DNA of 64,000 nt from a virus, in the IMG/VR virus record IMGVR_UViG_3300050821_001265, positions 1-64,000 of that record; one strand, 5' to 3'. A program made the position numbers and the translations under genes. The notes beneath the pieces were generated by a model, which had not been told where the DNA came from, did no database searches, and worked only from the letters and a program-made list of their open reading frames with translations. Positions 1-64,000 of the stretch are shown one piece after another. Positions within the stretch are counted from its first letter, which is position 1; the number at the start of each line of letters is the position of its first letter.

Positions 1-129
1 CGCGGCGTTGGCGCTCACCATCGAACACCAGAAAGAACCTGGCCAACTTTTCGCGCGTCCTACTTGAACCCCGCCCCTACCTATTTGAATTTGATCGCAC
101 ACAGGACCCTCTTGGCCCTCCTTTAGGAA
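1..129. other. Left flank without a supported gene
   Basis: No reading frame here can be supported. On the minus strand an ATG at 21-19 could open a gene running off the left edge, but it has no clear ribosome site and only a few codons are visible. Confidence 0.3.
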
Positions 130-756
130 CTAACTGAACCGTCTCAGTATTTGCTCGCCGCGCTTCTTCATCGCGAAGTTCATCGCGTCTTTGAATCCCG
201 TTCGTATCGCATTGTCCATAACGTATTTGAAGTCTTGATAGAACGGTACGCTTGCCTTTATTTGTACTGATGGCTTGAAGGCATACGCTCGATGTAATTG
301 ACCACCACGACCGACGAATATACCCGTCTTTGTTATTCGTAGCGCACGCTTAGGGGTTCTCGCGATTATTGCCTTAGGCGTTTGAGACGCCCAGACACCG
401 CGTGCGCCCTTGCGAATGTTAGTGGCATCAGGAATAGCTATACGCGGTCCGCTCACTCGCTTAGTTCCACCTTCCGCGTGCGCCTTTAGATGACCGTGTC
501 CTATGCTATCGTATATCGCGACTTCGAGATTGTTCTTGTTCGCCTTCTCTACTCGGAGCGCCGCATTAATAAAGCTAGCATTACGTACCTGTACATGACT
601 AGGCCAAGTATCAGATACTAATACTTGTCGTGTCTTAAAAGCACCATCGTTCAATAAGTTCGCTATCACATATGGCAATTCGCTAGCCATGCCATTTATT
701 TCTTCTGAGGCTTTCTTAAAATCCTCAATACTGAAGTTTACAGTTACTTCAGGCAT
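130..756 (-). CDS. Putative tail-completion / minor tail (gpZ-like) protein
   Basis: A 208-residue protein. I start at ATG 756, which overlaps the upstream stop as TGATG and has AAAGGA just before it. Size, basic character and the pattern of an amphipathic N-terminal helix followed by a Lys/Arg-rich beta region resemble lambda gpZ or Mu-type virion-morphogenesis and tail-completion proteins. No diagnostic motif is present, so this is an inference. It is the last complete leftward gene before the left edge. If the genome closes in a circle, terminase and portal would be expected next. It could also be another neck or head-closure protein. Confidence 0.45.
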   Translation of the reverse strand: MPEVTVNFSIEDFKKASEEINGMASELPYVIANLLNDGAFKTRQVLVSDTWPSHVQVRNASFINAALRVEKANKNNLEVAIYDSIGHGHLKAHAEGGTKRVSGPRIAIPDATNIRKGARGVWASQTPKAIIARTPKRALRITKTGIFVGRGGQLHRAYAFKPSVQIKASVPFYQDFKYVMDNAIRTGFKDAMNFAMKKRGEQILRRFS

Positions 757-1034
757 CACAATCCTTTCACAATTTGAATTACGCTTGCGACAACGAGGAG
801 AATTACAACAACATTAATCAGAGACATAGGCGTAGGCAATAAACGAAATTCTTCTATGTCGGCTATTTCCTGATCATTAAGTTCACGCAGACTTAAGTCA
901 TCTCGAAACATCATCAAATAATCACATCCTAAACAACGCATAGCGCCGCCTGGACTCGGAATTTCGCCGCGAACCTCCGAAAAGACGCGCCCGCACTTCA
1001 AGCAATGTACGGACGCGCCCTTTGCAGTCCTCAC
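756..1034 (-). CDS. Small zinc-ribbon protein with C-terminal membrane segment
   Basis: 92 residues with a GTG start at 1034, lying 4 bases after the previous stop. Two CxxCG-type pairs (CLKCG near residue 11 and CLGCD near residue 34) suggest a zinc ribbon. A strongly hydrophobic helix ends the protein (residues about 70-90). The central signature (PSPG, then CxxC, then Phe-x-x-Asp-Leu, then Arg-x-Leu, then Glu) is shared with the protein at 34160-34417, so the two are paralogues at opposite ends of the window. That copy lacks the membrane helix. Function is unknown; a membrane-tethered zinc ribbon could be regulatory. Confidence 0.7.
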   Translation of the reverse strand: MRTAKGASVHCLKCGRVFSEVRGEIPSPGGAMRCLGCDYLMMFRDDLSLRELNDQEIADIEEFRLLPTPMSLINVVVILLVVASVIQIVKGL

Positions 1035-1038
1035 CGGA

Positions 1039-1728
1039 TTACGCGAACCGAATGAGCCGACGCTTATGACGGAACGCGAACGCGAGACCCACGAAGCCGA
1101 GAAGCATCATCACCCAAGTGCTCGGTTCTGGTACTGCGGGAGCCACCGGCGTAAGCGAACCGCCAGCGCCATCAATCTGCGACAGCAATACGTTCCCAGA
1201 AAGCGAAGTGAACAGATAGAAGTCAAACGGGATGCCAGGAACGAAATGCTCACTCTCATCGTTCGTCCCGCTCCCAACTACGGTCGTAAACGTCGTTAGG
1301 TTGGAGCTATTCGATCCGAGCACGATCCATTTTTCGCCAAGCGGCAAGCCAGACGGAGTTACCGAGTTCATCTGCCAGCTAAACGAGTTTGCTCCGGCGT
1401 TCACAGCATTGCTAAAGTTCACAAGGATCGCGGAACCAAACGTGATCTCATTCTCGCCTGACCTATCATTAGTCAAGCCGAGGCCAATCTCATCTGCTCC
1501 GCCATTCTTCTCGAACAAATCGGTGGCGGTGCCAAATCCTACGCCTGTCAAGCCAAACGCAGTAATGCCCAAACCGACATCACCAGTAATCGCGGAAAAG
1601 CTTTCCGACGTTCCGACGTTCGCTCCAGGAGGCGCTACACCACCCGACATATCCCAAGTCGTTTGAGCTTGCGCGGCCGTCACACCTAGCGCAATAGCAG
1701 CGCCTAGCAACAAGGTTTGTAGTTTCAT
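1039..1728 (-). CDS. Secreted PEP-CTERM domain protein
   Basis: 229 residues from ATG 1728, chosen because AAGGAG lies 7 bases upstream; an earlier in-frame ATG has no such site. The N-terminus is a classic Sec signal peptide: Lys, a hydrophobic run, then AAQAQ. The mature part is a Gly/Asn/Ser/Thr-rich beta-type domain without cysteine. The C-terminus is a textbook PEP-CTERM tripartite signal: VPEPSTW, a hydrophobic helix (MMLLGFVGLAFAF), then a basic RHKRR cluster. In bacteria such tails are processed by exosortase and direct proteins to the envelope or exopolysaccharide matrix. I see no exosortase in the window, so a host enzyme would be needed. It sits inside a phage operon between a NusG-like gene and a zinc-ribbon gene, so it is probably phage cargo expressed with the late genes. 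Confidence 0.85.
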   Translation of the reverse strand: MKLQTLLLGAAIALGVTAAQAQTTWDMSGGVAPPGANVGTSESFSAITGDVGLGITAFGLTGVGFGTATDLFEKNGGADEIGLGLTNDRSGENEITFGSAILVNFSNAVNAGANSFSWQMNSVTPSGLPLGEKWIVLGSNSSNLTTFTTVVGSGTNDESEHFVPGIPFDFYLFTSLSGNVLLSQIDGAGGSLTPVAPAVPEPSTWVMMLLGFVGLAFAFRHKRRLIRFA

Positions 1729-1844
1729 TCCTAGTCTCCTTTTCGCCATTCCCCATGGCGACACGTACGCCCCAAAATAGACATAGCTACCGCGTACGGG
1801 TTGAATCGACCAACCCCATTACGCCTCCCAGTTTCCGCGACCTA

Positions 1845-2360
1845 CTACAACGCAAGTTCTAGGTCGCTGCCTTTTATCACAACAGGCACCCATCCGCCGA
1901 GAATGTTCATCAAGACCCGTTCGCTCTCATGCGGAGCAATACCTGCGTACAAACCAGTCAAATCCTTAAAGTGCCCAGAACGGACGCGCACTTGGTCGCC
2001 TACGCGAAACCTCGGCGGCAATTCGATCTTGCCTCCGTCAGTCTCAACGGATCGGAGCGATTCAATAAAGTCCGTTGGCAATCGCGCCGGACTTTCTCCA
2101 CACAACAACAATCGCAACACCCCGATGGTACTCATGATCCGATGCCAATGCTCCGCGATAACGACAAACACATAACCACGGAACAGCGGGACTAGTCGAT
2201 TTGAATTCGTTGAAGCCGCGACCTTCGGCAGATAGACTTGAAAAGATTGGCGACGGAGATGGGTGAGTGCTTTGTCTTCACAAAGCGGATAGGTTTGTAT
2301 GACTGACCAGTATTCGTTCACCAGAACATTCCGCCGCCCAAGGAAAGTCGAAAGGAACAT
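1845..2360 (-). CDS. NusG/RfaH-family transcription antiterminator
   Basis: 171 residues from ATG 2360; a GTG at 2321 (residue 14) is an alternative start. The N-terminal NGN-like domain shows YWSVIQT, LPK and the FRGYVFV core (about residues 62-68). The C-terminal KOW-like region shows FRVGDQVRV and a closing LGGWVPVVI strand. This is the NusG/RfaH layout, whose members bind RNA polymerase and suppress pausing and termination over long operons. It is the first leftward gene after the divergent control region. A natural role is processive antitermination of the leftward operon, possibly needed to read through hairpins. That role is inferred from family and position. Confidence 0.75.
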   Translation of the reverse strand: MFLSTFLGRRNVLVNEYWSVIQTYPLCEDKALTHLRRQSFQVYLPKVAASTNSNRLVPLFRGYVFVVIAEHWHRIMSTIGVLRLLLCGESPARLPTDFIESLRSVETDGGKIELPPRFRVGDQVRVRSGHFKDLTGLYAGIAPHESERVLMNILGGWVPVVIKGSDLELAL

Positions 2361-2780
2361 CGTGACGTCTCGGCTACTATCCGATTTGCAACCGGAAGGA
2401 AAGGGGCGACTGAAATTCCAAATTCCATTTTTTAGGCAATTTCGTGAACCTCTATACGGTTTCCTTCTGTCCTATTCCTTCTCGCGCGCGCGTACTTCAC
2501 GAAAAGGGTATAAAAATGGAATTTGGAACACCTCGAAACGGTATGCCGATAACGCTCCGATCAAGAAGTTCAGTAATTGCAGCGATCAGTACAAACTTGG
2601 TATCAGCTAACGTCTTCGTTCGCCTCCGCTTTTAGAATTATCCTCCGTTTTTTTCGCGGATGGCTTCCCGAAGTCGAATTTCGGAGTAAGCTAGACCTTA
2701 GCTCTCATCTTCCTACTACATATCAGTAATTCATGTTGCCAGCGTTCTAAGTCCTACTCAAGTCTGAGGGAGGCTGTCGG
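2361..2780. promoter_or_regulatory. Divergent intergenic control region
   Basis: 420 bp between the leftward NusG-like gene and the rightward primase-helicase gene. Nothing in it looks coding. It holds the nested inverted repeats at 2416-2528. A TATAAA-like box at 2509-2514 adjoins the right arm, but no convincing -35 partner is visible. Promoters in both directions, and possibly a replication origin, are expected here from position. Confidence 0.5.
2416..2528. repeat. Nested perfect inverted repeats (17 bp outer, 9 bp inner)
   Basis: The outer arms 2416-2432 and 2512-2528 are a perfect 17-bp inverted repeat. The inner arms 2440-2448 and 2496-2504 are a perfect 9-bp inverted repeat. The spacers between outer and inner arms are exactly 7 nt on each side, and the central 47 nt is pyrimidine-rich and ends in a CG run. 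Each outer arm, read outward, contains TGGAA-TT-TGGAA. It may be a pair of operators or a cruciform-type origin element. Confidence 0.85.
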
Positions 2781-5165
2781 ATGTCGGACCGCAAGCGCGA
2801 CGGAGCCAAATACGCAGAGGGTCTCTATAAAAATATTCCGCCGCTCCGCGCCTATATAGAGCGGATCGGAGCGGAGGAATTAAATTTCCGCCGCTTTATG
2901 AAGCGGCTTTATTTTAATCACTACTACGCGGAAAAATGTACGATTTCAATCACGAACGAAGGTGACATAAAGGTCTCTGCGCCTAACGCGATAGATGTTA
3001 GCGAGTTCAAGCCTACGTCCGAAGAAGCTTCCGAGATCAAGGCAGCGCTAGCCGAAGTCATGAAGGACTGGCCAACTTGCGTACCTACAACTGACGCTGC
3101 GGTATCTCGACTCATCCGCGAGCAAAATCTTAACCGGGACGATGTGTACATATTCTACACGCGTAAGCCGGAAGCGAAAGGATCAGACGTCATATTCGTT
3201 CAGTATCGCGTGATAATTGACGGCAAAAAGAACTACATTCCGTATTCTTATTGGAGTCATGGTAAGTGGCTACGCATGGAGCCTGAAGGTCCGCTTCCGT
3301 TTTGGAAGCCGCGTGAGAAGACCAAGAATTTAATCATGGTACATGAAGGCGCGAAGACTGCGCGCTATGTGACTGACTTGCTAGGCGACAAGAAGCGACT
3401 AGCAAGTCATCCATGGGGCGAGCGTCTCGCGGAGTATGAGCACTGGGGAATGATCGGCGGGGCATTATCGCCCCATCGATCAGACTATGAGGAGATAAAG
3501 CAAGCGCAGCCAACGCAGCTAGTTTATTCCTGCGATAATGACGACAATGGTAAATCGGTTCTTCAGCGGTTCTCTTCCTTTGTGCGGTTGAAGTTAACTG
3601 GGATTGCATACGACAGCCGTTTCCCACCAGCGTGGGACCTAGCTGATCCTATGCCAGAAACTCTATATGATTATGATCAAAAGAATCAACTACAATATCG
3701 CGGTCCTGCGCTAACTGAGTTTGAAAAGCCAGCCACATGGGCGACAGAGACCATCCCAACTGAAGGAAAAGGAAGGCCCAACTATATAATACGTTCGGAC
3801 TTCGCTTCTGAATGGTATCATTGCGTTAAGCCAGAAATATTTATTCATGGTAAACACTCACACATTATGTTCTCCGCTTCCGAGTTCAATAATTATGTCC
3901 GTCCGTTCTCCAACGTAAATGATACTGCGTCTCTGCTATTAGCCTCCGACGGTAGTAAAGCGGTGGATATGATCTATTCTCCAGCGCACCCTCCGGGTCC
4001 ATTTCTTTCTACAAAGCAGAGAGGAATTAACACACACAAGGGAACGACTATTGTTTCCGCCAAGAATGCTACGGATGAGGATGCGAAGCCATTTATTGAA
4101 TTCATGGAGTATCTAGTTCCTGATAAAACAGATCGTGATAATTTGCTACGATGGTGTTTTACGCTTCTCGCTAGACCGGACGTGAAGATGCACTATGGCG
4201 TCCTTCTTATCAGCGAGGGTCAAGGCAAAGGAAAGTCTACGCTTGGCGAAAAAATACTAGGTCCGTTAGTCGGTAAGCACAATATGTCGTCGCCAGGAGC
4301 GGGTGAAATAGTTGATTCGGCTTTTAATGATTGGTGCGCGCATAAACGCCTTGCGGTTGTACATGAGATTTATGAAGGCCATTCTTCAAAAGCGTATAAC
4401 AAACTAAAGAGTATAATTACAGATGCTACAATCTCTATCAATAAAAAGTATCAAGCGCCATACGAGATCGAGAATTGGCTTCATATCTTCGCTTGTAGTA
4501 ACTCAGAACGCGCTCTGCATCTATCAGATGATGATCGGCGCTGGTTCATCCCAAAGATAACTGAGAGCAAGAAGCCTCCAAAATGGTGGGAGGATTTTCA
4601 TCACTGGCTAAATGACCAAGGCGGATTGTCCATCATAAAATGGTATGCTGAAAAATGGATCAATAAAACTACTCCAGTACAGAGTGGCGACTACGCTCCA
4701 CCGAGCGACGCGAAGCATGACGTTATCCGCGCGGGATATTCTCAAGGCCAACTATTGGCTATTGAATTATTTGATCATCTACAGAGCGAATATCAAAATA
4801 AACCGTTTGTGATATTTGATCGTGATGTACAGACTGCTATTAAATATTTCATACATGGTGGCCATCCATCTCAGTTCCTAGAAAAGCCGCTGGCGATCCG
4901 TAAGCTAGCGAAGTCCGCTGGGTTACTTATAGCTCGTGAGCATCTTCGGTCTACTCATATTCGTATCATAACAAATGATCCGGATATTGCTAATACAACG
5001 AAATGGGAGCCTCATAATTGGATACCAATTTGGCGCCGTGAAACAGACGGTAAGCGGATCAAAAATGAGAAAGGTGGTATGAAGATTGACGCTATAGATG
5101 AAATAAAAGAGATACGAAAGAAGATCAAGGAAGAGACCGGAATGATAGATGAAGTACCGATGTAA
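2781..5165 (+). CDS. TOPRIM primase / SF3-type helicase (DUF5906-like)
   Basis: 794 residues; the start has GGGAGG 7 bases upstream. A TOPRIM-like module is seen at about residues 185-260: an invariant-Glu-like VHEGAKTA strand and SCDNDDNGKS, matching the DxD pattern of primases. The C-terminal half is a superfamily 3-type helicase. Its Walker A is GQGKGKST (about residue 480), its Walker B-like strand RLAVVHE, and its sensor-type motif C ends in FACSN. These proteins open the origin and prime DNA synthesis. It is the first rightward gene, as expected for the early replication operon. Its coding sequence holds several hairpins (2841-2874, 2890-2907, 3374-3409, 3451-3482). Confidence 0.85.
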   Translation: MSDRKRDGAKYAEGLYKNIPPLRAYIERIGAEELNFRRFMKRLYFNHYYAEKCTISITNEGDIKVSAPNAIDVSEFKPTSEEASEIKAALAEVMKDWPTCVPTTDAAVSRLIREQNLNRDDVYIFYTRKPEAKGSDVIFVQYRVIIDGKKNYIPYSYWSHGKWLRMEPEGPLPFWKPREKTKNLIMVHEGAKTARYVTDLLGDKKRLASHPWGERLAEYEHWGMIGGALSPHRSDYEEIKQAQPTQLVYSCDNDDNGKSVLQRFSSFVRLKLTGIAYDSRFPPAWDLADPMPETLYDYDQKNQLQYRGPALTEFEKPATWATETIPTEGKGRPNYIIRSDFASEWYHCVKPEIFIHGKHSHIMFSASEFNNYVRPFSNVNDTASLLLASDGSKAVDMIYSPAHPPGPFLSTKQRGINTHKGTTIVSAKNATDEDAKPFIEFMEYLVPDKTDRDNLLRWCFTLLARPDVKMHYGVLLISEGQGKGKSTLGEKILGPLVGKHNMSSPGAGEIVDSAFNDWCAHKRLAVVHEIYEGHSSKAYNKLKSIITDATISINKKYQAPYEIENWLHIFACSNSERALHLSDDDRRWFIPKITESKKPPKWWEDFHHWLNDQGGLSIIKWYAEKWINKTTPVQSGDYAPPSDAKHDVIRAGYSQGQLLAIELFDHLQSEYQNKPFVIFDRDVQTAIKYFIHGGHPSQFLEKPLAIRKLAKSAGLLIAREHLRSTHIRIITNDPDIANTTKWEPHNWIPIWRRETDGKRIKNEKGGMKIDAIDEIKEIRKKIKEETGMIDEVPM
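3374..3409 (+). repeat. Intragenic hairpin, 11 bp perfect
   Basis: TGACTTGCTAG/CTAGCAAGTCA around a 14-nt loop, inside the primase-helicase gene. One of the series of long hairpins in early genes. Confidence 0.8.
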
Positions 5166-5179
5166 AAAGGGAGAACATC

Positions 5180-5341
5180 ATGACTGGGACCAAACCTAAA
5201 TGGGAATTTGTAAATGAAGAGGAGGGAAGCTACACAGAGAGGCTAGACGTTCCAGGCGGTTGGCTGTATAGAATGGTTTTGAAGGAGTCAGAGGCAAACT
5301 TTGCGGTTGTATTTGTTCCACGTCCGGATCACATATCATGA
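5180..5341 (+). CDS. Small hypothetical protein
   Basis: 53 residues, preceded by AAAGGGAG and ending in an ATGA overlap with the next gene. That coupling and its codon pattern support it as real. It is acidic and mixed, with Trp near both ends, and has no recognised motif. Confidence 0.7.
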   Translation: MTGTKPKWEFVNEEEGSYTERLDVPGGWLYRMVLKESEANFAVVFVPRPDHIS

Positions 5342-5907
5342 ACGACCATCCATCAAACCCAGCAATCAGCCGTCTACGCGAGCGCACCGCGTACCTCCGC
5401 GATTTGCATCTCCGTATCAAAGACACGGAAATGCAACTCTCTGCACTCCGCGCCGAAGCGCGCCAGCTAAGCGAACATGAACTAGTAGAGATGTTCAATG
5501 AGGCGGGAGCCGACAGCATCGGGCTTCCACCACTGGGAAATCTCCCAGGAGTGGAAGCCGAACTACGTCCGTTCTACTCCGCGAACATCGCAGCCTCCTG
5601 GGATGAGGAACGTCGTGAAGAAGCCTTCACGGCGCTCCACAACGCCGGTGCCGCCGATCTCATTAAGACCAGAATCACACTCGACTTCCCGCGTGACTCC
5701 CGCGCGGCGGTTGTTGCGACCGTTAAATGGCTACAGGAGCACGCAAAAGGCGCTTCTGTAGCCATTAAAGACAGCGTACACGCCTCCACCTTAACCGCCT
5801 GGGTGAAGGAGTGCTTCGAGAAGGGTCGCGCTAATGACCTCCCTCCACTAGATGTCATTGGAGCATCCACAGGGTGGAACGTAATCCTAAAAGATCGAAA
5901 GGAATAG
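5338..5907 (+). CDS. Conserved phage protein of unknown function
   Basis: 189 residues. The N-terminus (about 1-45) is an Arg/Glu-rich helix likely to form a coiled coil. The remainder carries a pattern I associate with a family seen beside phage replication genes: LPPLGNLPGVEAELRP, SWDEERR, then a beta-alpha region with DSVHASTLTAW. It has no catalytic signature. It is translationally coupled to both neighbours, between the primase-helicase and the likely ssDNA-binding protein, so a replication accessory role is plausible. Confidence 0.7.
   Translation: MNDHPSNPAISRLRERTAYLRDLHLRIKDTEMQLSALRAEARQLSEHELVEMFNEAGADSIGLPPLGNLPGVEAELRPFYSANIAASWDEERREEAFTALHNAGAADLIKTRITLDFPRDSRAAVVATVKWLQEHAKGASVAIKDSVHASTLTAWVKECFEKGRANDLPPLDVIGASTGWNVILKDRKE
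5522..5559 (+). repeat. Intragenic hairpin, 9+6 bp
   Basis: GGCTTCCAC/GTGGAAGCC, a 2x2 mismatch, then CTGGGA/TCCCAG around a 4-nt loop. Inside the 5338 gene. Confidence 0.8.
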
Positions 5908-5910
5908 ATC

Positions 5911-6690
5911 ATGGCAAGCAAAAGCAACAATACTGCAGTAGCAAAACAGGATCAATCTGCTAACGCACTTATTGATCCTGAACTGATGAAGCAGATCGAA
6001 GCTGATTCTGGTCTCGGAGTATCGGACCGCGCAGAAGATCGCATACAGGCTTGGGTGAAAGTTCTTCATCAACTTTCGCCAGAGATGAACCCGCGTGATC
6101 CGGACTTCGTGAAGGATGCAAAACCAGGAGACATATGGATCAAGGCCCAAAATCTCCTGGTCCCAGGAGACAAGGGTATCATCTTCCAGCAATGCGCGTA
6201 TCAACTCCGTTGGGTCGAATGGCCTGGCGCGGTCGGGAGCAGCGGCCAACCAGTCGCGCGCTACGATAAGGCGCCACCAAATTGGGAGTTCGGTGGCATT
6301 GTGACTGATGACGGTCACCATATCATCGAGACCAGGTATCATCTGGGTATCGTCTACGCGGATGGTCTCGATCCGTTCCCGGCGCAAATTGCGTTCTCTT
6401 CCACCGGTGCTCCGGTATCAATAAATTGGAGCAATATACAGAAGCACAAGAAACTACCAAATGGGAAGATGGCGCCAGCTTATCTATCGCTCTACCGTCT
6501 GACGACGATAGAGCGGTCAAATGAAAAGGGTCGCTGGTTTTTACTTGATCCAAAAGATGCCGGCCATGCTTCATCTGATCAGATCAGATTAGGTATGGAG
6601 GTCTCCCACGACATCAGCGAACAAAAACTCAAGATGGGAGAAGGCGAAAGCGGCGACCGTCAATATGCATCCGAAGAGATGCCATTATAG
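5911..6690 (+). CDS. Conserved phage protein, possible ssDNA-binding protein
   Basis: 259 residues, starting after AAAGGA. The middle contains a Trp-rich beta domain (WVEWPGAVG, PPNWEFGG) that could be OB-like. The extreme C-terminus is acidic and ends EEMPL, which resembles the acidic Pro-hydrophobic tip of bacterial SSB proteins that recruits partners. Together with its position in the replication operon this suggests ssDNA binding. The fold is not recognised with confidence. Confidence 0.6.
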   Translation: MASKSNNTAVAKQDQSANALIDPELMKQIEADSGLGVSDRAEDRIQAWVKVLHQLSPEMNPRDPDFVKDAKPGDIWIKAQNLLVPGDKGIIFQQCAYQLRWVEWPGAVGSSGQPVARYDKAPPNWEFGGIVTDDGHHIIETRYHLGIVYADGLDPFPAQIAFSSTGAPVSINWSNIQKHKKLPNGKMAPAYLSLYRLTTIERSNEKGRWFLLDPKDAGHASSDQIRLGMEVSHDISEQKLKMGEGESGDRQYASEEMPL

Positions 6691-6708
6691 CAACTCGTGG
6701 TCCGTGCG

Positions 6709-6843
6709 ATGTGTGATGAAGGTCGTTCAGTCATCAGCCGAAGTTGGGTGGTTGATTTGCTCTCTCCTGTCCAACAAGGTTTCTGCAGCGCGCGCATGGC
6801 GCAAGTCCGGCGACGGAGCCACGCCTTTTGGAGACAGCAATGA
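6709..6843 (+). CDS. Doubtful small ORF
   Basis: A 44-residue frame filling the gap before the FAD enzyme and ending in an ATGA overlap with it. It has no clear ribosome site and no recognisable features. The overlap is the only support. Confidence 0.25.
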   Translation: MCDEGRSVISRSWVVDLLSPVQQGFCSARMAQVRRRSHAFWRQQ

Positions 6844-7769
6844 CCGTTCATATTGTAGGCGCGGGTTTAGCAGGTCTCCTCGCAGCCAACATGCTAAACA
6901 AACTCGATCCGCAAGTTTTTGAACGTCAGCTTAAACTACCAAATAACCATAGTGCTGTCCTGAGATTCAGGACCAGCGCTATAGGTGATGTGTTAGGAAT
7001 ACCATTCCGTCAAGTGACCCTCGTCAAGAGCATCCAACCTTGGAAGAACCCAGCAGCGGACGCTTTAGCCTATAGCATGAAGATCGGAGGCGAGAGCCGC
7101 AGCGATCGTTCTATCAACTCCGGTGAATTAGTTGATACGCGGTGGATCGCGCCTCCCAATTTGATAGAACTTATGTCAAAGGACATAAATTCGATCAACC
7201 TCGGAACGCCTTACCCCTTCAATGAAATGAAGGGGCAAGGAGTGCCGATCATATCCACAATCCCGATGCCTGTGCTAATGGATGAATTGAATTGGCCAGA
7301 CAAGCCAGAGTTCCGCTTCATGCATGGTTACAATATCAGCGCCGACATCGAGCGCTGTAACGCCTATGTGTCTCTCATGGTCCCTAGTCCGGCCTATCCG
7401 TTCTCGCGTATCTCTATCACAGGCTCCCAACTAATTGTGGAAATCCCACAATGCGATGGCAGCTTCGAGGTTGACGCGCGGACCTGGGCAACGATGGCCG
7501 CTTCGCTCCTCGGGATAGAAATAGAACGCGTGGGCAACGTGCGTAGCCTCCGTCAGACCTACGTTAAAATACTCCCGGTGGATGATGGCGTCCGTAGGGA
7601 GTTCATCTATTGGGCATCGAAAGAATACAACATCTATTCCCTTGGGCGCTTTGCTTGCTGGCGACCTGGCTTGCTCCTTGATGACTTAGTCAAGGATGTA
7701 AGACTAATCGAAAGCTGGATAACGCGCCGCAAGGATCACTACGCAAGAGCAATCGCTGCTCGTGCGTAG
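6840..7769 (+). CDS. FAD/NAD-binding Rossmann oxidoreductase-like protein
   Basis: 309 residues. ATG 6840 is chosen because GGAG lies 6 bases upstream and the Rossmann strand starts immediately after. The N-terminus HIVGAGLAGLLAA is a GxGxxG dinucleotide-binding motif followed by the expected helix, as in FAD-dependent monooxygenases and amine oxidases. The rest does not match a subfamily I can name. It stands just upstream of a MazG-like hydrolase and a ThyX variant and a few genes before a glycosyltransferase-like protein. It could therefore act in nucleotide or base modification; that is inference. Two hairpins (6951-6980, 7209-7240) lie in its coding sequence. Confidence 0.75.
   Translation: MTVHIVGAGLAGLLAANMLNKLDPQVFERQLKLPNNHSAVLRFRTSAIGDVLGIPFRQVTLVKSIQPWKNPAADALAYSMKIGGESRSDRSINSGELVDTRWIAPPNLIELMSKDINSINLGTPYPFNEMKGQGVPIISTIPMPVLMDELNWPDKPEFRFMHGYNISADIERCNAYVSLMVPSPAYPFSRISITGSQLIVEIPQCDGSFEVDARTWATMAASLLGIEIERVGNVRSLRQTYVKILPVDDGVRREFIYWASKEYNIYSLGRFACWRPGLLLDDLVKDVRLIESWITRRKDHYARAIAARA
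7209..7240 (+). repeat. Intragenic hairpin, 12 bp with one mismatch
   Basis: CCTT, an A-C mismatch, then CCCCTTCA pairing TGAAGGGG, with a 6-nt loop. Inside the FAD-enzyme gene. Confidence 0.8.
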
Positions 7770-7919
7770 TGATAACTGAAAGGAGGTGGTTCAAATGGGT
7801 ACATGCTCGCGGTCTCAGGGACCCCTAGTGAGGAGCGCCGCGAGCATCAAAGTCTGAAGCACTTCTACCGGCGGTGGGCAGGCCACTGCTCACCGCCACC
7901 CAATCAAATGGAGAGAGCA
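7770..7919 (+). other. Structured 150-nt leader before the MazG-like gene
   Basis: No convincing gene. Two strong hairpins occupy it: a perfect 10-bp stem 7803-7812/7838-7847, and a 12-bp stem 7870-7897 with one G-T pair and a GCCA loop. Neither is followed by a T run, so these are not intrinsic terminators. GAGAG before ATG 7920 is the ribosome site. Confidence 0.6.
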
Positions 7920-8243
7920 ATGAACCTTTATGAAATCCACAAACGAATGACGAGTCATCTTTTCCCGGCATACTCAAGCGAAGATGAAAGGTTCCTAGCG
8001 CTCGCGCTTTGCGGCGAAGCAGGAGAGCTAGCGAACATAATCAAGAAGCGCTGGCGCGATGGTGTCGATTTATCGGAGGAGGCGCGCGATGAGATAGCTG
8101 ACTGTCGCGTGTACCTAGAGTTGTTGGCTAAATGTTTTGACATTGAGGGCAGCAAACTAGATGATCGCGTTCAAGACAAGTTAGAGCGTGTTGTGAAAAA
8201 ATTTGAAGCGCGGTTGGCGAGAGGAGGAGCGAATGAACTTTGA
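7920..8243 (+). CDS. MazG-like nucleotide pyrophosphohydrolase
   Basis: 107 residues from ATG 7920 (GAGAG upstream). An all-alpha protein with the metal-binding pattern of the MazG/dUTPase-like family: GEAGELANI in one helix and DEIADCRVYLELL in another. Members hydrolyse (d)NTPs to monophosphates. Phages use them to shape nucleotide pools, sometimes to exclude an unmodified base. Its neighbour is a ThyX variant, which fits a pyrimidine pool role. Confidence 0.85.
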   Translation: MNLYEIHKRMTSHLFPAYSSEDERFLALALCGEAGELANIIKKRWRDGVDLSEEARDEIADCRVYLELLAKCFDIEGSKLDDRVQDKLERVVKKFEARLARGGANEL

Positions 8244-8466
8244 AACTTTGCCGCGCGTCTATCCAGAAATAGAGATGTGGAGCGCGGAGAGCGGCATCTG
8301 GACATTCGTGATTATTCAAGATGGTCATGACGCGCCGTTTACTGCTTCAGTAAAAATCTCAAGATCAAAACCATTCCAAGGTGAACGCTTCGATCTAGGT
8401 GAGTTTGCTTCGTTCGTCGGAGCGGAAGCCGCTTGTGAAAAGTTCAAGAAGGAGAGAGCACAATGA
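8233..8466 (+). CDS. Small hypothetical protein
   Basis: 77 residues from ATG 8233, with GGAGG upstream. It overlaps the MazG-like gene by 11 bases and the ThyX gene by ATGA. The composition suggests a compact alpha/beta fold. No motif is recognised. Confidence 0.7.
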   Translation: MNFETLPRVYPEIEMWSAESGIWTFVIIQDGHDAPFTASVKISRSKPFQGERFDLGEFASFVGAEAACEKFKKERAQ

Positions 8467-9212
8467 AAGTATCGCTTATCGACTATACCGGCGCCGGAAC
8501 CTCCGACCCGGCCGACTACGCCGCGTCAGTTCTAATCTTCACGAAGAACACACGTTTGCTAATGGCTCCAGCATTGATGAAAGACATACAAGGTTGGAGC
8601 CAAGATCGCAAAACCAAAGAACTGGAGTACATGGCGCACACGCTCCCTAGCTCCCATGAGTTCGTTCACTTCACGTTTATAATCGAAGGCGTGACGCGCG
8701 CTTTCACTCATCAGTTGGTACGCACGCGAAATGCTTCGTATGCGCAGCAAGCTATGCGTATCCTCAACGTCAAGGGTTGGGAGTATGATACCGGACCTAC
8801 GATTGAAGCTTGCGACCTGTGTCTTGATCGTTACCGCTCCGCAATGGCCGACATCGCTACCGCCTATGACTTTCTAATCGAGCATGGCGCTGCAGTTGAG
8901 GACGCTCGCGGCGTACTGCCGACGAACATCCTCACTAATATTGTTATGGGTATCAATATGAGGAATTTCGTGGGCCTGGTCAAGAAGCGATCAGGTCCAA
9001 GAATTCAATCGGAGTATCGTGCCGTGCTCGAACAAATGAGAGAACTAACAATGGGTATTTACCCATGGTTAGTTCTCTTCCTTGATCGAACAAAGGACCG
9101 CGCCTTAACTGATTTGGATAAAGAGATCAGCCAAGAGTCCGATCCAGTCAAACGGATGCGAATGATGAAGCTTGTCGATCAAGTTCGTACTGCTGACGTT
9201 GATGTAGACTAA
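8463..9212 (+). CDS. thyX: ThyX-family flavin-dependent thymidylate synthase variant
   Basis: 249 residues, close to the family's usual length. The helix HEFVHFTFIIEGVTRAFTHQLVR is typical of ThyX. Canonical ThyX carries RHRx7S, binding FAD and dUMP. Here the segment reads RTRNASYAQQAMR: the His is Thr and the last Ser is Ala. ThyX normally methylates dUMP using methylene-tetrahydrofolate and FAD. Loss of the signature Ser suggests altered chemistry (for example a hydroxymethylase), a different substrate, or a tolerant active site. A 40-bp hairpin (9039-9078) lies near the 3' end. Confidence 0.8.
   Translation: MKVSLIDYTGAGTSDPADYAASVLIFTKNTRLLMAPALMKDIQGWSQDRKTKELEYMAHTLPSSHEFVHFTFIIEGVTRAFTHQLVRTRNASYAQQAMRILNVKGWEYDTGPTIEACDLCLDRYRSAMADIATAYDFLIEHGAAVEDARGVLPTNILTNIVMGINMRNFVGLVKKRSGPRIQSEYRAVLEQMRELTMGIYPWLVLFLDRTKDRALTDLDKEISQESDPVKRMRMMKLVDQVRTADVDVD
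9039..9078 (+). repeat. Intragenic hairpin, 18 of 19 bp
   Basis: AGAGAACTAAC/GTTAGTTCTCT, one A-G mismatch, then ATGGGTA/TACCCAT with a 2-nt centre. Inside the ThyX-variant gene. It is nearly a perfect 40-bp palindrome. Confidence 0.9.
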
Positions 9213-9227
9213 TAAAGGGAGACTACA

Positions 9228-9680
9228 ATGGCTAACGAATCAGAGTTAAAGAAATGGTCGGACGAACAGCTAGTGGATGCTTTGATACAACCGAAGCATT
9301 CACACATCGGCTTCATGATCAAAGAAGTTCTGCGCAAGCGTATGGCAAATATGGAGATTGGGACGCTCTATAAGTATGTAACCGAGACCCAAGCGAAGCC
9401 TAACGGACCGGCAGGAGCGCCGAGACCGGCAGGAGCGCCGGTTGTTGGGATTGGTTTGCTAACTGATCGCCAACTATTGGATGAAGTTGCAGCAACAGCA
9501 GCGTCCAATCCTGAACTCCCGGAGACACTACCAAACAAAATGTTACAAGAGTGCTGCGATACAGCTTCATATCAATATGAAGGCGAAGGATTGGATGGTG
9601 AAAGATTTCTTTCAGACTCTGCGAGGAAACTTTACAGATGGTGCCTGAGGGAGCTAAGAGAGCGCGCAGCAGCGTTATGA
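9228..9680 (+). CDS. Hypothetical protein with PAGAP repeat
   Basis: 150 residues after GGGAG. Two helical parts are joined by a short linker encoded by a tandem 15-base repeat (PAGAPRPAGAP, about residues 61-71). It contains a CC pair (about residue 108). No family is recognised. Confidence 0.75.
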   Translation: MANESELKKWSDEQLVDALIQPKHSHIGFMIKEVLRKRMANMEIGTLYKYVTETQAKPNGPAGAPRPAGAPVVGIGLLTDRQLLDEVAATAASNPELPETLPNKMLQECCDTASYQYEGEGLDGERFLSDSARKLYRWCLRELRERAAAL

Positions 9681-9862
9681 GAGAGCAAGCGAAGTGGGTG
9701 GAGTGGCTTCATAGGCTCCACCAAGTTACTGGAGAGCTAGCGCGCAAGGGCGCTAGCGCCTCCTATGACGCTCCCACGCTAGTCGCGTGGGCGGACGAAC
9801 TACGGGCAGTCAGTGAAGATATGCGAAGGGAGAGCAACCGTGGGCCGAACGATCCTAACTGA
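9677..9862 (+). CDS. Small helical hypothetical protein
   Basis: 61 residues from ATG 9677, overlapping the previous stop as ATGA. Rich in Glu, Arg and Trp, and probably all alpha. It overlaps the start of the phosphatase gene. No family is recognised. Confidence 0.6.
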   Translation: MREQAKWVEWLHRLHQVTGELARKGASASYDAPTLVAWADELRAVSEDMRRESNRGPNDPN

Positions 9863-10265
9863 TATTGACGGGACCCTATCTAACTCGCGCTGGCGAGATG
9901 GATTGATCGGCGCTGTCAGCTGGGATGAGTATCACGAGAAGTCTCAGTATGATGAACCCTATCAAAACATGATAGGGCTCATCAGATCATTGCATGAACG
10001 CGAATACTATATCGTGGGTGTATCCTCGCGCCCGGAAAAGTTCCGCAAGATGACGATCGAGTGGCTCTTGAAACATCAAGTGCCGCTCGATGACCTTCTG
10101 CTTAGACCGAACAACAACCATCGTCCTTCGCCAGAACTGAAACCCTATATGGTATCCATGAGAATGGCCTTCAATGATATCGCGTTCGTCTTTGACGACC
10201 GTGAGGACGTGATCGCGGCGTTCCGCGAAAGAGGTGTAGACGGATTACAGGTGATGCCATCATGA
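9840..10265 (+). CDS. HAD-family phosphatase (polynucleotide kinase 3'-phosphatase-like)
   Basis: 141 residues with a GTG start at 9840, supported by GGGAG 7 bases upstream; the earlier ATG at 9813 lies deep in the previous gene. HAD motif I is DIDGTL at residues about 8-13, motif II is GVSSRP, and motif IV is FDDRED. This resembles the phosphatase part of T4 PseT-type enzymes without the kinase domain. It could remove 3'-phosphates from nucleic acid ends, or phosphates from modified nucleotides given the neighbouring genes. Confidence 0.8.
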   Translation: MGRTILTDIDGTLSNSRWRDGLIGAVSWDEYHEKSQYDEPYQNMIGLIRSLHEREYYIVGVSSRPEKFRKMTIEWLLKHQVPLDDLLLRPNNNHRPSPELKPYMVSMRMAFNDIAFVFDDREDVIAAFRERGVDGLQVMPS

Positions 10266-10426
10266 CAATAGATATAGAAGTCAATCTCAACTGGGTGCTG
10301 ATCGAAAAGACCCGGATAGAGCGGCCTGCGCGTATCTCTCCGGATCAATGGCTTGATATGTGGTTAGACTTCCGGGATATGTTTGGCTACAACTTGAGCG
10401 AACCGCCGAAAGATTTAATCATATGA
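10262..10426 (+). CDS. Small hypothetical protein
   Basis: 54 residues, coupled by ATGA to the phosphatase gene before it and the glycosyltransferase-like gene after it. Acidic, with several Trp and a Phe/Tyr-rich C-terminus. No motif is recognised. Confidence 0.7.
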   Translation: MTIDIEVNLNWVLIEKTRIERPARISPDQWLDMWLDFRDMFGYNLSEPPKDLII

Positions 10427-11235
10427 AGCTAGCCATCACGATGATATCCAATCGGCCGGAGACTGCGCATGAGCGATGGCTCGCTTCTGTCCATAAGCTC
10501 AACAAGCTTAGGGACAAAGTCGATACATCCTTCAGCTTCGTCTTTGAAGCGCCGTTTACTCAGGCGTTAGCGCTACCCTTCCAAAAACTTGGAAGGGTAA
10601 CGCTAAAGCCGAAGTCAAAAGCGCCAATCTACAACTGGTGGCCAAATCGAAATCAAGCTTGCGCTAACGCGCCGGATGCGGAATACTGGCTTATGACGGA
10701 TGATGACTTCCGCTTTGGCGGACCTACTCCGCTTGGATACGAAAGCTGGCGACGCTATTACGATGCGATCAAATATCTTGACGCTAATCCATCGTGCGGC
10801 GGCGTTTGCTGTCTGCCGTTCTTGGGAGGTTCCGCGAGCGGCTCAAAGATCATGGTAGCTCATCGCGAATTGTTTGCCCTCAGTCGCGGTCTCCTCCTCC
10901 GCAACGTCGGCAACTTCCTCTATAGCTTAAATGTCTTCAACCTCCCAGGAGCATTAGACGAACCTGCTGCGTGTTTTTCACGGATTGAGCTAGGCTACTA
11001 TTTCGCGCGGACCTTTAACACTCCGACCGTATTGCCGCCAACGCATAAGGTGCAGCCAGGCAATACTCATCCGGCTTACAACTCCGATACGATTAACACA
11101 GTCGGCATTGGTAGTGTTATTCGTAAGCGCTACAACGATCCGGACTGGGATCATAACACGCGACGCATTCCAATCGGCTGTTTAGAGATGCATTTGAAAG
11201 CATCTCCAAACAGCGTTCTAGGAAAACGACAATGA
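10423..11235 (+). CDS. Glycosyltransferase-like protein (GT-A type)
   Basis: 270 residues from ATG 10423. The N-terminal strand KLAITMISNRP opens a nucleotide-sugar-binding-like fold, and YWLMTDDDFRFGG (about residue 98) is a DxD-type metal/sugar-nucleotide motif preceded by a strand, as in GT-A glycosyltransferases. A later NTHPAYNSDT segment is of unknown role. In phages with hydroxymethylated pyrimidines such enzymes glycosylate DNA. Here the ThyX variant and phosphatase nearby make that a testable idea. A 20-of-22-bp hairpin (10563-10610) and another at 11177-11214 are embedded in the gene. Confidence 0.65.
   Translation: MKLAITMISNRPETAHERWLASVHKLNKLRDKVDTSFSFVFEAPFTQALALPFQKLGRVTLKPKSKAPIYNWWPNRNQACANAPDAEYWLMTDDDFRFGGPTPLGYESWRRYYDAIKYLDANPSCGGVCCLPFLGGSASGSKIMVAHRELFALSRGLLLRNVGNFLYSLNVFNLPGALDEPAACFSRIELGYYFARTFNTPTVLPPTHKVQPGNTHPAYNSDTINTVGIGSVIRKRYNDPDWDHNTRRIPIGCLEMHLKASPNSVLGKRQ
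10563..10610 (+). repeat. Intragenic hairpin, 20 of 22 bp
   Basis: The two arms flank a 4-nt loop (10585-10588). The core TACCCTTCCAA/TTGGAAGGGTA is perfect, with single mismatches farther out. Inside the glycosyltransferase-like gene. Confidence 0.9.
11177..11214 (+). repeat. Intragenic hairpin, 14 of 15 bp
   Basis: GCTGTTT, an A-C mismatch, then GAGATGC/GCATCTC around an 8-nt loop. Near the 3' end of the glycosyltransferase-like gene. Confidence 0.85.
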
Positions 11236-11648
11236 ACGACAAAATGGTAGATAAATTCGCGGTTCACGATTACGTTCCATCGCCCCAGCATATGGGCGAT
11301 TGCCGGATTTGTGGCCACGTTCAAGACAATACCATCCACGGTTATCCGCCGCGTGGGAAGACCGTGCCCGAGATGCTAGTGGCGCTTGGCGACCTATACC
11401 AGAAGCGTAACAAGCTATATAAAAACAACTATAAGCATTTTGGTAAGGTCATGCTAGGAATGTTCCCGGACGGTCTAATCTTAAAGACCGAAGCAGACTT
11501 CAACCGGCTAGCCATCTTCGTTCAAATAGCTTCAAAGATGACACGCTACGGACAACAGTTCGCAGACGGCGGGCATACCGATAGTCTAGACGATGTAGCT
11601 GTCTATTCACAAATGCTACAGGAGTACGATAGGGAGATAAAATCATGA
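11232..11648 (+). CDS. DUF1599/DUF6378-like phage protein with N-terminal CxxC
   Basis: 138 residues. The C-terminal two thirds (about 45-135) match a family common in phages: a helix with YQKRNKLY, the sequence FNRLAIFVQIASKMTRYGQQF, then GGHTDSLDDVAVYSQML. I recall this as the DUF1599 (nucleotide-modification-associated) or related DUF6378 type, but cannot confirm the exact family. An added N-terminal CRICG suggests a half zinc site. It closes the run of possible modification genes. Confidence 0.65.
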   Translation: MNDKMVDKFAVHDYVPSPQHMGDCRICGHVQDNTIHGYPPRGKTVPEMLVALGDLYQKRNKLYKNNYKHFGKVMLGMFPDGLILKTEADFNRLAIFVQIASKMTRYGQQFADGGHTDSLDDVAVYSQMLQEYDREIKS

Positions 11649-11824
11649 GTATGGAAACCCTGCTGATGATCATCGATGATACCACATCAAGCTTCAATAT
11701 GCCTTCGGAGGAGGCGATCAAATGGCTGGAGCGGTTGGGAATGGAAATAGATGCCAGGATTTTGGGATTGAAGGAAGCAAGCAAACCCATTGCTATACTT
11801 GCGGCAAGAAATTCGAGCGAGTAA
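11645..11824 (+). CDS. Small hypothetical protein overlapping the next gene
   Basis: 59 residues. Its ATG overlaps the previous stop as ATGA and has GGGAG 8 bases upstream. It shares 103 bases with the zinc-finger gene in a different frame. It contains a helical ALKEAS-type segment and no motif. Confidence 0.55.
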   Translation: MSMETLLMIIDDTTSSFNMPSEEAIKWLERLGMEIDARILGLKEASKPIAILAARNSSE

Positions 11825-11907
11825 AATATCAGTGTCCGATCTGCCGCGAGTGGCAGTGTTCTGAAGAATGCCGTAAACAGCATATCAAAGATATGGATCG
11901 AATATGA
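11722..11907 (+). CDS. Small zinc-finger protein
   Basis: 61 residues. The start ATG 11722 has GGAGG 7 bases upstream. The motif CYTCGKKF, then CPIC, then CSEEC gives three CxxC-like pairs, plus His, as in treble-clef or MYND/LIM-like fingers. The 5' third overlaps the upstream ORF in another frame, so both products may be made. Coupled by ATGA to the next gene. Confidence 0.7.
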   Translation: MAGAVGNGNRCQDFGIEGSKQTHCYTCGKKFERVKYQCPICREWQCSEECRKQHIKDMDRI

Positions 11908-12065
11908 CTGAGATCATCAAACTCCTCATCGCCTTACAAGCGGACAAAACTATTCTCCTTCAAATATCCGAGGGCAATCAAGCGCTCGCTCACATTCGTC
12001 TCAACTCTAAGCAGGCGATGGACATAGCTAAGCAACTAACGGAACTAGCAGGACTAATCAAATGA
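11904..12065 (+). CDS. Small helical hypothetical protein
   Basis: 53 residues, ATGA-coupled on both sides and probably a helical hairpin (Leu/Ile/Lys/Gln-rich). It is the gene directly before the exonuclease. Confidence 0.65.
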   Translation: MTEIIKLLIALQADKTILLQISEGNQALAHIRLNSKQAMDIAKQLTELAGLIK

Positions 12066-12595
12066 TAGTGTTAGCCTTCGACACTGAGACTTCGGGTCTT
12101 GTTAGCAACCGGAGTATTGCTGATAAGTTCCTTCCTCACATCATTGATTTTTTCGCAATCTTGGTAGACCTGTCCAACGGACAGGTACACCAAGAATACG
12201 AAACCCTCATCAATCCGGGTATTGCCATTGATCAAGAGATCACGGACATTACCAAATTAACTGATGCGGACCTTAAAGACGCTCCGAAGTGGGAGAAGGT
12301 CGCGGATCGCATAGAGGCGCTCATAAAGAGCGCTCCAGCTGTCCTTGCTCACAACGCAGCTTTCGATCAGGAGATGGTGGATATCGAGTTCGCGCGGCTA
12401 GGCCGCAAGATCGACTGGCCTCCGCTTATCTGTACGGTTGAACAATCCCGCCATCTTCATTCCCACAATATCAACCTCAACGATCTACACGAAGAATTGC
12501 TTGGTGAGCGTTTTACTGACGCGCATCGGGCAAAACCAGACACGCTCGCTACGGTCCGGGTTGCTATTGAGATGTATAAGCGAGGGATGATATGA
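12062..12595 (+). CDS. DnaQ-like DEDDh 3'-5' exonuclease
   Basis: 177 residues. ExoI is FDTETSG at residues 6-12, ExoII is LAHNAAFD (about 97-104), and ExoIII is the DAHRAKPDT segment with the H-x4-D spacing of the DEDDh class. These enzymes proofread for C-family polymerases. It lies two genes before the DnaE-like polymerase, so it is probably the separate proofreading subunit. Confidence 0.9.
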   Translation: MIVLAFDTETSGLVSNRSIADKFLPHIIDFFAILVDLSNGQVHQEYETLINPGIAIDQEITDITKLTDADLKDAPKWEKVADRIEALIKSAPAVLAHNAAFDQEMVDIEFARLGRKIDWPPLICTVEQSRHLHSHNINLNDLHEELLGERFTDAHRAKPDTLATVRVAIEMYKRGMI

Positions 12596-12810
12596 CTGAG
12601 TTTGACGCGCTCAAGGCTGCGCGCGAGATATTAGCAAGTATGATCGAGACGGAAAGCGCACTTGTACATATGGAGCGCGATCTATTAGTTGAAGTTGAAA
12701 TATCAGAGCGCCGCCTCAATCACGTTCGTAAAGTTCTTGGATTCATACGCGAGTATGCAATCGCTCCGCAGCGCGCGAAAGTCGCGGAGCTAGCGGAGGG
12801 TTCAAAATGA
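12592..12810 (+). CDS. Small coiled-coil protein
   Basis: 72 residues, ATGA-coupled to the exonuclease and the polymerase genes. A long Glu/Leu/Arg-rich helix (about 15-55) is likely coiled coil. Its place between exonuclease and polymerase suggests a bridging or accessory role; this is inferred from position only. Confidence 0.65.
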   Translation: MTEFDALKAAREILASMIETESALVHMERDLLVEVEISERRLNHVRKVLGFIREYAIAPQRAKVAELAEGSK

Positions 12811-15656
12811 TTCGCACAGGCTACAGTTTCAAGTCAGCTGTTGGGAAAATTCCAGACGTCATCTCGCGCCTTCAAGAAATAGGCTGGACAGTCGCGCCGA
12901 TAGCGGATACAGTCTCCACTTTCGGTTTCTTAGAGTGGACTAGATTGGCCGAGGCTGCAGGTCTGCGTCCAGTCTATGGAGTAGAGTTGGCGGTCTCACC
13001 TGACAAGGGGATGAAGCGTCCGGAGCTAGATTGGTGGACGTTCCTAGCGAAGACGGACCTACGGCCGCTCCACGACCTTATCGCGTTAGCTACGTCTTCG
13101 CCAGGGCGAGACGCCGCGCTGTCGTATGACGACGCGATTGATACTCCTGGTCTCTACAAGATTACTGGACCCTTGGTAAAATTGGAAGCGATTAGTCCAA
13201 TGTTAGATGTAGACACCTACATCGGGCTAAGTCCTGCAATGCCACGCTTCCTACTCCGTAGCGCGCAAGAAGGTGGGTATCAATTATGCGCTATGTCTGC
13301 TAACCGTTATCCACGGTTAGCAGACAAAGAATTTTACCGCGTAATGCTTTGGCGGAAGGCCCAGACAGCAACATTCCCGCAGCACATCTTATCGGACGAA
13401 GAGTGGCGCCGATATATGGCTGGTGTCGGTGTCGCGCCAGATTGGCTCGACAACGCCATCACAAATAGAGATAACATTCTGGCGTCTTGTAGCGCTACTC
13501 TAAAGAAGGGAACGATGCTTGTACCTGATAAGCCAATCTCGCTACGCGAGATGTGTTTATCAGGAGCACTCAAACTAGGTGTCGATCTAACCAATCACGT
13601 CTACCGTGATCGGTTAGATCGAGAACTAGCAATGATCTCATCAAAACAATTCGAGGATTATTTCTACATCGTCTCCGATATTATGCGCTACGCGCGCGAG
13701 CAAATGATCTGTGGCCCAGCCAGAGGGTCAAGCTGTGGATCGCTCGTCTGTTATCTCCTGGAGATAACAGCGATCGATCCAATCCCATTTGACCTTCTGT
13801 TCGAGCGATTTATAGATACAACGCGCTCCGACCTACCGGACATCGATGTCGATTTTAGCGACCAACGTAGACAAATGGTATTTGACTACGTTGAGCGTAA
13901 ATACGGTGAGGAGCGCGTGGCGCGTCTCGGGACCGTCGGTACATTCCAGCCGCGCCTCGCCCTCAATAGCGCCGGAACAGCGCTCAAGATACCGAAGTGG
14001 ATGGTCAATGACGTTCTCGACAACATCATTGTCCGTTCGTCCGGCGACGCGCGAGCGCTCCAGCAACTGGAAGATACGCTCAAGGACACGGACGCCGGGC
14101 GCAAACTCCTCGCCCAGCATCCGGAGATCATGGTTGCCGCGGAAATGGAGGGGCATCCCGCGAATGCGGGCCAGCACGCAGCGGGTATCGTAATGACGCA
14201 GGAGCCCGTGCTTGACTTCGTCGCGGTTAATTCCGCGACAAAGTCAGCGATGTGCGATAAGTACGATGCCGAGAGCCTCAATCTTTTGAAGATAGACGCG
14301 CTGGGATTGACACAACTTTCAATTTTTGAAAGGTGCTTGAGTCTAATCGGTCGCCCAGACGAATACGATTTCTTTAATCGTATCCCGCTGAATGATTCAG
14401 CAGCATTCGAGGTTCTCAATCGCAGACACTATGCCGGCGTTTTCCAATTCATGGGAGGCGCGCTCAAATCTTTGACTCGACAAATTAAAGTCGAGTCACT
14501 GAACGATATTATCGCGATCACAGCGCTCGCGCGTCCCGGACCGATGGTTACTGGCGGAGCTAACGAGTGGGTGCGCCGGCGCAACGGGACAGAGCCGCCA
14601 AACTACGCGCATCCGATTTTGGAACCATACCTAAAAGAGACGCTAGGCGTCGTCACGTATCAAGAACAAGTTATGCAAATTGGCCGCGAGATCGGAGACC
14701 TATCGTGGGAGCAAGTCACCGCGCTACGGAAAGCGATGAGCCGTTCGCTGGGCGAGGAGTTCTTCAATCAATATGGCGACCCATGGAAGCAAGGCGCAAT
14801 GAAGCGCGGAATGTCGAAAGAGTTAGCCGACGATTTTTGGAAGGGTCTCTGCGCTTACGGTTCGTGGTGCTTCAATAAGTCCCACGCGGTAGCCTATGGC
14901 CTCGTCTCCTATTGGTGCTGTTGGTTAAAGGCTCACCATCCAGTTGAGTTTGCTGCGGCTACGCTCGATGCGGAGAGTGATCCCATCCGTCAAATTGCTA
15001 TCCTACGCGAGTTGGAGGAGGAGGGCATCGGCTACGTTTCGATTGATAGGGAGCGGAGCAATGCTTTATGGTCACCCGTTCAAGAGGGTGACCATAAATA
15101 CTTGGTCGGTCCCCTAACAAACATAAAAGGTTTCGGTCCCGCGACTGTGGAAGAAATTCTTACGATGAGACGGCGTGGGGAATTGCTTCGTCCAGCCGTA
15201 CAAAAGCGGCTTGACGAAGCAAAAACCGAGATTGATACGTTGTGGCCGGTGCGAGATCGCATCCATCAACTTTATCCTAATTTGACGGATGCGAACATCG
15301 CGACGGAACCAACGCCAATATCAAACGTCTCCCCGGAGCCAGGATGGCCGTCTCATCTCGTTATAGGCGTGGCACAACGAATAGTTCCGCGCGACGAAAA
15401 TGAAACGGTGAAGATCGCTCAGCGGAACGGAAAGAAGATGGCGGGACCTACCGCCTACCTCAATCTGTTCCTAAGAGACGACACAGATGATATATATTGC
15501 CGGATTGGTCGCCTCGATTACGAACGGATGGGGAAGGCGATCGTGGAACGTGGTCGTCCAGGCACCTCCCTCTACGCTGTGAAGGGAACCGTCCCACCCG
15601 ACTTCCGGATGATTCGAGTAGAACGGATCAAATATCTAGGAGACCTTGAACAATGA
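12807..15656 (+). CDS. dnaE: DNA polymerase III alpha-type (C-family) replicase
   Basis: 949 residues, shorter than bacterial DnaE (about 1160). The polymerase core is clear: CGPARGSSCGSLVCYLLEIT (about 305-325), LLFERFID, and the catalytic PDIDVDF (about 346-352). Further motifs include HPANAGQHAAGIVMT, FNKSHAVAYG and the helix-hairpin-helix-like GPLTNIKGFGPATVEEI. The N-terminal PHP domain is recognisable but degenerate: the HxH of motif I reads RTGYSF and the usual DHG reads ADTVS, so it is unlikely to bind its metals. The OB and tau-binding end appears reduced. Proofreading is probably supplied by the DnaQ-like protein upstream. At least six long hairpins lie within the gene. Confidence 0.9.
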   Translation: MIRTGYSFKSAVGKIPDVISRLQEIGWTVAPIADTVSTFGFLEWTRLAEAAGLRPVYGVELAVSPDKGMKRPELDWWTFLAKTDLRPLHDLIALATSSPGRDAALSYDDAIDTPGLYKITGPLVKLEAISPMLDVDTYIGLSPAMPRFLLRSAQEGGYQLCAMSANRYPRLADKEFYRVMLWRKAQTATFPQHILSDEEWRRYMAGVGVAPDWLDNAITNRDNILASCSATLKKGTMLVPDKPISLREMCLSGALKLGVDLTNHVYRDRLDRELAMISSKQFEDYFYIVSDIMRYAREQMICGPARGSSCGSLVCYLLEITAIDPIPFDLLFERFIDTTRSDLPDIDVDFSDQRRQMVFDYVERKYGEERVARLGTVGTFQPRLALNSAGTALKIPKWMVNDVLDNIIVRSSGDARALQQLEDTLKDTDAGRKLLAQHPEIMVAAEMEGHPANAGQHAAGIVMTQEPVLDFVAVNSATKSAMCDKYDAESLNLLKIDALGLTQLSIFERCLSLIGRPDEYDFFNRIPLNDSAAFEVLNRRHYAGVFQFMGGALKSLTRQIKVESLNDIIAITALARPGPMVTGGANEWVRRRNGTEPPNYAHPILEPYLKETLGVVTYQEQVMQIGREIGDLSWEQVTALRKAMSRSLGEEFFNQYGDPWKQGAMKRGMSKELADDFWKGLCAYGSWCFNKSHAVAYGLVSYWCCWLKAHHPVEFAAATLDAESDPIRQIAILRELEEEGIGYVSIDRERSNALWSPVQEGDHKYLVGPLTNIKGFGPATVEEILTMRRRGELLRPAVQKRLDEAKTEIDTLWPVRDRIHQLYPNLTDANIATEPTPISNVSPEPGWPSHLVIGVAQRIVPRDENETVKIAQRNGKKMAGPTAYLNLFLRDDTDDIYCRIGRLDYERMGKAIVERGRPGTSLYAVKGTVPPDFRMIRVERIKYLGDLEQ
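13294..13326 (+). repeat. Intragenic hairpin, 13 bp perfect
   Basis: TGTCTGCTAACCG/CGGTTAGCAGACA around a 7-nt loop, inside the polymerase gene. Confidence 0.9.
13582..13622 (+). repeat. Intragenic hairpin, 17 of 18 bp
   Basis: TCGATCTAACC/GGTTAGATCGA, one A-C mismatch, then ATCACG/CGTGAT around a 5-nt loop, in the polymerase gene. Confidence 0.9.
13748..13770 (+). repeat. Intragenic palindrome, 11 bp arms
   Basis: CTGTTATCTCC and GGAGATAACAG separated by one base, in the polymerase gene. Confidence 0.85.
14213..14246 (+). repeat. Intragenic hairpin, 13 of 14 bp
   Basis: TGACTT, a C-A mismatch, then GTCGCGG/CCGCGAC around a 6-nt loop, in the polymerase gene. Confidence 0.85.
15065..15098 (+). 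repeat. Intragenic hairpin, 13 bp perfect
   Basis: TTTATGGTCACCC/GGGTGACCATAAA around an 8-nt loop, in the polymerase gene. Confidence 0.9.
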
Positions 15657-15709
15657 ATATCGCAGCAGGCACTTTCCCTGCATCCGTGCCAGCCAACGGG
15701 CAAGCGTGA
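15653..15709 (+). CDS. Doubtful 18-residue ORF
   Basis: An ATGA overlap with the polymerase stop is its only support. The remaining bases to 15800 look noncoding, apart from AAAGGA serving the next gene. Confidence 0.2.
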   Translation: MNIAAGTFPASVPANGQA

Positions 15710-15800
15710 AAGGCGCGACAAGCTACGGTTCCGGTTCCTGCCGCGATTACTCATACGGCCGGTGAAACTGTAGAAGACTGGCGACTTGAAAGGATAAACA

Positions 15801-16241
15801 ATGAGCGATGGAGAATTGCGAAAGCTGTTTCGTAAACATCTTCCGCAAGTCCACTGGTCGTCTATTGAGAGCGGACTAACTGAGCCGGGAGTTCCTGATC
15901 TGAACGGCTGCTTCGATGGCGTAGACTTCTGGGTTGAGAATAAGAAGACGAACGCTTGGGCCGTACGAGTACAGCCCGACCAGATCGGTTGGCATCTACG
16001 TCATAGCAAAGACGGTGGACACACCTTCTTTGCTATCCGAAGAATGGCAAAGATCGGACCGCGCAAGGTCGCCGCTGACGATCTATACTTAGTGGCCGGA
16101 CAAAATGTTCGGTCACTAAGTGAAGACGGATTGAAGGGGACGCCAATCATCGCTTCGTTCTCCGGTGGACCGGCGCGCTGGAATTGGACTATCGTCCTTT
16201 CGATATTCAAGGGAGACTGGAATGGCGAAGTCAGAGACTAA
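15801..16241 (+). CDS. VRR-NUC / PD-(D/E)xK nuclease
   Basis: 146 residues after AAAGGA. The motif GVPDLN, then FWVENKK about 15 residues on, gives the PD...ExK active site. VRVQPDQIGWHLRH afterwards is the conserved Gln-rich helix of the VRR-NUC/Holliday-junction-resolvase-like group. It probably acts on branched replication or packaging intermediates. The hairpin 16087-16121 is in its coding region. Confidence 0.85.
   Translation: MSDGELRKLFRKHLPQVHWSSIESGLTEPGVPDLNGCFDGVDFWVENKKTNAWAVRVQPDQIGWHLRHSKDGGHTFFAIRRMAKIGPRKVAADDLYLVAGQNVRSLSEDGLKGTPIIASFSGGPARWNWTIVLSIFKGDWNGEVRD
16087..16121 (+). repeat. Intragenic hairpin, 14 bp plus two G-T pairs
   Basis: ACTTAGTG/CACTAAGT, then CCG/CGG and ACA/TGT with two G-T pairs between, and a 3-nt loop, in the nuclease gene. 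Confidence 0.8.
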
Positions 16242-16428
16242 GTTCGCACCAAATCAAATAGTAAAGGTCAAGGGTCGCGCCGCTCTGGCGAAGATAACAT
16301 ACCCGATGACAATTCCCGTTCCTACTATTACTGATAATCAATTTGTTATGATCGACCGTATCATGTACAAATTTATAAACGGCAAGGAGACGTTCTACGC
16401 TTGGGAAGAAGACTTGCGCCTCAAATAG
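16222..16428 (+). CDS. Small hypothetical protein (SH3-like?)
   Basis: 68 residues from ATG 16222 (GGGAGA upstream), overlapping the nuclease gene by 20 bases. Alternating hydrophobic strands (QIVKVKG, FVMIDRIMYKF, FYAWEEDL) suggest a small beta barrel. It is the last gene before the 700-bp gene-free region. Confidence 0.65.
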   Translation: MAKSETKFAPNQIVKVKGRAALAKITYPMTIPVPTITDNQFVMIDRIMYKFINGKETFYAWEEDLRLK

Positions 16429-16465
16429 CCCCGAAGCCTGCTTGAACCTCCCGAACCGCCTCCCG

Positions 16466-16486
16466 GAGCCTCCCACAGGCTCTTTT
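16466..16486 (+). terminator. Weak intrinsic terminator-like hairpin
   Basis: GAGCCT, a five-base loop, AGGCTC, then TTTT. It lies 38 bases after the upstream gene and could end or attenuate the first early transcript. The stem is short (6 bp) and the T run is only four. Confidence 0.4.
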
Positions 16487-16616
16487 CGCGCAGAAAAAAG
16501 GTCGAAAGAAGAGACCCGGAATGGACTGGGGAAATTCGCTAGTGGCCTCCGACCCTTATAAGCCTATTTTTTCGCTTTTCTTTCGATCCGCTTTCGGGGA
16601 TAATAAAGACTGGTTA

Positions 16617-16697
16617 AGCCTCCTAGTCGTCCTGGTTACGCTGAGGCTACGGAAAAAGGTGGGTCTCTCCTAGTCGCCCTGGTTGCGCCGAGGGACC
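16617..16697 (+). ncRNA. Tandem two-copy hairpin motif with compensatory changes
   Basis: Copy 1: stem 16617-16622/16643-16648 around a 20-nt loop. Copy 2: stem 16662-16669/16690-16697 around a 20-nt loop. The loops match at 17 of 20 positions, but the outer stems differ while still pairing: one pair G-C to C-G, one A-T to T-A, and one C-G to T-G. Inside each loop a 3-bp stem encloses the same 7-nt loop CCTGGTT (CGT/ACG in copy 1, CGC/GCG in copy 2), which adds a T-A to C-G change. Three compensatory pairs in two copies argue for selected RNA structure. Confidence 0.75.
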
Positions 16698-17064
16698 TAA
16701 ACGGGAAAAGTCCCGGGCTCTTTGAAACGACGGATCAGAGTTCTCGCCAGCGGGCGGAAGCCGCGCGGAAATTTACCACACCGCGCAGAGCTAGCCGCTG
16801 AGTCGAGCAAACGGACCCCACTTCTTAATCTCCGACCGGCAGACGGCAACGAGAGATTAAAAAAAGAGGCGCGCGTTTCGGCCGCAGTAGCGAGACCGAA
16901 AAGACGTAACGCGCTCCGACCGCGAGAACGAAAATCCCGACCCAACCAGCGAACAGTCGAAAGGCCGCGCGAGCGGCGCCACGCTCTCCCACATCGAACA
17001 GATCGAATAGAGAGACGGCGCTTCGCCGCGTACCCGCCGAGTAGACCGCATGGATTGCTGCTGC

Positions 17065-17087
17065 GTACGCTAGTGAGAGTAGCGTAC
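17065..17087 (+). repeat. Perfect 8-bp hairpin with flanking 6-bp stem
   Basis: GTACGCTA/TAGCGTAC around a 7-nt loop, enclosed by GCTGCT (17057-17062) and AGCAGC (17093-17098). It lies just upstream of the ribosome site of the next gene. Confidence 0.7.
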
Positions 17088-17132
17088 CTGGGAGCAGCGT
17101 GCTGCTGACTCCATAACAAAGGAGACTAGCAA

Positions 17133-17336
17133 ATGGACTTCAACTTCAAAGGGCCTGGCCTCGGAACTGAGGCTGGCGCTCGCGCGCGATTGGCTAAAGT
17201 TGCTGGCTTGACCAAGCAATCAAAGACATTCGTCGCGATACAGAATGATCGCTACTACCCGGTGGTGGTCATTAATCCCGACGATATGTGGAACGCTCGC
17301 CACATCGTTGATTGTGGCATCTTTGTACTGAACTAA
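17133..17336 (+). CDS. Small hypothetical protein
   Basis: 67 residues with AAGGAG upstream. Basic N-terminal half, hydrophobic C-terminal strands (FVAIQND, PVVVINPDD, GIFVLN). It is the first gene after the structured region. No family is recognised. Confidence 0.7.
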   Translation: MDFNFKGPGLGTEAGARARLAKVAGLTKQSKTFVAIQNDRYYPVVVINPDDMWNARHIVDCGIFVLN

Positions 17337-17349
17337 AGGAGATTAGCAA

Positions 17350-17784
17350 ATGAACACGAAGCGCGAGAATATCATCGAGCGAGGCCGAACCGGTCAAGCG
17401 CGACTCACGACAATCCGATTAACAGCCAAGGCCCAGCGAGAGGAGAAGACAATGATCCGTAACAACGACAAGACCGCCATCGTCAAGGCTATGCGCGATG
17501 GTAGCTTCTTCAATCCCAAACTCGAAGCCAACCTACTTGATATGAACGGGAAGAAGCGAACGTCCACCTTGGAGTTCGTAGTCAAGGCTCTTAATGCTGG
17601 AGGCTACAATTTCGAGAAGGGAGAGATCGTTGCCGCCGAGTACGATGGTGTTACAATAACCGGCGACGTGATCTATACGATCAACTACAAAGACGAAATT
17701 GGCTTTGACGATGTCGATGCCAATAAAGAGACCTGCCACGTTTATGTCAAGTTCGTTGATGGAGAGTGGCGAGCAGACTTCTAA
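17350..17784 (+). CDS. Hypothetical protein with two possible starts
   Basis: 144 residues from ATG 17350 (AAAGGAG upstream). A second in-frame ATG at 17452 also has GAGGAG upstream and would give 110 residues. The extra N-terminus is basic and low in structure, while the region after residue 35 looks like a compact alpha/beta domain ending YVKFVDGEWRADF. It is unclear which start is used; both may be. Confidence 0.7.
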   Translation: MNTKRENIIERGRTGQARLTTIRLTAKAQREEKTMIRNNDKTAIVKAMRDGSFFNPKLEANLLDMNGKKRTSTLEFVVKALNAGGYNFEKGEIVAAEYDGVTITGDVIYTINYKDEIGFDDVDANKETCHVYVKFVDGEWRADF

Positions 17785-17815
17785 TTCAACCTAACCTAAC
17801 CAGGAGTAAATCAAA

Positions 17816-18064
17816 ATGGCAACGACTCAACTCTACAACGTGTACTCCTCCCGAGAGGATACGTTCCTGATGTCAGCTCCGATGATGGTCATCGCGGCAG
17901 CATTCAATCTTCGCCGGGAAGCAGTCAAGCGTATTGTTATTGAACTCGACACAGGTTTGCCGAGTTCAACTTGCCACTTCAATGGTCGGTCGCCGATGCT
18001 GAATCTTGAGGCGATCAAGGTTACAAAAGGCCGCAGCTGGTATAGTCAAGGAGAGAGCAAATGA
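17816..18064 (+). CDS. Small hypothetical protein
   Basis: 82 residues with AGGAG upstream. Coupled by ATGA to the next gene. Alpha/beta composition and no motif. A 9-bp hairpin (17940-17969) lies inside. Confidence 0.7.
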   Translation: MATTQLYNVYSSREDTFLMSAPMMVIAAAFNLRREAVKRIVIELDTGLPSSTCHFNGRSPMLNLEAIKVTKGRSWYSQGESK

Positions 18065-18843
18065 AGCGCGTTGTTGTTAAGGCAAAGCTGGCCCCACAGG
18101 GACAGAGAGAGGATGACGGCATTCCAGATGACCTGAGGCGTGGGCCGGGTAATTCCCGGCCCAGTTGGTTAACTGGACCGGGAAAAGCTTGCTACGTTCT
18201 CTCCCCGGAGAAGCAAGCGGAGAAGACCCGCGACCAAGAAGTACGCGAGCAAGTTCTAAAGGAGTCACAAGAGCGCAAGGACATTCGCTACAAGAACCGC
18301 GTAGCGAAGCGGCGCTCTACGCCGCGCGACCTAACTGGCCTCGTGTGGAACGCGCGGCGTAATCGCTTCGATGTTGAGGGTCAAATCAATATTGAGCGAG
18401 CAATCAAGGAAAGCGTTGAGGCTAACCCAATCGCGCTCTACAACGATATTGCCGCCAACCTCAAGAACGTCGCGCCCATCAAAGCGAAGGACGCGAAGAA
18501 GCTAGACTTGGTCGCCGCGTGTAAGGAGTTGTGGGACCGGAGCCAACTCCAGCGTCGTACGGGTCTCGTCACGAATGGGAAGGTCAAGGTCAAGACGCCC
18601 CGTCCGCCGCGCCCTCCCGGAGCGCCGCGACCTAAGAAGGAGCCTATCAAGGAGACGGCCAAGATCAAGGTCGTAGTTAAGTCCAATCCGTTCTCGCAAA
18701 AGGCGGGTAATCGGTACGCGACCTATGAGCTGGTCAAGAAGTCGAAGACCTATGGTGAGTTCCTCAAGAAGGGTGGCGATGCCAAGACCTTTGACAGGAT
18801 ACTCGGATTCAAAACTATCGCAATCGAGGAGAATGGCAAATGA
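18061..18843 (+). CDS. Basic hypothetical protein with Pro-rich linker
   Basis: 260 residues, strongly basic. A charged helical N-terminal half leads to a linker TPRPPRPPGAPRPKKEP (about residues 178-194). A C-terminal domain (about 205-258) has YATYELVKKSKTYGEFLKKGG, which resembles small helical DNA-binding or HTH-like domains. It may bind nucleic acid. Coupled by ATGA on both sides. Confidence 0.65.
   Translation: MKRVVVKAKLAPQGQREDDGIPDDLRRGPGNSRPSWLTGPGKACYVLSPEKQAEKTRDQEVREQVLKESQERKDIRYKNRVAKRRSTPRDLTGLVWNARRNRFDVEGQINIERAIKESVEANPIALYNDIAANLKNVAPIKAKDAKKLDLVAACKELWDRSQLQRRTGLVTNGKVKVKTPRPPRPPGAPRPKKEPIKETAKIKVVVKSNPFSQKAGNRYATYELVKKSKTYGEFLKKGGDAKTFDRILGFKTIAIEENGK
18141..18163 (+). 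repeat. Intragenic hairpin, 9 bp perfect
   Basis: TGGGCCGGG/CCCGGCCCA around a 5-nt loop, followed at once by CCAGTT/AACTGG. In the 18061 gene. Confidence 0.8.
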
Positions 18844-19037
18844 GCGTAATAGAGCGACTGGCCGGTTGTCCTACCGGCGCGACCCTCGCCGCGCTTATCG
18901 CGTGCGGGCACGATCATAAAGACATTGACCTGGCCGTTAGGAGCGGCCTGGTCAGAATGGAAGTAAGAGACTACGCGAAGCCGCGCGGACTGAAGGTCCG
19001 GTGGTACTACCTTAACCAAACTACCAACCAGGAGTAA
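18840..19037 (+). CDS. Small hypothetical protein, possible winged helix
   Basis: 65 residues. The order helix, helix (ALIACGHDHKDIDLAVRSG), then a beta hairpin with VRWYYLN is compatible with a small winged-helix domain. No family is assigned. Confidence 0.6.
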   Translation: MSVIERLAGCPTGATLAALIACGHDHKDIDLAVRSGLVRMEVRDYAKPRGLKVRWYYLNQTTNQE

Positions 19038-19042
19038 AGAAA

Positions 19043-19399
19043 ATGGCTACCAACTTGACTATATTATTGGTACTCGTAACCTACTTCATACCAGCCATCG
19101 TGGCTGGCGTACGGAACCACAGGCAACGTCTAGCCATAAATGTTCTGAACGTAGTCGCCGGCTGGACGCTTATCGGCTGGGTCGTCGCGTTCGTCTGGGC
19201 GTGTACGGCAGACGTACTCCCGAAGGGACCAGCAAGTAAGGGACGAAGGATTGCTAGCTGGACGGTCGCGACTATAGTCGTCACGATTGTCTTCTGGCCA
19301 GTTCTTGGTCCCGTCCTTGGCATATCCTTCGGACCACCAGCGGCACGATCTCATCAGACCACATATTGTAATGCTTCTGGATCGTGTTACTCTAAATGA
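19043..19399 (+). CDS. imm: T4 Imm-like superinfection immunity membrane protein
   Basis: 118 residues. Two N-terminal hydrophobic segments flank RNHRQRLAINVLNVVAGWTL, and IGWVVAFVWAC follows. This is the hallmark of the Imm/superinfection-immunity family (IPAxxA, RxH, NxxxGWTxIGW). A third hydrophobic segment (about 73-95) is added. In T4, Imm sits in the inner membrane and blocks DNA entry by superinfecting phages. Here it is expressed with early genes, which suits that use. Confidence 0.85.
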   Translation: MATNLTILLVLVTYFIPAIVAGVRNHRQRLAINVLNVVAGWTLIGWVVAFVWACTADVLPKGPASKGRRIASWTVATIVVTIVFWPVLGPVLGISFGPPAARSHQTTYCNASGSCYSK

Positions 19400-19668
19400 A
19401 GAAGCGTAAGCCAAAGCTAGACCTAGCCGCGCTCCGCGACCTAGCCTACAAGCGGCAGCGCGGTCTTTGTTACTGGTGTGGGCAAGAAATGATATACCAT
19501 GGACGCGGCGAGTTGCCGCGACCGTGGAATAATCCGCGTACTCTAACAGCCGACCACCTAGTCAGGAAGGCAGACGGAGGTAGAACCGACTCAACTAATA
19601 TCGTCGCCGCGTGCGCCTGGTGTAACAACCGGCGCCACGATCAACCAACCCGGAGTAAAGCAAAATGA
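19396..19668 (+). CDS. HNH endonuclease
   Basis: 90 residues, basic. The pattern CYWCGQ, then LTADHLVRKADGG, then NIVAACAWCNNRR is a complete zinc-bound HNH (beta-beta-alpha-metal) motif with two CxxC pairs. There is no other domain. It could be a free-standing homing nuclease or a packaging or processing nuclease. Confidence 0.9.
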   Translation: MKKRKPKLDLAALRDLAYKRQRGLCYWCGQEMIYHGRGELPRPWNNPRTLTADHLVRKADGGRTDSTNIVAACAWCNNRRHDQPTRSKAK

Positions 19669-20720
19669 CGAACGAACGTATCATTGATAGAATACAAAAG
19701 ATGCTACGCCTCGCCAACGATGGCGGAGCGACGGAAGGCGAAGCTGATGCGGCTATGGCTCTTGCTCAAAAGATCATGGCCGAAAATAACCTCTCCATGG
19801 CTACTATCGAAGCCGCTGGAGAAGCCTCCAGCGACCCGGAGGCCGCCAAGCGGGAGCGCGAGCATCAGAACAAAGGCGCGATGTACCGTTGGCAGCGCTC
19901 CTTAATGGCGTGTCTCGCCAAGATCAACTTTTGCCACGTTACAATTACTCAGGCAAGAGACGGTCGCAGTCGTAACTCGAAAGGTTACAACATCATCGGA
20001 CGAACCTCCAACGTCGTGGCCGTTCAAACGATGTTCGACTATCTTTGCTCGTCGGTAACGCGCCTCATGACCGAGGCGATCAAGGAAGGTGGCCACCACA
20101 ATCGGTCTACCTTCGCGATGACGTTCTGCGAAGGCGCTTCAGATAGACTGATCCGCCGTCTCCACGAACGTCACGAGGAGTATCTGAAGACCCAACGCGA
20201 GAAGGCGGAAGCCGCCAACCGGAATAATCCCGCTGGCCCTTCCGCTTCTAACGCGCTGGTTGTCGTGATGGCCGACTACGCTCAAGACGAAGAGTGGGCC
20301 AATTACGATTTCAGAATGGGCCGTCCGCCCGGAACTACGAAGCGCGAACATATGAAAGCGGAGGCGCGGCGCGAAGCCGCTCGCGCCGAAGCCCAGCGGA
20401 AGAAGGCGGACCTGATTGCCTCTGGCGTAGACGAGCAGGTAGCAGAGTACATGGCCATCTACGGATGGACGGAAGAGTACACGCGCGACTATCTGAGGAA
20501 GCATAGTCGGAGTAAGCCAGAGACGAAAGCGGAGCGCGAGCGTCGCGAGCGTCAAGACCGGAGGTGGTACGAGCAAAGACAGCGAGACTACGACAAGGCC
20601 GCGCGCCGCGCCAGTGAGCCTGGCTATCGCGCGGGACGCGTGGCGGGTGACTCGATTGGATTAGACCCGCAAGTGAAGCACGGTTCCAATAAACCCAACC
20701 CGAAGGAGATAGGCAAATGA
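19665..20720 (+). CDS. DUF2786-domain protein with long charged tail
   Basis: 351 residues. The N-terminal ~45 residues (RIQKMLRLANDGGATEGEADAAMALAQKIMAENNLS) match DUF2786. The centre (about 70-200) is the usual companion domain with helical YRWQRSL, GYNIIGR and an FCEGASDRLIRRL segment. After residue 225 it is a highly charged Arg/Glu/Ala helix with a short HTH-like ASGVDEQVAEYMAIYGWTEE. Common in phages; function unknown. Confidence 0.8.
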   Translation: MTNERIIDRIQKMLRLANDGGATEGEADAAMALAQKIMAENNLSMATIEAAGEASSDPEAAKREREHQNKGAMYRWQRSLMACLAKINFCHVTITQARDGRSRNSKGYNIIGRTSNVVAVQTMFDYLCSSVTRLMTEAIKEGGHHNRSTFAMTFCEGASDRLIRRLHERHEEYLKTQREKAEAANRNNPAGPSASNALVVVMADYAQDEEWANYDFRMGRPPGTTKREHMKAEARREAARAEAQRKKADLIASGVDEQVAEYMAIYGWTEEYTRDYLRKHSRSKPETKAERERRERQDRRWYEQRQRDYDKAARRASEPGYRAGRVAGDSIGLDPQVKHGSNKPNPKEIGK

Positions 20721-20914
20721 GACCAACAAAGGTCTGGCTCGTCAATTTCTACTTGAGCGAGACCTACGCGCCGAAAGCGATCAAGCAATTGACCGTTCCG
20801 GCTAGGACGCGCCGTGGCGCTATTGCTACCGCGTGTAATCGAACAAAGACTGAGCCGTGGGCGCTTCACGTGAAGCGTTCCACAGCTACCGTTCTCTATA
20901 TCGTTCCACGTTAA
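20717..20914 (+). CDS. Small basic hypothetical protein
   Basis: 65 residues, ATGA-coupled to the previous gene. Beta-rich and basic, with no motif. A perfect 16-base palindrome (20862-20877) is inside. Confidence 0.6.
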   Translation: MRPTKVWLVNFYLSETYAPKAIKQLTVPARTRRGAIATACNRTKTEPWALHVKRSTATVLYIVPR

Positions 20915-20941
20915 CTCAACCCCAACTAGGAGACTAAGCAA

Positions 20942-21130
20942 ATGACTATCGAAACTGATATGCGGGCGGTAGCTCGCATCATGAAGCAACGCGAGTTGCC
21001 GATGAAGGCGCAATGGAAACTGGTCGGAGGTTTCCTAGCAATAATCGGCCTTGGCTTAGGAGCGACGATGCTCTACGCCCAAACTATCCAACCTCAACAC
21101 CAACAAATGGTCCCGGTGGTGTTCAAATGA
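20942..21130 (+). CDS. Small single-pass membrane protein
   Basis: 62 residues after AGGAG. Charged N-terminus, then one hydrophobic helix (residues about 27-46), then a polar tail. Coupled by ATGA to a 22-residue ORF. Confidence 0.65.
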   Translation: MTIETDMRAVARIMKQRELPMKAQWKLVGGFLAIIGLGLGATMLYAQTIQPQHQQMVPVVFK

Positions 21131-21195
21131 AGCGCCGATTGAAGAAAGTCTTATGGATCGTGCTAGAACTTTTCGCCTGTATACACAACTATTGA
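21127..21195 (+). CDS. 22-residue micropeptide, copy 1
   Basis: Basic N-terminus followed by LWIVLELFACIHNY. ATGA-coupled to the membrane-protein gene. It shares a 21-base identical stretch with the next ORF, so the pair arose by duplication. Confidence 0.5.
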   Translation: MKRRLKKVLWIVLELFACIHNY

Positions 21196-21217
21196 AGTAA
21201 CCCAGGAGTGCTCAGAA

Positions 21218-21328
21218 ATGAAGAGGATCAAATCAGTGATCCTATGGATCGTGCTAGAACTTTCCGGCTATGGACGGTTTTATCCAACCAAGGATGAAAT
21301 CAAAAATCAAAGGTGGCCGCGTTATTGA
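21218..21328 (+). CDS. 36-residue micropeptide, copy 2
   Basis: Begins MKRIKSVILWIVLEL, paralogous to the preceding 22-residue peptide, but with a longer polar C-terminus. Ribosome site AGGAG is about 10 bases upstream. Possibly a membrane-active or membrane-associated peptide. Confidence 0.5.
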   Translation: MKRIKSVILWIVLELSGYGRFYPTKDEIKNQRWPRY

Positions 21329-21427
21329 GAAGTCTTAGCCTCCTGCGCCCTCGTCAGAGGAGGGCGCAGTGGGCGTGGACTGATGCTAGCCATTCCGGTT
21401 AGCACGCACGCTTTGGAGACTACGCAA
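21329..21427 (+). other. Intergenic hairpins
   Basis: No gene. A perfect 10-bp hairpin CTGCGCCCTC/GAGGGCGCAG (21343-21369) without a T run, a smaller TGCTA/TAGCA stem, then GGAG for the next gene. Confidence 0.6.
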
Positions 21428-22324
21428 ATGACTACGATCAAGAAGGTGCTCACTACAACTGTCGCGGCTGTCGCTCTTACGAGTTTGGTAGCGGCGGACG
21501 CGAATGCGTTTGGTATCGTCATTAGCTTCGGAGGCTTCCATCGTCATCACGTTAGCCGCCACCATAGCCGCCACGTTCGTTCCGAGACCCGGACCGCAAA
21601 GCGCGGCTCCGCGAAGCGCGAAGCTAAAGCCGCACCGGCCAAAGTCAATCCCGCCAACCACTACTCCGGGAAGGACGAAGTGCTGGCTATGGCGCAAGCA
21701 CTTACTGGCGAACAGAAGGCAGCGGATGCCGCGTGGCAGATTTATATGAATCTGCCAAAGGTGTTCCGCGACGCAATCGGTCCCGTCTCTATCTCTACCT
21801 TCGCTAACATCGCGGACTATCGCCGCGTCAGGCAGGCCTATGACGCTGGTGACTCGTATGAAGGTTATTCCTACACCGTCCCGATGAAAGACCGTGATGA
21901 CTTTTATTGTAGCGTCAACTTGATGCCGAACCCGGACGTACCAAACGAATTTGCGACTGTCCTAGTTCATGAGCTTGCACATTGTCTCGACTTCCGCCAC
22001 AAGATTGGACATTCCATGCCGGTAATGGAGGCGTTCTTTCTTGATAGCACGAAAGATACCAAAGCCAAGCTAATCGCTGATGGCTTTGGATACTTCACGA
22101 TCGAACCGCAAGAAGCGTTCGCTCAAGCGGTCTCTCACTACTTGGTAGCCAGCGTTCGTATTGACTACGCGAAGTGGGAAGCCGATTGGCCGCATCTCAA
22201 CGCTAAGGTTAGAGAGATGTTGGATGCGGGTAAGGTTGCGTACCTTGATCCGAAGACGGCAGAGAAGCCGGTCAACGCCAGCGTTAAGACGGAAGCGGTG
22301 CCGGTTGCTCCGCTTGATTACTGA
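21428..22324 (+). CDS. Secreted zinc metalloprotease-like protein
   Basis: 298 residues from ATG 21428 (GGAGAC upstream). Residues 1-27 form a Sec signal peptide (Lys-Lys, hydrophobic stretch, ADANAF cleavage region). A His/Arg-rich stretch follows (RHHVSRHHSRHVR), perhaps disordered or metal-binding. The catalytic signature HELAHCLDFRH (about residues 182-192) is HExxHxxxxxH of the zincin/metzincin type. A long region follows with QEAFAQAVSHY, where an additional acidic ligand could sit. A phage-encoded periplasmic or extracellular protease could remodel the envelope, degrade a receptor, or process the other secreted phage proteins. Confidence 0.8.
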   Translation: MTTIKKVLTTTVAAVALTSLVAADANAFGIVISFGGFHRHHVSRHHSRHVRSETRTAKRGSAKREAKAAPAKVNPANHYSGKDEVLAMAQALTGEQKAADAAWQIYMNLPKVFRDAIGPVSISTFANIADYRRVRQAYDAGDSYEGYSYTVPMKDRDDFYCSVNLMPNPDVPNEFATVLVHELAHCLDFRHKIGHSMPVMEAFFLDSTKDTKAKLIADGFGYFTIEPQEAFAQAVSHYLVASVRIDYAKWEADWPHLNAKVREMLDAGKVAYLDPKTAEKPVNASVKTEAVPVAPLDY

Positions 22325-22357
22325 ACCATGAACCAAACCCAACTCGGAGTAAAGCAA

Positions 22358-22819
22358 ATGGCCAAGCGCCAACCGAAGTTCCAGAACGTTGAGACGAACC
22401 TCGCTGATGCCATCAGCGAGGCTTTCGGAAATATGAACGAACTATCCAGCGAATGTCGCGACGTTTGCGACAATATGCCGGATAGTCTCCAATCGTCCGC
22501 GCGTTACGAAGCGCTCGACAACTCTGCGTCGGAGTTAGAAAAGGATGAGCCTGACTTCCCGGATGCGCTCCAGGAATTGAAGGTTACAATCCAGCGTCCG
22601 ACGAAACTACGCAAACAATCGCGGCGGGACCGCGCGAACGAAGCCGAGACCGTCCTGCGTAACTGCGTTGACGCTATCCAATCTTGGGTAGACGAAGCAC
22701 CTAACACTGGCGTTGATACGACCGATGCCCGTGAAGACGCCGCGCAGGAATTACGGGACGCTTGCGAGGAGTTAGCCGATGCTATCGGCAACTGCGAATT
22801 TCCCGGCATGTTTGGATAA
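22358..22819 (+). CDS. Acidic helical hypothetical protein
   Basis: 153 residues from ATG 22358 (GGAG upstream; an upstream ATG at 22328 is less likely). Rich in Glu, Asp and Ala, with periodic Cys (CRDVCDNM, RNCVD, DACEE, GNCEF) along predicted helices. No family is recognised. A perfect 11-bp palindrome (22399-22421) is inside. Confidence 0.65.
   Translation: MAKRQPKFQNVETNLADAISEAFGNMNELSSECRDVCDNMPDSLQSSARYEALDNSASELEKDEPDFPDALQELKVTIQRPTKLRKQSRRDRANEAETVLRNCVDAIQSWVDEAPNTGVDTTDAREDAAQELRDACEELADAIGNCEFPGMFG
22399..22421 (+). repeat. Intragenic palindrome, 11 bp arms
   Basis: CCTCGCTGATG and CATCAGCGAGG separated by one base, in the 22358 gene. Confidence 0.85.
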
Positions 22820-22829
22820 GGAGAGAGCA

Positions 22830-23081
22830 ATGAGACTTATAATTGTATTTTGCGTACTCGCTGCCACATCGGCAGCGAGCGCGCAACAGACTGTTATCCG
22901 CGACGGTCGCGGGAATACGGTAGGAACAGTGACCACCGACAGCGCGGGCACCCAGACCTTTCGTGGCGCCAATGGAAATACCACGGGCACCTCGACCCGC
23001 GATAGCGCCGGTACAGTAACCTATCGCGATGCTCGTGGCAATACGGTAGGCACCGCGACCCGGAGCGGAGGCCGCCGATGA
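22830..23081 (+). CDS. Secreted repeat protein
   Basis: 83 residues from ATG 22830 (GGAGAG upstream). Signal peptide to about residue 19 (AATSAASAQ), then three to four copies of a ~18-residue unit of the form GNTxGTxTxDSAGTxTyRD. Such repeats would form a small beta-sheet or beta-roll. Similar proteins exist in alphaproteobacterial genomes, so it may be host-derived. Confidence 0.7.
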   Translation: MRLIIVFCVLAATSAASAQQTVIRDGRGNTVGTVTTDSAGTQTFRGANGNTTGTSTRDSAGTVTYRDARGNTVGTATRSGGRR

Positions 23082-23275
23082 TGGTAATTTCAAAACTCGT
23101 CAAGACAGAGCTAACATCGATCTGTCTTGCCGCTCTGACTGACTTCCTTCGATCCACGCGCGGAGCGAATATATTTGGAGCGAAGGCTACGGTCACGGAG
23201 CCGAAGCCCAATACGCTTCAAGTTCGCGCTAGCGATGGCCGCTACTTTGAAGTCATCATCAAGGAAACCTTCTGA
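23078..23275 (+). CDS. Small hypothetical protein
   Basis: 65 residues; ATGATG gives two adjacent starts. Mixed alpha/beta, basic, with no motif. Overlaps its neighbours by 1-4 bases. Confidence 0.65.
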   Translation: MMVISKLVKTELTSICLAALTDFLRSTRGANIFGAKATVTEPKPNTLQVRASDGRYFEVIIKETF

Positions 23276-23448
23276 TGAAGAAGGAGAGAGCAAAGATTTG
23301 TTCCATCTGTGACGAACCGTTCACGGAATACGGAAACAACGCGGAGCCGGTCAACTCTGGTCGCTGCTGCGACGATTGTAACTGGGAAGTGGTGCTACCA
23401 GCGAGGTTGGTAGCATTCTTCAAACTACCAAAAGGAGAGAAGCAATGA
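23275..23448 (+). CDS. Small zinc-ribbon phage protein
   Basis: 57 residues. CSICDEPFTEYGNNAEPV, then RCCDDCN, gives CxxC...CxxC of a zinc ribbon that I recognise as common in phages (function unknown). Coupled on both sides. Confidence 0.75.
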   Translation: MKKERAKICSICDEPFTEYGNNAEPVNSGRCCDDCNWEVVLPARLVAFFKLPKGEKQ

Positions 23449-23651
23449 CGAAGCCTGCTGAAGAACTTCTTGAGGAGGTTACAAGGAAGGTCCGCGCCTT
23501 CCTTCGTAAGGACTTCCCGGAGATTGCTATTGACGCGGAGGAGAGTGGCCTTGACACGGAGATAGCTTATGTCTTGGTCGATATGATCTCTGGTGACCTG
23601 GACGATGATCTACCAGATCATGGTGATTGGGCAATTCCGCGCGCCAATTAG
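23445..23651 (+). CDS. Small acidic hypothetical protein
   Basis: 68 residues after AAAGGAGAG. Helical and Glu/Asp-rich (DLDDDLPDHGD). No motif. ATGA overlap with the preceding gene. Confidence 0.65.
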   Translation: MTKPAEELLEEVTRKVRAFLRKDFPEIAIDAEESGLDTEIAYVLVDMISGDLDDDLPDHGDWAIPRAN

Positions 23652-23753
23652 GTAGCGACTTCATGCCGCCGAGTGCGACGGCGGCATCTGGGCGCAACCC
23701 CGTAGCCTCGCCAGCTACAGTACCACCCAACTCTCCAAGAAAGGAGACTAACT
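23652..23753 (+). promoter_or_regulatory. Structured leader with AGTGCGA-loop hairpin
   Basis: A perfect 9-bp stem 23663-23671/23679-23687 closes a 7-nt loop AGTGCGA. GGG/CCC and GTAGC/GCTAC small hairpins follow. There is no T run. The same loop, closed by the same G-C pair on a different stem, recurs at 25718-25724. Possibly an RNA-protein binding site. Confidence 0.6.
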
Positions 23754-24155
23754 ATGGTACGAAGAAGTGAACGCGGCGAACGCCGCACCTGCTACGCTGA
23801 AATTGGCATCTTCTATAACGCAGAAGCCGATTGTATCCATATAACAACACCAGACCTTCCCGACGGTCATCTCAGGATTTCAAAAGACCCTGATTTGCGT
23901 TGGGGGCATCCGAGGCTATACGATGTGTTAGCCCGGTTGCTCAAACAGGTTGGTGCTCCTGGTCCGGAAGTTATGGATCACGTAAGCAATATGACGCGGT
24001 TAGAGATAGCCGCGAAGCTACACGAGCATGGAGCTACGCTTGGCTTCCTAGCCTCTCTCAGTGACGATGAAATTCGGGAGATGTATAGGAACGTCCGGCG
24101 TAATCCCTCCGCGCCGATTGCGGAGAACTATCCGGCACAACCGGACTCTAACTAA
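23754..24155 (+). CDS. Hypothetical protein
   Basis: 133 residues after AAAGGAG. An N-terminal beta region (YAEIGIFYNAEADCIHITTPDL) is followed by helices. No motif is recognised. Confidence 0.7.
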   Translation: MVRRSERGERRTCYAEIGIFYNAEADCIHITTPDLPDGHLRISKDPDLRWGHPRLYDVLARLLKQVGAPGPEVMDHVSNMTRLEIAAKLHEHGATLGFLASLSDDEIREMYRNVRRNPSAPIAENYPAQPDSN

Positions 24156-24221
24156 GCGAGAGCAAGTTGAGCCGTCGCGCGCAAATGCGCGGCGTCTCTT
24201 CTATCTTAGAAGGATGAAGCG

Positions 24222-24344
24222 ATGGATGATCCGCTAGCGAAGCTAGATCAGATACGACGCAAGGCGCGCTACCTACTATGGGTAGTGAGCCTCAACCTCT
24301 TTCTAACAACCATATTGTTTATATGGATCGTGTATGAAAGATAG
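24222..24344 (+). CDS. 40-residue single-pass membrane protein
   Basis: AAGGA lies 7 bases upstream. Basic helix, then a hydrophobic segment (LLWVVSLNLFLTTILFIWIV). Overlaps the next gene by 11 bases. Confidence 0.65.
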   Translation: MDDPLAKLDQIRRKARYLLWVVSLNLFLTTILFIWIVYER

Positions 24345-24609
24345 TCCCTGGATCGTAGGACGTAACGCAGAACGCGAGGCCATCCAAAGTGATCTCGCGT
24401 TCCTCAACTCTATACTAGAACAAATGTTTACGCGTTGGCCAGAACCTGATCAACGCGTATCAACGATGATTGCTAAGTTCGCGTGCTACCTACTTGCGCG
24501 CTGCGGAGACGGTGACGATTCAATAGCTTGGGTCGTTGCCGAGATACGAGGCTTGCGAGAGCGAGACCAAGCCAAACGGAAGCGACAAAGAAGGAGACGA
24601 AGCAAATGA
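24334..24609 (+). CDS. Small hypothetical protein with basic tail
   Basis: 91 residues. A helical body with two Cys, ending in a very basic KRKRQRRRRSK tail that could bind nucleic acid. Coupled to the next gene. Confidence 0.65.
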   Translation: MKDSPWIVGRNAEREAIQSDLAFLNSILEQMFTRWPEPDQRVSTMIAKFACYLLARCGDGDDSIAWVVAEIRGLRERDQAKRKRQRRRRSK

Positions 24610-24857
24610 AAGAGAAAGTCCTACCAGGAGGCGGAATACGCAAAGGTCGAATAACGTACACCCGCAAAATGCATACTCACGAACTCAATCGTGCGGCTTT
24701 GATATACGGTCTCATTACCGAATACTCAAAGACCGAATGTTTGCGGATGCACAACGAGCGCATCAAGCGAGCCAAAGCTGGCGAGATTGTTTACGAAGGT
24801 CGCGGCGTATGGCGTGGGAAATTTGATAATCGTCGCGCGCCAAATAACTGGGATTGA
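24606..24857 (+). CDS. Small basic hypothetical protein
   Basis: 83 residues from ATG 24606 (GGAGACG upstream). Basic, with an HTH-like middle (NRAALIYGLITEYSKTECLRMHNERI) and Trp near the end. Function unknown. Confidence 0.6.
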   Translation: MKEKVLPGGGIRKGRITYTRKMHTHELNRAALIYGLITEYSKTECLRMHNERIKRAKAGEIVYEGRGVWRGKFDNRRAPNNWD

Positions 24858-25011
24858 GGAGATACGCAAGGGGAATGATCTTCCCATCGCGTTTTGTGGC
24901 GGCGTTACCGGTGGCTCCCAGAAAGCTGTTTTGTGGCTTCCCTTGCGTTAGTCATTTGCGCCATTCAAAGACAGCAAACGCCGCTTTTTATCTTCAGAAA
25001 GAGAGAGCAAA
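24858..25011 (+). promoter_or_regulatory. Structured leader
   Basis: A 9-bp closing stem ACGCAAGGG (24864-24872)/CCCTTGCGT (24940-24948), and a competing local hairpin GGGAA/TTCCC (24871-24885) that shares its G tract. A repeated GTTTTGTGGC (24890, 24928) lies inside. The alternative pairings resemble a switch-like leader. A 46-residue ORF (24875-25015) spans it but has a badly spaced ribosome site. Confidence 0.4.
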
Positions 25012-25335
25012 ATGAAAGATGTACTATACCAAATTGCGTTCCCGCCAATGACGTGGAATCAACTAGGAAAGGTCCTGGAGGGTCTCCCCAAAGGGATGTT
25101 CCCGGAGATACAACGATTGGTCGCGCGTGACGACCCGAGGCCAAACGGTAGCGCCGCGCCGCCGCGCGGCGAGCTAGAAGACGCCATCTTAATGGCGCTT
25201 AAGTCCCGCGCCTTATCCCACGCGGAGCTAGCGGCGAAGACCGGGCGCAATCCGAAGTCGGTCTACTCCGCGCTGACGCGGATGAAGCGCAAGAGGATGG
25301 TGACGAAGAAGGAGGGTCGCTATGCGCGTGTATGA
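25012..25335 (+). CDS. Winged-helix DNA-binding protein
   Basis: 107 residues. The C-terminal half (about 52-107: LEDAILMALKSRALSHAELAAKTGRNPKSVYSALTRMKRKRMVTKKEG) is a clear winged-helix HTH with a recognition helix and a basic wing. Likely a transcription regulator or DNA-binding accessory. It overlaps an XRE-like gene downstream. Confidence 0.75.
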   Translation: MKDVLYQIAFPPMTWNQLGKVLEGLPKGMFPEIQRLVARDDPRPNGSAAPPRGELEDAILMALKSRALSHAELAAKTGRNPKSVYSALTRMKRKRMVTKKEGRYARV

Positions 25336-25621
25336 CACCTATCGCTTCATCGACAAGGACCCGGTAATTGACGAGTGCCGCACCGCATGGAGGGATAGCG
25401 GTCACAAACTATCCTACATCGGTCATGTTAGCCGGTTATCTTCGGCTACCATGTCGAGTTGGTTCAACGGGAAGACCAAGCGCCCACAGAACGCAAGCGT
25501 GTCCGCGTTTATGGGCGCGCTGGGATTTGAGCGCAAGTGGGTAAAAACTACCCGCATGCGATCAATCGTCTCTAAGCTAGAAGCGAAGCGGCAGAAGTCT
25601 AAGTCCAACGGAGCAACATGA
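25322..25621 (+). CDS. XRE/Cro-like HTH protein
   Basis: 99 residues. LSYIGHVSRLSSATMSSWFNGKTKRPQNASVSAFMGALG (about 30-68) has the helix-turn-helix of Cro/CI-type repressors. The basic C-terminus may contact DNA. A pair with the winged-helix gene before it suggests a small regulatory module, in a phage with no integrase visible here. Confidence 0.75.
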   Translation: MRVYDTYRFIDKDPVIDECRTAWRDSGHKLSYIGHVSRLSSATMSSWFNGKTKRPQNASVSAFMGALGFERKWVKTTRMRSIVSKLEAKRQKSKSNGAT

Positions 25622-25704
25622 CGCCCATCGGATCAGGAGTTGTCGGCTGGCTGTTGTTATTGATAATCGTTGCTTGCGTAGTTGTATGGCATTTTAGATC
25701 GTGA
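25618..25704 (+). CDS. 28-residue membrane micropeptide
   Basis: Coupled by ATGA. Almost entirely a hydrophobic helix (VVGWLLLLIIVACVVVW) with a basic end. Its last codons overlap the left arm of the hairpin at 25694-25748. Confidence 0.6.
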   Translation: MTPIGSGVVGWLLLLIIVACVVVWHFRS

Positions 25705-25748
25705 GCTCATATAGCGGAGTGCGACCGCTATATGGTCGTGCGATCTAA
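25694..25748 (+). promoter_or_regulatory. Two-stage perfect hairpin with AGTGCGA loop
   Basis: Outer stem 25694-25701/25741-25748 (8 bp, perfect), a 6x6 internal loop, inner stem 25708-25717/25725-25734 (10 bp, perfect), and terminal loop AGTGCGA. The loop is identical to that in the 23663 hairpin. It precedes the DUF932 gene by about 30 bases, with no T run. Confidence 0.75.
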
Positions 25749-25780
25749 TCAACGCGCGCGCACGGCGCAAGGAGAGAACT

Positions 25781-26830
25781 ATGTTGAAAGGAATATCGCT
25801 GGTTGAGCTTGCGAAAAAAATTCAAGCCAATCAGGAATTGAAGCGAGACTATATCGCGGACACTTCGGGTACTGCGATGATCATACAAGAAGACGGAAAG
25901 CCTGTCCTGGAACTTCCGGACCATGGGACCTTCCCGATACTTCCCTTGGCGCACGATCAAATTGGCGGCAAGACCGGCATCCCGGCTAAGTATTACGATA
26001 GGATGTTAACCGATGATCCTCATCTGTTGGCCGCCAACGTCAATACTTGGTTTCGCCGCGACCCGAAGAAGCAAATGATACGGACGCTGGGCGGTGACGC
26101 TCGCGCGTTCCTATCTAATCGCTACCAGCGCATCGAGAATGAGGAGATGGCCGAAGCTGCACTCCCGGTACTCAAAGAGTTACCGGGAGTGCAGATAGTC
26201 TCTTCAGAAGTGACGGACCGTCGCATGTATATTCACTTCGTTGTTCCTACGATTAAGGGCGAAGTGAAGAAGGGCGACATCGTCCAAGCGGGCGGTATCA
26301 TATCTAACTCTGAAGTTGGTTGTGGGTCAGCGTCGGTCTCCGGACTTCTATGGAGACTGGTATGCCTCAACGGCATGAAGACGACGGAGCAATTCCGTCG
26401 CCATCACGTAGGTCGTCAGGTTGATGACTCCGAGGAGTTGTGGGCGGACGATACCCGCGCGGCGGACGACAAGGCCATTCTTCTTAAGGTCCGCGATATG
26501 GTCCGGGCTGTCGTTGATGAGACGCGGTTTCGGTCGAACCTTGCGAAAATGCAAGGTTTGACCGAAGGTCGAATCACCGGCTCAGTTGAGAAGGTGGTAG
26601 AAGTATTGGCCGCTAAAGTAGGGGCCAATGAAACGGAGCGAAGCGGCATCCTCAAGTCGCTTATCGAGGGAGCCGACACTTCCGCTTGGGGATTGCTCAA
26701 CGCGGTAACGGCGCAAAGCCACACCGCCAAGAGCTACGACCGTGCGGTTGAACTTGAGGCGGCAGGAGGCGTTCTGCTTGATCTCAGCAAGACTGAATGG
26801 AAAGAACTCCTCCATGCCGGTGCGAAGTAA
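25781..26830 (+). CDS. DUF932-like phage/plasmid protein
   Basis: 349 residues after AAGGAGAG. The recognisable DUF932 features are a beta-rich N-terminal half with FLSNRYQRIENEEMAEAALPVL, the GCGSASVSGLLWRLVCLNGM segment (about 184-203) and a helical C-terminus. Members are common on phages and plasmids, but no biochemical role is established that I can cite. Its coding sequence contains strong hairpins (26159-26192, 26529-26566). Confidence 0.8.
   Translation: MLKGISLVELAKKIQANQELKRDYIADTSGTAMIIQEDGKPVLELPDHGTFPILPLAHDQIGGKTGIPAKYYDRMLTDDPHLLAANVNTWFRRDPKKQMIRTLGGDARAFLSNRYQRIENEEMAEAALPVLKELPGVQIVSSEVTDRRMYIHFVVPTIKGEVKKGDIVQAGGIISNSEVGCGSASVSGLLWRLVCLNGMKTTEQFRRHHVGRQVDDSEELWADDTRAADDKAILLKVRDMVRAVVDETRFRSNLAKMQGLTEGRITGSVEKVVEVLAAKVGANETERSGILKSLIEGADTSAWGLLNAVTAQSHTAKSYDRAVELEAAGGVLLDLSKTEWKELLHAGAK
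26159..26192 (+). repeat. Intragenic hairpin, 12 bp perfect plus inner stem
   Basis: GCACTCCCGGTA/TACCGGGAGTGC, with an inner CTC/GAG. In the DUF932-like gene. Confidence 0.9.
26529..26566 (+). repeat. Intragenic hairpin, 15 bp plus one G-T pair
   Basis: TTCGGTC, one G-T pair, then AACCTTGC/GCAAGGTT around a 6-nt loop. In the DUF932-like gene. Confidence 0.85.
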
Positions 26831-26856
26831 CATTCACACTAGCGGGAGCAATACAA

Positions 26857-27504
26857 ATGGGAGATGATACGAATACCGGTCAGCTATCTGAAGTAGATCA
26901 AGTTGTAAAGCAAATGGCTGATCGTGCCGAAGAGAACCAGCCAACCACCTACAACAAATTGGTGGATGGAGCCTTAGCCTTGGGGATGACGGGCATGAAG
27001 CCCGTCAAACGGTTCCCTAGTAGTGAAGTAGGAGCGAGGCGGATCGCAGAATTGCGAGACGCTATCAAGGCATTCAAGTCCGGTGACTCTGCAGAGCACC
27101 CGACAAAAGGAGAGACTACCATGAAGACGTCAGTAAAGCGTAAGCCTGCGGTCAAGAAGACGGCCAAGGGTAAGACTGCTAAGACTGCTACTCGCCGCGA
27201 GATCAAGAGCGATAACGCGCGGGCCAATCGTCCAGGCATTCTGGGCGAGTTCAAGACTTTCCCAGGAAGTTTCCGCGACAAGTTGCTTACGAAGTTGTCT
27301 TCTCCTCTCGGGAAGAAGAACAGCTATGAAGACGTTTTGAAGGCGGTCTTCGGAAACAAATCCGATGACAACCGATCAAAACTCGGCCAGCTGATCGGCT
27401 GGTTTGAGTTCCAGATCGGCAGGGACAAGTTGTCCTACACCATCACCCGCGAAGGTCGCGGGGATGAAGCTACCGTGACGCTGACGAAGGGGAAGGGCAA
27501 ATAA
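26857..27504 (+). CDS. Lys-rich histone-like protein with internal start
   Basis: 215 residues from ATG 26857 (GGGAG upstream). An in-frame ATG at 27121 also has a strong AAAGGAG, giving a 127-residue form. The long form adds an N-terminal helical domain with VGARRIAELRDAIKAFKSG. After the internal start comes a Lys/Thr/Ala-rich segment KRKPAVKKTAKGKTAKTATRR, as in histone H1-like tails, then a globular C-terminal domain. It probably binds DNA non-specifically. Both forms may be made. Confidence 0.7.
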   Translation: MGDDTNTGQLSEVDQVVKQMADRAEENQPTTYNKLVDGALALGMTGMKPVKRFPSSEVGARRIAELRDAIKAFKSGDSAEHPTKGETTMKTSVKRKPAVKKTAKGKTAKTATRREIKSDNARANRPGILGEFKTFPGSFRDKLLTKLSSPLGKKNSYEDVLKAVFGNKSDDNRSKLGQLIGWFEFQIGRDKLSYTITREGRGDEATVTLTKGKGK

Positions 27505-27527
27505 CTTTCCTGACGTAGCGTCTAAAC

Positions 27528-27565
27528 TGACGGCTGTAGTTGGGAGACCCCAGCTACAGCCGTCA
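27528..27565 (+). repeat. Intergenic 17-bp hairpin
   Basis: 12 bp TGACGGCTGTAG/CTACAGCCGTCA, one T-G pair, then TGGG/CCCA around a 4-nt loop. Its position in an 81-bp gap suggests RNA processing or control. There is no T run after it, so it is not a standard terminator. Confidence 0.8.
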
Positions 27566-27585
27566 ACTATAACAGGAGGCGCTAG

Positions 27586-27840
27586 ATGATCCGACTATCC
27601 GACCATGAACAAATCGTACTGAAGTTGATCCCGTCTAACGGGAAGAAAATTACAACGCGGGTTCTTGTTGTGAAGTTCTACGAATATCTCGGGACCAAGG
27701 TCCCGATGCATGGCCGCGTGAATGTGGGGAGTAAGATACGCTCGCTGATCAAGAAGACGCGCCTCAATGATGTTCGCGTTCGTAGCTCGAAACGCGCGGG
27801 ACCGTACCCAATAGACGTTTGGAAGGAACGCCGCGAATGA
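27586..27840 (+). CDS. Small basic protein, possible winged helix
   Basis: 84 residues after AGGAGG. The helix SDHEQIVLKLI, a second helix (TRVLVVKFYEYLG), GRVNVGSKIRSLIKKTRL and a basic hairpin fit a winged-helix DNA-binding domain. Coupled to the helicase gene. Confidence 0.65.
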   Translation: MIRLSDHEQIVLKLIPSNGKKITTRVLVVKFYEYLGTKVPMHGRVNVGSKIRSLIKKTRLNDVRVRSSKRAGPYPIDVWKERRE

Positions 27841-29423
27841 GCTATGTTCCGAAGTATGAACCTTATTCGCACCAACGGGAAGCGTTGGCGCGAATAAAGG
27901 ACCGTCCTGCGTTCGCGCTTCTTATGGCAATGCGAACCGGAAAAACAAAAGTCGTTTTAGATGACTTTGGAAGGTTAGAGTATGAAGGCCGATGTGGATC
28001 GGCCCTCATCATCGCGCCAGCCGGCGCTTACAAGACATGGGAGAAGGAAATATCAATACACGTTGGCGCGCCGCTAGCGGAGCGGCTTCTAACCTATACT
28101 TGGTCGGCTTCTGCTCAATCTCAGAAGGCTCAAAAAGTCCAAGCGGACTTTATGAACCAAACGAACAAGCCGCGCATCTTGCTAATGAACGTAGAAGCGC
28201 TGAGCGGAGTGACGCGTGCTCGCGATCTGGCTCAGGCATTCCTGAAACAGACGCGAGACCCGATGTGCGCGATCGATGAGAGTACCACGATACGCGGGGC
28301 GGATAGTTTGCGGACGAAGTTTGTAATTGACAAACTCCGTCCGTTAGCTGCCTACCGGCGAATCATGTCGGGTCTCCCGTCTCCTAACTCTCCGTTTGAT
28401 CTGTGGGCGCAATTCTACTTCTTGGACCCAAAGATTATCGGACATTGGACCTTCAAGACATTCCAGAATCACTTCGCCGAGATACAGCAGATATGTATGA
28501 TCCCGGCGCGCGTGCTAAAGGAAAAGCTACACCGGATGGTAGGGGCCAAGCCATTCAATATCTCCGGTATTGGTATGGTGAATGCCCACGATCTATCCCA
28601 CGGGATGCTGATTGAACAAATATCAAAGCGCGGAGGCTACGTGCCACGCGTCCCGGTCGTAAAGGCGTTCCGAAACGAGGAGGAATTGCGCGACCTGATT
28701 GCGCCCTACTCTTACCGCGTCAAGCTCAGCGATTGTTATGACCTTCCGCCGAAGGTCTACAGTATGCGCGAGGTGGAGCTAACGGCAGAACAAAAACGGG
28801 TCTACGCAGAAATCAAACAGTTCGCGTTCGTTGAACTCAACGAACTAGAACACGTTACCGCGAACCATGTTCTAACTCGTATCATCCGTCTACACCAAGT
28901 CCTTTGCGGCCACGTGCGCGACGATAGCGGAATCATTCGAGACGTTCCTGAAAACAGAACGTCTCAATTGATTGAGCTACTCAGCGAGCACGACGGTAAG
29001 AGTATCACCTGGTGTTCATATAGTCACGATATTGAAAAGCTAACGGTCGCGCTGACGAAAGAGTTTGGCGAAGGAAGCGTAGCGCGGTTCTGGGGCGGCA
29101 ACCAGTCCACTCGGGAAGCGGAGGAACTTCGCTTCCGAGAGGATCAAAATTGCCGCCACATGCTCGCTACGCCTGGAGCGGGACGCTTCTCACGTATGTG
29201 GGCTATCGCGGACCTTGTCGTGTACTATTCTAATACGCCTGATCTTGAACATCGCTCGCAAAGTGAGGATCGCGCGCAAGGGTTGGATAAAGTCAACTCG
29301 GTACTCTATGTTGATCTTATCGTTCCGGGGACTGTCGATGAAAAGATCATCAACGCGCTCCGTGCCAAGATCAATATGTCTTCGACTATCACAGGCGATA
29401 ACTATCAGGAGTGGCTAATATGA
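27837..29423 (+). CDS. SNF2-type superfamily 2 DNA helicase/translocase
   Basis: 528 residues from ATG 27837. Motif Q is YSHQREAL, Walker A is AMRTGKTK (about residues 28-35), motif Ia LIIAPAG, Walker B CAIDEST (DE), motif III MSGLP, and the C-terminal lobe has TWCSYSHDIEKL, TPGAGRFSRMWAIADLVVYYSN and a motif VI-like HRSQSEDRAQGLDK. This is the compact SNF2 type found in phages, used in recombination or replication. It is shorter than cellular SNF2 proteins. Confidence 0.9.
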   Translation: MSYVPKYEPYSHQREALARIKDRPAFALLMAMRTGKTKVVLDDFGRLEYEGRCGSALIIAPAGAYKTWEKEISIHVGAPLAERLLTYTWSASAQSQKAQKVQADFMNQTNKPRILLMNVEALSGVTRARDLAQAFLKQTRDPMCAIDESTTIRGADSLRTKFVIDKLRPLAAYRRIMSGLPSPNSPFDLWAQFYFLDPKIIGHWTFKTFQNHFAEIQQICMIPARVLKEKLHRMVGAKPFNISGIGMVNAHDLSHGMLIEQISKRGGYVPRVPVVKAFRNEEELRDLIAPYSYRVKLSDCYDLPPKVYSMREVELTAEQKRVYAEIKQFAFVELNELEHVTANHVLTRIIRLHQVLCGHVRDDSGIIRDVPENRTSQLIELLSEHDGKSITWCSYSHDIEKLTVALTKEFGEGSVARFWGGNQSTREAEELRFREDQNCRHMLATPGAGRFSRMWAIADLVVYYSNTPDLEHRSQSEDRAQGLDKVNSVLYVDLIVPGTVDEKIINALRAKINMSSTITGDNYQEWLI

Positions 29424-29695
29424 AGAAGAAAGAACAACTAGGTGACGCGCCGATTGAACCGAAATATATCGAGCAGATGAACAACGTAGCGCGTGCATTG
29501 GATGAATTCTTTAATGCGGGTCTCAAAGGCAAGGACCGCCCAACTGGATTTGTCCTGATGGTATTTCCTTTTGGCGATCACTCTGGACGTTGTAACTATA
29601 TCAGTAATGGTGCGAACCGCAAAGACGTAGTCAATCTGATGAAGGAAATGATCGCGCGCTTCGAGGGACAACCAGAGATGAAAGGTAGCGCGTGA
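29420..29695 (+). CDS. Conserved small phage protein
   Basis: 91 residues. The second half (TGFVLMVFPFGDHSGRCNYISNGANRKDVVNLMKE) is a pattern recurrent in phages, function unknown. ATGA overlap with the helicase gene suggests coupled expression. Confidence 0.7.
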   Translation: MKKKEQLGDAPIEPKYIEQMNNVARALDEFFNAGLKGKDRPTGFVLMVFPFGDHSGRCNYISNGANRKDVVNLMKEMIARFEGQPEMKGSA

Positions 29696-29772
29696 TGATA
29701 ACTACAATCCTACTGCTAATGATCGTAGCGGCGCTGCTACTGGCCGCGCTGCTAGTCCTATTCGTAAGATAA
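29695..29772 (+). CDS. 25-residue membrane micropeptide
   Basis: Nearly all Leu/Ile/Ala/Val, ending in Arg (MITTILLLMIVAALLLAALL is its first 20 residues). Overlaps the previous stop by one base. Probably a single transmembrane helix. Confidence 0.6.
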   Translation: MITTILLLMIVAALLLAALLVLFVR

Positions 29773-29784
29773 CAAGGAGCAATC

Positions 29785-30126
29785 ATGAGCAACATCGAAG
29801 GAGAACGACTGATGGAAAATATGGAGCGAGCAATGTCAGGTGAGGAGGAGATTGCCCCAAGCAAGCCGGAGCCTCGTTCATTAATACCAACGAACAATCG
29901 ACTATTGCCCCGCGCCTCGGCAATCATGGCGAGCGTAGCTGACCTCTCACAGAAAATTGAAGCGCTGCGCGATAAAATTCGCGGCGTTCTACCAGCGACC
30001 CGCCCGACCGTCGTCAAACTCGATACCACGAAGGAGCCGCAAGGAATGCCGAGCACATTTGACGCGACGGAGCGTCAGCTGGCAGCAGCCCACAAGATGC
30101 TATCAGAACTACACGAGATGTTCTAA
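29785..30126 (+). CDS. Helical hypothetical protein
   Basis: 113 residues after AAGGAG. Two helical parts (residues 1-20 and 45-66, with SQKIEALRDKI) joined by a Pro-rich segment, and a C-terminal helix. No motif is recognised. Confidence 0.65.
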   Translation: MSNIEGERLMENMERAMSGEEEIAPSKPEPRSLIPTNNRLLPRASAIMASVADLSQKIEALRDKIRGVLPATRPTVVKLDTTKEPQGMPSTFDATERQLAAAHKMLSELHEMF

Positions 30127-30132
30127 TAGTTG

Positions 30133-30215
30133 GCTCTGGTAGCTTAAGGAAAAGCGTGGCCGCTGAAGCTGTTCCGATTAAGGCCAAGATGTGAGTGCAA
30201 GGCTCACCCAGAGCG
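30133..30215 (+). ncRNA. tRNA-like cloverleaf with a 20-nt anticodon loop
   Basis: Every arm pairs perfectly. The acceptor is GCTCTGG 30133-30139/CCAGAGC 30208-30214, then TA at positions 8-9. The D stem is GCTT/AAGC around AAGGAA, then G26. The anticodon stem is TGGCC 30157-30161/GGCCA 30182-30186, followed by a 4-nt variable region ending in T48. The T stem is GTGAG/CTCAC around TGCAAGG. U8, A14, G18-G19, C56 and A58 equivalents are present, while T55 is G. The anticodon loop is 20 nt instead of 7, and no CCA is encoded. It lies 6 bases after one gene and 23 before the next. It may be a decayed tRNA, a tRNA with an insertion, or a tRNA mimic. Confidence 0.7.
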
Positions 30216-30238
30216 CAGCTACCAAAGGAGAGAAGCAA

Positions 30239-30655
30239 ATGAAGTTCTTACTGATCGACCCGAAAGCGCGCAAGCTACATGTCGGGGACTTTCCCGAATT
30301 GAACGATGCGAAGATCGCAGCTGGTCTTAACCCTCGTGAAGTAGACCACGGAACGGTCGCGCGTAGTCTATCCATCGTTGTGTACGAGTTCTCGTTGTTC
30401 GTCCCGCCAGAGGAGCAGTTCTACTTCTCCTTGGGCGATCAATTGTTCGCTGGGTCCGCAGTCATCTATCAAACAAACAGTATCGGCGAGACCGTCAACT
30501 TTGATAAAACTATCCTGACCGCGACCTTCCCAAATCCCGGATGGTTGCGATGGTACCGCAGCGTCAATGAGATTGAAGCTGCGATATCAGGAGGGACCTT
30601 AAGGCGTCCGCAGACAGCGGTCAACGATACGGTTCTTTGGTCATGGAACCGATGA
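30239..30655 (+). CDS. Hypothetical protein (DUF3846-like?)
   Basis: 138 residues from ATG 30239 (AAAGGAGAG upstream). MKFLLIDPKARKLHV at the N-terminus and the beta-rich body recall small DUF3846-type phage proteins, but the match is weak. Directly downstream of the tRNA-like element. Confidence 0.6.
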   Translation: MKFLLIDPKARKLHVGDFPELNDAKIAAGLNPREVDHGTVARSLSIVVYEFSLFVPPEEQFYFSLGDQLFAGSAVIYQTNSIGETVNFDKTILTATFPNPGWLRWYRSVNEIEAAISGGTLRRPQTAVNDTVLWSWNR

Positions 30656-30783
30656 TAAAAATCCTCCTCACCTTCGCGCTGCTAGTCGTCGCAGCGTGGC
30701 TAGTCTTCAACGATCACGCTATCGGTGGAGCCGCGTTAGCTTTTGTGGTATTGGTTCTGATCTTGCTAGATCATAGAACATGA
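30652..30783 (+). CDS. 43-residue membrane protein
   Basis: ATGA-coupled. Two hydrophobic stretches (residues about 3-18 and 25-39) separated by NDHAIGG, so probably a helical hairpin in the membrane. Confidence 0.6.
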   Translation: MIKILLTFALLVVAAWLVFNDHAIGGAALAFVVLVLILLDHRT

Positions 30784-30798
30784 GAAGAAGGAGAGCCC

Positions 30799-32523
30799 AT
30801 GTTTACGCGACTGTGGCGCGCCTTCCTAGCGCGCTGGGGACGGCTATGGCCGTTTCCTTCCCTAGTCCCGGAGACCGCGCCGGTAGGCGTCCCGCAGCCC
30901 GTAGGAACCTCCCGGAGCGTTCCGGAGCCTCCCGGGCTAGGTCCGGCTATCCGCCTCCCGGAAACACCCGTAGGAGCCTCCCTAGCCGTCCCGGAGCCTC
31001 GCCCCGTAGGAGCCTCCCTAGCCGTTCCGGAGCCTCCCAGGCTAGGTCCGGCTAGCCGCGCCGGGAAAGCCTCCGGACGCGCCCCGGAGCCCCAGCGCGA
31101 CCCCTTCCCGCCCCCACCGCCTCCCGAAGATGGCTGCTACCTTACGGACGATATGGGCCCGGAGGAACAGCGCCGGAGGTTACGGGAGCAGTATGAGAAG
31201 GAGCGGCGGAAGCACGATAAGTTTGTGGAGCCGAAAGGTCCCCATCCGGTTAAGCGCCAGCGCGTCCCGGTAGTAATGGATGAAGAGGAGTTAGACGCGC
31301 ACGAACCGACGCACCATGTTCCTGAAAAGGAAAGAGCGCGGCCCATCCCTGCGCTCGATGGTCCGCTGGTACCTGAAGGCTTTTTAATTGACCAACATCA
31401 CGAAGGCGGAAAGGTCCTATTTGAAGAGGCTGAGTCCTGGGGTCAGTTTAATTTCCGCGATACTATCCTTGGCCAACTAGAGCGCTATTTTGTTTATCTG
31501 CGCCGTATGCGCCGGACTGATAAGTCAGCCTATGATTTGTATCGCGCTGTCGGCGCCACCATTGAGCCATATCTGTCCAATGTTTGGCATGGCGAGGCTG
31601 ACGCTGGGGACGCAGAACTGCTGTATAAATTCTCCGAGGAGACCATTGAGTATATGAAACGGGACGAACTATCCCCAGCCTTCATAAGAGACCGTCCAGC
31701 CTTCGGCTGTGTAACTTATGGAACCGATCCGCTTTCAGAAAGCCGCGAGTTGACCCAATCAACTAAAACAAAACGAGTTCTTTGGATACCCAAGTTCATG
31801 TACTTCACGAAATTCGAGAAGCCGCCAATCAAGTGGCAACCGATGTCCAGAGTCAAGGGCGACGTGTACGGTCTAACCGTATGGTGGGACCGTCCTCACG
31901 ATCCGAGGGAGTATCGACGCAAGTATGGCGTACCTCAAGACTTCGGGGTTTGGGTAAGCAAAGATGGTAAAACAATCCGCATCCTTAAGCAGCATCTGAA
32001 GTGGAACCGTTGGGCGTACCCTCACGACTTTAAGGACTGGGCGAAAAATCGCGGCGTGGATGTACAAGTTTTTCTTCGCCATCTGTTCATCATGGCGGTA
32101 AGACATGCGGAAGACATCGAGCTATCCATGGTCCGCGTCAACGTACACAAGCGCGACCTAACCGCCGTGTTCGGAGTAAACGTGGAGCGTCTCGCCTACT
32201 TCTTCCAGGATCGTGACTTTGCGCTTACGGCTACAGGTAGCCGCAAGCGTATCTTCCATCTCGTCAAACCGTATCAACGCAAGGACGGCAGCTGGACAAA
32301 GATGTACTTTGCCGGGGAGCGCGAGTTTGAATGGGCAGGGTACCACGTTCAGCTAACGGTTCCGGGTCTACATCATCAAAGCCTAAACACTTTCCATTAT
32401 GGTAGCATCGACAGCGGCAGAGTTAAGGATCCAGACAACCCAAAGAAATACGTTAGTACTGAATACATGGCCAAGATATTCGCGGAGTACATCCGTACTG
32501 GCAAGATTAGAAAAGGGGACTAG
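30799..32523 (+). CDS. Large hypothetical protein with Pro-rich repeat N-terminus
   Basis: 574 residues after AAGGAG. Residues 1-110 are low-complexity Pro/Val/Ala/Gly repeats (units such as PVGASLAVPEP) encoded by direct DNA repeats. Residues about 120-180 are highly charged. From about 195 on there is a folded domain with many Trp/Tyr (FGVWVSKDGKTIRIL, WNRWAYPHDFKDWAKNRG, LRHLFIMAVRHAEDIELSMVRV). No catalytic motif is recognised. It is one of the larger early or middle proteins. Confidence 0.6.
   Translation: MFTRLWRAFLARWGRLWPFPSLVPETAPVGVPQPVGTSRSVPEPPGLGPAIRLPETPVGASLAVPEPRPVGASLAVPEPPRLGPASRAGKASGRAPEPQRDPFPPPPPPEDGCYLTDDMGPEEQRRRLREQYEKERRKHDKFVEPKGPHPVKRQRVPVVMDEEELDAHEPTHHVPEKERARPIPALDGPLVPEGFLIDQHHEGGKVLFEEAESWGQFNFRDTILGQLERYFVYLRRMRRTDKSAYDLYRAVGATIEPYLSNVWHGEADAGDAELLYKFSEETIEYMKRDELSPAFIRDRPAFGCVTYGTDPLSESRELTQSTKTKRVLWIPKFMYFTKFEKPPIKWQPMSRVKGDVYGLTVWWDRPHDPREYRRKYGVPQDFGVWVSKDGKTIRILKQHLKWNRWAYPHDFKDWAKNRGVDVQVFLRHLFIMAVRHAEDIELSMVRVNVHKRDLTAVFGVNVERLAYFFQDRDFALTATGSRKRIFHLVKPYQRKDGSWTKMYFAGEREFEWAGYHVQLTVPGLHHQSLNTFHYGSIDSGRVKDPDNPKKYVSTEYMAKIFAEYIRTGKIRKGD
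30898..31060 (+). repeat. GC-rich direct repeats within the 30799 gene
   Basis: 34-bp units at 30967-31000 and 31003-31036 differ at one base. A third, diverged copy is at 30898-30931. Each outer copy is followed by a shared GCTAGGTCCGGCTA segment, so the larger unit repeats after 105 bp. The repeats keep the reading frame. Confidence 0.8.
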
Positions 32524-32525
32524 GA

Positions 32526-33203
32526 ATGAAACAAGGAGATAATCGTGGCCGCTGGGGTTCTGCGAGTAAGCGCGCAGCTGGACCGCATATGATCACTACC
32601 GAGGCGCAAACCTTAGATGAAGTTCTGGATATTTTGAAAGACAAGCAGCGCCGCAAGCCGTCACCGCCGACCCTACGTCAAGAGTTAGGTTTGAGCAAAC
32701 TTCAACGACGCAATGTAACTCTACCTATGGGCGGAGTCAAATTGACTCCGATAAAGTTACATCAACAAAATCGCGGACAGACATCAGTAATCGGACATCA
32801 GCCATGGACCGAGGCAGAAGTGGTAGAGGCGTATCGGTCGGGAATTGATAGGATAGTTGATCTAGGCAAACTGGCTAAGGTTCCGCTCAATCGAGTTCGC
32901 GCATGGTTGTACAAATTTGGAGTTTGGGAGATACCCGAAGTAGTCTCTCTCGAAAGATATCAGGATATGCTAAAGAAACAGAAAGAACGATTGGCCATTA
33001 GGAGAGCCAAGTCTAAGGATATACAGGAACGGCGGACGATTGCAATGCGTCGCCGCAAGAAAAATAATCTGCTTTGTGCTCCTTATGAAGAGACGATATC
33101 TGAATGGGAATTGAAAAGTAGCATAGAGTACACAGAACAACAAATCAAAAAGACTAATCAACTACACAAAGACCGTCTTGTCTGGATAAAGGAGAACGAA
33201 TAA
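32526..33203 (+). CDS. Basic hypothetical protein with HTH-like segment
   Basis: 225 residues. A disordered basic N-terminus, then PWTEAEVVEAYRSGIDRIVDLGKLAKVPLNRVRAWLYKFG (about 94-131), which reads like a homeodomain/terminase-small-type HTH, and a long Lys/Arg/Glu helix to the end. It could be a DNA-binding protein; a small terminase is one possibility, not proven. Confidence 0.55.
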   Translation: MKQGDNRGRWGSASKRAAGPHMITTEAQTLDEVLDILKDKQRRKPSPPTLRQELGLSKLQRRNVTLPMGGVKLTPIKLHQQNRGQTSVIGHQPWTEAEVVEAYRSGIDRIVDLGKLAKVPLNRVRAWLYKFGVWEIPEVVSLERYQDMLKKQKERLAIRRAKSKDIQERRTIAMRRRKKNNLLCAPYEETISEWELKSSIEYTEQQIKKTNQLHKDRLVWIKENE

Positions 33204-33258
33204 GGCTGCAAGCTACGAGATGGCCAAACAACTTCAATTACTACCGGGAGGTGTCGTG

Positions 33259-33459
33259 ATGATTCACCAAAGAGCGCTAGTGTACGCTTTTATAATCGCA
33301 ATGATGATTATCGCGCTCTGGCTTCTATCTGATTGTAGCTCTGACTATAGCCGCGAGCGTAACAGCGGTGGAATGAAAAATGGAGTCATCACTGATCTAC
33401 ATAAATACTGTTTGGAGTTTCCAAAGGACGCTGCGTGTCAAGGAAAGGAGAGCAAATGA
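33259..33459 (+). CDS. Small membrane protein
   Basis: 66 residues from ATG 33259, favoured over 33220 because GGGAGG precedes it by 8. One hydrophobic helix (residues about 7-24), then a Cys-containing polar tail (LSDCSS, KYCLEFPKDAAC) suited to a periplasmic disulfide. Lipoprotein-like LSDC is at the helix end. Confidence 0.65.
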   Translation: MIHQRALVYAFIIAMMIIALWLLSDCSSDYSRERNSGGMKNGVITDLHKYCLEFPKDAACQGKESK

Positions 33460-33713
33460 TGGACGATCTAACTGAATGGAAGAAGCGCGCGGATGGCGGC
33501 GATAGCCGCTATGCGATAGCGCTAGCACTAATGGCTATTGCGGAAGCTATCAGTGATAAGGGAACAAAGGAGGTAGGAATCATAGACCATGTTAGCTCAT
33601 CGCTAGACGATAAGTTTGATACGTTGATTCGAGTCATGGAGAGACTACCAGAGGAGGAGGGTGATACGCCACTATCACCTCCTCTGAAGCGGCGATGGTG
33701 GCATCGAACCTAA
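33456..33713 (+). CDS. Small helical hypothetical protein
   Basis: 85 residues from ATGATG at 33456 (AAAGGAGAG upstream). Mostly helical, with a basic RRWWHRT end. An AG-rich hairpin (33649-33686) is near its 3' end. Confidence 0.65.
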   Translation: MMDDLTEWKKRADGGDSRYAIALALMAIAEAISDKGTKEVGIIDHVSSSLDDKFDTLIRVMERLPEEEGDTPLSPPLKRRWWHRT

Positions 33714-33761
33714 AGACGCCTTCGGAATACTAACTACCAACCACAACCAGGAGTAAAGCAA

Positions 33762-33875
33762 ATGGAAGAGTTGAGAGAGCGCATCAACAATCTCTATGGC
33801 GCCTTGCTTTTGAGCGCCATAAAAATAAAAGAGTTGGAGGAGGAAAAAAAGAAGCGAAATGGAAGCAAACGATAA
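33762..33875 (+). CDS. 37-residue coiled-coil peptide
   Basis: AGGAG upstream. Glu/Lys/Leu-rich helix. An 8-bp hairpin (33795-33821) lies in it, and the intrinsic terminator follows 8 bases after its stop. Confidence 0.6.
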   Translation: MEELRERINNLYGALLLSAIKIKELEEEKKKRNGSKR

Positions 33876-33883
33876 TAAGATTG

Positions 33884-33916
33884 AACCCCAGGCGGTCTCC
33901 CGTCCTGGGGTTTTTT
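33884..33916 (+). terminator. Strong rightward intrinsic terminator
   Basis: AACCCCAGG (33884-33892), an inner CGG/CCG pair, CCTGGGG (33904-33910), then six T (33911-33916). It ends the main rightward transcript. A frame opening at 33859 reads through it, but the GTG at 33934 is the better start for the next gene. Confidence 0.85.
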
Positions 33917-33933
33917 CATTTCGGAGTTGCGCA

Positions 33934-34173
33934 GTGATTGAGATTTGGAAATGCGGCTTCTGTGGCCGTCCTTACTGGAAATGTAGGTGTAACTTGAAGA
34001 CCGATAAATGTAAGCTATGCGGCAAGCGTATCTATCTAATCAAGACTGGGAAGGGAAAGGAGACCTACAAGTGGGTAACTGATCCGGACAAGCCAACGTC
34101 ATGGACGTGTAAAGTCAATATTGACTTCCCGCTTCGATCTCACAGCCCGGAGAATAAAAATGAAGACAACTAG
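33934..34173 (+). CDS. Zinc-ribbon protein
   Basis: 79 residues with GTG start at 33934 (CGGAG upstream), chosen over ATG 33859 because the latter reads through the terminator. CGFCGRPYWKCRC, then CKLCGKR, gives several CxxC pairs. A small metal-binding protein of unknown role, expressed after the terminator and so needing read-through or its own promoter. Confidence 0.6.
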   Translation: MIEIWKCGFCGRPYWKCRCNLKTDKCKLCGKRIYLIKTGKGKETYKWVTDPDKPTSWTCKVNIDFPLRSHSPENKNEDN

Positions 34174-34417
34174 AGTTCCAGCGGAGCGCTGCATCGGATG
34201 CGGAGAAGAAAATGACACGGCTTCAAATATTGACCAACAAACGCCAAGTCCTGGCGATCTATCAATTTGCATCAAATGCGGATACCTAAGCATATTCACA
34301 AAAGACCTACGTCACCGTCCATTGACGGTAAAGGAATTAGAGGAGGCATCAGCCGATCCACGTATTCAAATTATACAAATGGTAAGACGCCATGTTATAA
34401 AAAACCCCGATGCTTGA
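34160..34417 (+). CDS. Zinc-ribbon protein, paralogue of the 756-1034 gene
   Basis: 85 residues from ATG 34160 (GGAG upstream). CIGCGEEN, then PSPGDLSICIKCGYLSIFTKDL and RPLTVKELEEA, match the signature of the left-end zinc-ribbon gene but without a membrane helix. Its last codons overlap the leftward terminator hairpin. It is the last rightward gene. Confidence 0.75.
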   Translation: MKTTRVPAERCIGCGEENDTASNIDQQTPSPGDLSICIKCGYLSIFTKDLRHRPLTVKELEEASADPRIQIIQMVRRHVIKNPDA

Positions 34418-34429
34418 TAGCACCGGGGT
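34399..34429 (-). terminator. Strong leftward intrinsic terminator
   Basis: Read leftward: ACCCCGGTGC, 6-nt loop, GCATCGGGGT (10 bp with one G-T pair), then a run of T (34403-34399). It ends the late operon exactly where the rightward block stops, and overlaps the 3' end of the convergent gene. Confidence 0.9.
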
Positions 34430-34472
34430 CAGTCTCCGCACAGTCCCTGGTCTCGGGAGTAAGATCAGGGTT
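34430..34472. other. Short convergent spacer
   Basis: Only a few dozen bases between the terminator and the last late gene. Nothing else is seen. Confidence 0.5.
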
Positions 34473-34628
34473 TCAATATCCTTGCGTCTTTACAGAGCGT
34501 CTCTGCGCTGCGGCGAATATCTTGCGTTCTTGATCCGTCAACTTCCGTTCGCGCGGCTGACGAAATTTCCGTAACCGAAAGCGCGTCATAATCCGCGCGC
34601 GCAGCTTCCTACAATACTCGCAGCTCAT
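34473..34628 (-). CDS. Small basic CxxC protein
   Basis: 51 residues from ATG 34628 (GAGAG upstream). MSCEYCRKLRARI, then a very basic middle and PRERKLTDQERKIFAAAQ. Possibly DNA- or RNA-binding. Last gene of the late operon. Confidence 0.6.
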   Translation of the reverse strand: MSCEYCRKLRARIMTRFRLRKFRQPRERKLTDQERKIFAAAQRRSVKTQGY

Positions 34629-34629
34629 G

Positions 34630-35286
34630 TTACGTCTCTCTAACATCCACGTGAACGATAACACCAGCCGGCGCTTCAATCGTAACATTCACGTGAAGCT
34701 CAGCGGCTGGCGGTCCCGGATGCTGTTCAAGCGGAGGCGGATGCGATGGATCGTCAGGAACTTGCGCGCCGCCAACTGACTCCGCGATAGCCTCGCAGAT
34801 CGCCTCAAAGTGTTCGTTGTAAAGATTGCTGTCCGAAGTATTATCGCAGAAGCAGACTTCGAGTAGGATCGCTGGCTTATTAGTTCCGTTCAGGAACGCC
34901 AAGCCGCCATTATATTTGGCGCCGCGATTTGTAAACTTCCCCGCCCCAACGATAGCGTCGCAGACCCTCTTCGCGAGTGACTCTTGCGACACGTACAAGA
35001 CCTCCGTCCCATGAGCGCTATGATTGTAAGCATTAAAGTGGCAGCTCACATCATAGTCGCGGGATTGTTTGTTATGCCACGCGACGATTGTATTGAGGTT
35101 TTCATTTTGGCTATGGGAGGTGTCGTCGTGAAATTTCACACAGCCAACTCCCGCGCTCGCCAGCATCTCAGCTACCCGATCAACGACCTTGCGCGCCTCG
35201 TTCACTTCATCCAGCTGCGGCGGGACCGGAGACCCGCTCGCGCCACGGATATATTTTCCATGTCCTGAGCTAATAGCGATTTTCAT
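34630..35286 (-). CDS. N-acetylmuramoyl-L-alanine amidase (Amidase_3) endolysin
   Basis: 218 residues. The amidase_3 fold is clear: SSGHGKY (first zinc His, about residue 9), NEARKVVDRVAEML (Glu ligand), SCHFNAY (second His, about residue 82) and the catalytic-Glu strand LLEVCFCDN. The C-terminal 45 residues are a Pro-rich linker and a short beta segment, not a known wall-binding domain. It cleaves the amide bond between MurNAc and the stem peptide. No signal peptide, so it needs a holin or other export. Confidence 0.9.
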   Translation of the reverse strand: MKIAISSGHGKYIRGASGSPVPPQLDEVNEARKVVDRVAEMLASAGVGCVKFHDDTSHSQNENLNTIVAWHNKQSRDYDVSCHFNAYNHSAHGTEVLYVSQESLAKRVCDAIVGAGKFTNRGAKYNGGLAFLNGTNKPAILLEVCFCDNTSDSNLYNEHFEAICEAIAESVGGAQVPDDPSHPPPLEQHPGPPAAELHVNVTIEAPAGVIVHVDVRET

Positions 35287-35521
35287 TTTTGGGGTCCCTT
35301 TGTTGGTAGTGCTTCAGCACGAATAGCCGAACCGCCGATGTTAGGTTGAACGGTTCGTATCCCGCTTTGATTTGATCGATCAATTCTTGTAGACTGATCC
35401 CTTGGTCCTTAGCTATCTGACGAAGAGCGGACCAGTACTCGACTTCCAAGGATAGACTAGTTTGTCTGCCACGTACTTCAACAGATCGCTTCTTCGCCTG
35501 CGCCATTGATGCCCCCATCAT
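35270..35521 (-). CDS. RHH_4-type ribbon-helix-helix protein
   Basis: 83 residues (a start at 35506 is possible). RGRQTSLSLEVEYWSALRQIAKDQGISLQELIDQI followed by NLTSAVRLFVLKHYQQ is the RHH_4 pattern common in alphaproteobacteria: an N-terminal strand for DNA contact and two helices. A transcription factor inside a lysis cassette; overlaps the amidase start by 17 bases. Confidence 0.8.
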   Translation of the reverse strand: MMGASMAQAKKRSVEVRGRQTSLSLEVEYWSALRQIAKDQGISLQELIDQIKAGYEPFNLTSAVRLFVLKHYQQRDPKNENRY

Positions 35522-35539
35522 AGCGCCGCCCCGTGCTTA

Positions 35540-35680
35540 TCATTTTTTCATTTGCTGTCGTAACAATAGCTCCACTGCCTCTACTATCCAACGATACGTC
35601 TCAACAAATTGATCGTTCTTCAGAGCGTCAATTTCCTCCTTGCGCTTTAGCAGCGCTTGAATCTTTTCATCATCGCTCAT
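35540..35680 (-). CDS. Small helical protein
   Basis: 46 residues, ATGA overlap with the upstream gene. Charged helix (EKIQALLKRKEEIDALKND) then an amphipathic helix. Possibly a lysis accessory by position. Confidence 0.6.
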   Translation of the reverse strand: MSDDEKIQALLKRKEEIDALKNDQFVETYRWIVEAVELLLRQQMKK

Positions 35681-36114
35681 GGAAATTTCATCGGCTCAAA
35701 TATTGGTATATCAATCTCCTTGAATACCGGAGACCTTCCACGAAAGCTATTAGGACGCGCCGGTGGCGCTGGCGGCGCTGGTAACGACTCCGACCCATAC
35801 GGTCGCGGCGGCGCTTGTAACAACTTGAGCGCATCGTCCGGTAGGATACAATGCATCGCCTTTTCGGTTAGATCGTTAGTGTCTTTGATCATCGTGGCCC
35901 ACTGCGTGAACAGTTTGTCCTGAGACTTAAACAACTCAACAGCTGTCGTTTCCGTTCTCGTTGTGATCCTATTCATGTAATAATAAAACAAACCCATCAA
36001 TGCGAGGTTCGTGATGATCATAGCCAGCACCAATGGCATATTGCGGAAGGTTTCAACCGCCCCGGTCGCGACGGTGCCGACTGCCTTTACGCCTTCCTCC
36101 ATTACGCCTGACAT
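35677..36114 (-). CDS. Single-span membrane protein, candidate holin/pinholin
   Basis: 145 residues. One strong membrane helix at about residues 28-47 (LVLAMIITNLALMGLFYYYM), a charged middle and a Pro-rich C-terminus. Its place between two wall hydrolases makes a holin or spanin-like lysis role likely, but no family signature is present. Confidence 0.6.
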   Translation of the reverse strand: MSGVMEEGVKAVGTVATGAVETFRNMPLVLAMIITNLALMGLFYYYMNRITTRTETTAVELFKSQDKLFTQWATMIKDTNDLTEKAMHCILPDDALKLLQAPPRPYGSESLPAPPAPPARPNSFRGRSPVFKEIDIPIFEPMKFP

Positions 36115-36123
36115 GTTCGTCTC

Positions 36124-37128
36124 CTACGCCACTGGCGTATCGTCTATTGGTTCCATCTCATCAATAAATCTTTGGATCAACCGGAATAGATCATCGGCCT
36201 CCGGGCGCAGTTCCGCTTCCTTGCGTTTGATCGGTCCCCAGTGATCCTTGAGGACGCGAAGTCCGACCGCGCAAACCTCGACGCAAAACTGCGGGCAGTG
36301 CTTACACATGGTCTGAAAATTGAAACCCTTGCCGCTTCCGTAGCATCCCCAATCGGAACTACTACAACTGACGTCTTCAGAGAAGATGTCAAGCGCGCAG
36401 AGCGGTTGTGATCCGTCTAATCCGCCACCGGCCAGATACTCATCATATAATTTTTGCATCTCCGGCGAAGCCGACAACGAGTTAGCCGATTGCTGATACA
36501 ACCCAGCTTCAGCCGTGTCGCTCGATGTATTGCTCGCGGATTGGTCGCGACCTTCGCAGTGCTGACCGCTACTCTCCCGCATCCCTAGTCCCATCAATAA
36601 TACGAACAAATGCCGAAGGGTATCGGGTCCAGCCTCCTCATTGTCCATACCAATCGAATTAAAATTTGACCGGTACCAACTAAGCGCGTCCTTCGCGTCA
36701 TCGTATGTATCGGCTTTCGCCATCTCGCGCGCGGACGAATCACCAGCCAAGTATTTGCGATAGACCGTACTCCACGCGAGCGCCATACCTTGAATATATC
36801 CAGCCGGCGCGCGTCCGCGATCATGCCAATTATAGGACGCTATCTTGCTCTTGTTCGCTACCTCGCAGATAGCATCGATTTGCTCATCGTTGAGAACAGC
36901 AAACATCGGAGGTGGATACGGCGGCAGATCAAACTCGCGTTCAAGCGCAACCCACGTATCAGTGCCGACGATGCCATCAACAGTCAAGTTTTGCTCCTCC
37001 TGGAACTCCTCGACCGCTTCCTCCGTAATAGACCCGAAGTCGGAGTCAAGCGGTTCACATTCCAGACACTGCTGGACGATCAGAACATCCGGACCGTAGC
37101 TCCCATATTTCAATAATGGGCGTCCCAT
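36124..37128 (-). CDS. Peptidoglycan-binding lysozyme/transglycosylase-like endolysin
   Basis: 334 residues, GAGAGGGG before the start. Residues 1-60 are a PG_binding_1 repeat (YGPDVLIVQQCLE, FGSITEEAVEEFQEEQNLTVDGIVGTDTW). Further on, GLGMRESSG with a Glu in the first helix and AEAGLYQQSANS later recall lytic transglycosylases (E-S-S-G, then a GLxQ-like segment). An unusual Cys cluster (CYGSG, CKHCPQFCVEVC) lies at about 262-290. Probably a second wall-degrading enzyme. Confidence 0.7.
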   Translation of the reverse strand: MGRPLLKYGSYGPDVLIVQQCLECEPLDSDFGSITEEAVEEFQEEQNLTVDGIVGTDTWVALEREFDLPPYPPPMFAVLNDEQIDAICEVANKSKIASYNWHDRGRAPAGYIQGMALAWSTVYRKYLAGDSSAREMAKADTYDDAKDALSWYRSNFNSIGMDNEEAGPDTLRHLFVLLMGLGMRESSGQHCEGRDQSASNTSSDTAEAGLYQQSANSLSASPEMQKLYDEYLAGGGLDGSQPLCALDIFSEDVSCSSSDWGCYGSGKGFNFQTMCKHCPQFCVEVCAVGLRVLKDHWGPIKRKEAELRPEADDLFRLIQRFIDEMEPIDDTPVA

Positions 37129-37138
37129 AGTTCCCCTC

Positions 37139-37234
37139 TCAGTGTACCGGGAATACCAGCACGATCGTCAGCACGATCATCATCAGCGCGAAAAGAGCGA
37201 GCACGACAATCAGGCGTTCCCACCATTTCATCAT
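37139..37234 (-). CDS. 31-residue membrane peptide in the lysis region
   Basis: Starts with adjacent ATGATG. Two charged or Trp residues, then an almost continuous hydrophobic helix (LIVVLALFALMMIVLTIVLV), ending VFPVH. Next to the endolysin gene, so a candidate lysis or antiholin-type peptide. Confidence 0.6.
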   Translation of the reverse strand: MMKWWERLIVVLALFALMMIVLTIVLVFPVH

Positions 37235-37257
37235 GCTCGCCTATTACTGCCTAGCGT

Positions 37258-37854
37258 TTATTTTTTCGCTGCTGCTGGCGCCGCTCCTGATGGCGCCGGA
37301 TGCGCACCACTCGGAACGCCAACGACGATCCATCCAGTTGTCGGTGTCCAAGCCACCTTCCATTCAATAGGCGGTTGGCCCTCAACGGGTGGCGGCGTGA
37401 CTTCAGGTGGCAACACAATCGGATGCGATGGTGTCCATGGAAATACTGGTAGTTGTACCGCAATCGGCGGACTACCAGGCGGTGATGTTGGCGGCGCTGG
37501 AATGTAGATCGGATGTTCGGGATGTGCTCCCGCTGGCGGCTGCGGCTTCACTCCAGGCCCCATCCCGCCGCCCCAATAACCAGGAGGCATCTGAGGTGGG
37601 CCCCAAATCCCAAGCGGTGGTTGCCCCGGTTGCGGCCCAGGCGGACCCGCATCCACATAAGGCGGCCACGGATTAGCAATAGGGTGACTCGGGTGAACCG
37701 GAGACCAACTAGGCGGTTGGCTTGGCCATGGCGGCTGCGGCATCGGGAACCCGATGTCAACATAAGGCGGCCTGCCACCAGGCATCGGTCCACCGCCGAT
37801 GCTCAAGGTTGGATCATACATTTCACCAATAATAACGACGGGTCTTCCTGCCAT
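37258..37854 (-). CDS. Proline-rich structural-like protein
   Basis: 198 residues after AAAGGAG, about a third Pro with many Gly, His and Trp. Repeats of PPWP/HPIxxP type; the C-terminus has a folded-looking WKVAWTPTTGWIVVGVP. Probably an extended virion or fibre linker. No enzymatic motif. Confidence 0.65.
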   Translation of the reverse strand: MAGRPVVIIGEMYDPTLSIGGGPMPGGRPPYVDIGFPMPQPPWPSQPPSWSPVHPSHPIANPWPPYVDAGPPGPQPGQPPLGIWGPPQMPPGYWGGGMGPGVKPQPPAGAHPEHPIYIPAPPTSPPGSPPIAVQLPVFPWTPSHPIVLPPEVTPPPVEGQPPIEWKVAWTPTTGWIVVGVPSGAHPAPSGAAPAAAKK

Positions 37855-37964
37855 GGTAACAACTCCTTTGCGGTTGATTGGGGTTCAATTTAAGAGATGC
37901 GCTAACACCCCTACAATTAGCGTATCGGCTTATCAGGTATTCGTTCTGCGAGTGATCTTATCTG
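37855..37964 (-). other. Intergenic spacer
   Basis: About 110 bases. Only an 11-codon ATGA-coupled frame and the ribosome site of the Pro-rich gene are seen; no terminator. Confidence 0.5.
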
Positions 37965-40784
37965 TCATGGTCCGAAAACCTCGATCTGTGTAGCAACTTG
38001 ATTATAGCTATTGTTGCTCGTATTAAAACCGGCCGCACTAACGCCGGCATTAGCACCAGCCCCGGCAGCCGATCCCATGTTTATTCCTGCTGGCCCAGTC
38101 GTCGTCCCATACACTACACTAGACGTATTCCAATTATATGAACAAATGAAAGCCTTGGTTTTATCAAATGAATAATTCATCGCATCAGAAACAAGCGTGC
38201 CCGAAGGAAGACTAGGATTGGCAGCACCAGCAAATCTGATCTGAATCTGCGAACCGTCAAAATCCATACTTGGATCGGCGGCAGCAGCGTGACCGCACCA
38301 CATTGCATTAAATTGATTGGTGGTAGTTCCGCCGCCAGTAACAGTAACTCGTATCTGTGTGTTGCCGCTGTTCGCAACGCCAGCAACATACGCTGATGTG
38401 TTGTAGCGCGTTCGCAGATGATAACCGTTAAATGACGCGCCGAGACTTGGAGGACTTTGCGTCGTGATAAGTGGCTTCCAAGTTCCCGGAGGTGGAGTCT
38501 GTGTGGTACCTGTAGCATAAGATACGACGACGATACCGCTGCCACCCGCTGTTCCTGTAACGGCGGTTGAGGCCGCTCCTCCTTGTCCGCCTCCACCGCC
38601 ACCTCGATTAGCGGTGCCTGCTGTAGCCGATGTACCTTGAACGCCGCCTAAACCGCCGCCGCAAGTTGCGGTTGCAGCTGTACCCGTTCCAGTAAGTCCG
38701 CCCGCGCCTCCGCCAGCATAACAAATAGACGTACCAGTAATTGAACTCGAACAACCAATGCCGCCCGTTCCGCCAACAGAGATCGTTCCTGTGCCGCCAA
38801 TCCCGCCGCACCCGCCTCCACCGCCGCTTCCATATCCGATGCCGCCGCTATAGCTATTGCCGCCTGCGAAACCTTGTCCAGCTAATCCCGTACCAACGGC
38901 AGCGGCATTCGATGAACCGCTACCCGAACCGCCGTTGCTCGATGGTTGACTACTACAGGCTCCGTCACCACCACCCGTCGCGGTACCAATTCCGAAAATG
39001 GATGAGCTTCCGCCCGTTCCAACGGTACAGCTTGTATAAACCGCTGGAGGAACCGGCGCACCCGCACCGACAGTAATTACTGTCGCACCGGGAGCGAGAT
39101 ACGTTCCTGTACCTTGAAGGACACCGCCAGCGCCGCCTCCCGCACCGGTTGAGCTTCCTGCTGTCGTACCGCCCCAACCTCCTCCCGCCACGATCAAATA
39201 GTTGATCGCCTTACCCGTCGCGCAAGTAAGATTTGCAGAGCCAACTGTCGTGAATGTATGAACAGTATTAGCACCAACCGTCGTAATCGTCCCACCGGCG
39301 CAATTCACATTCGGCGCACCGGACGGATACGAGACGATGACAATGCCAGAACCGCCAGCGCATCCAGCAGTACTTGCTGGTTCACTACCACCACCGCCGC
39401 CACCCGTATTAACCGCACCCACAGTACAATTATTTACATTTTGATCGCCGCCCTTCCCGCCGCCGCCTGAACCACCTGAACCGCCCGTGCCGGTATATGC
39501 ACCGCCGCCGCCGCCGCCTGCGTAGAATACTGACGCGCCGGTAATTGATGAAGCTAACCCCGGGCCGCCATTGCCTCCAGTTTGACCGGACCCTGCGCCA
39601 TTCGCGCCAACCGCACCTGCACCACCACCGCCGCCGCCGCCGTTCGCACTGCCACCCGAAGCCCCACCGTTGTTGCCTTGACCAGCAATCCCAGTTCCAC
39701 CCGTTTTGCCGGTAGTCGTCAGCGCGCCACCGCCGCCAGAGCCACCATTGAGTCCTTGATCATTGCCAGAATTAAATGAGCCGCCGCCGCCGCCTCCCGT
39801 AGCATTGACAATGACAGTCACATTCGTAAATACTTCAAATAAAGTTGCTGGACCATAGTATTGATTCGCTGTCGCCGTCGCAGTTGTCGTTGCGTTTCCA
39901 GCGTTCGCCCCTCCACCTCCCACATTGCCTACGCTAAATGCCGCGCTTACAGAAGTATTTGCTGTCTGCGCGCTTGAACTCCAATTATATGAACAAATAA
40001 AATCCTTGGTATTTGAAAATGAAAAATTGACCGCATCCGAAACTTGTGTGCTTGGAGCTACTGGGGCGGTGATGGCTCCGTTGCCGCCAACCTTTATCTG
40101 AACTTGATTTCCATCATAATTCATACTAGGAGAAGCTGCAGCCGCATGACCGCAATACATCGCGTTCATTACGTTGCCGCCAGAAACACCACTCAGCGTA
40201 ACTCGTAATTGCGTCCCCGATATCGGTGCGGTTCCTGCAAATCCAGAGACCGCTATTCGAGTGCGTAACTCGTATCCACCCCAACCCGATCCGTAACTAG
40301 CAAGAGGCGTTGGAGCAACGATTGTAGTAAACCACGACCCTGCACCGCCAGGAGTTGATATAAGTGAATTGCTACCATTCCCACCTTGAGTGTTTGCTGT
40401 TCCTACATTAACGCCTCCCGCCCCAACTATAACGCTACTGGTGCCAGCATTAACAGTCGCAGTGCCGGTGAGCCTCCCGCCAGCGCCACCGCCGCCAGCA
40501 TAATAAGCGTTGCCGCCTGCGCCGCCGCCAGCAACAACTAGATAGTTGATTGTTCGTTGAGTAGGACAATAGAAGTCATTATTCCCTACAGTCGTGAATG
40601 TATGAATCGTATTACCGCCGGAATAGGTAACAGCACCGCCGATACAATCGAGCACTCCAGAAACACCCGTTGAGCGCATACCCGGAGCTAAATGTGTACC
40701 GGGTAGCTGCCCAAACGCACTCTGCGATAGCAATGCTCCGAGCGTGCAAACAATCAGAACATTTTGAAGCGAACGCCAGCGCAT
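37965..40784 (-). CDS. Large glycine-rich fibre-like protein with signal peptide
   Basis: 939 residues. The N-terminus is a Sec signal-like segment (RWRSLQNVLIVCTLGALL, then QSAFGQ). The body repeats Gly-rich blocks: INYLVVAGGGAGG, GSGIVIVSYPSG and GGSGGGG stretches twice each. These are typical of glycine-rich phage adhesin domains that assemble polyglycine-II-type bundles, separated by duplicated beta domains with AMYCGHAAA/AMWCGHAAA and FICSYNW. The two halves are internally duplicated. A signal peptide on a fibre-like protein is odd. Confidence 0.75.
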   Translation of the reverse strand: MRWRSLQNVLIVCTLGALLSQSAFGQLPGTHLAPGMRSTGVSGVLDCIGGAVTYSGGNTIHTFTTVGNNDFYCPTQRTINYLVVAGGGAGGNAYYAGGGGAGGRLTGTATVNAGTSSVIVGAGGVNVGTANTQGGNGSNSLISTPGGAGSWFTTIVAPTPLASYGSGWGGYELRTRIAVSGFAGTAPISGTQLRVTLSGVSGGNVMNAMYCGHAAAASPSMNYDGNQVQIKVGGNGAITAPVAPSTQVSDAVNFSFSNTKDFICSYNWSSSAQTANTSVSAAFSVGNVGGGGANAGNATTTATATANQYYGPATLFEVFTNVTVIVNATGGGGGGSFNSGNDQGLNGGSGGGGALTTTGKTGGTGIAGQGNNGGASGGSANGGGGGGGAGAVGANGAGSGQTGGNGGPGLASSITGASVFYAGGGGGGAYTGTGGSGGSGGGGKGGDQNVNNCTVGAVNTGGGGGGSEPASTAGCAGGSGIVIVSYPSGAPNVNCAGGTITTVGANTVHTFTTVGSANLTCATGKAINYLIVAGGGWGGTTAGSSTGAGGGAGGVLQGTGTYLAPGATVITVGAGAPVPPAVYTSCTVGTGGSSSIFGIGTATGGGDGACSSQPSSNGGSGSGSSNAAAVGTGLAGQGFAGGNSYSGGIGYGSGGGGGCGGIGGTGTISVGGTGGIGCSSSITGTSICYAGGGAGGLTGTGTAATATCGGGLGGVQGTSATAGTANRGGGGGGQGGAASTAVTGTAGGSGIVVVSYATGTTQTPPPGTWKPLITTQSPPSLGASFNGYHLRTRYNTSAYVAGVANSGNTQIRVTVTGGGTTTNQFNAMWCGHAAAADPSMDFDGSQIQIRFAGAANPSLPSGTLVSDAMNYSFDKTKAFICSYNWNTSSVVYGTTTGPAGINMGSAAGAGANAGVSAAGFNTSNNSYNQVATQIEVFGP

Positions 40785-40788
40785 GATA

Positions 40789-41592
40789 CTATTTCACATC
40801 CTTAAGCAATGCGCCACCGATACAATACGTAGCAGATACACAAGTGTAGCCGATAGCATCAACCGCGCCTGCGGTAGTCGAGAGTACATAGTTACATGCG
40901 CCCGCGCATTTCAGCGTTGAGTTAATGGTCGCCGGGATTGTACGCGACCCTGTTCCGTCTTGTACAAATCTAATCACACCTGCTTGCCCTGCCTTCACGT
41001 TGCTAAAAGTAAGCGTGGTGACGTTAATACCGAGCGTGACCGCGACGTTGATAAATGTATTGAAGTCGAGATTCAGCGTAGCCGCACCCGCCGAAACTGG
41101 CACCTCTGCAGTAAAAACTTTATCAGCCGGAAGTATCTTGTTAGTTGTAGCTGCCATGAAATTCGCGGCGGTTGCTTGATCTATCCGCGCGCTGTTGAGC
41201 GTACCGCTACCAATGTTGGTCGCGTTGGTCGCGTCGGTTGTAGCGGATACCGCGAATGCAGCGCCTCCGGTTTTAGTACAGGTAATGCTAGGAGCAGTAA
41301 ACGTACAGTCACCGCCCATGACGAACTCGCCATAGGTACCAGCGTTGTTGTAGGGAATGCGCCCCGAAACGCCGCCAGTGATCGTTGTACTATTAACGGC
41401 TATTGGGGATGCTGGAATTGTTGGTAAGTCCGCCCCTATCAAAGTCCGCCAACTAGGCAAGCCGGAGCCACCGGAACTCGGTCCAGCGCAAACTTGATTG
41501 GCATTAGGTTGCCCCGAGCACTGGGCTTGCGCAGGCGCAGCCCACCACAAGACCAGCGCAAGAGCGATTAATATCCTTAGACGATTGACCAT
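40789..41592 (-). CDS. Secreted fibre-like protein
   Basis: 267 residues. Residues 1-23 are a good Sec signal peptide (NRLRILIALALVLWWAAPAQAQ). Next is SWRTLIGADLP, a segment found in many phage fibre proteins, then Thr/Ala/Asn-rich beta sequence and paired Cys. It lies between a collagen-like gene and the glycine-rich gene. Both carry fibre features, so this is probably a fibre component or a co-opted secreted protein. Confidence 0.65.
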   Translation of the reverse strand: MVNRLRILIALALVLWWAAPAQAQCSGQPNANQVCAGPSSGGSGLPSWRTLIGADLPTIPASPIAVNSTTITGGVSGRIPYNNAGTYGEFVMGGDCTFTAPSITCTKTGGAAFAVSATTDATNATNIGSGTLNSARIDQATAANFMAATTNKILPADKVFTAEVPVSAGAATLNLDFNTFINVAVTLGINVTTLTFSNVKAGQAGVIRFVQDGTGSRTIPATINSTLKCAGACNYVLSTTAGAVDAIGYTCVSATYCIGGALLKDVK

Positions 41593-42977
41593 CCTGAAGA
41601 TGCTCCGTCATTAGCGGGCACGAGCCGCAGGAATTGATAGTTAGTGTTGAGCGAAATGCTGGCGATCCCATCCATTTTTTCCGCACCAGCACAGTTGATA
41701 GTTAAAGGATGCGCTGAGAATTGCCCACCAACATCCTTGATGAGAATTGGCCTACCCGCCCGCGTGGATGCTGCTGGAAGATTGAGAGATGCAGAACCTG
41801 ACGTGATATTACAGTTGATAATTTCGTCGGTTGCCGTAACCGTAATGGGCGACGACGTGACGTTGCGCTGCGTTGGTGGTAGTGGCTTTCCAGATAAGTC
41901 AGCATAAGCACCAGTTGCTGCGACGGTCGCAAGTCCAAGATTGGTACGTGCCTGCGGTTTATTAGTAAGTTCCGAAAGATTATTTGCCGCAAGCATATCG
42001 CCTGTACCGGACCCCGATGCGCCAGTCGGCCCCTGTACACCCTGAACACCAGCGATGCTAATGTTCCAATCAGCGTGCGTACCAGAACCGTTAACGAGAC
42101 TTGATGTAAAAGTTAAGATATTGCCACTGTAGGCTGTGATAGCACCTTCCATCCATTCGCCAGATGATTGCGAAGCTGCTCGAATACGCGCCCCAACGAC
42201 ATAAGCGTATCCTGTCGTAGTCAGCGTAAGACTGATAGAGCCTATCGCAACCGCTACTGATGTTGTTGAAAATCCGCCGTAGCCAGACCCAGTAGCTCCG
42301 GGTGGCCCGGCATTGCCAGCAGGTCCTTGAGTGCCGGACGGACCTTGAGCGCCTTGAGCTCCAGCAGGTCCGGTAGCTCCAGCAGGTCCGGTAGCTCCTG
42401 TAGGTCCAGCCGGTCCAGTAGGACCGACCGCGAGCAGCAAACCTGACGTGCCCCATGATGGCGAGGCTGTGTGCAAATAAGGTCCCCACAGATACGCTGC
42501 CGATCCTGGCACAGCTGGATTGCTTTGTAGATAGTAATCGCCATCGACAGGAGAGACCGGATTGCTTGGGGTTGGTGCGGCCACGCCATGCCAAATCACA
42601 TTACCAGGACGACCCGCTACGCCTTGTGCGCCGTTGACGCCTTTCTCACCGGGAGTACCTGTGGAACTCAAGTTCCAATCGTTGTGAGTATTTGCGTCGC
42701 GTGTAGTACTAATTAGATCAATCGTCACCAACATGACGCCAGCTGTATAAGACGCAACAACACCTTCCATCCAATCATCAATAGGCAATGCGGCTGATGA
42801 GAACCGCACTCGACTTCCCGGCAAATACGCTAAATCAGGTTGTGTGATAAATGTCTTTGGACCAACGCTGATGGCGAAGATCGAAGTGCTAGTGCCATTA
42901 TAACTCGGCCCAGCAGGTCCTGGCGGACCAATGTTGCCAGCGCTACCATTGACGACCGTAACTGAGTTGATGGTCAT
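41577..42977 (-). CDS. Collagen-like tail fibre protein
   Basis: 466 residues. Gly-X-Y blocks at about residues 15-25, 112-128, 190-228 and 315-325 (for example GPTGATGPAGATGPAGAQ) separate beta domains that are themselves duplicated (WMEGVVASY and WMEGAITAY; THNDWNLS and THADWNIS). Such proteins trimerise as stalks of phage fibres. The C-terminal beta domain (about 370-466) may be the receptor-binding tip. Confidence 0.8.
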   Translation of the reverse strand: MTINSVTVVNGSAGNIGPPGPAGPSYNGTSTSIFAISVGPKTFITQPDLAYLPGSRVRFSSAALPIDDWMEGVVASYTAGVMLVTIDLISTTRDANTHNDWNLSSTGTPGEKGVNGAQGVAGRPGNVIWHGVAAPTPSNPVSPVDGDYYLQSNPAVPGSAAYLWGPYLHTASPSWGTSGLLLAVGPTGPAGPTGATGPAGATGPAGAQGAQGPSGTQGPAGNAGPPGATGSGYGGFSTTSVAVAIGSISLTLTTTGYAYVVGARIRAASQSSGEWMEGAITAYSGNILTFTSSLVNGSGTHADWNISIAGVQGVQGPTGASGSGTGDMLAANNLSELTNKPQARTNLGLATVAATGAYADLSGKPLPPTQRNVTSSPITVTATDEIINCNITSGSASLNLPAASTRAGRPILIKDVGGQFSAHPLTINCAGAEKMDGIASISLNTNYQFLRLVPANDGASSGWSIV

Positions 42978-43342
42978 CGGGTTATCCCCAACATTGCTGT
43001 TATACTACCGGACGCCAATTGCCGCGTGTAACCGTCCGCGCGGCCAAGTAGATCATAAACGTAGTCTGCGGGAGGAATCAGCGCCATTATTGTAGCTGGA
43101 ACTTTCAATGACCATGTATTGCTATAGACTTGAATCAAACCATTCCCAGTCGAAGCCAAGATCACAACTGTAGCCGCAGGCGGATTCACCCGCACTTCCA
43201 TTTCAAATTCGATACCGGACAAATCAATCGGTTGCTGCGGAGTTTGCAAATCCCAATATTCTAAACCATCAAGCCAATCAGAATTGGTCGCGATGGTCAT
43301 GTCCATCACAACGGGAGGCATATAGAGAATGTTCGTAGACAT
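42974..43342 (-). CDS. Hypothetical fibre-region protein
   Basis: 122 residues from ATG 43342 (a TTG at 43384 would overlap the previous gene). Beta-rich with DLSGIEFEMEVRV and YVYDLLGRADGYTRQL, a layout seen in small baseplate- or fibre-associated proteins of phages. Overlaps the collagen-like gene by ATGA. Confidence 0.6.
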   Translation of the reverse strand: MSTNILYMPPVVMDMTIATNSDWLDGLEYWDLQTPQQPIDLSGIEFEMEVRVNPPAATVVILASTGNGLIQVYSNTWSLKVPATIMALIPPADYVYDLLGRADGYTRQLASGSITAMLGITR

Positions 43343-43347
43343 GGCTT

Positions 43348-43803
43348 TTATTGCGGTGTTAGGAAGGACGGCGGTGCGGGCCAAGGCGGCGTACCAACGG
43401 GGACGATGTAAGCGACTAGTTGACTAAAATTCAAAGTTTGAACATTAGCAATTTGCGTATCTCTATAAGCGTTCACTGCTTTCACCCAATCCATCGTAGC
43501 CTTTGCGTTGGTGTAGGGCGTGCCAGACGTTGTTGTTGACAACGTGTAAAGAGCATTTCTCTGAACATCAGCCGGTGCATATTTATTAATTAATTGCGCG
43601 GCTTGCTCAGTAACATTATCAGCAGTCTTTGTTGTGAGCCCCTTCACAAGAAGCATATTCTGTGTATTGGCGCTTGTGTAGCCCGGAGGAATGAGTTGAA
43701 TATCATAGAGTGGCATTGGATCAGATGACCAAGTAAGGTCTGGCAACTGAACGATGTTCATATAATATCTCGGATCAGGTCTAGTTGTTGTGATTGTTGA
43801 CAT
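43348..43803 (-). CDS. Tail-fibre partner protein, copy 2
   Basis: 151 residues. Paralogue of the 45739-46236 protein: TRPDPRYYMNIVQ at the start, INKYAPADVQRNALYTL and MDWVKAVNAYRD in the middle, PVGTPPWPAPPS at the end. Each copy follows a large fibre gene, so a fibre-assembly or fibre-cap role is likely. Confidence 0.7.
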   Translation of the reverse strand: MSTITTTRPDPRYYMNIVQLPDLTWSSDPMPLYDIQLIPPGYTSANTQNMLLVKGLTTKTADNVTEQAAQLINKYAPADVQRNALYTLSTTTSGTPYTNAKATMDWVKAVNAYRDTQIANVQTLNFSQLVAYIVPVGTPPWPAPPSFLTPQ

Positions 43804-43969
43804 CTAAACGATCCTCCCCATTCGAAACACTTCGATACTGCTCGCGATAAATAGCGTCAATTGCCGCCGCAGTCTGCGAACTAACTCCTGTCCTGCTTCT
43901 AGTCCACGCTTCCACGATAGCGGCTAGTCGCGCCATCTTACGTCTTGCTTCTTCACAAAAGGTACACAT
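43781..43969 (-). CDS. Small hypothetical protein in fibre module 2
   Basis: 62 residues starting with CTFCEE (CxxC), helical and basic. Overlaps the partner gene by 23 bases. The first fibre module lacks an equivalent. Confidence 0.5.
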   Translation of the reverse strand: MCTFCEEARRKMARLAAIVEAWTRSRTGVSSQTAAAIDAIYREQYRSVSNGEDRLDVNNHNN

Positions 43970-43972
43970 TTG

Positions 43973-45730
43973 TTATGCTTGCTGTTTGCCCGGAAAGTCC
44001 GTTTGCAGATGCGACAAATCGAGATTGTTTGGCGTCCAATTGTTGTTATTGCCGCTTGCGTCTTTCCCTAATCCAGTCGCTGTAGAGTCAACCGCATTTT
44101 GCCAATTCAAATAAAATCCATTCGGACCGAAGGGTAATTTCAAAATATCACTCGGATCGTTCGGAACAAGAATGCCATTCTTTGCTTGAGCAAATTTTGT
44201 ATAATCTCCGAGACACTGACCATCTACACCAATAATTTCTGCAAACCGCAATCGGGATGTTCCGTAGACGCCATTGGACGGACCTAGCTGCGGCATTCCA
44301 CTACAGCTATAAAATGTTCCGATACATTGCTGCAATGTACTGTTCCAAGGACTGTTGCCGCTGACCGCACCCTTGCTCTTCAAAATTCCGTCAAGATAAG
44401 CGTAGATGAAGGCGCCATCGGCGCAGCACAGAAGATGATGCCACTTGTTGTCAACGAACACACCTGACGTATAATAGCCATTCGTCATTCCGGTATAGGA
44501 TTCATACGTCCCAATCCCGGCAACTTGGCCGCCTGAGTTATTCCAACACATATTAAAAATGTTACCACCGCTAAGGTCAGCATTGGCCGTCAATATAAAG
44601 GCATTCATGGTACAGCCCCACCAAGCGCCGCCAGCATCACCAGCCATGAACAAATAATCAGGTCCAGCCGGATCGCTCCAACTCCCAACGCCATAAGCAT
44701 AGGTTTGTGGCACAGCTTTCTTTACAAAAGCGCTGATCGACCACACTTGCCTATTCGTATTCATTGATGGCGTACGAAGCAGGCATGGTGGCTGATTAAC
44801 GCCAAGTTCAAAGCTAGTGCCCGGAGCCGCTAACTGAAGTGATCTGCCGTCATAAGCCACGGGTGTCGGCGCGGGTCCTGGCTGTACCCCTGAATTAAAA
44901 ACATCCAGCAATTGCCACTGCACCGAATCAAAAACGAGAAGCCATATCTGATTAGGAACTCCGTCGCCCGCTGCAATAGGTGAGCCATCCGGATGGGCGA
45001 CGGGATGAATTGGAAAGTTATTAGGAGCAAAATCGGTCGGACCTTGAATCACTTGATCAAGCTTAACCTCAACCGTTCGTCCCTCTTTGATATCAGGCAG
45101 GACAGGACTAAAGAGGCCAATCAAATGATTTTTGACGATTTGCTTTGCATCAGTCCAATTCGGATCGAGTGCGCCGGTATCGTGAACATACGGAATATCA
45201 ACATTGTGTAATGTCGTTACGCCACCAACAGAACCATCAGCGCCCATATTCTGTAATTGAAAATACGTACCATCGCAGACCAGAGTGGCGATTTGACCAG
45301 CGACCATATCGTTGGCCTGTAGTTCGGCTCCGTCTCTGCGCTTGATGGCTGTAGGATTGATGCTGCCAATAGCTATGGTCGTTGGCCCTGTAATTGTATG
45401 GGCGATCAGAACATGCAGCGTCAAACCACGAGTGTATGTTGTAATCTCAGGAGTAAGATTAACGACTTGCACAGTATTAAGTGGACCGCTATCTAAGCAA
45501 TAAATAAGCTTGCCGTCACGAACGGCGCGCGTCATCTGATTCAAGTCTTGATCCGTCGGCTCCTGTTGCGAGTTGCTAATGAGATTTACGATCTCTCGCT
45601 GCGGGAATTCAAACGCAGCGGCAGGCGGCACGGACCCCTCACGACCAATTGTTGGGTCGCCATTTATGTAGGAAGCATTCGGGTCAATAGCGCCCGGAGG
45701 CCCATACGGAGGCTGATACTGCACTTGCAT
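43973..45730 (-). CDS. Tail fibre, copy 2 (LamG-like)
   Basis: 585 residues. The N-terminal ~80 residues (DPNASYINGDPTIG, REIVNLISNSQQEPTDQDLNQMTRAVRDGKL) match the other fibre and should be the virion-attachment end. Residues about 290-540 form a concanavalin/LamG-like domain (IWSISAFVKKA-type strand, KWHHLLCCADG, ARAEI-like RFAEIIGVDGQCLG). A closing GFYLNWQNAVD and NNNNWTPNNL segment is typical of phage fibres. A receptor-binding role is inferred. Confidence 0.8.
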   Translation of the reverse strand: MQVQYQPPYGPPGAIDPNASYINGDPTIGREGSVPPAAAFEFPQREIVNLISNSQQEPTDQDLNQMTRAVRDGKLIYCLDSGPLNTVQVVNLTPEITTYTRGLTLHVLIAHTITGPTTIAIGSINPTAIKRRDGAELQANDMVAGQIATLVCDGTYFQLQNMGADGSVGGVTTLHNVDIPYVHDTGALDPNWTDAKQIVKNHLIGLFSPVLPDIKEGRTVEVKLDQVIQGPTDFAPNNFPIHPVAHPDGSPIAAGDGVPNQIWLLVFDSVQWQLLDVFNSGVQPGPAPTPVAYDGRSLQLAAPGTSFELGVNQPPCLLRTPSMNTNRQVWSISAFVKKAVPQTYAYGVGSWSDPAGPDYLFMAGDAGGAWWGCTMNAFILTANADLSGGNIFNMCWNNSGGQVAGIGTYESYTGMTNGYYTSGVFVDNKWHHLLCCADGAFIYAYLDGILKSKGAVSGNSPWNSTLQQCIGTFYSCSGMPQLGPSNGVYGTSRLRFAEIIGVDGQCLGDYTKFAQAKNGILVPNDPSDILKLPFGPNGFYLNWQNAVDSTATGLGKDASGNNNNWTPNNLDLSHLQTDFPGKQQA

Positions 45731-45738
45731 TTCTCCTT

Positions 45739-46236
45739 TTACGAAAAGCGAAGCTTATGGGCAGCGGACCCTACTCGCACTGAAGCCACCGGCGTTAACC
45801 CGGATGGCGGCGCAGGCCAAGGTGGAAAAACGCCAACAGGCGGGAGATACGCGACAAGTTCGTTAAAGTTTAATGCTTTGACGCGAGCAATTTCTGCATC
45901 TCTAAAAGCATTGACCGCAACGATCCAATCCATCATTGCCTTAGCATTCGTCCAAACAGTTCCTGATGTTTGTGTCGCCAACACATAGAGAGCGTTTCGT
46001 TGCAAATCGTTCGGCGCATATTTGTTGATTAACTGCATCGCTATAGTTGCCACAGGCTTTGAAATAGTCGTACGCAAACCTGGCTGAGGTAAACCAACGC
46101 TTCCATAGCCACCCTTGACCGGATAGACTATCGTATCATCAACTGGAAGCGGGTCCGCTGCCCAGTTCCCATCATCATACTGGATAATGTTACGATAGTA
46201 TTTCGGATCAGGTCTGTCGTGTGTAATGATTGGCAT
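45739..46236 (-). CDS. Tail-fibre partner protein, copy 1
   Basis: 165 residues. Shares DRPDPKYYRNIIQ, INKYAPNDLQRNALYVL, MDWIVAVNAFRDAEI and PPWPAPPSGLTP with the 43348 protein, but has an extra C-terminal tail. Lies directly after fibre copy 1. Confidence 0.7.
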   Translation of the reverse strand: MPIITHDRPDPKYYRNIIQYDDGNWAADPLPVDDTIVYPVKGGYGSVGLPQPGLRTTISKPVATIAMQLINKYAPNDLQRNALYVLATQTSGTVWTNAKAMMDWIVAVNAFRDAEIARVKALNFNELVAYLPPVGVFPPWPAPPSGLTPVASVRVGSAAHKLRFS

Positions 46237-46239
46237 GAT

Positions 46240-48009
46240 TTATCCTGCTGAAGTGCGCCAACCTGGCGGCAAGCCAGTCGGCCACGAACCGCCGTTAGTG
46301 AATGTTGCAAAGGTTTCTGTAGAATCAGGATTGCCCGGATAGTCGAGATGTAGGCGTTCTGTAGTAAAATTCACCGGCGTGAAATTGTTGCCGTTCGGAC
46401 TGTAGTCTTTTCCCAAACTTGTTTCGGTCGTACCGCTACCATCGGTGAAATTCAAATAAAAGCCATTTGTTCCGAAATTCATCCCGCCAATGTTCATCTC
46501 TTTCGGAATCATTATGCCGCCAATATTGTAAGCAAAGAAATCCCAATCCAGCCATAGCCCATCAACCATAACAATCTCAGCCATCCGGGCACGACAACCG
46601 TAGCTTGATGGTTGCAGCGGAATAATTGAAGTGACTTCGTCGGGACCCGTTTCAGTTCCAATCGCGTGGAGGCGCGCTGCATTCATCGTGCTCGGAGTAG
46701 TTACAGGCCCAGCGTTTACGAGAATGCCATCGATCCAAACCTCAGTTTGATGCGCGGTGATCGCATCAGCCCGCCACAATAGATGATGCCAATTTTGATC
46801 CTTGAATACACCCCACTGAAAAATTCCATTATGTGTCGCCGGATTAGTCGCATCCCCATATCCGGTTTTCGGAACAGTAGTGTTAGCCCAAAAAGTTGAC
46901 AAGCAAGTATCAAGATCACCGCCCTCAAATTCTAAGCAAGTCACATCGCCCCTACCACCAACAGTCGTTCCTGTAGAATCACCGGCGGATACAATAAACT
47001 CTCTCAGATCGGTTTGCCCACCAGGATAAACATTAGGGCGCGGAATTGTAACCGGCCAACGAATGAATGTACTAAAGGTCCAAATGTTACTATTACCAGC
47101 AGCCGTAGCTTGCCGTTTCATAAACGGAAAAGAAGTGTAGGTTCCAAACCACCCCGCATTGGGGTCTTGAAACTGCAACGAACGCTTCGGCCTTCTTACA
47201 ATAAGTGCATTCGGGTCCGCGCGACTACTGACCAACTGCCACACGCCGCCATCATAAACCAAAAGCCATATCTGATTGATGACCCCATCACCGGGACCGA
47301 TAGGCGAGCCATCGGGATGCGCCACCGGATAGGCAGGAAAGTTATTAGGTTTGAATGTAACCGGACCCGTCGTATTGTTCGCCAACTTAATCTCACAAGT
47401 ACGCCCCTCGTTGATGTTAGGAATAGGCGGAACATACAATCCAATTAAATTATTCGCAGTGCCTGTATCATGGACATACGGTATATAAATTTCATATCGG
47501 TCAACATTACCGGCACCAGCCTGATCCGCAATACCCAAGTTTTGAACTTGAAAGTTCGTGCCATCACAAACTAAATCTGCAATCTGTCCAGCCAATAAAT
47601 CATTGGCCTTTAGATCAGCTCCTCCTAATCTCGTAACAGCGGCTGGCGGAAGATCGCCAATCTGAATTGTCGTCCCGCCAGCGGTTACGCTATGCGCGAC
47701 TAATACACGCAACTCTAACCCAGCATCGTAACTCGTAATCGGCGGCGACAGTTGAGGTAGAACTAATTGATTTGCTGTTCCTTGATCAATATAAAAATTC
47801 AAACGTCCGTCGCGAACAGATCGCGTAACTTGCATCAAATCGTCATCAGTCGGAGCCTGTTGTGAATTAGTAATTATATTTGTGAGTTCCCGCATCGGGT
47901 TCTCAACAGTAGCCCCACTTGGCTTCGATCCAATGATCCCCTTACCACGCGCGCTATTAATGTAAGGCGCGTTTGGATCAGGACTCGCAAATGGCGGCTC
48001 ATATTTCAT
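46240..48009 (-). CDS. Tail fibre, copy 1 (LamG-like)
   Basis: 589 residues. Same architecture as copy 2: attachment N-terminus (DPNAPYINSARG, ELTNIITNSQQAPTDDDLMQVTRSVRDGRL), shared middle (HPDGSPIGPGDGVINQIWLLVYD), LamG-like domain (NWHHLLWRADAIT, RMAEIVMVDG) and a GTNGFYLNFTDGS/NNFTPVNF close. The two fibres diverge most in the LamG-like half, where receptor specificity would lie. Confidence 0.8.
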   Translation of the reverse strand: MKYEPPFASPDPNAPYINSARGKGIIGSKPSGATVENPMRELTNIITNSQQAPTDDDLMQVTRSVRDGRLNFYIDQGTANQLVLPQLSPPITSYDAGLELRVLVAHSVTAGGTTIQIGDLPPAAVTRLGGADLKANDLLAGQIADLVCDGTNFQVQNLGIADQAGAGNVDRYEIYIPYVHDTGTANNLIGLYVPPIPNINEGRTCEIKLANNTTGPVTFKPNNFPAYPVAHPDGSPIGPGDGVINQIWLLVYDGGVWQLVSSRADPNALIVRRPKRSLQFQDPNAGWFGTYTSFPFMKRQATAAGNSNIWTFSTFIRWPVTIPRPNVYPGGQTDLREFIVSAGDSTGTTVGGRGDVTCLEFEGGDLDTCLSTFWANTTVPKTGYGDATNPATHNGIFQWGVFKDQNWHHLLWRADAITAHQTEVWIDGILVNAGPVTTPSTMNAARLHAIGTETGPDEVTSIIPLQPSSYGCRARMAEIVMVDGLWLDWDFFAYNIGGIMIPKEMNIGGMNFGTNGFYLNFTDGSGTTETSLGKDYSPNGNNFTPVNFTTERLHLDYPGNPDSTETFATFTNGGSWPTGLPPGWRTSAG

Positions 48010-48737
48010 GGCAGTCCTGCATATTTATCTGGTGGTGTAAGATTGCTGTAATCATAAACCACCAATGTATGAGCTGGCTTCCACCGATCAATTAAACATT
48101 CAAGGTCTTGCGCGTAACCAATCCTCAAATGCGGGTCCAATCCGGCTTCACCGGATCCGACCCGAAACCACATCAGCGGAGCTAGATGAACATGGACTTG
48201 CCAAAAAAATCGAATTTCAGGCGGACCGATTTCCCATCGAAAATCCTCCATAAGTTCTGGATGCTGCCCTGGCGTATCATTCCACAATTCCATTCCTCGC
48301 GTATCACCAACTTGCGATACACCGCAAGTGAACGGAGCAAACTCACTGATTGAAATGTTATAGCCAAGCCAAGCCGCAACATCGATGAACCACTGTCGGT
48401 TTTGAGCACCGAGCAGGGTCATCTTAAAGACCAGCATTTTTTGCCGTTCAGCGAGCGTCAAAGCACTTTTGAAACAAGGATCAGGAAGGCCCCAATTTTC
48501 CTCCCATCGATCCAACATTTCTATAGTCTTACGCGGATCGGATTCAGTCTCCAAAAAATCAGCAGCGCGACTATCAACGAAACCAAAAATGTTAGCGAGG
48601 CCACGCACTAACCGCATGAGCACGCTGTCTTCATCACGCGGCCACACCGGACCTGTGGGCAATAAATCCGCGAGCGCAGCCGCGTAATCATCTCCAGTAC
48701 GCCGCAGATGGCGATCTACAACAGCAATCTGATCCAT
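48006..48737 (-). CDS. Mu gp48-like baseplate/tail protein (DUF2313/YmfQ)
   Basis: 243 residues. Begins with YAAALADLLPTGPVWPRDEDSVLMRLVRGLA, the hallmark of the YmfQ/DUF2313 family that links the baseplate to fibres in Mu-like tails. Follows the gp47-like gene as in Mu. Confidence 0.85.
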   Translation of the reverse strand: MDQIAVVDRHLRRTGDDYAAALADLLPTGPVWPRDEDSVLMRLVRGLANIFGFVDSRAADFLETESDPRKTIEMLDRWEENWGLPDPCFKSALTLAERQKMLVFKMTLLGAQNRQWFIDVAAWLGYNISISEFAPFTCGVSQVGDTRGMELWNDTPGQHPELMEDFRWEIGPPEIRFFWQVHVHLAPLMWFRVGSGEAGLDPHLRIGYAQDLECLIDRWKPAHTLVVYDYSNLTPPDKYAGLP

Positions 48738-48742
48738 GCCAT

Positions 48743-49861
48743 TTATGGTGCGTAGATGATAGAGCCCAAGATCGGAAGATGCCCATTGTCAGGCATCGGT
48801 GTGCTTGTAAAGGTTAGTTCATAAGTATTGAGTCCAACAACCTGACTAAGAGCCTCATCTAATGAACTCCTATGCAATGTTTCGCCCGGTATTGCTTGTG
48901 TCAGAAACATATGTCTAACGGAGGATTCAATCCCGGCGCGAATTGCTGTCGTGTCCGGTACCACTGATCTAAGCGTAAAATTAATCGGATACGGAATTGG
49001 AGCAACAACAAAAATATCCTTCACAGCAACCGGACGTACCTTATCAATCCACTGGGCCACAGCCAGAACATCCTCTGCTGTAGGAATACCGTAATTGTCA
49101 GCGCGCAATATATCCATCATAAATCTAATCACGACCGTACCCGGTCCCAATTCCAACGGATACGCCCATGCGCGCGTTACACCGCCAAAGGACAGCGCCC
49201 AGCGAACATAATCCTCTTGCGATCCTCCCATCGGGGGCTGTTGGATGCGCTCAAGTACGCGCGCTCGCAAATCGTCGTCGGTCTCGGTATCTGCGCCACC
49301 ATGAAAATCATTATTAGCAATTGCTGTGTTATCAATACCATCAACGACAACCTCAAATTGTAAAACATCTCCGACCACGAGATTACCTATTGCACCAGGA
49401 TCGAGTGCTCGCACTGGCACAGATGAACCTGATGCTGAGATGCTAACTTGCGTTAGCGTTTCAAAGCTAATGTCTGTAGTTGATAATTGTGCTGCCGCTG
49501 GTACGACAGTACCCTGCGTACCAGTCACAGTCACGGTGCCAGTTGCAAATTCCGCCGCCTTCCGTCCGAGCGTTCCATCAGAATTTGTCAGCCAGATTTG
49601 CCCGTGACGGTCTAACCATTCCGTTTCTGCTGTATCTGGCATCAATTGTTTAGCTAGCCAATCTATATAGCGCAACACCAAATGAGCTAGACCTGAAGTC
49701 GCGTCCGACAGCACCCGCAGCATAGAGTTGCCGAGGGTCGCTGCCGCATTGAGCGCCGCTAGAATACGTTGCTTTGGAACGATCACTGTCGCCATAGTCG
49801 CGGCAATAGCGTCGCGCGTCATGGCGCGAACGTCCCGCAAGCTTGGCGTCGTCCATGGCAT
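48743..49861 (-). CDS. Baseplate J-like protein (Mu gp47)
   Basis: 372 residues. TPSLRDVRAMTRDAIAA at the start, ETEWLDRHGQIW, ATGTVTVTGTQGTVVPAAAQLST, and ETDDDLRARVLERIQQPPMGGSQEDYVRWAL are signature segments of the baseplate J/gp47 family. It forms the baseplate wedge with gp46 and gp48. Confidence 0.9.
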   Translation of the reverse strand: MPWTTPSLRDVRAMTRDAIAATMATVIVPKQRILAALNAAATLGNSMLRVLSDATSGLAHLVLRYIDWLAKQLMPDTAETEWLDRHGQIWLTNSDGTLGRKAAEFATGTVTVTGTQGTVVPAAAQLSTTDISFETLTQVSISASGSSVPVRALDPGAIGNLVVGDVLQFEVVVDGIDNTAIANNDFHGGADTETDDDLRARVLERIQQPPMGGSQEDYVRWALSFGGVTRAWAYPLELGPGTVVIRFMMDILRADNYGIPTAEDVLAVAQWIDKVRPVAVKDIFVVAPIPYPINFTLRSVVPDTTAIRAGIESSVRHMFLTQAIPGETLHRSSLDEALSQVVGLNTYELTFTSTPMPDNGHLPILGSIIYAP

Positions 49862-49876
49862 TATGTGACTTCCTAT

Positions 49877-50416
49877 TTATTTGGATTGATACGGGTCTTG
49901 CCACGAGACTTGCCTGATCTCATCCCACAAGTTTTGGAATTGCAACGCGATTGCGGGAAGCGGGCCACGATACATCGTAAAGCCAACTTGAATGGTATCA
50001 CGATCAGTACGCTCCGCGCGAACATCAATTCGTGTACAAACACCATGATCTATGAATGGCTGTAACGCTTCACGCGTGTAAATCTCGGCGCGGCCAAGCG
50101 TAGAACCTATGCGTGCCTCTATGGGCGTAATCTTCGCGCGCATTAGCTCCCATAGACGCGACCCGATTGGCCAACCATCATATAGGAGTTCGGCATCTAG
50201 ATCGCCCCACCATCCGCGCCGATCAGAAACCCCATCAGGGCCTAGCAAATCTGGCAAATCATCATCAATGTCCGCGAGACCGTCAGTACCAAGCGCAATC
50301 AATAAACTGGTAGCGAGTTCCTGCGTCTCATCTAATGTGCCCATTGGCTTTAACAAAATGTCCATCGTCACTAACGGCTGAAGCGTTACGATATTAATGA
50401 TACGAATATCGGCCAT
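49877..50416 (-). CDS. Mu gp46-like baseplate protein
   Basis: 179 residues. SDRRGWWGDL and IGSRLWELMRAKITPIEARIG are typical of the phage GP46 (gp25-type wedge) family. Sits directly before gp47 in transcription order. Confidence 0.85.
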   Translation of the reverse strand: MADIRIINIVTLQPLVTMDILLKPMGTLDETQELATSLLIALGTDGLADIDDDLPDLLGPDGVSDRRGWWGDLDAELLYDGWPIGSRLWELMRAKITPIEARIGSTLGRAEIYTREALQPFIDHGVCTRIDVRAERTDRDTIQVGFTMYRGPLPAIALQFQNLWDEIRQVSWQDPYQSK

Positions 50417-50433
50417 TTATCCTGTCCCATATA

Positions 50434-51324
50434 TCAAAGCGACCAAGTGATGATGCAGAGACCGGGAGCGGCTGGAAGCGCTGCGCCGGTAGTCACGGTA
50501 ATACCGCCACCGCCTAACGGCAATCCTCCCACATTGACTGCGCTTGTTTGTGCCGGACTTATGGCATTGCTGTGCGAGTCATAGGTACCATCGACTGTTG
50601 CCGACCCGCCGACAATTCCGTGACCAGCGCCGCCCGTTATGTTCACATCACCGCCAGTTGCGGTTCCGCCCGGGGACGTAGCCGCGCCTATATTAAGACC
50701 AGAACTACCTCCGTTGGCTGTTAGCGTTGGTATAGTTAGCGAGCCTGATTGCAACAGGCTCTGACCGCCATTCTGGCTACCAAGCCCGCCAATACCCGCT
50801 GTAAACTGTATTGTTGCGCCCGGAACAAGTCCGGTTAATGTTTTTTCCAGATAACCGCCGCACCCGCCAGCGCCACGAGGTATGCCACTAGCATTCGAGC
50901 CTCCACCTCCGCCACCTACAAGTTTAATGAACGCCTTGGTAAAGGGAAACGGAACGAAAATGTTTTGTGAAGTCGTATAAGTAATGGTTGACGATTTTGG
51001 TTGCCATGACTCCTCTCGCCACACACCGTTTTGATCCGCGAAATATTCACCGACATCCCCAGCATTCGCGGAGCGATTTGCCCCAGTTAACAAAATGAGA
51101 TGCACCGGGTCATGCTGGATAATAATACGAGCATCAAACCGGCAGCGCTTCTCGACCAGCGTACCGGGACCAAATGAGGTAATCGTAACGACCGGAGCTG
51201 GAGAGACCGGGCCAACGATATGGACACGGTTAGAATCAACCGTATCCAAATCAGTCAGCGTCGCGGCATTGATCGGCTGTTCCGGCGCAACCCCCATCGC
51301 CGAAATGATGTGGATTTTCGACAT
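50434..51324 (-). CDS. Glycine-rich baseplate-region protein
   Basis: 296 residues. The N-terminal half is beta-rich (VHIVGPVSPAPVVTITSF, FDARIIIQHD). The C-terminal half has the glycine-rich FIKLVGGGGGGSNASG and later Gly blocks ending CIITWSL, the same domain type as the 939-residue protein. Inserted between the gp45-like and gp46-like genes, where Mu has nothing comparable. Possibly a baseplate-attached adhesin. Confidence 0.65.
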   Translation of the reverse strand: MSKIHIISAMGVAPEQPINAATLTDLDTVDSNRVHIVGPVSPAPVVTITSFGPGTLVEKRCRFDARIIIQHDPVHLILLTGANRSANAGDVGEYFADQNGVWREESWQPKSSTITYTTSQNIFVPFPFTKAFIKLVGGGGGGSNASGIPRGAGGCGGYLEKTLTGLVPGATIQFTAGIGGLGSQNGGQSLLQSGSLTIPTLTANGGSSGLNIGAATSPGGTATGGDVNITGGAGHGIVGGSATVDGTYDSHSNAISPAQTSAVNVGGLPLGGGGITVTTGAALPAAPGLCIITWSL

Positions 51325-52325
51325 CAGGCAGGCAACGCCTTAACGTGCTTCGCGTCGCCCTGAACGGTGACGACTTGTCGAGCCTTGCTATCGTCGCCTG
51401 TCTGCTCGGTCCCGAGTATTACCTGACCGCCGCTATCCGATGGCGTTACCAACTCGATCAGCGATTTTGCCTCGTTCTGATTCGGCGCTTTGCTAGTAAT
51501 CGTTGTGCGGATTGCCTTGATATCATGGGTCTCAACCGAATCATGAGTCATGTGCGTCGCGTTCCAGTTCATCTTTGAATTGTCGCCGCCATTCCACGCC
51601 ATCGTCGGAGCGTTCCAAGTTAAGGTCCCCGTCGTCGTCCAAGTGATCCCATCCATATCCATGACCATCGAAGAATAGATGGTCTTCGGATCATCCTTGT
51701 CCATGATCTGGTGTTTAATCTGTGGCTTGTATTCACCTTCGTCCTTGTACGTATCTTTATTGCGATGAGTAACTGTAAACGATTTACGATCAAAATGAAC
51801 GGTAGCTAACACATCGTCTTTCATATCGGTCTTGGTCGCCTGAATTGCTTTCTTCCGATCCTCCTTTTTCATATCCATACCAAGCGCACTCAAAGGATCA
51901 GTTGGAGTGTTCTTATCTTTTTTCATTATACGAAAATCAAGAACCAAATCGTGCGGAACCGAAGCATTAATCCCGGAGCGCGTTATATGAACCTGCTGAC
52001 CTTGATCATCATAAATCATCAACTCGCCATTTTGCAATCCTGTAATCCGGTAGCGGCGATCATCAGCCGCTATAAGCACCATATGAGTACGAACCCCGCC
52101 AATGCTTGCGGCAATCTCTTCGAGGTTACCCAAACTATTCTCAACGTGCGGAACCGACGTCAAAAACGGAAATTGAAAGCGCTCAACGCCTATACGTTTT
52201 TCTTCCGCAAACAACTCGATGTCGTGCTCTTGAAGTAGCTTCGTATCATCAACCTTCTTTACCAGTATCGCCCGCGATAGCATATTGTAAATGCGAGTAG
52301 CCATATCATATGGGGTTGATCGCAT
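51324..52325 (-). CDS. Mu gp45-like baseplate spike protein
   Basis: 333 residues. ATRIYNMLSRAILVKKVDD and VERFQFPFLTSVPH, then an OB-like domain (HMVLIAADDRRYRI) and a long beta-helical stretch with repeated VHFDRKSFTVTHRNKD-type strands form the expected gp45 spike. It pierces the outer membrane. Longer than Mu gp45. Confidence 0.85.
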   Translation of the reverse strand: MRSTPYDMATRIYNMLSRAILVKKVDDTKLLQEHDIELFAEEKRIGVERFQFPFLTSVPHVENSLGNLEEIAASIGGVRTHMVLIAADDRRYRITGLQNGELMIYDDQGQQVHITRSGINASVPHDLVLDFRIMKKDKNTPTDPLSALGMDMKKEDRKKAIQATKTDMKDDVLATVHFDRKSFTVTHRNKDTYKDEGEYKPQIKHQIMDKDDPKTIYSSMVMDMDGITWTTTGTLTWNAPTMAWNGGDNSKMNWNATHMTHDSVETHDIKAIRTTITSKAPNQNEAKSLIELVTPSDSGGQVILGTEQTGDDSKARQVVTVQGDAKHVKALPA

Positions 52326-53450
52326 TTAGCCTGGCCCTGGTTTAGCCGGTTGTGGCGTACTCGCTCCTCCTGGTACATCGAAGTTAAGATGCGCCGAACT
52401 TAACCTGCTAACCACATGCAAACTTGCCAACGACCCTTGCTCGTTATCCTGAGTGAAAGTTACACGCTGAATATATAACTTATTATTTTTGAGCATCAGC
52501 ATAGGTGAATCAACGTTCACGCTATCACCCACCTTCCACAATTCACCGCCATCGCTTTGCCACCCATAAACAACAATATCAGCCGTGATGTTGTCGTTAA
52601 AGACCCACAGCGTTTCATAATCCATACGTCCGATTGCTTCCTGCGTCGTTAACCGCCGATCCCCAAGAAACAAATATGGTTTGTAGCCCAATCCTTTCGC
52701 TCCCGGATTATCCGCGTGCGCTGCTGCCTGCGCCGCGCGTCTACCCCAATAACTATCCTTACCATTCGTCGCCCCATCATCAACATGTTTGGAAAATATT
52801 GTAGTGTTCTCTATTCGGCACGAAGCTGATTGAATATTTTTCCCTTCAATTAAACTTCCACCTGAAGAGCCGGTAACAGAAGCGTATGCAATCACCTTAC
52901 CATGCTCATCATCAAACAGGGTAATCCCGCGATGCCTCGCCAATCGACCTAGAAAATTGAAAGTTGTTTCACCAGGCATAATCTGAGCATCATCAATCTG
53001 CATCTCAGATAATTGAGTAGACCCTCTCATCTCCAACTGAACGCCTTGTTTCTTTAACACAGCAGTCGCAATCGCTTGCCATTTCTGATTAAGAAATTGA
53101 CCGCCGTTATGATCCTGCGGGAGAACCGAAGCGTCAGTAATCTTCCCAGCGTTTGACTTTCCAGAGATTAAAACATTATGCTGAAAAGCATCATAGTGCG
53201 CGTTACGACAATTCACTGTACCGGTCAGAAACAATTCGCCAGCAAACTTAACCGTACAATCATCACCCGGAATAATCTGTAACGTTGACCAATTTGGAGA
53301 TGACTGACCGCCTGACGACGATACAGCCTCGGTAGCTAGGAACGCGAATTCACGCAGCGTTCCAAACTCCGCTGTAGCTTGTATCTGTTCCCACGCACTA
53401 AAGACTTGCGAGCCTATTTGTAGATCAACGGTCTCTTTTCGCTTTGGCAT
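52326..53450 (-). CDS. Baseplate hub protein (Mu gp44/gpP-like)
   Basis: 374 residues. The gpD/gp27-type hub fold is indicated by a beta-barrel start (DLQIGSQVFSAWEQIQA), PGDDCTVKFAGELFLTGTV and the ETTFNFLGRLARHRGITLFDDEHGKVIAYA segment, ending in a Pro-rich tail. Sits between gpN-like and gp45-like genes as in Mu. Confidence 0.85.
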   Translation of the reverse strand: MPKRKETVDLQIGSQVFSAWEQIQATAEFGTLREFAFLATEAVSSSGGQSSPNWSTLQIIPGDDCTVKFAGELFLTGTVNCRNAHYDAFQHNVLISGKSNAGKITDASVLPQDHNGGQFLNQKWQAIATAVLKKQGVQLEMRGSTQLSEMQIDDAQIMPGETTFNFLGRLARHRGITLFDDEHGKVIAYASVTGSSGGSLIEGKNIQSASCRIENTTIFSKHVDDGATNGKDSYWGRRAAQAAAHADNPGAKGLGYKPYLFLGDRRLTTQEAIGRMDYETLWVFNDNITADIVVYGWQSDGGELWKVGDSVNVDSPMLMLKNNKLYIQRVTFTQDNEQGSLASLHVVSRLSSAHLNFDVPGGASTPQPAKPGPG

Positions 53451-53452
53451 AA

Positions 53453-54169
53453 CTATGCTGTAAGCAATATTCCTTCAACCGGACAAAATGCCGGATGAAC
53501 GATATTGTTTTCTGTGATTAGTTGGGATACCCGCAGATCAGTATTGAATGGAGATTGGGTCGCATCGGGATAACGCCAGTTCGCTAATTTCAAAGCCGGA
53601 TACGGAGACGCTGTTGTATAATTGATAATCGTCGGCAAAGGTCGCGCGCGCACCGTCAAATCATGAACCATTGCGGCCTGTAGAGCGAGAACTTCCCGAT
53701 AATTTTCTATGTCACCACGATCCGCCAAAATTTCAACTGATGGTGTAAAACCATTCAGCATCCGGGTAAGATACGAATTAACGTCCTGCCGACTAACAAA
53801 CGTAGTGTTAGCGGTTATTAGAACTAACGCAGATAACAAATAAATGATACCAGCATCCTTGACCGCTTGTCCTGGTAATGTAATGACAGGTTGGTTATGG
53901 AACTCAGTTAACACACGATACATATTGTCAAAGGTCGCCCCAGCAGCGACCGCCGTTGTAACAATATTAAGCATAGCATCGCCAATATGCGATCCATCAA
54001 TTAAGGTTCCATACCTCAACAGCAATTCAGCATTCGTATAAACGTCGTTCGCTACGCGGCGCACATCAGATGATTGACGCCCAGTCTGCGCACCAGGCAC
54101 CGTTGTAATAATCGCCATCGCAAAATACTGAACGATGGCCATTGCTTCTTTTAGCTCCGATAATGTCAT
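53453..54169 (-). CDS. gpN-like protein, C-terminal part
   Basis: 238 residues, helical. Contains VRRVANDVYTNAELLLRYG and the Pro/Leu-rich ARPLPTIINYTTASPYPALKLANWRY seen at the end of Mu gpN-type DNA circularisation proteins. ATGA overlap with the N-terminal part suggests a gene split that still makes both halves. Confidence 0.7.
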   Translation of the reverse strand: MTLSELKEAMAIVQYFAMAIITTVPGAQTGRQSSDVRRVANDVYTNAELLLRYGTLIDGSHIGDAMLNIVTTAVAAGATFDNMYRVLTEFHNQPVITLPGQAVKDAGIIYLLSALVLITANTTFVSRQDVNSYLTRMLNGFTPSVEILADRGDIENYREVLALQAAMVHDLTVRARPLPTIINYTTASPYPALKLANWRYPDATQSPFNTDLRVSQLITENNIVHPAFCPVEGILLTA

Positions 54170-54687
54170 CTATTGGTTCCGTTAAATGCATCTACTTGAG
54201 AATTCAAATTTCCAGCAGCGAATGCTGACGTGCTGTTCGCAGATTGTGAAGCAGCAGCTGCTGTATCCTGCGTCGGTGATGACCCAGCATCGGAGCCCGC
54301 TTCTACGAACATCATCTCAAAAGTACAGTAACCTCCTCGCTCACGCGTCTCAGTTACTGTATAATTTGTACAGATAACTTGCATCGGACGAAGGAGCGGA
54401 TGAATTAATTGACCTGGCCCTTCCTTCTCTAAAGCATCTGTTAGCTCATCGCGCGGTCCGATATAATCAGGGCCAATCAGATAACCTGTAATAGGATGTT
54501 GAACCGCGCGCCGCCCCATATCTTCAGAGTAGGGCGTATCACGCTTCGGATATTGATGAACTGCCACGCGGCGTCCTGAAGCGCGAGCATCGTTTTCAGT
54601 ATAGAAGATGGCGCCACGAAATGAGGCTTGCTGATACCTATCACGCCACGGATTAGACGGCATCCCATATTGAGTACGTCCGGGCAT
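54166..54687 (-). CDS. gpN-like protein (DNA circularisation), N-terminal part
   Basis: 173 residues. PWRDRYQQASFRGAIFYTENDARASGRRVAVHQYPKRDTPYSEDMGRRA is the recognisable N-terminal domain of the Mu gpN/DNA circularisation family. The protein ends in a Ser/Ala-rich tail after about residue 130, where one-piece homologues continue. Confidence 0.8.
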   Translation of the reverse strand: MPGRTQYGMPSNPWRDRYQQASFRGAIFYTENDARASGRRVAVHQYPKRDTPYSEDMGRRAVQHPITGYLIGPDYIGPRDELTDALEKEGPGQLIHPLLRPMQVICTNYTVTETRERGGYCTFEMMFVEAGSDAGSSPTQDTAAAASQSANSTSAFAAGNLNSQVDAFNGTNR

Positions 54688-56747
54688 TAGCTATCAAACC
54701 CATCGTTGAACGCGGTCTTCTCCATCTGCCAAGCACGCCGTCGCTTCATTTCGGTTTGACTAAATAATCCATCGGCATCAACAACCGCCTTCGTTCCGGG
54801 AGGCGCGGCGATATCAACCTTCAGCGTCGCGGACCCTTCGACCTTAGTACTGAATGCTTGCGGATCGATGCTAGGCGTCATCAACTGCGGCGGTTGTAAT
54901 AACCGTTGCCTAAGTTTATCATCATCTTCCTTACGAAAGGTTGAACCATCATCCGATAATCGTTTCATCGCCTCGTTGGATGGTTGTCGTATATCGTTTA
55001 ATTGCTCAGTCGCGCTTTGCTGTAATCGCCGCGCCTGATCTCCAGTCTTCGTCTCTTGTTCTAATCCTGGCTTGCTATATGGCGCCGTCGCTTTCCGCAA
55101 TGGATCAACTTCATCGCCACCTAGTTTACTCATAACATCAACGGCAGATTTTATATCTTCCTTTGATCGTTTTACATCAGCGGTAGGTCCCTCAAGCTTC
55201 AATCCTTTAGCTAAATTTTGGCTCTGAGCATATGCGTTCATACCCTCAACGATACCCTGCTTCGCGCTCTCCTTAACATCATCGCCGCTCGCGGGAGGTT
55301 CTGTTGGCAGCGGAACACTAGGTTGTGTGCGCGGAGGCGCCTGTTGTTGATGCAACAACTTCATAGTAGGCGAAAGATTATTGACATCTGCTTTAGCTGG
55401 CGCAGTCGGCTTGAGGAGGTTCCTAATATCCGGAATAGTTGTATCTTCATCCGGGCCGTAAGGCGACAACTTCGGTCCTTGTTTATCTGGATCAAGTTGA
55501 TCATACCAATCTGGCATTGGGGCTGGCGCGACTGGATACCCCGGCATAGTCAAATCCGCGCCTTGAGCAAGAAGCGCGTCCCGCTCCTCCTTGTTGGTTT
55601 GCCCTTGGAAAAGTTTTTCAACAGGTACGGTAATCGGCTGCGTTGCGGTTCTCGGCTTTACCTCGCCAGTGGTTGCTTTGTCTATCGCTTCCTGACCTTT
55701 CCGAATTGCTTGCGGTATCCATCCGCCTGCAGCATCACGCGCAGCTTGATCTCGCCCTAGTTTATCCAAACCAGTTTTAGGATCAACCTCTGGTGGTGGC
55801 TTATTCTTCTCATCTTCAGGAGGCTCCGGTGGCCGCTCTAACATTTTTAGCAATAATTGACCTAATGGTGAATTGAGGAACCGTTCGCCATACTCCGGCA
55901 ATTTTTCAAATCCAGCCGTCATTCCTTTCATCATCTTATCGATGCCAGGAATCAAACCGACCATAGCTTGTTCGTAGAACTTATCCCAAGTAGTCCAGAA
56001 GTCCGCCATCGTCGCTTTTAGCTTCGCGGCGTTCTCAAACATCTTCTTGGCTTCGTCCGGGTCCATCTCCTTCATTTGCTTTTTTCGTTCATAACCAGCT
56101 AACAACTTAGGTACAGACTCATCTGTATTCAAGAACTCGCGAGCAAAGCCAGCCGCCAACGCTGGATTAAATTCTTGCAATTTCTTCAGATGCTCCATCA
56201 GACCTTCGAGATACTTTTCTGAATCACCGGCAGCAGCAGCAGGGAAAATCTTTTGATACAGATTATCTAACCCCGCCGCCGCCCACTTTGCCCGAACGCC
56301 ATCGATGTTCTGCCCAATCTCCAGCATATCATCCGCGACACCTCTAAATGTTTTGAGACCTCCTTCGATGCCTACCGCCCGCATCGCGCGGTCCCAATTG
56401 ATTGCAGAACTTGCGTTCATATTCAAAATCGAAGCAGTATTCCTCAACGAGCCAAGAGTACTTGAGTAGTCAATCGCAGCCTTGGTCAACCCGATCATTG
56501 ATCCGGTGACCGCCGCTATGCTTAACCCGGCTTTAATCCCGAATGACGAAAGTGCCGGAGAAGCAACTTGATTGATTGCGTCGCCAAACCCCTTGACCGA
56601 ACCGCCGAGACCCTTAAACTTTGCTGTTGTTCCCTCGGTGTCGGCAGTCTTCTTGAAATCAGAGAATGCCCGCTCCATTTGCTTGAGCGGCGCGCTGGTC
56701 TCATCGACCAGCCTCGCTACCATTCTTAATACTGCGTCGTCGGGCAT
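54687..56747 (-). CDS. Tail tape measure protein
   Basis: 686 residues. The N-terminal third is helical with coiled-coil traits (SAPLKQMERAFSDFKKT) and a hydrophobic region (LSIAAVTGSMIGLTKAAI). Residues about 300-600 are Pro/Glu-rich and repeated-like. No muramidase motif is seen. Position directly after the chaperone pair and before gpN fits. Length predicts a modest tail. Confidence 0.8.
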   Translation of the reverse strand: MPDDAVLRMVARLVDETSAPLKQMERAFSDFKKTADTEGTTAKFKGLGGSVKGFGDAINQVASPALSSFGIKAGLSIAAVTGSMIGLTKAAIDYSSTLGSLRNTASILNMNASSAINWDRAMRAVGIEGGLKTFRGVADDMLEIGQNIDGVRAKWAAAGLDNLYQKIFPAAAAGDSEKYLEGLMEHLKKLQEFNPALAAGFAREFLNTDESVPKLLAGYERKKQMKEMDPDEAKKMFENAAKLKATMADFWTTWDKFYEQAMVGLIPGIDKMMKGMTAGFEKLPEYGERFLNSPLGQLLLKMLERPPEPPEDEKNKPPPEVDPKTGLDKLGRDQAARDAAGGWIPQAIRKGQEAIDKATTGEVKPRTATQPITVPVEKLFQGQTNKEERDALLAQGADLTMPGYPVAPAPMPDWYDQLDPDKQGPKLSPYGPDEDTTIPDIRNLLKPTAPAKADVNNLSPTMKLLHQQQAPPRTQPSVPLPTEPPASGDDVKESAKQGIVEGMNAYAQSQNLAKGLKLEGPTADVKRSKEDIKSAVDVMSKLGGDEVDPLRKATAPYSKPGLEQETKTGDQARRLQQSATEQLNDIRQPSNEAMKRLSDDGSTFRKEDDDKLRQRLLQPPQLMTPSIDPQAFSTKVEGSATLKVDIAAPPGTKAVVDADGLFSQTEMKRRRAWQMEKTAFNDGFDS

Positions 56748-56894
56748 CTAGCGGCGTTCCTGAGCTGAGTTGATCTCTTCAATTAGACGATTGGTATAAT
56801 ATACGTCACGACTCAATTCGCTGATCGGCTTTCTAAGAAAGACATCTGGAGAGACCGAATAGTATTTCGCCAAACGGTAGCAATTCAATATCAT
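56748..56894 (-). CDS. Tail assembly chaperone frameshift extension (Mu gp42-like)
   Basis: In the -1 frame relative to the upstream gene, an open frame runs through the T run to a TAG directly before the tape-measure ATG. An ATG at 56894 could also start a free 48-residue protein (MILNCYRLAKYYSVSP...), overlapping the upstream stop as ATGA. The sequence is helical and Tyr/Arg-rich, as in gp42/GT-type extensions. Confidence 0.75.
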   Translation of the reverse strand: MILNCYRLAKYYSVSPDVFLRKPISELSRDVYYTNRLIEEINSAQERR

Positions 56895-57298
56895 AGTCTC
56901 CCCAAGTCTGGCAGAAAAAAAATTTGTACCGCCAGACTACACGTCGCCCAGTCGCGCGCCTTCATCTCCAAGATACTTTTCGGACTGATATTGGCGAGGC
57001 GCGCCATCATCAATGTCATCTTCTTGGAATCAATAACCGGCAGCGGCGGCCAACCGCGACTAAAATCATTGCTGACTGGATTACCAACCGCATCAATATC
57101 CATTGCGGTAGGTTCTCGAAAGGTTAGAAAGGTCGTGACCGGACTCATGTGAGTAGCGATCGGTCTGCCCAATTCTATCTTAACCTCTGTCGGCAAACCA
57201 TCGTCCGATGGTCGCCGCTCTTCTTCAGGCGGAATGCTCACGGCTGGCGGGTCTACTGGCGCCGTCGCGCCGCGCGGCTTCGTCGTATGTTCGTTCAT
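56891..57298 (-). CDS. Tail assembly chaperone (Mu gp41-like)
   Basis: 135 residues. LPTEVKIELGRPI, VTTFLTFREPTAMDID and the C-terminal SILEMKARDWATCSLAVQIFFL match phage tail assembly chaperones (Mu gp41/E-like). Near the end is a perfect slippery heptamer T TTT TTT (56921-56915) in the correct frame for -1 slippage. Most product would stop at 56891, and a minority would read into the extension. Confidence 0.8.
   Translation of the reverse strand: MNEHTTKPRGATAPVDPPAVSIPPEEERRPSDDGLPTEVKIELGRPIATHMSPVTTFLTFREPTAMDIDAVGNPVSNDFSRGWPPLPVIDSKKMTLMMARLANISPKSILEMKARDWATCSLAVQIFFLPDLGRL
56915..56922 (-). promoter_or_regulatory. Programmed -1 ribosomal frameshift site
   Basis: On the minus strand AAA is followed by eight T. 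The zero frame reads ATT TTT TTT, giving the X XXY YYZ heptamer T TTT TTT. Slippage joins the two chaperone frames, as known for lambda G/GT and Mu gp41/42. Confidence 0.75.
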
Positions 57299-57660
57299 GA
57301 AGTCATCTCACTACAATTCATCCCTTCCCACCGAATACGCGCGAAGCCTTCACGCGTGTTCATTTCTATTCGTCCCGCCTTCCACGCGTTGCGTAGAACG
57401 TAGGAGTGCCCGTTGATAAGGTCCGCTTGGATAGTCGCGTCCGTGACTAGCTCGACATCCTCCCAGTTGATCGTCGGGTCTAACGATATGTCAGCCTCGA
57501 TATATGGCACAGCAGGAAGTTCCTGATAACCATGCACACGATCTTGACCGGCAAGGCCGGTGCGCTCGACGCGACCCGGATTGATCGTCAAGTTACCACG
57601 CAGGGCGATAGGCGCGCCATCAGTAAACAGGAACGCAGTACCAGCGATAGCTTGTCCCAC
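57295..57660 (-). CDS. Tail tube protein (Mu gpM-like)
   Basis: 121 residues. AGTAFLFTDGAPIALRGNLTINPGRVERTGLAGQDRVHGYQE and the Asp/Glu-rich middle (YIEADISLDPTINWEDVELVTDATI) are typical of the Mu-like tail tube family. It forms the hexameric inner tube and lies between sheath and chaperone. Confidence 0.9.
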   Translation of the reverse strand: MGQAIAGTAFLFTDGAPIALRGNLTINPGRVERTGLAGQDRVHGYQELPAVPYIEADISLDPTINWEDVELVTDATIQADLINGHSYVLRNAWKAGRIEMNTREGFARIRWEGMNCSEMTS

Positions 57661-57691
57661 TTAAACCTCCTACTTGTTCGAGATGTTATGA

Positions 57692-59275
57692 TCAGGCAGC
57701 CACAAGTTCGTCAATCGACCTATCATACTGAAGCCTGAACTGACCCAATACCGCAAACACACGCAACTGGTTGATGATATCAGGCGGGAAAAGTACATCA
57801 AGCCGGTTTGGATCCTGGACGTTCCGCTCCACGATCAGATGAGCCTTAAATTGGCGCGAATTTTCGACCAAGCCAAGATATTCCTCAAACTCGTAGTATG
57901 CGATGATCTCGGCCTTGATGATCTTTGGCGACACAGCTGCTTGACCGGGCCCCAATCGCGTATCATCATCGCAGAGTTTATGTCTGGGGAACTTCGTAGT
58001 AATGTCCGCCTTCAAATCGCGGAACAACCGCGCGAGCGTAGCCAATGTTGTGAGAACCTCATATGCGTCGTCCGGCACGCCATACTCATTGAACTGGTAT
58101 GTCGTTGATTCTCGCATTATTATCGGAATGCTCTGCGATCCGACTTTCTGTCGAGCCAAACCCCACATATTGTTTAGCTCCGTAATATTGAACTGAGTAT
58201 GCTTCGGAGCGGGCCAAATTTTCTGCAAGCCGAGGGTCTGCAACGGACGCGCCGGATCAGCATTAAACGCGCGCGCGCCCATCGAGCAGTATGCTGCCGC
58301 CCATTCCCAAACTGGCGATGGCGAATCAACTTCAACCGCCATTACTGATAAAACCGGATAGTTGTTGTCTTGCGCCCAAATGATATGATCAGCATAAGTT
58401 CCGCGCCGAGCCTGAAAGACCATACCATATTGCTCGCGCAACCACGACCAGCGACCATCGTCAAATCCATACTCATAGTTCCAATCGAGCATAGTATTCG
58501 TATCGGTCCACGGCAACGCCACATATTCAAAGTTAACGGACTCACCGAGATTGGCAATAGCAGTCGCACAATCCGGAATGCCGCTACCGCCCGCGAGTTT
58601 GCCGCCCAAATTGGATGGCGTGTTAGGATTGGAATAGGTAAGCGTGACCCCTGGAGGCATCACCTCACCACCGCGCGTGCCAAGATAATTATCGCGGATA
58701 TCAATATCGTTGCCAGTAACGCCAACCCATTTACACGTCAATGTAACGACGGCAGCGGCAGCAACCGCTGTTACCGGCAATGTAACGCCACCCTGGACGC
58801 CACCAAACGGCTGGGACCCTGTATTGATTGCCGCCGCTAGATTGGTAGCAATGATAGTTGGAGTATCGTCCTGCAATACCCGGATGCCGACCAAATTGCC
58901 GGCGATATAAACGTACAGCGACCCCGCATCGGTCGCCGGACCGGCAACCGTAATAGTGCCATGCGCCGCCACTCCTGCCGCAGGCGCAGGAACCGGCAAC
59001 CCCCAAACGAGCGTGGAAAAGTTATTATCGAAGAAACGATTGAACATCGCCTCCAACATCGAGCCCGCGCCGAAGGCTGCTGTTGCTTGCGCCTTCGATC
59101 CGATCGGAACGGGAACATTCATAACTGCGTTCCCAGCATCAGGTCCTGTATCTATCATGTGACCGACCATAAGTCCGTCCAATTGCGCGATCCCGAGACC
59201 CGCCATACTCGGATCAACCTGCAACCAGAAAAGCGGCATGCGCCATGAAGTAGGAATGTCCATAGAAATTGGCAT
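57692..59275 (-). CDS. Tail sheath protein (Mu gpL-like)
   Basis: 527 residues. SWRMPLFWLQVDPSMAG at the start, the sheath-core FSTLVWGLPVP, DCATAIANLGESVNFEYVALPW and the C-terminal VEDELGLVEN-like YLGLVENSRQFKAHLIVERNVQDPNRLDVLFPPDIINQL segment identify the contractile sheath. It polymerises around the tube and contracts on host binding. Confidence 0.95.
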   Translation of the reverse strand: MPISMDIPTSWRMPLFWLQVDPSMAGLGIAQLDGLMVGHMIDTGPDAGNAVMNVPVPIGSKAQATAAFGAGSMLEAMFNRFFDNNFSTLVWGLPVPAPAAGVAAHGTITVAGPATDAGSLYVYIAGNLVGIRVLQDDTPTIIATNLAAAINTGSQPFGGVQGGVTLPVTAVAAAAVVTLTCKWVGVTGNDIDIRDNYLGTRGGEVMPPGVTLTYSNPNTPSNLGGKLAGGSGIPDCATAIANLGESVNFEYVALPWTDTNTMLDWNYEYGFDDGRWSWLREQYGMVFQARRGTYADHIIWAQDNNYPVLSVMAVEVDSPSPVWEWAAAYCSMGARAFNADPARPLQTLGLQKIWPAPKHTQFNITELNNMWGLARQKVGSQSIPIIMRESTTYQFNEYGVPDDAYEVLTTLATLARLFRDLKADITTKFPRHKLCDDDTRLGPGQAAVSPKIIKAEIIAYYEFEEYLGLVENSRQFKAHLIVERNVQDPNRLDVLFPPDIINQLRVFAVLGQFRLQYDRSIDELVAA

Positions 59276-59309
59276 TGCTATTGCTCCTGATTAGGCCGCT
59301 GCTGATCAG

Positions 59310-59582
59310 CTACCGATGTTCAGTTTCAGATGGCTTGTAGTGAGGCTTATCATCGTCGGATTCAACAACGGTCACGTCACCGTCTTGAATACGACAAAAC
59401 GTAAATTTATCTCGCGGCCAAGTCGCCGGACCTTCCGCAGGAAACCCGCCAGCAGTAGGATGCCTCAGCCATTTGCGCAACTTTTCTTCCGTCATATGCG
59501 GCCGCTCCTCGCTAAGCAGCGGGTGGCTAGCGTTTGGCATAACCTTTACGACAGGTCGGATTTTTTTCACCATCTTTAGCAT
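59310..59582 (-). CDS. DUF2635-like small tail protein
   Basis: 90 residues. The centre (about 38-75) has RKWLRHPTAGGFPAEG, then FTFCRIQDGDVTVVE, resembling DUF2635 (Mu gp38), which lies just before the sheath gene in Mu-like phages, as here. It is longer and more charged than usual. Confidence 0.6.
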   Translation of the reverse strand: MLKMVKKIRPVVKVMPNASHPLLSEERPHMTEEKLRKWLRHPTAGGFPAEGPATWPRDKFTFCRIQDGDVTVVESDDDKPHYKPSETEHR

Positions 59583-59596
59583 TTGAAGTTCTCCTG

Positions 59597-59971
59597 TTAC
59601 GGTGAATGCGCGATACTGGCGTGTGAAATCGTGACGGTTTGATTCAAGATAAGATCAACGAAGTCAAGAATGATATCAGCACCGCTGAGTCCAACCGTCA
59701 AACCGCTAATGATAACATTACCGCCACCATCTCTGATGTGAGCCTCGACCAACGATCCAGCCACCAAAGCCGTACCCGACTTTGGCATACCGTTCATCGT
59801 GATCGCTCCACTCGCCTCAGTGAATGACGGATCATCCAATGTGATGGTCACCATAACCGTCGCCACACCAGCCGTACCAAGTTCCATAAAGGCCGGTTCA
59901 ATGTTAGCGTCAATCGCATCGATGACTGCTTGCATACGCGCCGATTTTAACGCTGCCGCATAACTAGCCAT
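59597..59971 (-). CDS. Head/tail junction-region hypothetical protein
   Basis: 124 residues. YAAALKSARMQAVIDAIDAN at the start, then alternating beta strands (GSLVEAHIRDGGGNVIISGLTVG). Seen in operons of this type, but no function is known to me. ATGA-type junction with the upstream gene. Confidence 0.6.
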   Translation of the reverse strand: MASYAAALKSARMQAVIDAIDANIEPAFMELGTAGVATVMVTITLDDPSFTEASGAITMNGMPKSGTALVAGSLVEAHIRDGGGNVIISGLTVGLSGADIILDFVDLILNQTVTISHASIAHSP

Positions 59972-60660
59972 TACATCACCCTACCGGCCATGATTACGCT
60001 ATCAGGCGCTTCAACGACGACCATATTGCCCACCGCACCCGCTGACATTTGCCACGTCATACTCACGCTATCAGGCGCTTCAACGACGACCATATTCCCG
60101 ACCGCACCGCCGAACGTAGACCACTGCCGATAGATCGTTGGCGGAAGCGGCTTCGTTTCGCTCTCTACTTGCGGCGCTGGCTTGCCGATGATTCCGATTG
60201 TCTTGAAGTAATCGTTAATTGTCGGCACAAACATTACCTGATGCATCAAAAAGGAGATCGACTGACGTAGCTCGCAGACGTTCGTTTCATGGATCAATGA
60301 AAAGGTCGGGTTCTGCCTACGCATATTCGGGAAGCCGCGCACTTGCTTTAGGAACTTTGGATCCGTCAACAATACATCCTCAACCATATCCATCGTCGCG
60401 TTCATCGCGATCAAATCATCCGTATCAATAGCTCCCGCCATCACTAACGAAAAATAAAACGTCATTGTCGGTTCGTATTTCGGCGGACCCGCAGTCGGGT
60501 CTCCCCAGGCCGGAAAATCCGTGTCCGCCGTCATCATCATACGCGGAAGGTCTTCCGGATTAACCAAATACATTGGCGTTTGCGATAGCTTCTTGATAGT
60601 AGGAATTGCCTGTATGCGCATCCACGCCTGATCAAATAATGCCTTACAATCGTATGGCAT
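59971..60660 (-). CDS. Putative tail terminator/gp37-like protein with C-terminal repeat
   Basis: 229 residues. Position between head-tail joining and sheath genes matches Mu gp37/tail-terminator proteins. The body is helical with two Met-rich patches. The last ~45 residues are two copies of a 23-residue unit (GAVGNMVVVEAPDSV), encoded by a 32-bp identical direct repeat with a 69-bp period. An expanded tail of unknown use. Confidence 0.6.
   Translation of the reverse strand: MPYDCKALFDQAWMRIQAIPTIKKLSQTPMYLVNPEDLPRMMMTADTDFPAWGDPTAGPPKYEPTMTFYFSLVMAGAIDTDDLIAMNATMDMVEDVLLTDPKFLKQVRGFPNMRRQNPTFSLIHETNVCELRQSISFLMHQVMFVPTINDYFKTIGIIGKPAPQVESETKPLPPTIYRQWSTFGGAVGNMVVVEAPDSVSMTWQMSAGAVGNMVVVEAPDSVIMAGRVM
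59996..60096 (-). repeat. Tandem direct repeat, 69-bp period
   Basis: Identical 32-bp copies at 59996-60027 and 60065-60096, in frame within the 59971 gene. The copies are followed by similar, slightly diverged sequence. Recent in-frame duplication. Confidence 0.85.
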
Positions 60661-60663
60661 AAT

Positions 60664-61020
60664 TTAATCCGTCTTGCGAATTGTTAGAACAATACCGCCT
60701 TGTCGATCTAGGTCCGTATCTGAAATCCGATAGTAGCCCGGTTCAATTTGATCATTACGCCAATCCGCAGCATCGACATATATTTGATCGTTACAGAGCG
60801 GCTCCACTGGGACCTCTGCGCGCCGAATGCCAAACGTCGTTTCTTGATCAGAGAATACCGAACCATTGTCTAGCTGGAAGTCAGATTTGCGTGACGTTAA
60901 TATAGCTCGCACGCGATACGGATCGCCGCCTGGCTGAGAGACAACCGGGATGATAGTGATCGGACGTGCGAACGCCGTCATCCCGGCCAATAATGCCGTA
61001 TCGCTGAAGTTGATCGCCAT
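60664..61020 (-). CDS. Head-tail joining protein-like
   Basis: 118 residues. A compact beta protein (VRAILTSRKSDFQLDN, YRISDTDLDRQGGIVLTIRK) of the size and place of phage head-tail joining proteins. No motif is strong enough for a firm family. Confidence 0.55.
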   Translation of the reverse strand: MAINFSDTALLAGMTAFARPITIIPVVSQPGGDPYRVRAILTSRKSDFQLDNGSVFSDQETTFGIRRAEVPVEPLCNDQIYVDAADWRNDQIEPGYYRISDTDLDRQGGIVLTIRKTD

Positions 61021-61031
61021 GAGGAGAGAGA

Positions 61032-61358
61032 CTAGACCGCGCTAGGATTCAACCGCACGCGTCCTACTGACGATGGATTGGCGGCAACCTCAGAGGCGTA
61101 TCCAATCAGCGTCCCAGCGCCGATACTGGCCTGTTTGGTACCAACTACCCAATTGATCGGAGCACCGACGGTCCAGGCTTCCGCCGAGACCTTCGGTAGC
61201 TCGAACACGCCAGTCACCTTAACCGCGACCAGCGCGCCACTCGCGGCGTTCATTGTCGCCACGCCTACGAGTTTGCCGATGATCACCAGGTCGCCGCTAT
61301 TAACTGCTGCTGGCGCCGGCACATTAAGCGTGGTACCTTCTTCGATATAGTTTTTCAT
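61032..61358 (-). CDS. DUF2190-like capsid decoration protein
   Basis: 108 residues. NYIEEGTTLNVPAPAAVNSGDLVIIGKLVGVATMNAASGALVAVKVTGVFELPK and the closing VGRVRLNPSAV are the recognisable DUF2190 capsid cement pattern. It binds the outside of the capsid. Confidence 0.85.
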   Translation of the reverse strand: MKNYIEEGTTLNVPAPAAVNSGDLVIIGKLVGVATMNAASGALVAVKVTGVFELPKVSAEAWTVGAPINWVVGTKQASIGAGTLIGYASEVAANPSSVGRVRLNPSAV

Positions 61359-61395
61359 GTTACTAATCCTCTATTTGATGCTGCGGAGTTACGGA

Positions 61396-63513
61396 TCAGG
61401 CGCCAGCGTTCTTGTAGAGACCGCGCCAGTGCAACGCCTTGACGCCAGCATCCATGCGAACTTTGAACTCCGCGCCATCAGTAGTCCAACCTTCACGCTG
61501 ATCCATGAACGGAGTATCTGCCCCATCGAGATAAGTCACCTCGATGGTATCTGTCTGCTGCGGATCAGATATCATATACCAAGCAGTTCCGTTCAACCGC
61601 GCATCAGTGATTGGCGTAGCAATGCCGCGCACCGGGTTGCTGATCTGACCGGCGTCCCCAGGGATACGTTCTGAAGTCATGACAGTGTTCATGACCATCG
61701 CGTACTCCGGAGGAGTGAGGGCGAACTTCGGAACAATACCAACTGCGGTACCAATTCCTTGATCGTCCGTCTGGCGAGCCATAGCCGCTCGCGCCGCACC
61801 CACTGAGGTTACCGTAGGAGCGGCCGCAGTAGGCGCGATGTTTCCATGCGCCGTCGCGAACAGGGCAACGCCATCCTGCATTACCGGATTGCCGTTGATG
61901 ATCGCGTAGACCAGATTGCCGATCGTACGCTTGGCGCCACGTCCCATCTTGCGCGGGACTCGATTGAAGAAACCAAGATCATCGTTGACAATGGCTTGAC
62001 GAGTGATCGCGAACATCTTGCCGTAGGTCGCGATTTGTACTGATGTTCCGGTATCAGCCATCGTCCCGTATTTGTACTCACCGCCCTCCGGGACCGGATC
62101 AAGCCCAGGGAACAACCCGAGATCAATACGAGCAATCGGGCGGAAGTCAGTAGCCGTTCCTTTCGCGGTCCAGAGCGGGAACGTCTCTTCAATCTCTTCG
62201 TAACCAATCATCATCGCACGATGGGCGACGTTCCCAAGGATGTTCCCGAAGTCACTCGTTGAGTGATAGCCTGGACCTTCGGCCCGAATACTGAAAGCAT
62301 GACCAATCATAGTCATACGATCCATCGCGCCGCTCTTGACGTTACGGAGGTTGAGCGCTGAGCGTGCTAACTCGCTCAGAGTTAGTCCGCTGAACTCGTT
62401 GCGCTCGCCTCCCGTAATATTGGCACGAGCCATAATGCCCTTGCTGACGCCTTGAACCCACTTCTCCAAATAATCCACGGTGACGGTAGCATTGACGCCA
62501 ATGATATCCGGATTATCAGGATTGTTGGGCGCCGCGTGGATTTCATTCCACTTCGCAAAAATCTTTTCGCGAGCAGCCGCGAGCTCAACCCCAGAGTTCA
62601 CCAACTCCTCGGCAAACTCAGCGGGAAGCTTGGCTGCGCGCACATGCTGAGTAATGCCAGCGACCCGCGCGCGTTCCGTCGCGATAGCTTCCCGCGTTGC
62701 CGCTTGTACATCAACTTGAATAGGCACAAGCGTAAGCGTCGGTGACGCAGGAGGTGCGGGAGGCGCGGGAGGCGCGGGAGGTGTCGGCAATTGAGCGACA
62801 ACTGGCTCCGGCGTGGGTGGAGTAGGAGTATGAACGGCGGCTTGTGTCCCGCCGTTGGCAGGCATATTGTCCATGATTGGACTCCTTGGTTGCGCGGCGG
62901 GTGCCGCAATAGTCGGCTTTGCGCGAAGTAGCTTCGCCATTGCGGCCGCGTCAAGCTTCGCGCAAGCTGCGACGCGCATCTGTGCTTCATCAATGATATC
63001 GCAGAACCCTTTTGCCTTTGCGTCTTCCGCGCTTAGGTAGGTCTCCGCTTCCATCATCGCTTGGATAGTCTCCCGACTTTGCCCTGTGCGCTTAGAATAA
63101 ATATCAATCATCTGTTGGCGTTGCATATCTACAACGTTTGCGGATGATCTAAGGTCTTCTGCGTTACCAACGACCATAGCCCACGGATCATGGAGCATCA
63201 TCGTTGAACCCTGCATCATCTTGATACTATCGCCAGCCATCGCGACGATGCTCGCAGCGGAGGCCGCCATCGCGTCAATGATGACTTCGATGCGACGCTG
63301 CGAGGCGCGTAGGACGTTATAGATGGCGAGACCTTCCGCGAGCGACCCGCCTGGCGAGTTGATACGGGCAACGACCGTTGCGCCGGCTGGCAAGGACGCC
63401 ACACTATCAATAACATCGACAGCGCGTATCCCGTCTTCAAACCACGACTCAGGGTCGATCACTCCGTACAGGATCAACTCGCCATTGGTAATTAATGACT
63501 TGGTCCCGTCCAT
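61396..63513 (-). CDS. Fused ClpP-like protease, scaffold and major capsid protein
   Basis: 705 residues in three parts. Residues 1-190 form a ClpP/S49-like protease: NSPGGSLAEGL oxyanion loop, MAASAASIVAMAG with the nucleophile Ser (about residue 86), and MMLHDPWAM with the active His (about residue 108). Residues about 210-340 form a Pro/Ala-rich linker and a helical scaffold region (TREAIATERARVAGI). The rest is a gpT-like HK97-fold capsid subunit (LGNVAHRAMMIGYEEIEETFPLW and FMDQREGWTTDGAEFKVRMDAGVKALHWRGLYKNAGA at the end). Separate genes in Mu; here one chain, presumably self-cleaved during capsid maturation. Confidence 0.9.
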   Translation of the reverse strand: MDGTKSLITNGELILYGVIDPESWFEDGIRAVDVIDSVASLPAGATVVARINSPGGSLAEGLAIYNVLRASQRRIEVIIDAMAASAASIVAMAGDSIKMMQGSTMMLHDPWAMVVGNAEDLRSSANVVDMQRQQMIDIYSKRTGQSRETIQAMMEAETYLSAEDAKAKGFCDIIDEAQMRVAACAKLDAAAMAKLLRAKPTIAAPAAQPRSPIMDNMPANGGTQAAVHTPTPPTPEPVVAQLPTPPAPPAPPAPPASPTLTLVPIQVDVQAATREAIATERARVAGITQHVRAAKLPAEFAEELVNSGVELAAAREKIFAKWNEIHAAPNNPDNPDIIGVNATVTVDYLEKWVQGVSKGIMARANITGGERNEFSGLTLSELARSALNLRNVKSGAMDRMTMIGHAFSIRAEGPGYHSTSDFGNILGNVAHRAMMIGYEEIEETFPLWTAKGTATDFRPIARIDLGLFPGLDPVPEGGEYKYGTMADTGTSVQIATYGKMFAITRQAIVNDDLGFFNRVPRKMGRGAKRTIGNLVYAIINGNPVMQDGVALFATAHGNIAPTAAAPTVTSVGAARAAMARQTDDQGIGTAVGIVPKFALTPPEYAMVMNTVMTSERIPGDAGQISNPVRGIATPITDARLNGTAWYMISDPQQTDTIEVTYLDGADTPFMDQREGWTTDGAEFKVRMDAGVKALHWRGLYKNAGA

Positions 63514-63525
63514 AGCTATGATCCT

Positions 63526-63888
63526 TTATGCTGCGGCTGCTGGAGACTTGCTCATTGCGATTGAAAAATCCCGCTTGGCTTCTTGCGGGACCGGATTTTC
63601 GCGAGGACCGGAGCGGAACTTAACCCATCCCATCATATTCCCCCAATGTACAGGAATAGGAACGGCAGTCCCAGGTATCACAGTCATTACTATTTCGTGT
63701 CCTGTGCTATCAAAACAATCGTTGAAAAAATTACCATCAGATGACATCTGAAAACTGAGTCCTGCTGCCGTCCAATCTGCCGGCATCGTTATCCGTACTG
63801 GTAGACCCGCCGAACAATCAACAGCGGATGAGAGCGACTCACCAGCCGCAATGATCGGTCCGTTCACTACTAGTAATTGTGAAGCCAT
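63526..63888 (-). CDS. Structural-region hypothetical protein
   Basis: 120 residues. A beta sandwich-like sequence (LPVRITMPADWTAAGLSFQMSSDGNFFND, GTAVPIPVHWGNMMGWVKFRSG) of a kind often found beside phage capsid genes. The exact role is unknown. Confidence 0.65.
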   Translation of the reverse strand: MASQLLVVNGPIIAAGESLSSAVDCSAGLPVRITMPADWTAAGLSFQMSSDGNFFNDCFDSTGHEIVMTVIPGTAVPIPVHWGNMMGWVKFRSGPRENPVPQEAKRDFSIAMSKSPAAAA

Positions 63889-63889
63889 G

Positions 63890-64000
63890 TTAACCTCGCA
63901 GCGGTGCGCCGAATACGTTCCAACCTAATAGCGCGAACAGGATGAAGTGAAGTAGCGCGCCGCCGCTCAAGACATAGGGACCAGCTAGGAAGCCTCCGAA
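63890..64000 (-). CDS. Partial gene: C-terminus of a membrane-type protein
   Basis: The last 36 codons (stop TAA at 63892-63890) of a gene entering from the right edge. The peptide LLHFILFALLGWNVFGAPLRG is hydrophobic, suggesting a membrane segment near the C-terminus. Start and identity lie outside the window. Confidence 0.6.
   Translation of the reverse strand, partial: FGGFLAGPYVLSGGALLHFILFALLGWNVFGAPLRG

Follow-up and report, generated by a model that had tools for sequence, protein, structure and literature searches.

Coding palindromes in the early genes of an uncultured tailed phage

Why should the protein-coding genes of a phage be filled with long hairpins, each different from the next? 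The question arises from a stretch of 64,000 nucleotides (here called the window), which comes from an uncultured tailed phage and whose hairpins are set in early (replication) genes. A genome scan for the host found distant matches only. I will refer to positions 2781 to 34300, on the plus strand, as the early block. The families represented there are primase/helicase-like (DUF5906), Pam3 gp33/34-like, ThyX, a PNKP-like phosphatase, an RNase_T exonuclease, DnaE (the C-family polymerase; 12807 to 15656, plus strand), a nuclease-like protein and a SNF2-type helicase, amid many unknowns. The late block (34630 to 63888, minus strand) encodes endolysin, tail fibre/baseplate, sheath, tape measure and head protease and provides an internal control without hairpins.

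The excess of inverted repeats

Inverted repeats were scored as +1 for a match and −2 for a mismatch, with loops of at most 15 nt, and non-overlapping repeats were counted. The earlier note, made by eye, had claimed at least 25 hairpins in the early genes and nothing comparable in the late block, and the contrast proves stronger than was visible to its reader. Positions 2781 to 33900 contain 55 repeats with scores of at least 9 (1.8 are expected in the early block from a Markov model), 36 of at least 10, 27 of at least 11 and 7 of at least 14, while the region from 34.6 to 64 kb contains 5, 0, 0 and 0, respectively. The null model for genes, a codon-preserving control of the kind the note had called for, consisted of 60 synonymous-codon shuffles of the early and the late genes. 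The early genes have 44 repeats at a score of at least 9, against 2.38 ± 1.5 in the shuffles, 32 against 0.83 at 10 or above and 25 against 0.33 at 11 or above, an excess over chance of roughly 20 to 75 times. The late genes remain at the level of chance at the same thresholds (4 against 2.35, 0 against 0.75 and 0 against 0.28), and their weak repeats, with scores of at least 8, are neither depleted nor enriched (11 against 8.9 expected).

Of the repeat types, only inverted ones are overrepresented in the early genes; for mirror and direct repeats the early block has no surplus, which disposes of a general tendency to repeats. The excess of inverted repeats dwindles beyond loops of about 30 to 60 nt, which speaks against long-range pairing. 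Two phages from outside the family, of 40 and 50 kb, have 5 and 10 inverted repeats, respectively. Forty-nine of the 55 repeats lie fully within open reading frames, one crosses a stop codon and five are intergenic. Stems are perfect in 9 of the 36 repeats with scores of at least 10, and the longest arm is 25 bp.

In what follows, brackets give arm length in bp, mismatches and loop length. Ahead of the thyX hairpin at 9039–9078 (19, 1, 2) come those at 3374–3409 (11, 0, 14), 5522–5559 (17, 2, 4), 5726–5766 (15, 1, 11), 5947–5980 (10, 0, 14), 7161–7198 (17, 2, 4), 7201–7248 (21, 3, 6) and 7735–7773 (17, 1, 5), the last of which is the one across a stop codon. Between thyX and dnaE are 9950–9984 (15, 1, 5), 10056–10091 (16, 2, 4), 10563–10610 (22, 2, 4), 11177–11214 (15, 1, 8) and, in the exonuclease gene, 12151–12203 (25, 4, 3). 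The dnaE gene, with 10 hairpins, includes 13294–13326 (14, 0, 5), 13524–13564 (19, 3, 3), 13575–13629 (25, 3, 5; the LGVDL..RLDREL hot spot), 13748–13770 (11, 0, 1), 13863–13893 (14, 1, 3), 14213–14246 (14, 1, 6), 15065–15098 (13, 0, 8), 15183–15222 (16, 1, 8) and 15257–15294 (13, 1, 12). Beyond it are 16003–16036 (15, 1, 4), 16087–16121 (16, 2, 3), 18153–18184 (14, 1, 4), 21343–21369 (10, 0, 7; intergenic), 22399–22421 (11, 0, 1), 22850–22886 (16, 2, 5), 25708–25734 (10, 0, 7; intergenic, perhaps a separate element), 26157–26194 (14, 0, 10), 26529–26566 (16, 1, 6), 27528–27565 (17, 1, 4; intergenic), 27863–27897 (15, 1, 5), 28311–28343 (14, 1, 5), 28931–28973 (17, 2, 9) and 32222–32249 (13, 1, 2). 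All six examples in the earlier note are present, two of them (13582–13622 and 26159–26192) as the cores of 13575–13629 and 26157–26194.

Recurrence and covariation among related phages

The dnaE gene was the basis for both phylogeny and the recurrence of sites. In the DnaE tree, the hairpin-rich loci all fall in one clade (13 of 28, against 0 of 34), and hairpin richness is, on this distribution, a heritable lineage trait, limited to one clade of the phage family. The earlier note had offered the C-family polymerase as a possible agent. As such it is not the cause, since the sister clade without hairpins carries the same DnaE. Hairpin-poor relatives also have homologous early genes, and a search for genes common to rich phages and missing from poor ones brought up nothing informative: a late module in common and, among the early genes, two short proteins of unknown function (99 and 154 aa).

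The contrast between early and late genes is repeated in four hairpin-rich genomes, and in those examined the early genes are oriented opposite to the late block. In one pair among the four, G007 and G008, the late blocks are about 79% identical and lack hairpins in both, which excludes recent replacement of the late block. A late block that stays free of hairpins even when co-inherited cannot be explained by simple genome-wide mutation alone; another factor is needed.

Among diverged DnaE genes, hairpin midpoints coincide to within one codon 24 times, as compared to 4.0 times with random shifts and 6.0 times with a protein-matched null. Midpoints at the same codon are found in polymerases only about 50–57% identical, with new stem sequences. 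The alignment suggested in the earlier note, to see whether arms change in concert, gave a clear answer near DnaE residue 262: in four phages, 48 of 48 cells are paired, and of 12 pairs, 6 differ in both partners and not one in a single partner. Further cases of concerted arm change were seen beyond this site. In relatives 97–98% identical, the hairpins are nearly unchanged. The footprint of a single inverted-copy event was sought in 14 pairs and 19 triples, none of which rose above reverse and complement controls; close hairpin-rich pairs are few.

Residues of DnaE encoded in hairpin arms match the consensus at 51–54%, against 64% elsewhere; there are examples of conserved arms, which largely encode consensus residues with synonymous codons that fit the pairing. 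An asymmetry in residue conservation between putative donor and recipient arms is significant in DnaE, was not upheld in a wider set and is reversed in the window. The codon phase least constraining for the protein is used by 29% of the window's hairpins with scores of at least 9 and by 53% (8 of 15) of those with scores of at least 12, as compared to 26% in shuffles, a preference absent in relatives.

Proposed arm copying and its rivals

I propose, with moderate confidence, that the hairpins are coding palindromes, created and kept when one arm is copied over its partner at the level of DNA, via template switching. The copying would probably take place during phage replication, in a lineage prone to switching. 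Coding sequence would by chance offer weak quasi-palindromes, which short-range switching on the nascent or complementary strand may render near-perfect by copying one arm onto the other, and the same process would maintain them. Template switches are able both to create and to maintain hairpins (PMC8794818). Purifying selection would retain only those copies tolerated by the protein, and hairpins would settle where complementary codons can encode the peptides of both arms. In related phages the same sites would be struck repeatedly and arms would evolve in concert; hairpins without upkeep would decay through ordinary substitutions. As for the restriction to early genes, two options are favored: encounters of early transcription with the replication fork may provoke switching, or hairpins may form genome-wide and then be purged from heavily translated late mRNAs. 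In yeast, quasi-palindrome mutations arise only under high transcription and depend on the direction of replication (PMC3820800). Against the model stand the lack of a single-event footprint, a late block devoid of hairpins even where co-inherited, the failure of the donor/recipient asymmetry outside DnaE, the imperfection of most stems and the near-stasis at 97–98% identity, which also fits selection.

A possible but doubtful alternative, raised like template switching in the earlier note, is that selection favors structure in early mRNA. Stems of 10–25 bp at free positions would serve as sequence-independent double-stranded tags, bringing about RNase III-type cleavage that ends early expression, shielding from single-strand RNases, or ribosome pausing. 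This is the only reading that explains directly the early-only distribution in the four rich genomes, and it accords with sites that recur with different stems and with those arms that encode consensus residues through fitting synonymous codons. The pairing, however, is not what it would lead one to expect. Mismatches in the window's 55 hairpins are A-C (21), A-G (12), G-T (9), C-T (4) and other (6); 58% are thus of the transition type, so that the earlier description of them as mostly A-C or G-T was fair. On the coding strand, hairpins of the window with scores of at least 10 have 16 A·C and 6 G·T mismatches, those of other hairpin-rich phages 21 and 19, and the overall count (25 G·T against 37 A·C) gives no sign that G·U is preferred over A·C on the transcript. 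Since A·C mismatches equal or outnumber G·T on that strand, RNA wobble pairs are not favored. Relative to synonymous shuffles, sense RNA gains −4.2 kcal/mol per 120 nt in folding and antisense RNA nearly as much (−3.7), the extra stability of the sense strand being slight (−0.54 ± 0.27), though in the direction that selection on mRNA would favor. Pairing is therefore strand-symmetric and strictly Watson-Crick, with no wobble preference.

Other observations bear on the same alternative. The hairpins are discrete, contain the bulk of the folding gain and are spaced about randomly (gap CV 1.17), not regularly. Of the mismatches in the window, 22 of 39 are open to synonymous repair, against 40% of random unpaired sites, and are nonetheless left unrepaired, as decay predicted and selection for pairing did not. 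Known structured RNAs can be set aside, Rfam giving no match, and hairpin-poor relatives with homologous early genes do without the stems. Selection on mRNA structure is thus weakened by the absent G·U preference, the near-equal antisense gain and the unrepaired synonymous mismatches. Template switching, though unproven, is the better fit, because pairing is strictly Watson-Crick and strand-symmetric, hairpins are discrete and randomly spaced, arms have changed together without intermediates and hairpins turn over between relatives.

It seems unlikely that the stems are functional marks independent of sequence, such that any stem of at least roughly 10 bp flags an early transcript for timed destruction or protection; the presence of a stem alone would then be selected and its sequence left free to turn over. 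I consider improbable a selection for DNA hairpins or cruciforms in the early block, as sites of recombination, priming or nuclease recognition: it would suit strict, strand-symmetric Watson-Crick pairing, but the hairpins have neither sequence nor loop in common, are randomly spaced and turn over fast, and there is no known reason for a limit to early coding DNA. There is likewise little to recommend template switching throughout the genome with strong purging from late genes only, formation not being region-specific. Translation is usually heaviest in late genes, and hairworm mitochondria also spare their cytochrome oxidase genes, but even score-10 hairpins are lacking from the late genes, tail-fibre-like genes included, and the weak late repeats show no depletion. 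Finally, an assembly artefact, a mobile palindrome family or terminators can be dismissed almost entirely, nothing beyond the repeat structure itself speaking for them: an independent contig from another metagenome aligns to the window along 50,649 bp, the alignment having 2 gaps and not a single mismatch, a 9-mer is common to only 6 of 1485 pairs of hairpins (all differ, as the earlier note stated), and just 1 of 55 hairpins has a T-rich flank, terminator-like sites being below the shuffled mean in 5.3–17.3 kb.

Comparison with known systems

Literature searches for the same phenomenon in phages found none. The genome-scale ordered RNA structure (GORS) of RNA viruses resembles the phage case as an excess of folding in coding sequence. 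It is, however, a diffuse property of the RNA, whereas the phage hairpins are discrete, pair by Watson-Crick rules alone and equally on either strand, and are confined to a single block of genes. Rickettsia palindromic elements, REP and mitochondrial hairpin elements are also palindromes, some of them inside genes, but they form sequence families, and every phage stem differs. Closer are the template-switch (quasi-palindrome) mutations of E. coli, yeast and RNA genes (PMC7202029, PMC3820800, PMC8794818), in which, as in the phage, imperfect inverted repeats are perfected and two-sided changes occur without intermediates, the yeast events being linked to transcription and fork direction. Those, however, have been seen as rare events, either in assays or in reconstructed histories; ordinary genes of the phage are dense with the product, no single event having been caught.

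Large-scale coding palindromes were previously known to me only from the mitochondria of hairworms, which are difficult to experiment on. In the phages, the lineage that has the trait can be compared with a sister clade that shares its replication genes but lacks hairpins, and the late block is a control within the genome. Three questions thereby become testable: is palindrome formation mutational, does it depend on transcription or on the direction of the fork, and can coding sequence take it up without function? There is a caution as well: when both sides of a stem covary in coding DNA, RNA structure under selection is not the only possible reason.

As far as I could find, the proposed arm-to-arm copying has a counterpart on this scale only in those mitochondria, whose genes contain coding palindromes (Nematomorpha; PMC6649704, also PMC10380579). 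In both systems many inverted repeats lie in conserved coding sequence, far exceeding codon-shuffled controls; some midpoints are common to species with differing stems and others are peculiar to one lineage; the two arms evolve together, and some genes are spared. The phage differs in that its genome is that of a dsDNA phage, its arms are 9–25 bp as compared to up to 142 bp in hairworms, and most of its stems have mismatches, where hairworm repeats are nearly all perfect and long (>30 bp). Its spared genes, moreover, constitute a single block, the late one, and the trait is confined to one clade of the phage family.

Hairpins in the early and late blocks

The window covers 64 kb of a virus record of 69,110 bases. 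Its + strand block encodes a DUF5906 primase-like protein, Pam3 gp33/gp34-like proteins, ThyX, a PNKP-like phosphatase, an RNase_T exonuclease, a DnaE polymerase, a nuclease-like protein and an SNF2-type helicase, and its - strand block carries the endolysin, tail, baseplate, sheath, tape measure and head protease genes. I will refer to these as the early and late blocks, expression classes inferred from gene function.

Hairpins, i.e. near-perfect inverted repeats lying mostly within coding sequence, were scored at every centre of the window (match +1, mismatch -2, loop up to 15, non-overlapping). From 2781 to 33900 the scan gives 55 inverted repeats with a score of at least 9, 36 of at least 10, 27 of at least 11 and 17 of at least 12, among them all six that an earlier note, made from the sequence alone, had offered as examples. 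From 34.6 kb to the end of the window the same scoring gives 5 at 9 or more and none at 10 or more. When synonymous codons are shuffled within genes (60 rounds), early genes are expected to hold 2.38 hairpins at a score of at least 9 and 0.33 at a score of at least 11, as compared to the 44 and 25 observed; the late genes hold 4 (2.35 expected) and 0 (0.28 expected). Both the early excess claimed in the earlier note and the lack of anything comparable in the late block are thus borne out. A first-order Markov control agrees with the codon shuffles (early, 55 observed and 1.8 expected). Hairpins with loops of 16-30 nt are still in excess, an effect that fades once loops exceed 60 nt. Neither mirror repeats (1 early, 6 late) nor short-range direct repeats (15 early, 14 late) show an early excess in the window. 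A second IMG/VR contig, from a different metagenome, matches window positions 13301-63949 with no mismatches and two gaps, so hairpins at the same positions have been assembled twice.

Two + strand genes of no recognisable family that adjoin the late block (30799-33203; 574 and 225 aa) lack the excess folding of the remaining early block. Two intergenic hairpins before start codons (23663-23687 and 25708-25734) have different stems and a common 7-nt loop, AGTGCGA, and may be a separate regulatory element; the remaining copies of AGTGCGA in the window are all in the late block.

Distribution and evolution among relatives

INPHARED contains no close relative of the window phage (the top DnaE match has 37% identity). 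More than 100 related loci came from scanning IMG/VR with DnaE sequences. In a phylogeny built on 62 DnaE proteins, hairpin-rich loci (at least 0.6 hairpins per kb) make up 13 of the 28 in one supported group, which includes the window, and none of the 34 elsewhere; one genome of the poor group has no hairpins in 54 kb. The outgroup phages VA-RY-3 and Pluto, both with DnaE and the latter also with similar gene order, have 5 hairpins in 40 kb and 10 in 50 kb, respectively. An in-frame DnaE insertion of about 410 aa in locus L148 (8401-9810; also in L144-L147) matches a Pfam intein splicing domain (E 5e-21), and the DnaE matches of L182 and L194 likewise exceed the expected length.

The contrast between blocks recurs in three whole hairpin-rich genomes: G005 (early 22, 1.8 expected; late 5, 4.7 expected), G007 (29, 1.7; 1, 2.8) and G008 (31, 2.5; 1, 1.3). 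In the GC-rich relatives, where ORF calls include spurious antisense frames, hairpins are best counted by block and not by gene. G007 and G008 are about 79% identical in the late block and about 84% across much of the early one. The late block has therefore long been inherited together with a hairpin-rich block, yet is hairpin-free. Early and late genes lie on opposite strands in the hairpin-rich genomes examined, and the early block is unlike the late in its fourfold-site skews; being early and being so oriented are therefore inseparable as factors. In the three genomes checked from the hairpin-poor sister clade (G009, which is L042, G003 and G012), most genes are on one strand.

Hairpin midpoints in the DnaE genes of diverged phages coincide within one codon 24 times, against 4.0 expected from random shifts and 6.0 under a null that allows for the predisposition of each protein. 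In nine hairpin-bearing genomes a hairpin lies in the region encoding LGVDL..VY..RLDREL, in several registers. For the register with its centre at residue 262, 48 of 48 cells are paired across four loci (L013, L187, L033 and L019); both partners have changed in 6 of the 12 pairs, and in no pair has a single partner changed, so the arms do change in concert among relatives, as the earlier note had thought worth looking for. At 97-98% identity hairpins are mostly intact, with one double change from G-C to A-T. L044 and L071, at 89.5% identity, diverge most in the hairpin region, where the two carry different hairpins at one and the same place.

The differences between these two loci (L044 10001-11908, L071 8299-10206) form short runs, about 20-60 nt, of consecutive synonymous changes separated by long identical stretches, outside hairpins too, as if they were very short recombination tracts. 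Palindromes of the form CTGCACT...AGTGCAG are repeated, with variable inner stems and compensated changes between copies, in L033 (10213-10239, 7305-7331) and L031 (12282-12305, 8120-8144), and the window hairpin at 26157-26194 has identical outer arms.

Template switching and mRNA structure as possible causes

The earlier note proposed either template switching or selection for mRNA structure. By the former, quasi-palindromes would be perfected, and then maintained so, by copying from arm to arm, as has been proposed for RNA genes (PMC8794818). The hairpin pattern is consistent with switching between arms. However, no single-event inverted copy rose above controls in 14 pairs and 19 triples (comparisons in which the strongest hairpin cases lack relatives at 90-99% identity), donor/recipient asymmetry between arms gave no robust signal, and the early-only distribution counts against template switching in its plain form. 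In yeast, quasi-palindrome mutations were observed only when transcription was high, and they depend on the direction of replication (PMC3820800); by analogy, early transcription colliding with the replication fork could localise the switching. Alternatively, hairpins may have formed everywhere and been purged from late messages. In hairworm mitochondria, too, some genes are spared, those for cytochrome oxidase.

Selection for folding of early mRNA, the note's other proposal, fares worse. On the coding strand it would leave G.U mismatches more frequent than A.C, whereas there are 6 G.U and 16 A.C in the window and 19 and 21 in the other rich genomes, although RNA that had to be strictly double-stranded could mimic this absence of G.U preference. 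The gain in folding energy over synonymous shuffles is almost equal on the sense and antisense strands (-4.21 and -3.67 per 120 nt; late block, -1.27 and -0.39), and it resides mostly in discrete hairpins (-10.4 per 80 nt where one is present, -1.9 where none is) whose spacing is near random. Mismatches open to synonymous repair show no depletion (22 of 39 mismatches in the window, as compared to 40% of random unpaired sites). These four tests, of mismatch types, strand, discreteness with spacing, and unrepaired mismatches, point to a process at the level of DNA, accompanied by decay, and away from selection on mRNA structure.

Comparison with hairworm mitochondria

The open-licence literature searched held no report of the same phenomenon in a phage. 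The nearest precedent lies in hairworm (Nematomorpha) mitochondria, for whose coding palindromes an origin by arm copying has been discussed (PMC6649704). The two systems are alike in the excess itself, in shared midpoints, in the concerted change of arms and in the sparing of some genes. The share of the least protein-constraining codon phase climbs with stem score in the window, as is reported for hairworms, but not in the relatives of the phage. The phage hairpins differ in arm length, in the many mismatches their stems carry and in their restriction to a block, and for these reasons they are likened to the hairworm coding palindromes, in whose manner they work, rather than classed as members of that system.

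What the first reader, a model, noticed from the sequence alone, without database searches (positions are those of the whole stretch)
16429..17132. Gene-free 700-bp region with a tandem covarying RNA motif
In a block where genes overlap by a few bases, 700 bp lacks any credible gene. It contains two adjacent hairpins (16617-16648, 16662-16697) whose 20-nt loops match at 17 positions while the stems differ and still pair. Two outer pairs and one inner pair show compensatory changes (G-C to C-G, A-T to T-A, T-A to C-G), and both end in the same 7-nt loop CCTGGTT. This is evidence for selected RNA structure without a known family. Several more hairpins follow up to 17098. It could be an undescribed phage noncoding RNA, a protein-binding tandem, or an origin transcript.
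Basis: seen in the sequence. Interest (0 to 1): 0.85.

Follow-up and report, generated by a model that had tools for sequence, protein, structure and literature searches.

The report
Phage boxA leader with tandem hairpins
The gene-free stretch is probably the front end of a long viral message: a signal like that of the host's ribosomal RNA genes, preceded by two conserved RNA hairpins, that lets RNA polymerase ignore stop signals, in a virus that also carries its own gene for a protein of the kind that does this.

Summary
16429-17132 is non-coding (codon scores negative, no protein relatives), and 16617-16648 and 16662-16697 are two versions of one hairpin with the stated compensatory changes. 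A third copy, found in a diverged phage (L019) at the same gene position, adds covariation: 92.6% of cells paired, 4 double-change pairs, and slid controls collapse. Rfam has no match. The gap is not a one-off: ten diverged lineages of DnaE-type phages carry roughly 360-790 bp of gene-free DNA at this position behind the same nuclease gene.

The new clue lies next to the hairpins. GGCTCTTTGAAA (16716-16727) contains an exact alphaproteobacterial rrn boxA, about 20 nt after the hairpin in both window and L019. The window phage also encodes an RfaH-like NusG paralog (1845-2360, minus); such genes occur in 5 of 6 long gap-bearing lineages against 3 of 33 other long relatives.

Best reading: a processive-antitermination control region for the second early operon, rather than a stand-alone ncRNA or an origin. 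Recruitment of the NusG paralog by the hairpins is inference. The promoter is weak by consensus, several relatives lack a recognisable boxA, and folding energy is unremarkable. A new variant of a known kind, testable by experiment.

The parts
16429..17132 (+). gene-free control region between early operon segments
   Evidence: no coding signal, no protein relatives; syntenic gaps in relatives
16465..16486 (+). terminator-like hairpin GGAGCCT-CCCAC-AGGCTCT with a short U-tract, probably closing the upstream operon
   Evidence: 7-bp stem, z -2.8; the tract is only 4 U, and the consensus scan did not list it
16576..16604 (+). putative promoter: pyrimidine tract TTTTCTTTCGAT plus -10-like GATAAT (16599-16604)
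   Evidence: TTTCTTTC enriched in the syntenic gaps (6 seen, 0.15 expected); not a good sigma-70 consensus match
16617..16648 (+). hairpin 1: outer stem, CTAGT/CY internal loop, CGU/ACG inner stem, 7-nt loop
16662..16697 (+). hairpin 2, second copy of the same motif with a different but pairing stem
16702..16715 (+). small hairpin CGGGA-AAAG-UCCCG directly before boxA
   Evidence: z -2.6
16717..16727 (+). boxA element GCTCTTTGAAA
   Evidence: identical to alphaproteobacterial rrn boxA; the only match with up to 1 mismatch in the window, and of GGCTCTTTGAAA in the 69-kb record
16880..16894 (+). GGCCGCAGTAGCGAG, resembling the core of motif B (CCGNAGTA) of related phages
   Evidence: 14-nt identity with the L003 gap; motif B enriched in gaps
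17057..17098 (+). hairpin before the next ORF, similar in layout to motif C of L009/L019/L042
   Evidence: analogy only
17109..17124 (+). CTCC-N8-GGAG: possible sequestration of the Shine-Dalgarno of ORF 17133
   Evidence: fold; inference
17133..17336 (+). first ORF of the downstream early operon (67 aa, no family)
15801..16241 (+). small nuclease-like gene that marks the syntenic position
12807..15656 (+). phage DNA polymerase III alpha (DnaE)
   Evidence: phrog_405, 9e-208
1845..2360 (-). NusG-family paralog, RfaH-like; candidate antiterminator acting on this leader
   Evidence: PF02357 2.2e-14; TIGR01955 RfaH 4.7e-23 but below the equivalog cut-off

Best explanation
The region is the transcription-control leader of the second early operon (17133 to about 34417). 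Transcription from upstream stops at a terminator-like hairpin. A promoter at about 16576-16604 starts a new transcript whose first ~120 nt carry two copies of a conserved hairpin and then a boxA identical to that of alphaproteobacterial rRNA leaders. Host NusB-NusE (S10) binds boxA, and the hairpins hold or recruit a further factor, most likely the phage's own RfaH-like NusG paralog. The resulting complex travels with RNA polymerase, so that Rho and internal terminators are ignored across the ~17-kb operon, as with lambda nut/N, rrn leaders, HK022 put or LoaP leaders. Shown: the non-coding state, the hairpin covariation, boxA identity and placement, synteny, and the presence of the NusG paralog. 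Inferred: promoter activity, Nus binding, hairpin-protein recognition, antitermination.
For: boxA: a PWM from 7 alphaproteobacterial rrn leaders scores window 16717 and L019 10843 at 17.3 of 18.5 bits; no background position of the gap-bearing sequences reaches that. L009 scores 12.8 (P 0.011 per gap) and L042 11.2 (P 0.028). Exact GCTCTTTGAAA lies 127 and 170 nt before the 16S match in two alphaproteobacterial genomes. GCTCTT[TC]GA is enriched in gaps, P = 1e-4. Order and spacing: -10-like to boxA is 118, 138, 132 and 116 nt in window, L019, L080 and L009, start to start; the modelled hairpin ends at 16695 with boxA at 16717 in the window, and at 10822 with boxA at 10843 in L019. Hairpin covariation. 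Syntenic gap in ten lineages. NusG paralog: window 1845-2360, and L019, L042, L004, L029; 5/6 long gap-bearing lineages against 3/33 others, Fisher P 5e-4, not corrected for relatedness. DnaE relatives in two Alphaproteobacteria MAGs. The NusG family contains specialised antiterminators of long operons, and boxA/boxB nucleate lambda-N and rrn antitermination complexes (PMC7819879).
Against: No transcript or binding data exist. Only two phages carry this hairpin, in three copies. L031, L029, L002, L003, L004 and L015 have the gap but no convincing boxA. The promoter is not a consensus sigma-70 site, and few strong + strand terminators lie in the downstream operon. The nusG gene is 14 kb away, and L080 (44.6-kb contig, possibly incomplete) lacks one. 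Folding energies do not stand out from coding DNA, and hairpin 1 is not in the 121-nt MFE. About 400 nt after boxA remain unexplained.
Confidence: 0.56

Rival explanations
1. A stand-alone structured non-coding RNA of about 500 nt (16607 to ~17120), abundant and acting in trans, like the large phage-associated RNAs GOLLD and ROOL.
For: Long gene-free stretches at the same place in ten lineages; own promoter-like element; further recurring hairpins (motif B and motif C) in relatives.
Against: No Rfam match in the region and none in the relatives' gaps. Motifs are swapped between lineages rather than one conserved fold. The region runs straight into a Shine-Dalgarno and ORF with no terminator. 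Energies are ordinary. boxA suits an operon leader.
Confidence: 0.17
2. A cis-regulatory 5' leader that controls translation or processing of the first downstream ORFs (riboswitch-like or protein-bound), with boxA incidental.
For: Motif C before non-homologous ORFs in L009, L019 and L042 has a 9-bp stem, a covarying inner stem and an alternative pairing GGAGC:GCTCC; window 17109-17124 could mask the SD.
Against: The tandem hairpins lie 435-515 nt from the start codon; downstream ORFs differ between phages, so there is no common target; boxA is too exact and too well placed to be incidental.
Confidence: 0.15
3. A replication origin or origin transcript, with the tandem repeats as iteron-like binding sites.
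For: Close to the DNA polymerase gene; tandem repeat 47 bp apart; A-rich strand bias (AT skew up to 0.43).
Against: Compensatory stem changes argue for RNA or hairpin structure, not duplex DNA sites; no clear GC-skew switch; only two repeats, and one in L019; boxA unexplained.
Confidence: 0.07
4. A chance tandem duplication in a leftover intergenic region, without function.
For: Energy z-scores ordinary; found in few phages.
Against: Third copy at the syntenic site of a phage with 56% DnaE identity, same distance to boxA, covariation.
Confidence: 0.05

Closest known systems
Lambda nut sites with N protein (boxA + boxB)
   Same: Leader RNA with boxA and a hairpin near an early promoter of a phage; Nus factors expected to assemble (PMC7819879).
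   Different: Two larger two-helix hairpins lie upstream of boxA, not a small boxB downstream; no N-like protein identified; a NusG paralog instead.
Bacterial rrn leader antitermination (boxB-boxA, Nus factors, SuhB)
   Same: boxA sequence identical to alphaproteobacterial rrn boxA; hairpins upstream of boxA.
   Different: Sits ahead of protein genes of a phage; the hairpin was not found in the 16S loci searched.
HK022 putRNA
   Same: Two consecutive stem-loops of about 70-80 nt in a phage early leader (PMC9378689).
   Different: put acts alone; here two copies of one motif, then boxA; no sequence similarity claimed or tested.
LoaP and its leader hairpin
   Same: NusG paralog plus a small RNA hairpin in a leader ahead of a long operon (PMC12691694).
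   Different: Phage protein is closer to RfaH than to LoaP; the hairpin is not a UNCG type; boxA present.
RfaH and ops
   Same: Phage protein best matches TIGR01955; motif B core CCGNAGTA of relatives resembles ops GGCGGTAG (PMC5995543).
   Different: Below the RfaH cut-off; key ops base G4 is C; the window has only GGCCGCAG.

Membership tests
boxA-dependent (nut/rrn-type) antitermination leader | boxA matching the host rrn type in the transcript leader | tested here: met
   window 16717-16727 and L019 10843 identical to rrn boxA of alphaproteobacteria; the host itself is inferred
boxA-dependent (nut/rrn-type) antitermination leader | hairpin element (boxB or equivalent) near boxA, conserved with it | tested here: met
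   same covarying hairpin about 20 nt upstream in two phages
boxA-dependent (nut/rrn-type) antitermination leader | located just after a promoter of a long operon | tested here: inconclusive
   -10-like site 116-138 nt before boxA in four phages, but weak consensus
boxA-dependent (nut/rrn-type) antitermination leader | NusB/NusE binding and terminator read-through | not testable with these tools
   needs experiment
HK022 put RNA | two stem-loops acting directly on RNA polymerase without phage protein | not testable with these tools
   tandem stem-loops present; protein independence unknown
RfaH (TIGR01955) | score above the equivalog cut-off | tested here: not met
   81.9 bits against 144.5
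NusG superfamily (PF02357 NGN domain) | NGN domain above the gathering score | tested here: met
   54.2 bits against 22.2; KOW weak (16.8 against 22.3)
Any Rfam family, including large phage RNAs | match at gathering score | tested here: not met
   none in the region

The most novel reading that the evidence does not exclude
A previously undescribed phage antitermination system: a phage-encoded RfaH-like NusG paralog recruited by a lineage-specific leader hairpin (tandem CTAGTCGY...RCGCYG hairpins here, GAAY-GCC-loop-GGC-CGUAGUA hairpins in relatives) together with host NusB-NusE on an rrn-type boxA, in an exchangeable control cassette downstream of the phage DNA polymerase and nuclease genes.
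Probability: 0.33. Interest if true: 0.76.

Novelty: new variant of a known kind. Interest (0 to 1): 0.6.

Why it matters
If right, uncultured phages of apparently alphaproteobacterial hosts carry a hybrid of three textbook antitermination systems: a boxA like that of host ribosomal leaders, a put/boxB-like tandem hairpin, and an RfaH/LoaP-like NusG paralog. It would give a concrete RNA target for phage NusG paralogs and show how an antitermination cassette is exchanged among phages at one genomic position. It is directly testable with reporter fusions.

Tried and rejected
Rfam at gathering and relaxed thresholds: nothing credible in the region. blastn of the region in the phage collection: nothing. 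Flanking ORFs 16222 and 17350 as queries: only the identical contig. IMG/VR pattern for motif B: 6 contigs, 5 of them in syntenic gaps; L089 is coding DNA of another phage. IMG/VR pattern hairpin + boxA: window phage, L019, and L280, a chance hit in a structural region. Covariance-model hit in G096 (21 bits): coding, rejected. L104 and L120 'gaps': contain ORFs, rejected. Folding energy as evidence: coding controls are as good or better. Hammerhead idea from CTGATGAG in the gaps: Rfam places type II hammerheads between other genes of L002 and L015, not in the gaps. ops identity for motif B: only a resemblance. The L179 MAG flank showed no comparable leader on inspection. The nuclease alignment of 14 sequences was too diverse to search with.

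Full report
SETTING. The window is 64 kb of a 69,110-bp virus record. Early genes run + from 2781 to 34417, late structural genes run - from 34630 to 63888, with a tail sheath and a ClpP-type head protease/capsid protein. The only other copy in IMG/VR of the flanking genes is a 50.6-kb contig, identical over the region (L001). No isolate phage has DNA similar to the region; DnaE has only <60% identical relatives among isolate phages. Two DnaE relatives (47% and 51%) lie in MAGs labelled Alphaproteobacteria, which with the boxA type suggests such a host.

THE OBSERVATION. 16429-17132 has no coding signal: the three open frames score negative codon log-odds while flanking ORFs score positive, and none has a tblastn relative. 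The direct repeat of 27 nt (24 identical, 47 bp apart) is real. Both copies fold alone with the outer stem, the 7-nt loop and the CGY/RCG inner stem; the layout is outer stem - CTAGT - CGY - 7-nt loop - RCG - CY - outer stem. Stem differences between the copies are compensatory exactly as stated.

A THIRD COPY AND COVARIATION. In L019 (56% DnaE identity) the same motif lies at 10792-10822 in the gene-free stretch behind the same nuclease gene. On the three copies 92.6% of cells pair, four pairs change on both sides, 3 of 500 shuffles reach this, and slid structures lose it. A covariance model gives 48, 46 and 41 bits for these three and nothing credible elsewhere among about 0.7 Mb of related phage and rrn-locus DNA (the G096 hit is coding). 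Three sequences are few, and the model was built from them. Folding energy adds nothing.

SYNTENY. Among DnaE-type relatives with the nuclease gene, eleven sequences (ten lineages, since L029 and L031 are 83% alike; L020 is identical to L042) have roughly 360-790 bp of gene-free DNA at this position: window, L002, L003, L004, L009, L015, L019, L029, L031, L042, L080. In most it follows the nuclease gene directly; in window and L029 one small ORF lies between. Others (L006, L013, L017, L076, L079) have none. An unbiased k-mer test over the gaps finds CCGTAGTAG, TTTCTTTC, GGGCTCTTT, ATACCGCTC and AGGATTGTT enriched. These correspond to a second hairpin (motif B: GAAY-GCC-loop-GGC-CGUAGUA; 5 in 7.5 kb of gap against 16 in 940 kb), a promoter-proximal pyrimidine tract, boxA, and a 3' hairpin with covarying stems before the next ORF (motif C). 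The gaps share an architecture but exchange elements.

BOXA. GGCTCTTTGAAA at 16716-16727 follows the modelled end of hairpin 2 (16695) by about 20 nt; in L019 the same 12-mer follows its hairpin (end 10822, boxA core 10843) at the same distance. To test whether this is boxA, 16S genes of Alphaproteobacteria were located with RF00177 and up to 500 nt upstream were read: GCTCTTTGAAATCG, GCTCTTTGAAAACC, GCTCTTTGACA (twice), GCTGTTTGACATTG and variants were found in 8 of the 16 upstream stretches examined. A PWM from seven of these ranks window and L019 above every background position of the gap-bearing sequences; L009 (GCTGTTTGATATTG) and L042 are plausible, L080 weak, the rest negative. The gammaproteobacterial consensus is GYTCTTTAANA (PMC5725501), so the phage form is of the alphaproteobacterial type. 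It is the only match with up to one mismatch in the 69-kb record. A single 11-mer hit with one mismatch is expected by chance in a window of this size; the weight lies on its exactness, its place in the gap and its fixed distance to the hairpin in two phages.

A PHAGE NUSG PARALOG. 1845-2360 (-), divergent from the first early operon, encodes a 171-aa protein with a NusG NGN domain, closest to RfaH by NCBIfam but below its cut-off, with solved NusG and RfaH as the nearest structures. Related genes occur in the records of L019, L042, L004 and L029. Counting records of at least 27 kb, 5 of 6 gap-bearing lineages and 3 of 33 other DnaE or nuclease relatives have one (Fisher P 5e-4). Lineages are not independent, the gap was not judged separately in every other record, and many records are fragments, so this is suggestive. 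Specialised NusG paralogs are antiterminators of long operons (PMC7819879); LoaP uses a leader RNA hairpin (PMC12691694) and RfaH a hairpin in non-template DNA at ops (PMC5995543).

MECHANISM. Terminator-like hairpin 16465-16486; promoter-like site to 16604; hairpins 16617-16648 and 16662-16697; small hairpin 16702-16715; boxA 16717-16727; ~400 nt of further leader; SD and ORF 17133. This order matches a processive-antitermination leader, with tandem hairpins as the phage-specific part and boxA as the host part. What binds the hairpins is not shown; the NusG paralog is the best candidate. Why 400 nt follow boxA, and why several lineages have the gap without a recognisable boxA, is open; they may use other loading elements such as motif B.

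VERDICT. The finding is real and not in Rfam. It is most likely a cis-acting leader rather than a free ncRNA. It works like nut, rrn or put leaders; membership in any one is not established because the functional criteria cannot be tested here.

Noticed in passing
L002 10049-14234 (seven sites); L015 6179-6245: Seven type II hammerhead ribozymes between successive genes of one phage contig (L002), and one in L015: an array that may process the early transcript.
   Followed up: no
L031 5961-5996, L029 6721-6754, L042 10714-10748 and 10804-10840, L004 9562-9730: Motif B: hairpin GAAY-GCC-loop-GGC-CGUAGUA, several copies in one gap of L004; the GAA/AGUA internal loop looks like a G-bulge (sarcin-ricin) motif; core resembles RfaH ops.
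   Followed up: partly
L009 8784-8843, L019 11058-11115, L042 10843-10902: Motif C: strongly conserved 3' leader hairpin with covarying inner stem and mutually exclusive GGAGC:GCTCC pairing, before non-homologous ORFs; possible translational switch.
   Followed up: partly
window 1845-2360 (-): Phage-encoded RfaH-like NusG paralog divergent from the first early operon; NusG-family genes in about ten DnaE-type phage records.
   Followed up: yes
window 1039-1728 (-): Protein with a C-terminal PEP-CTERM sorting motif in a phage genome.
   Followed up: no
window 2361-2780: 420-bp divergent intergenic region between nusG and the first early operon; no boxA there.
   Followed up: no
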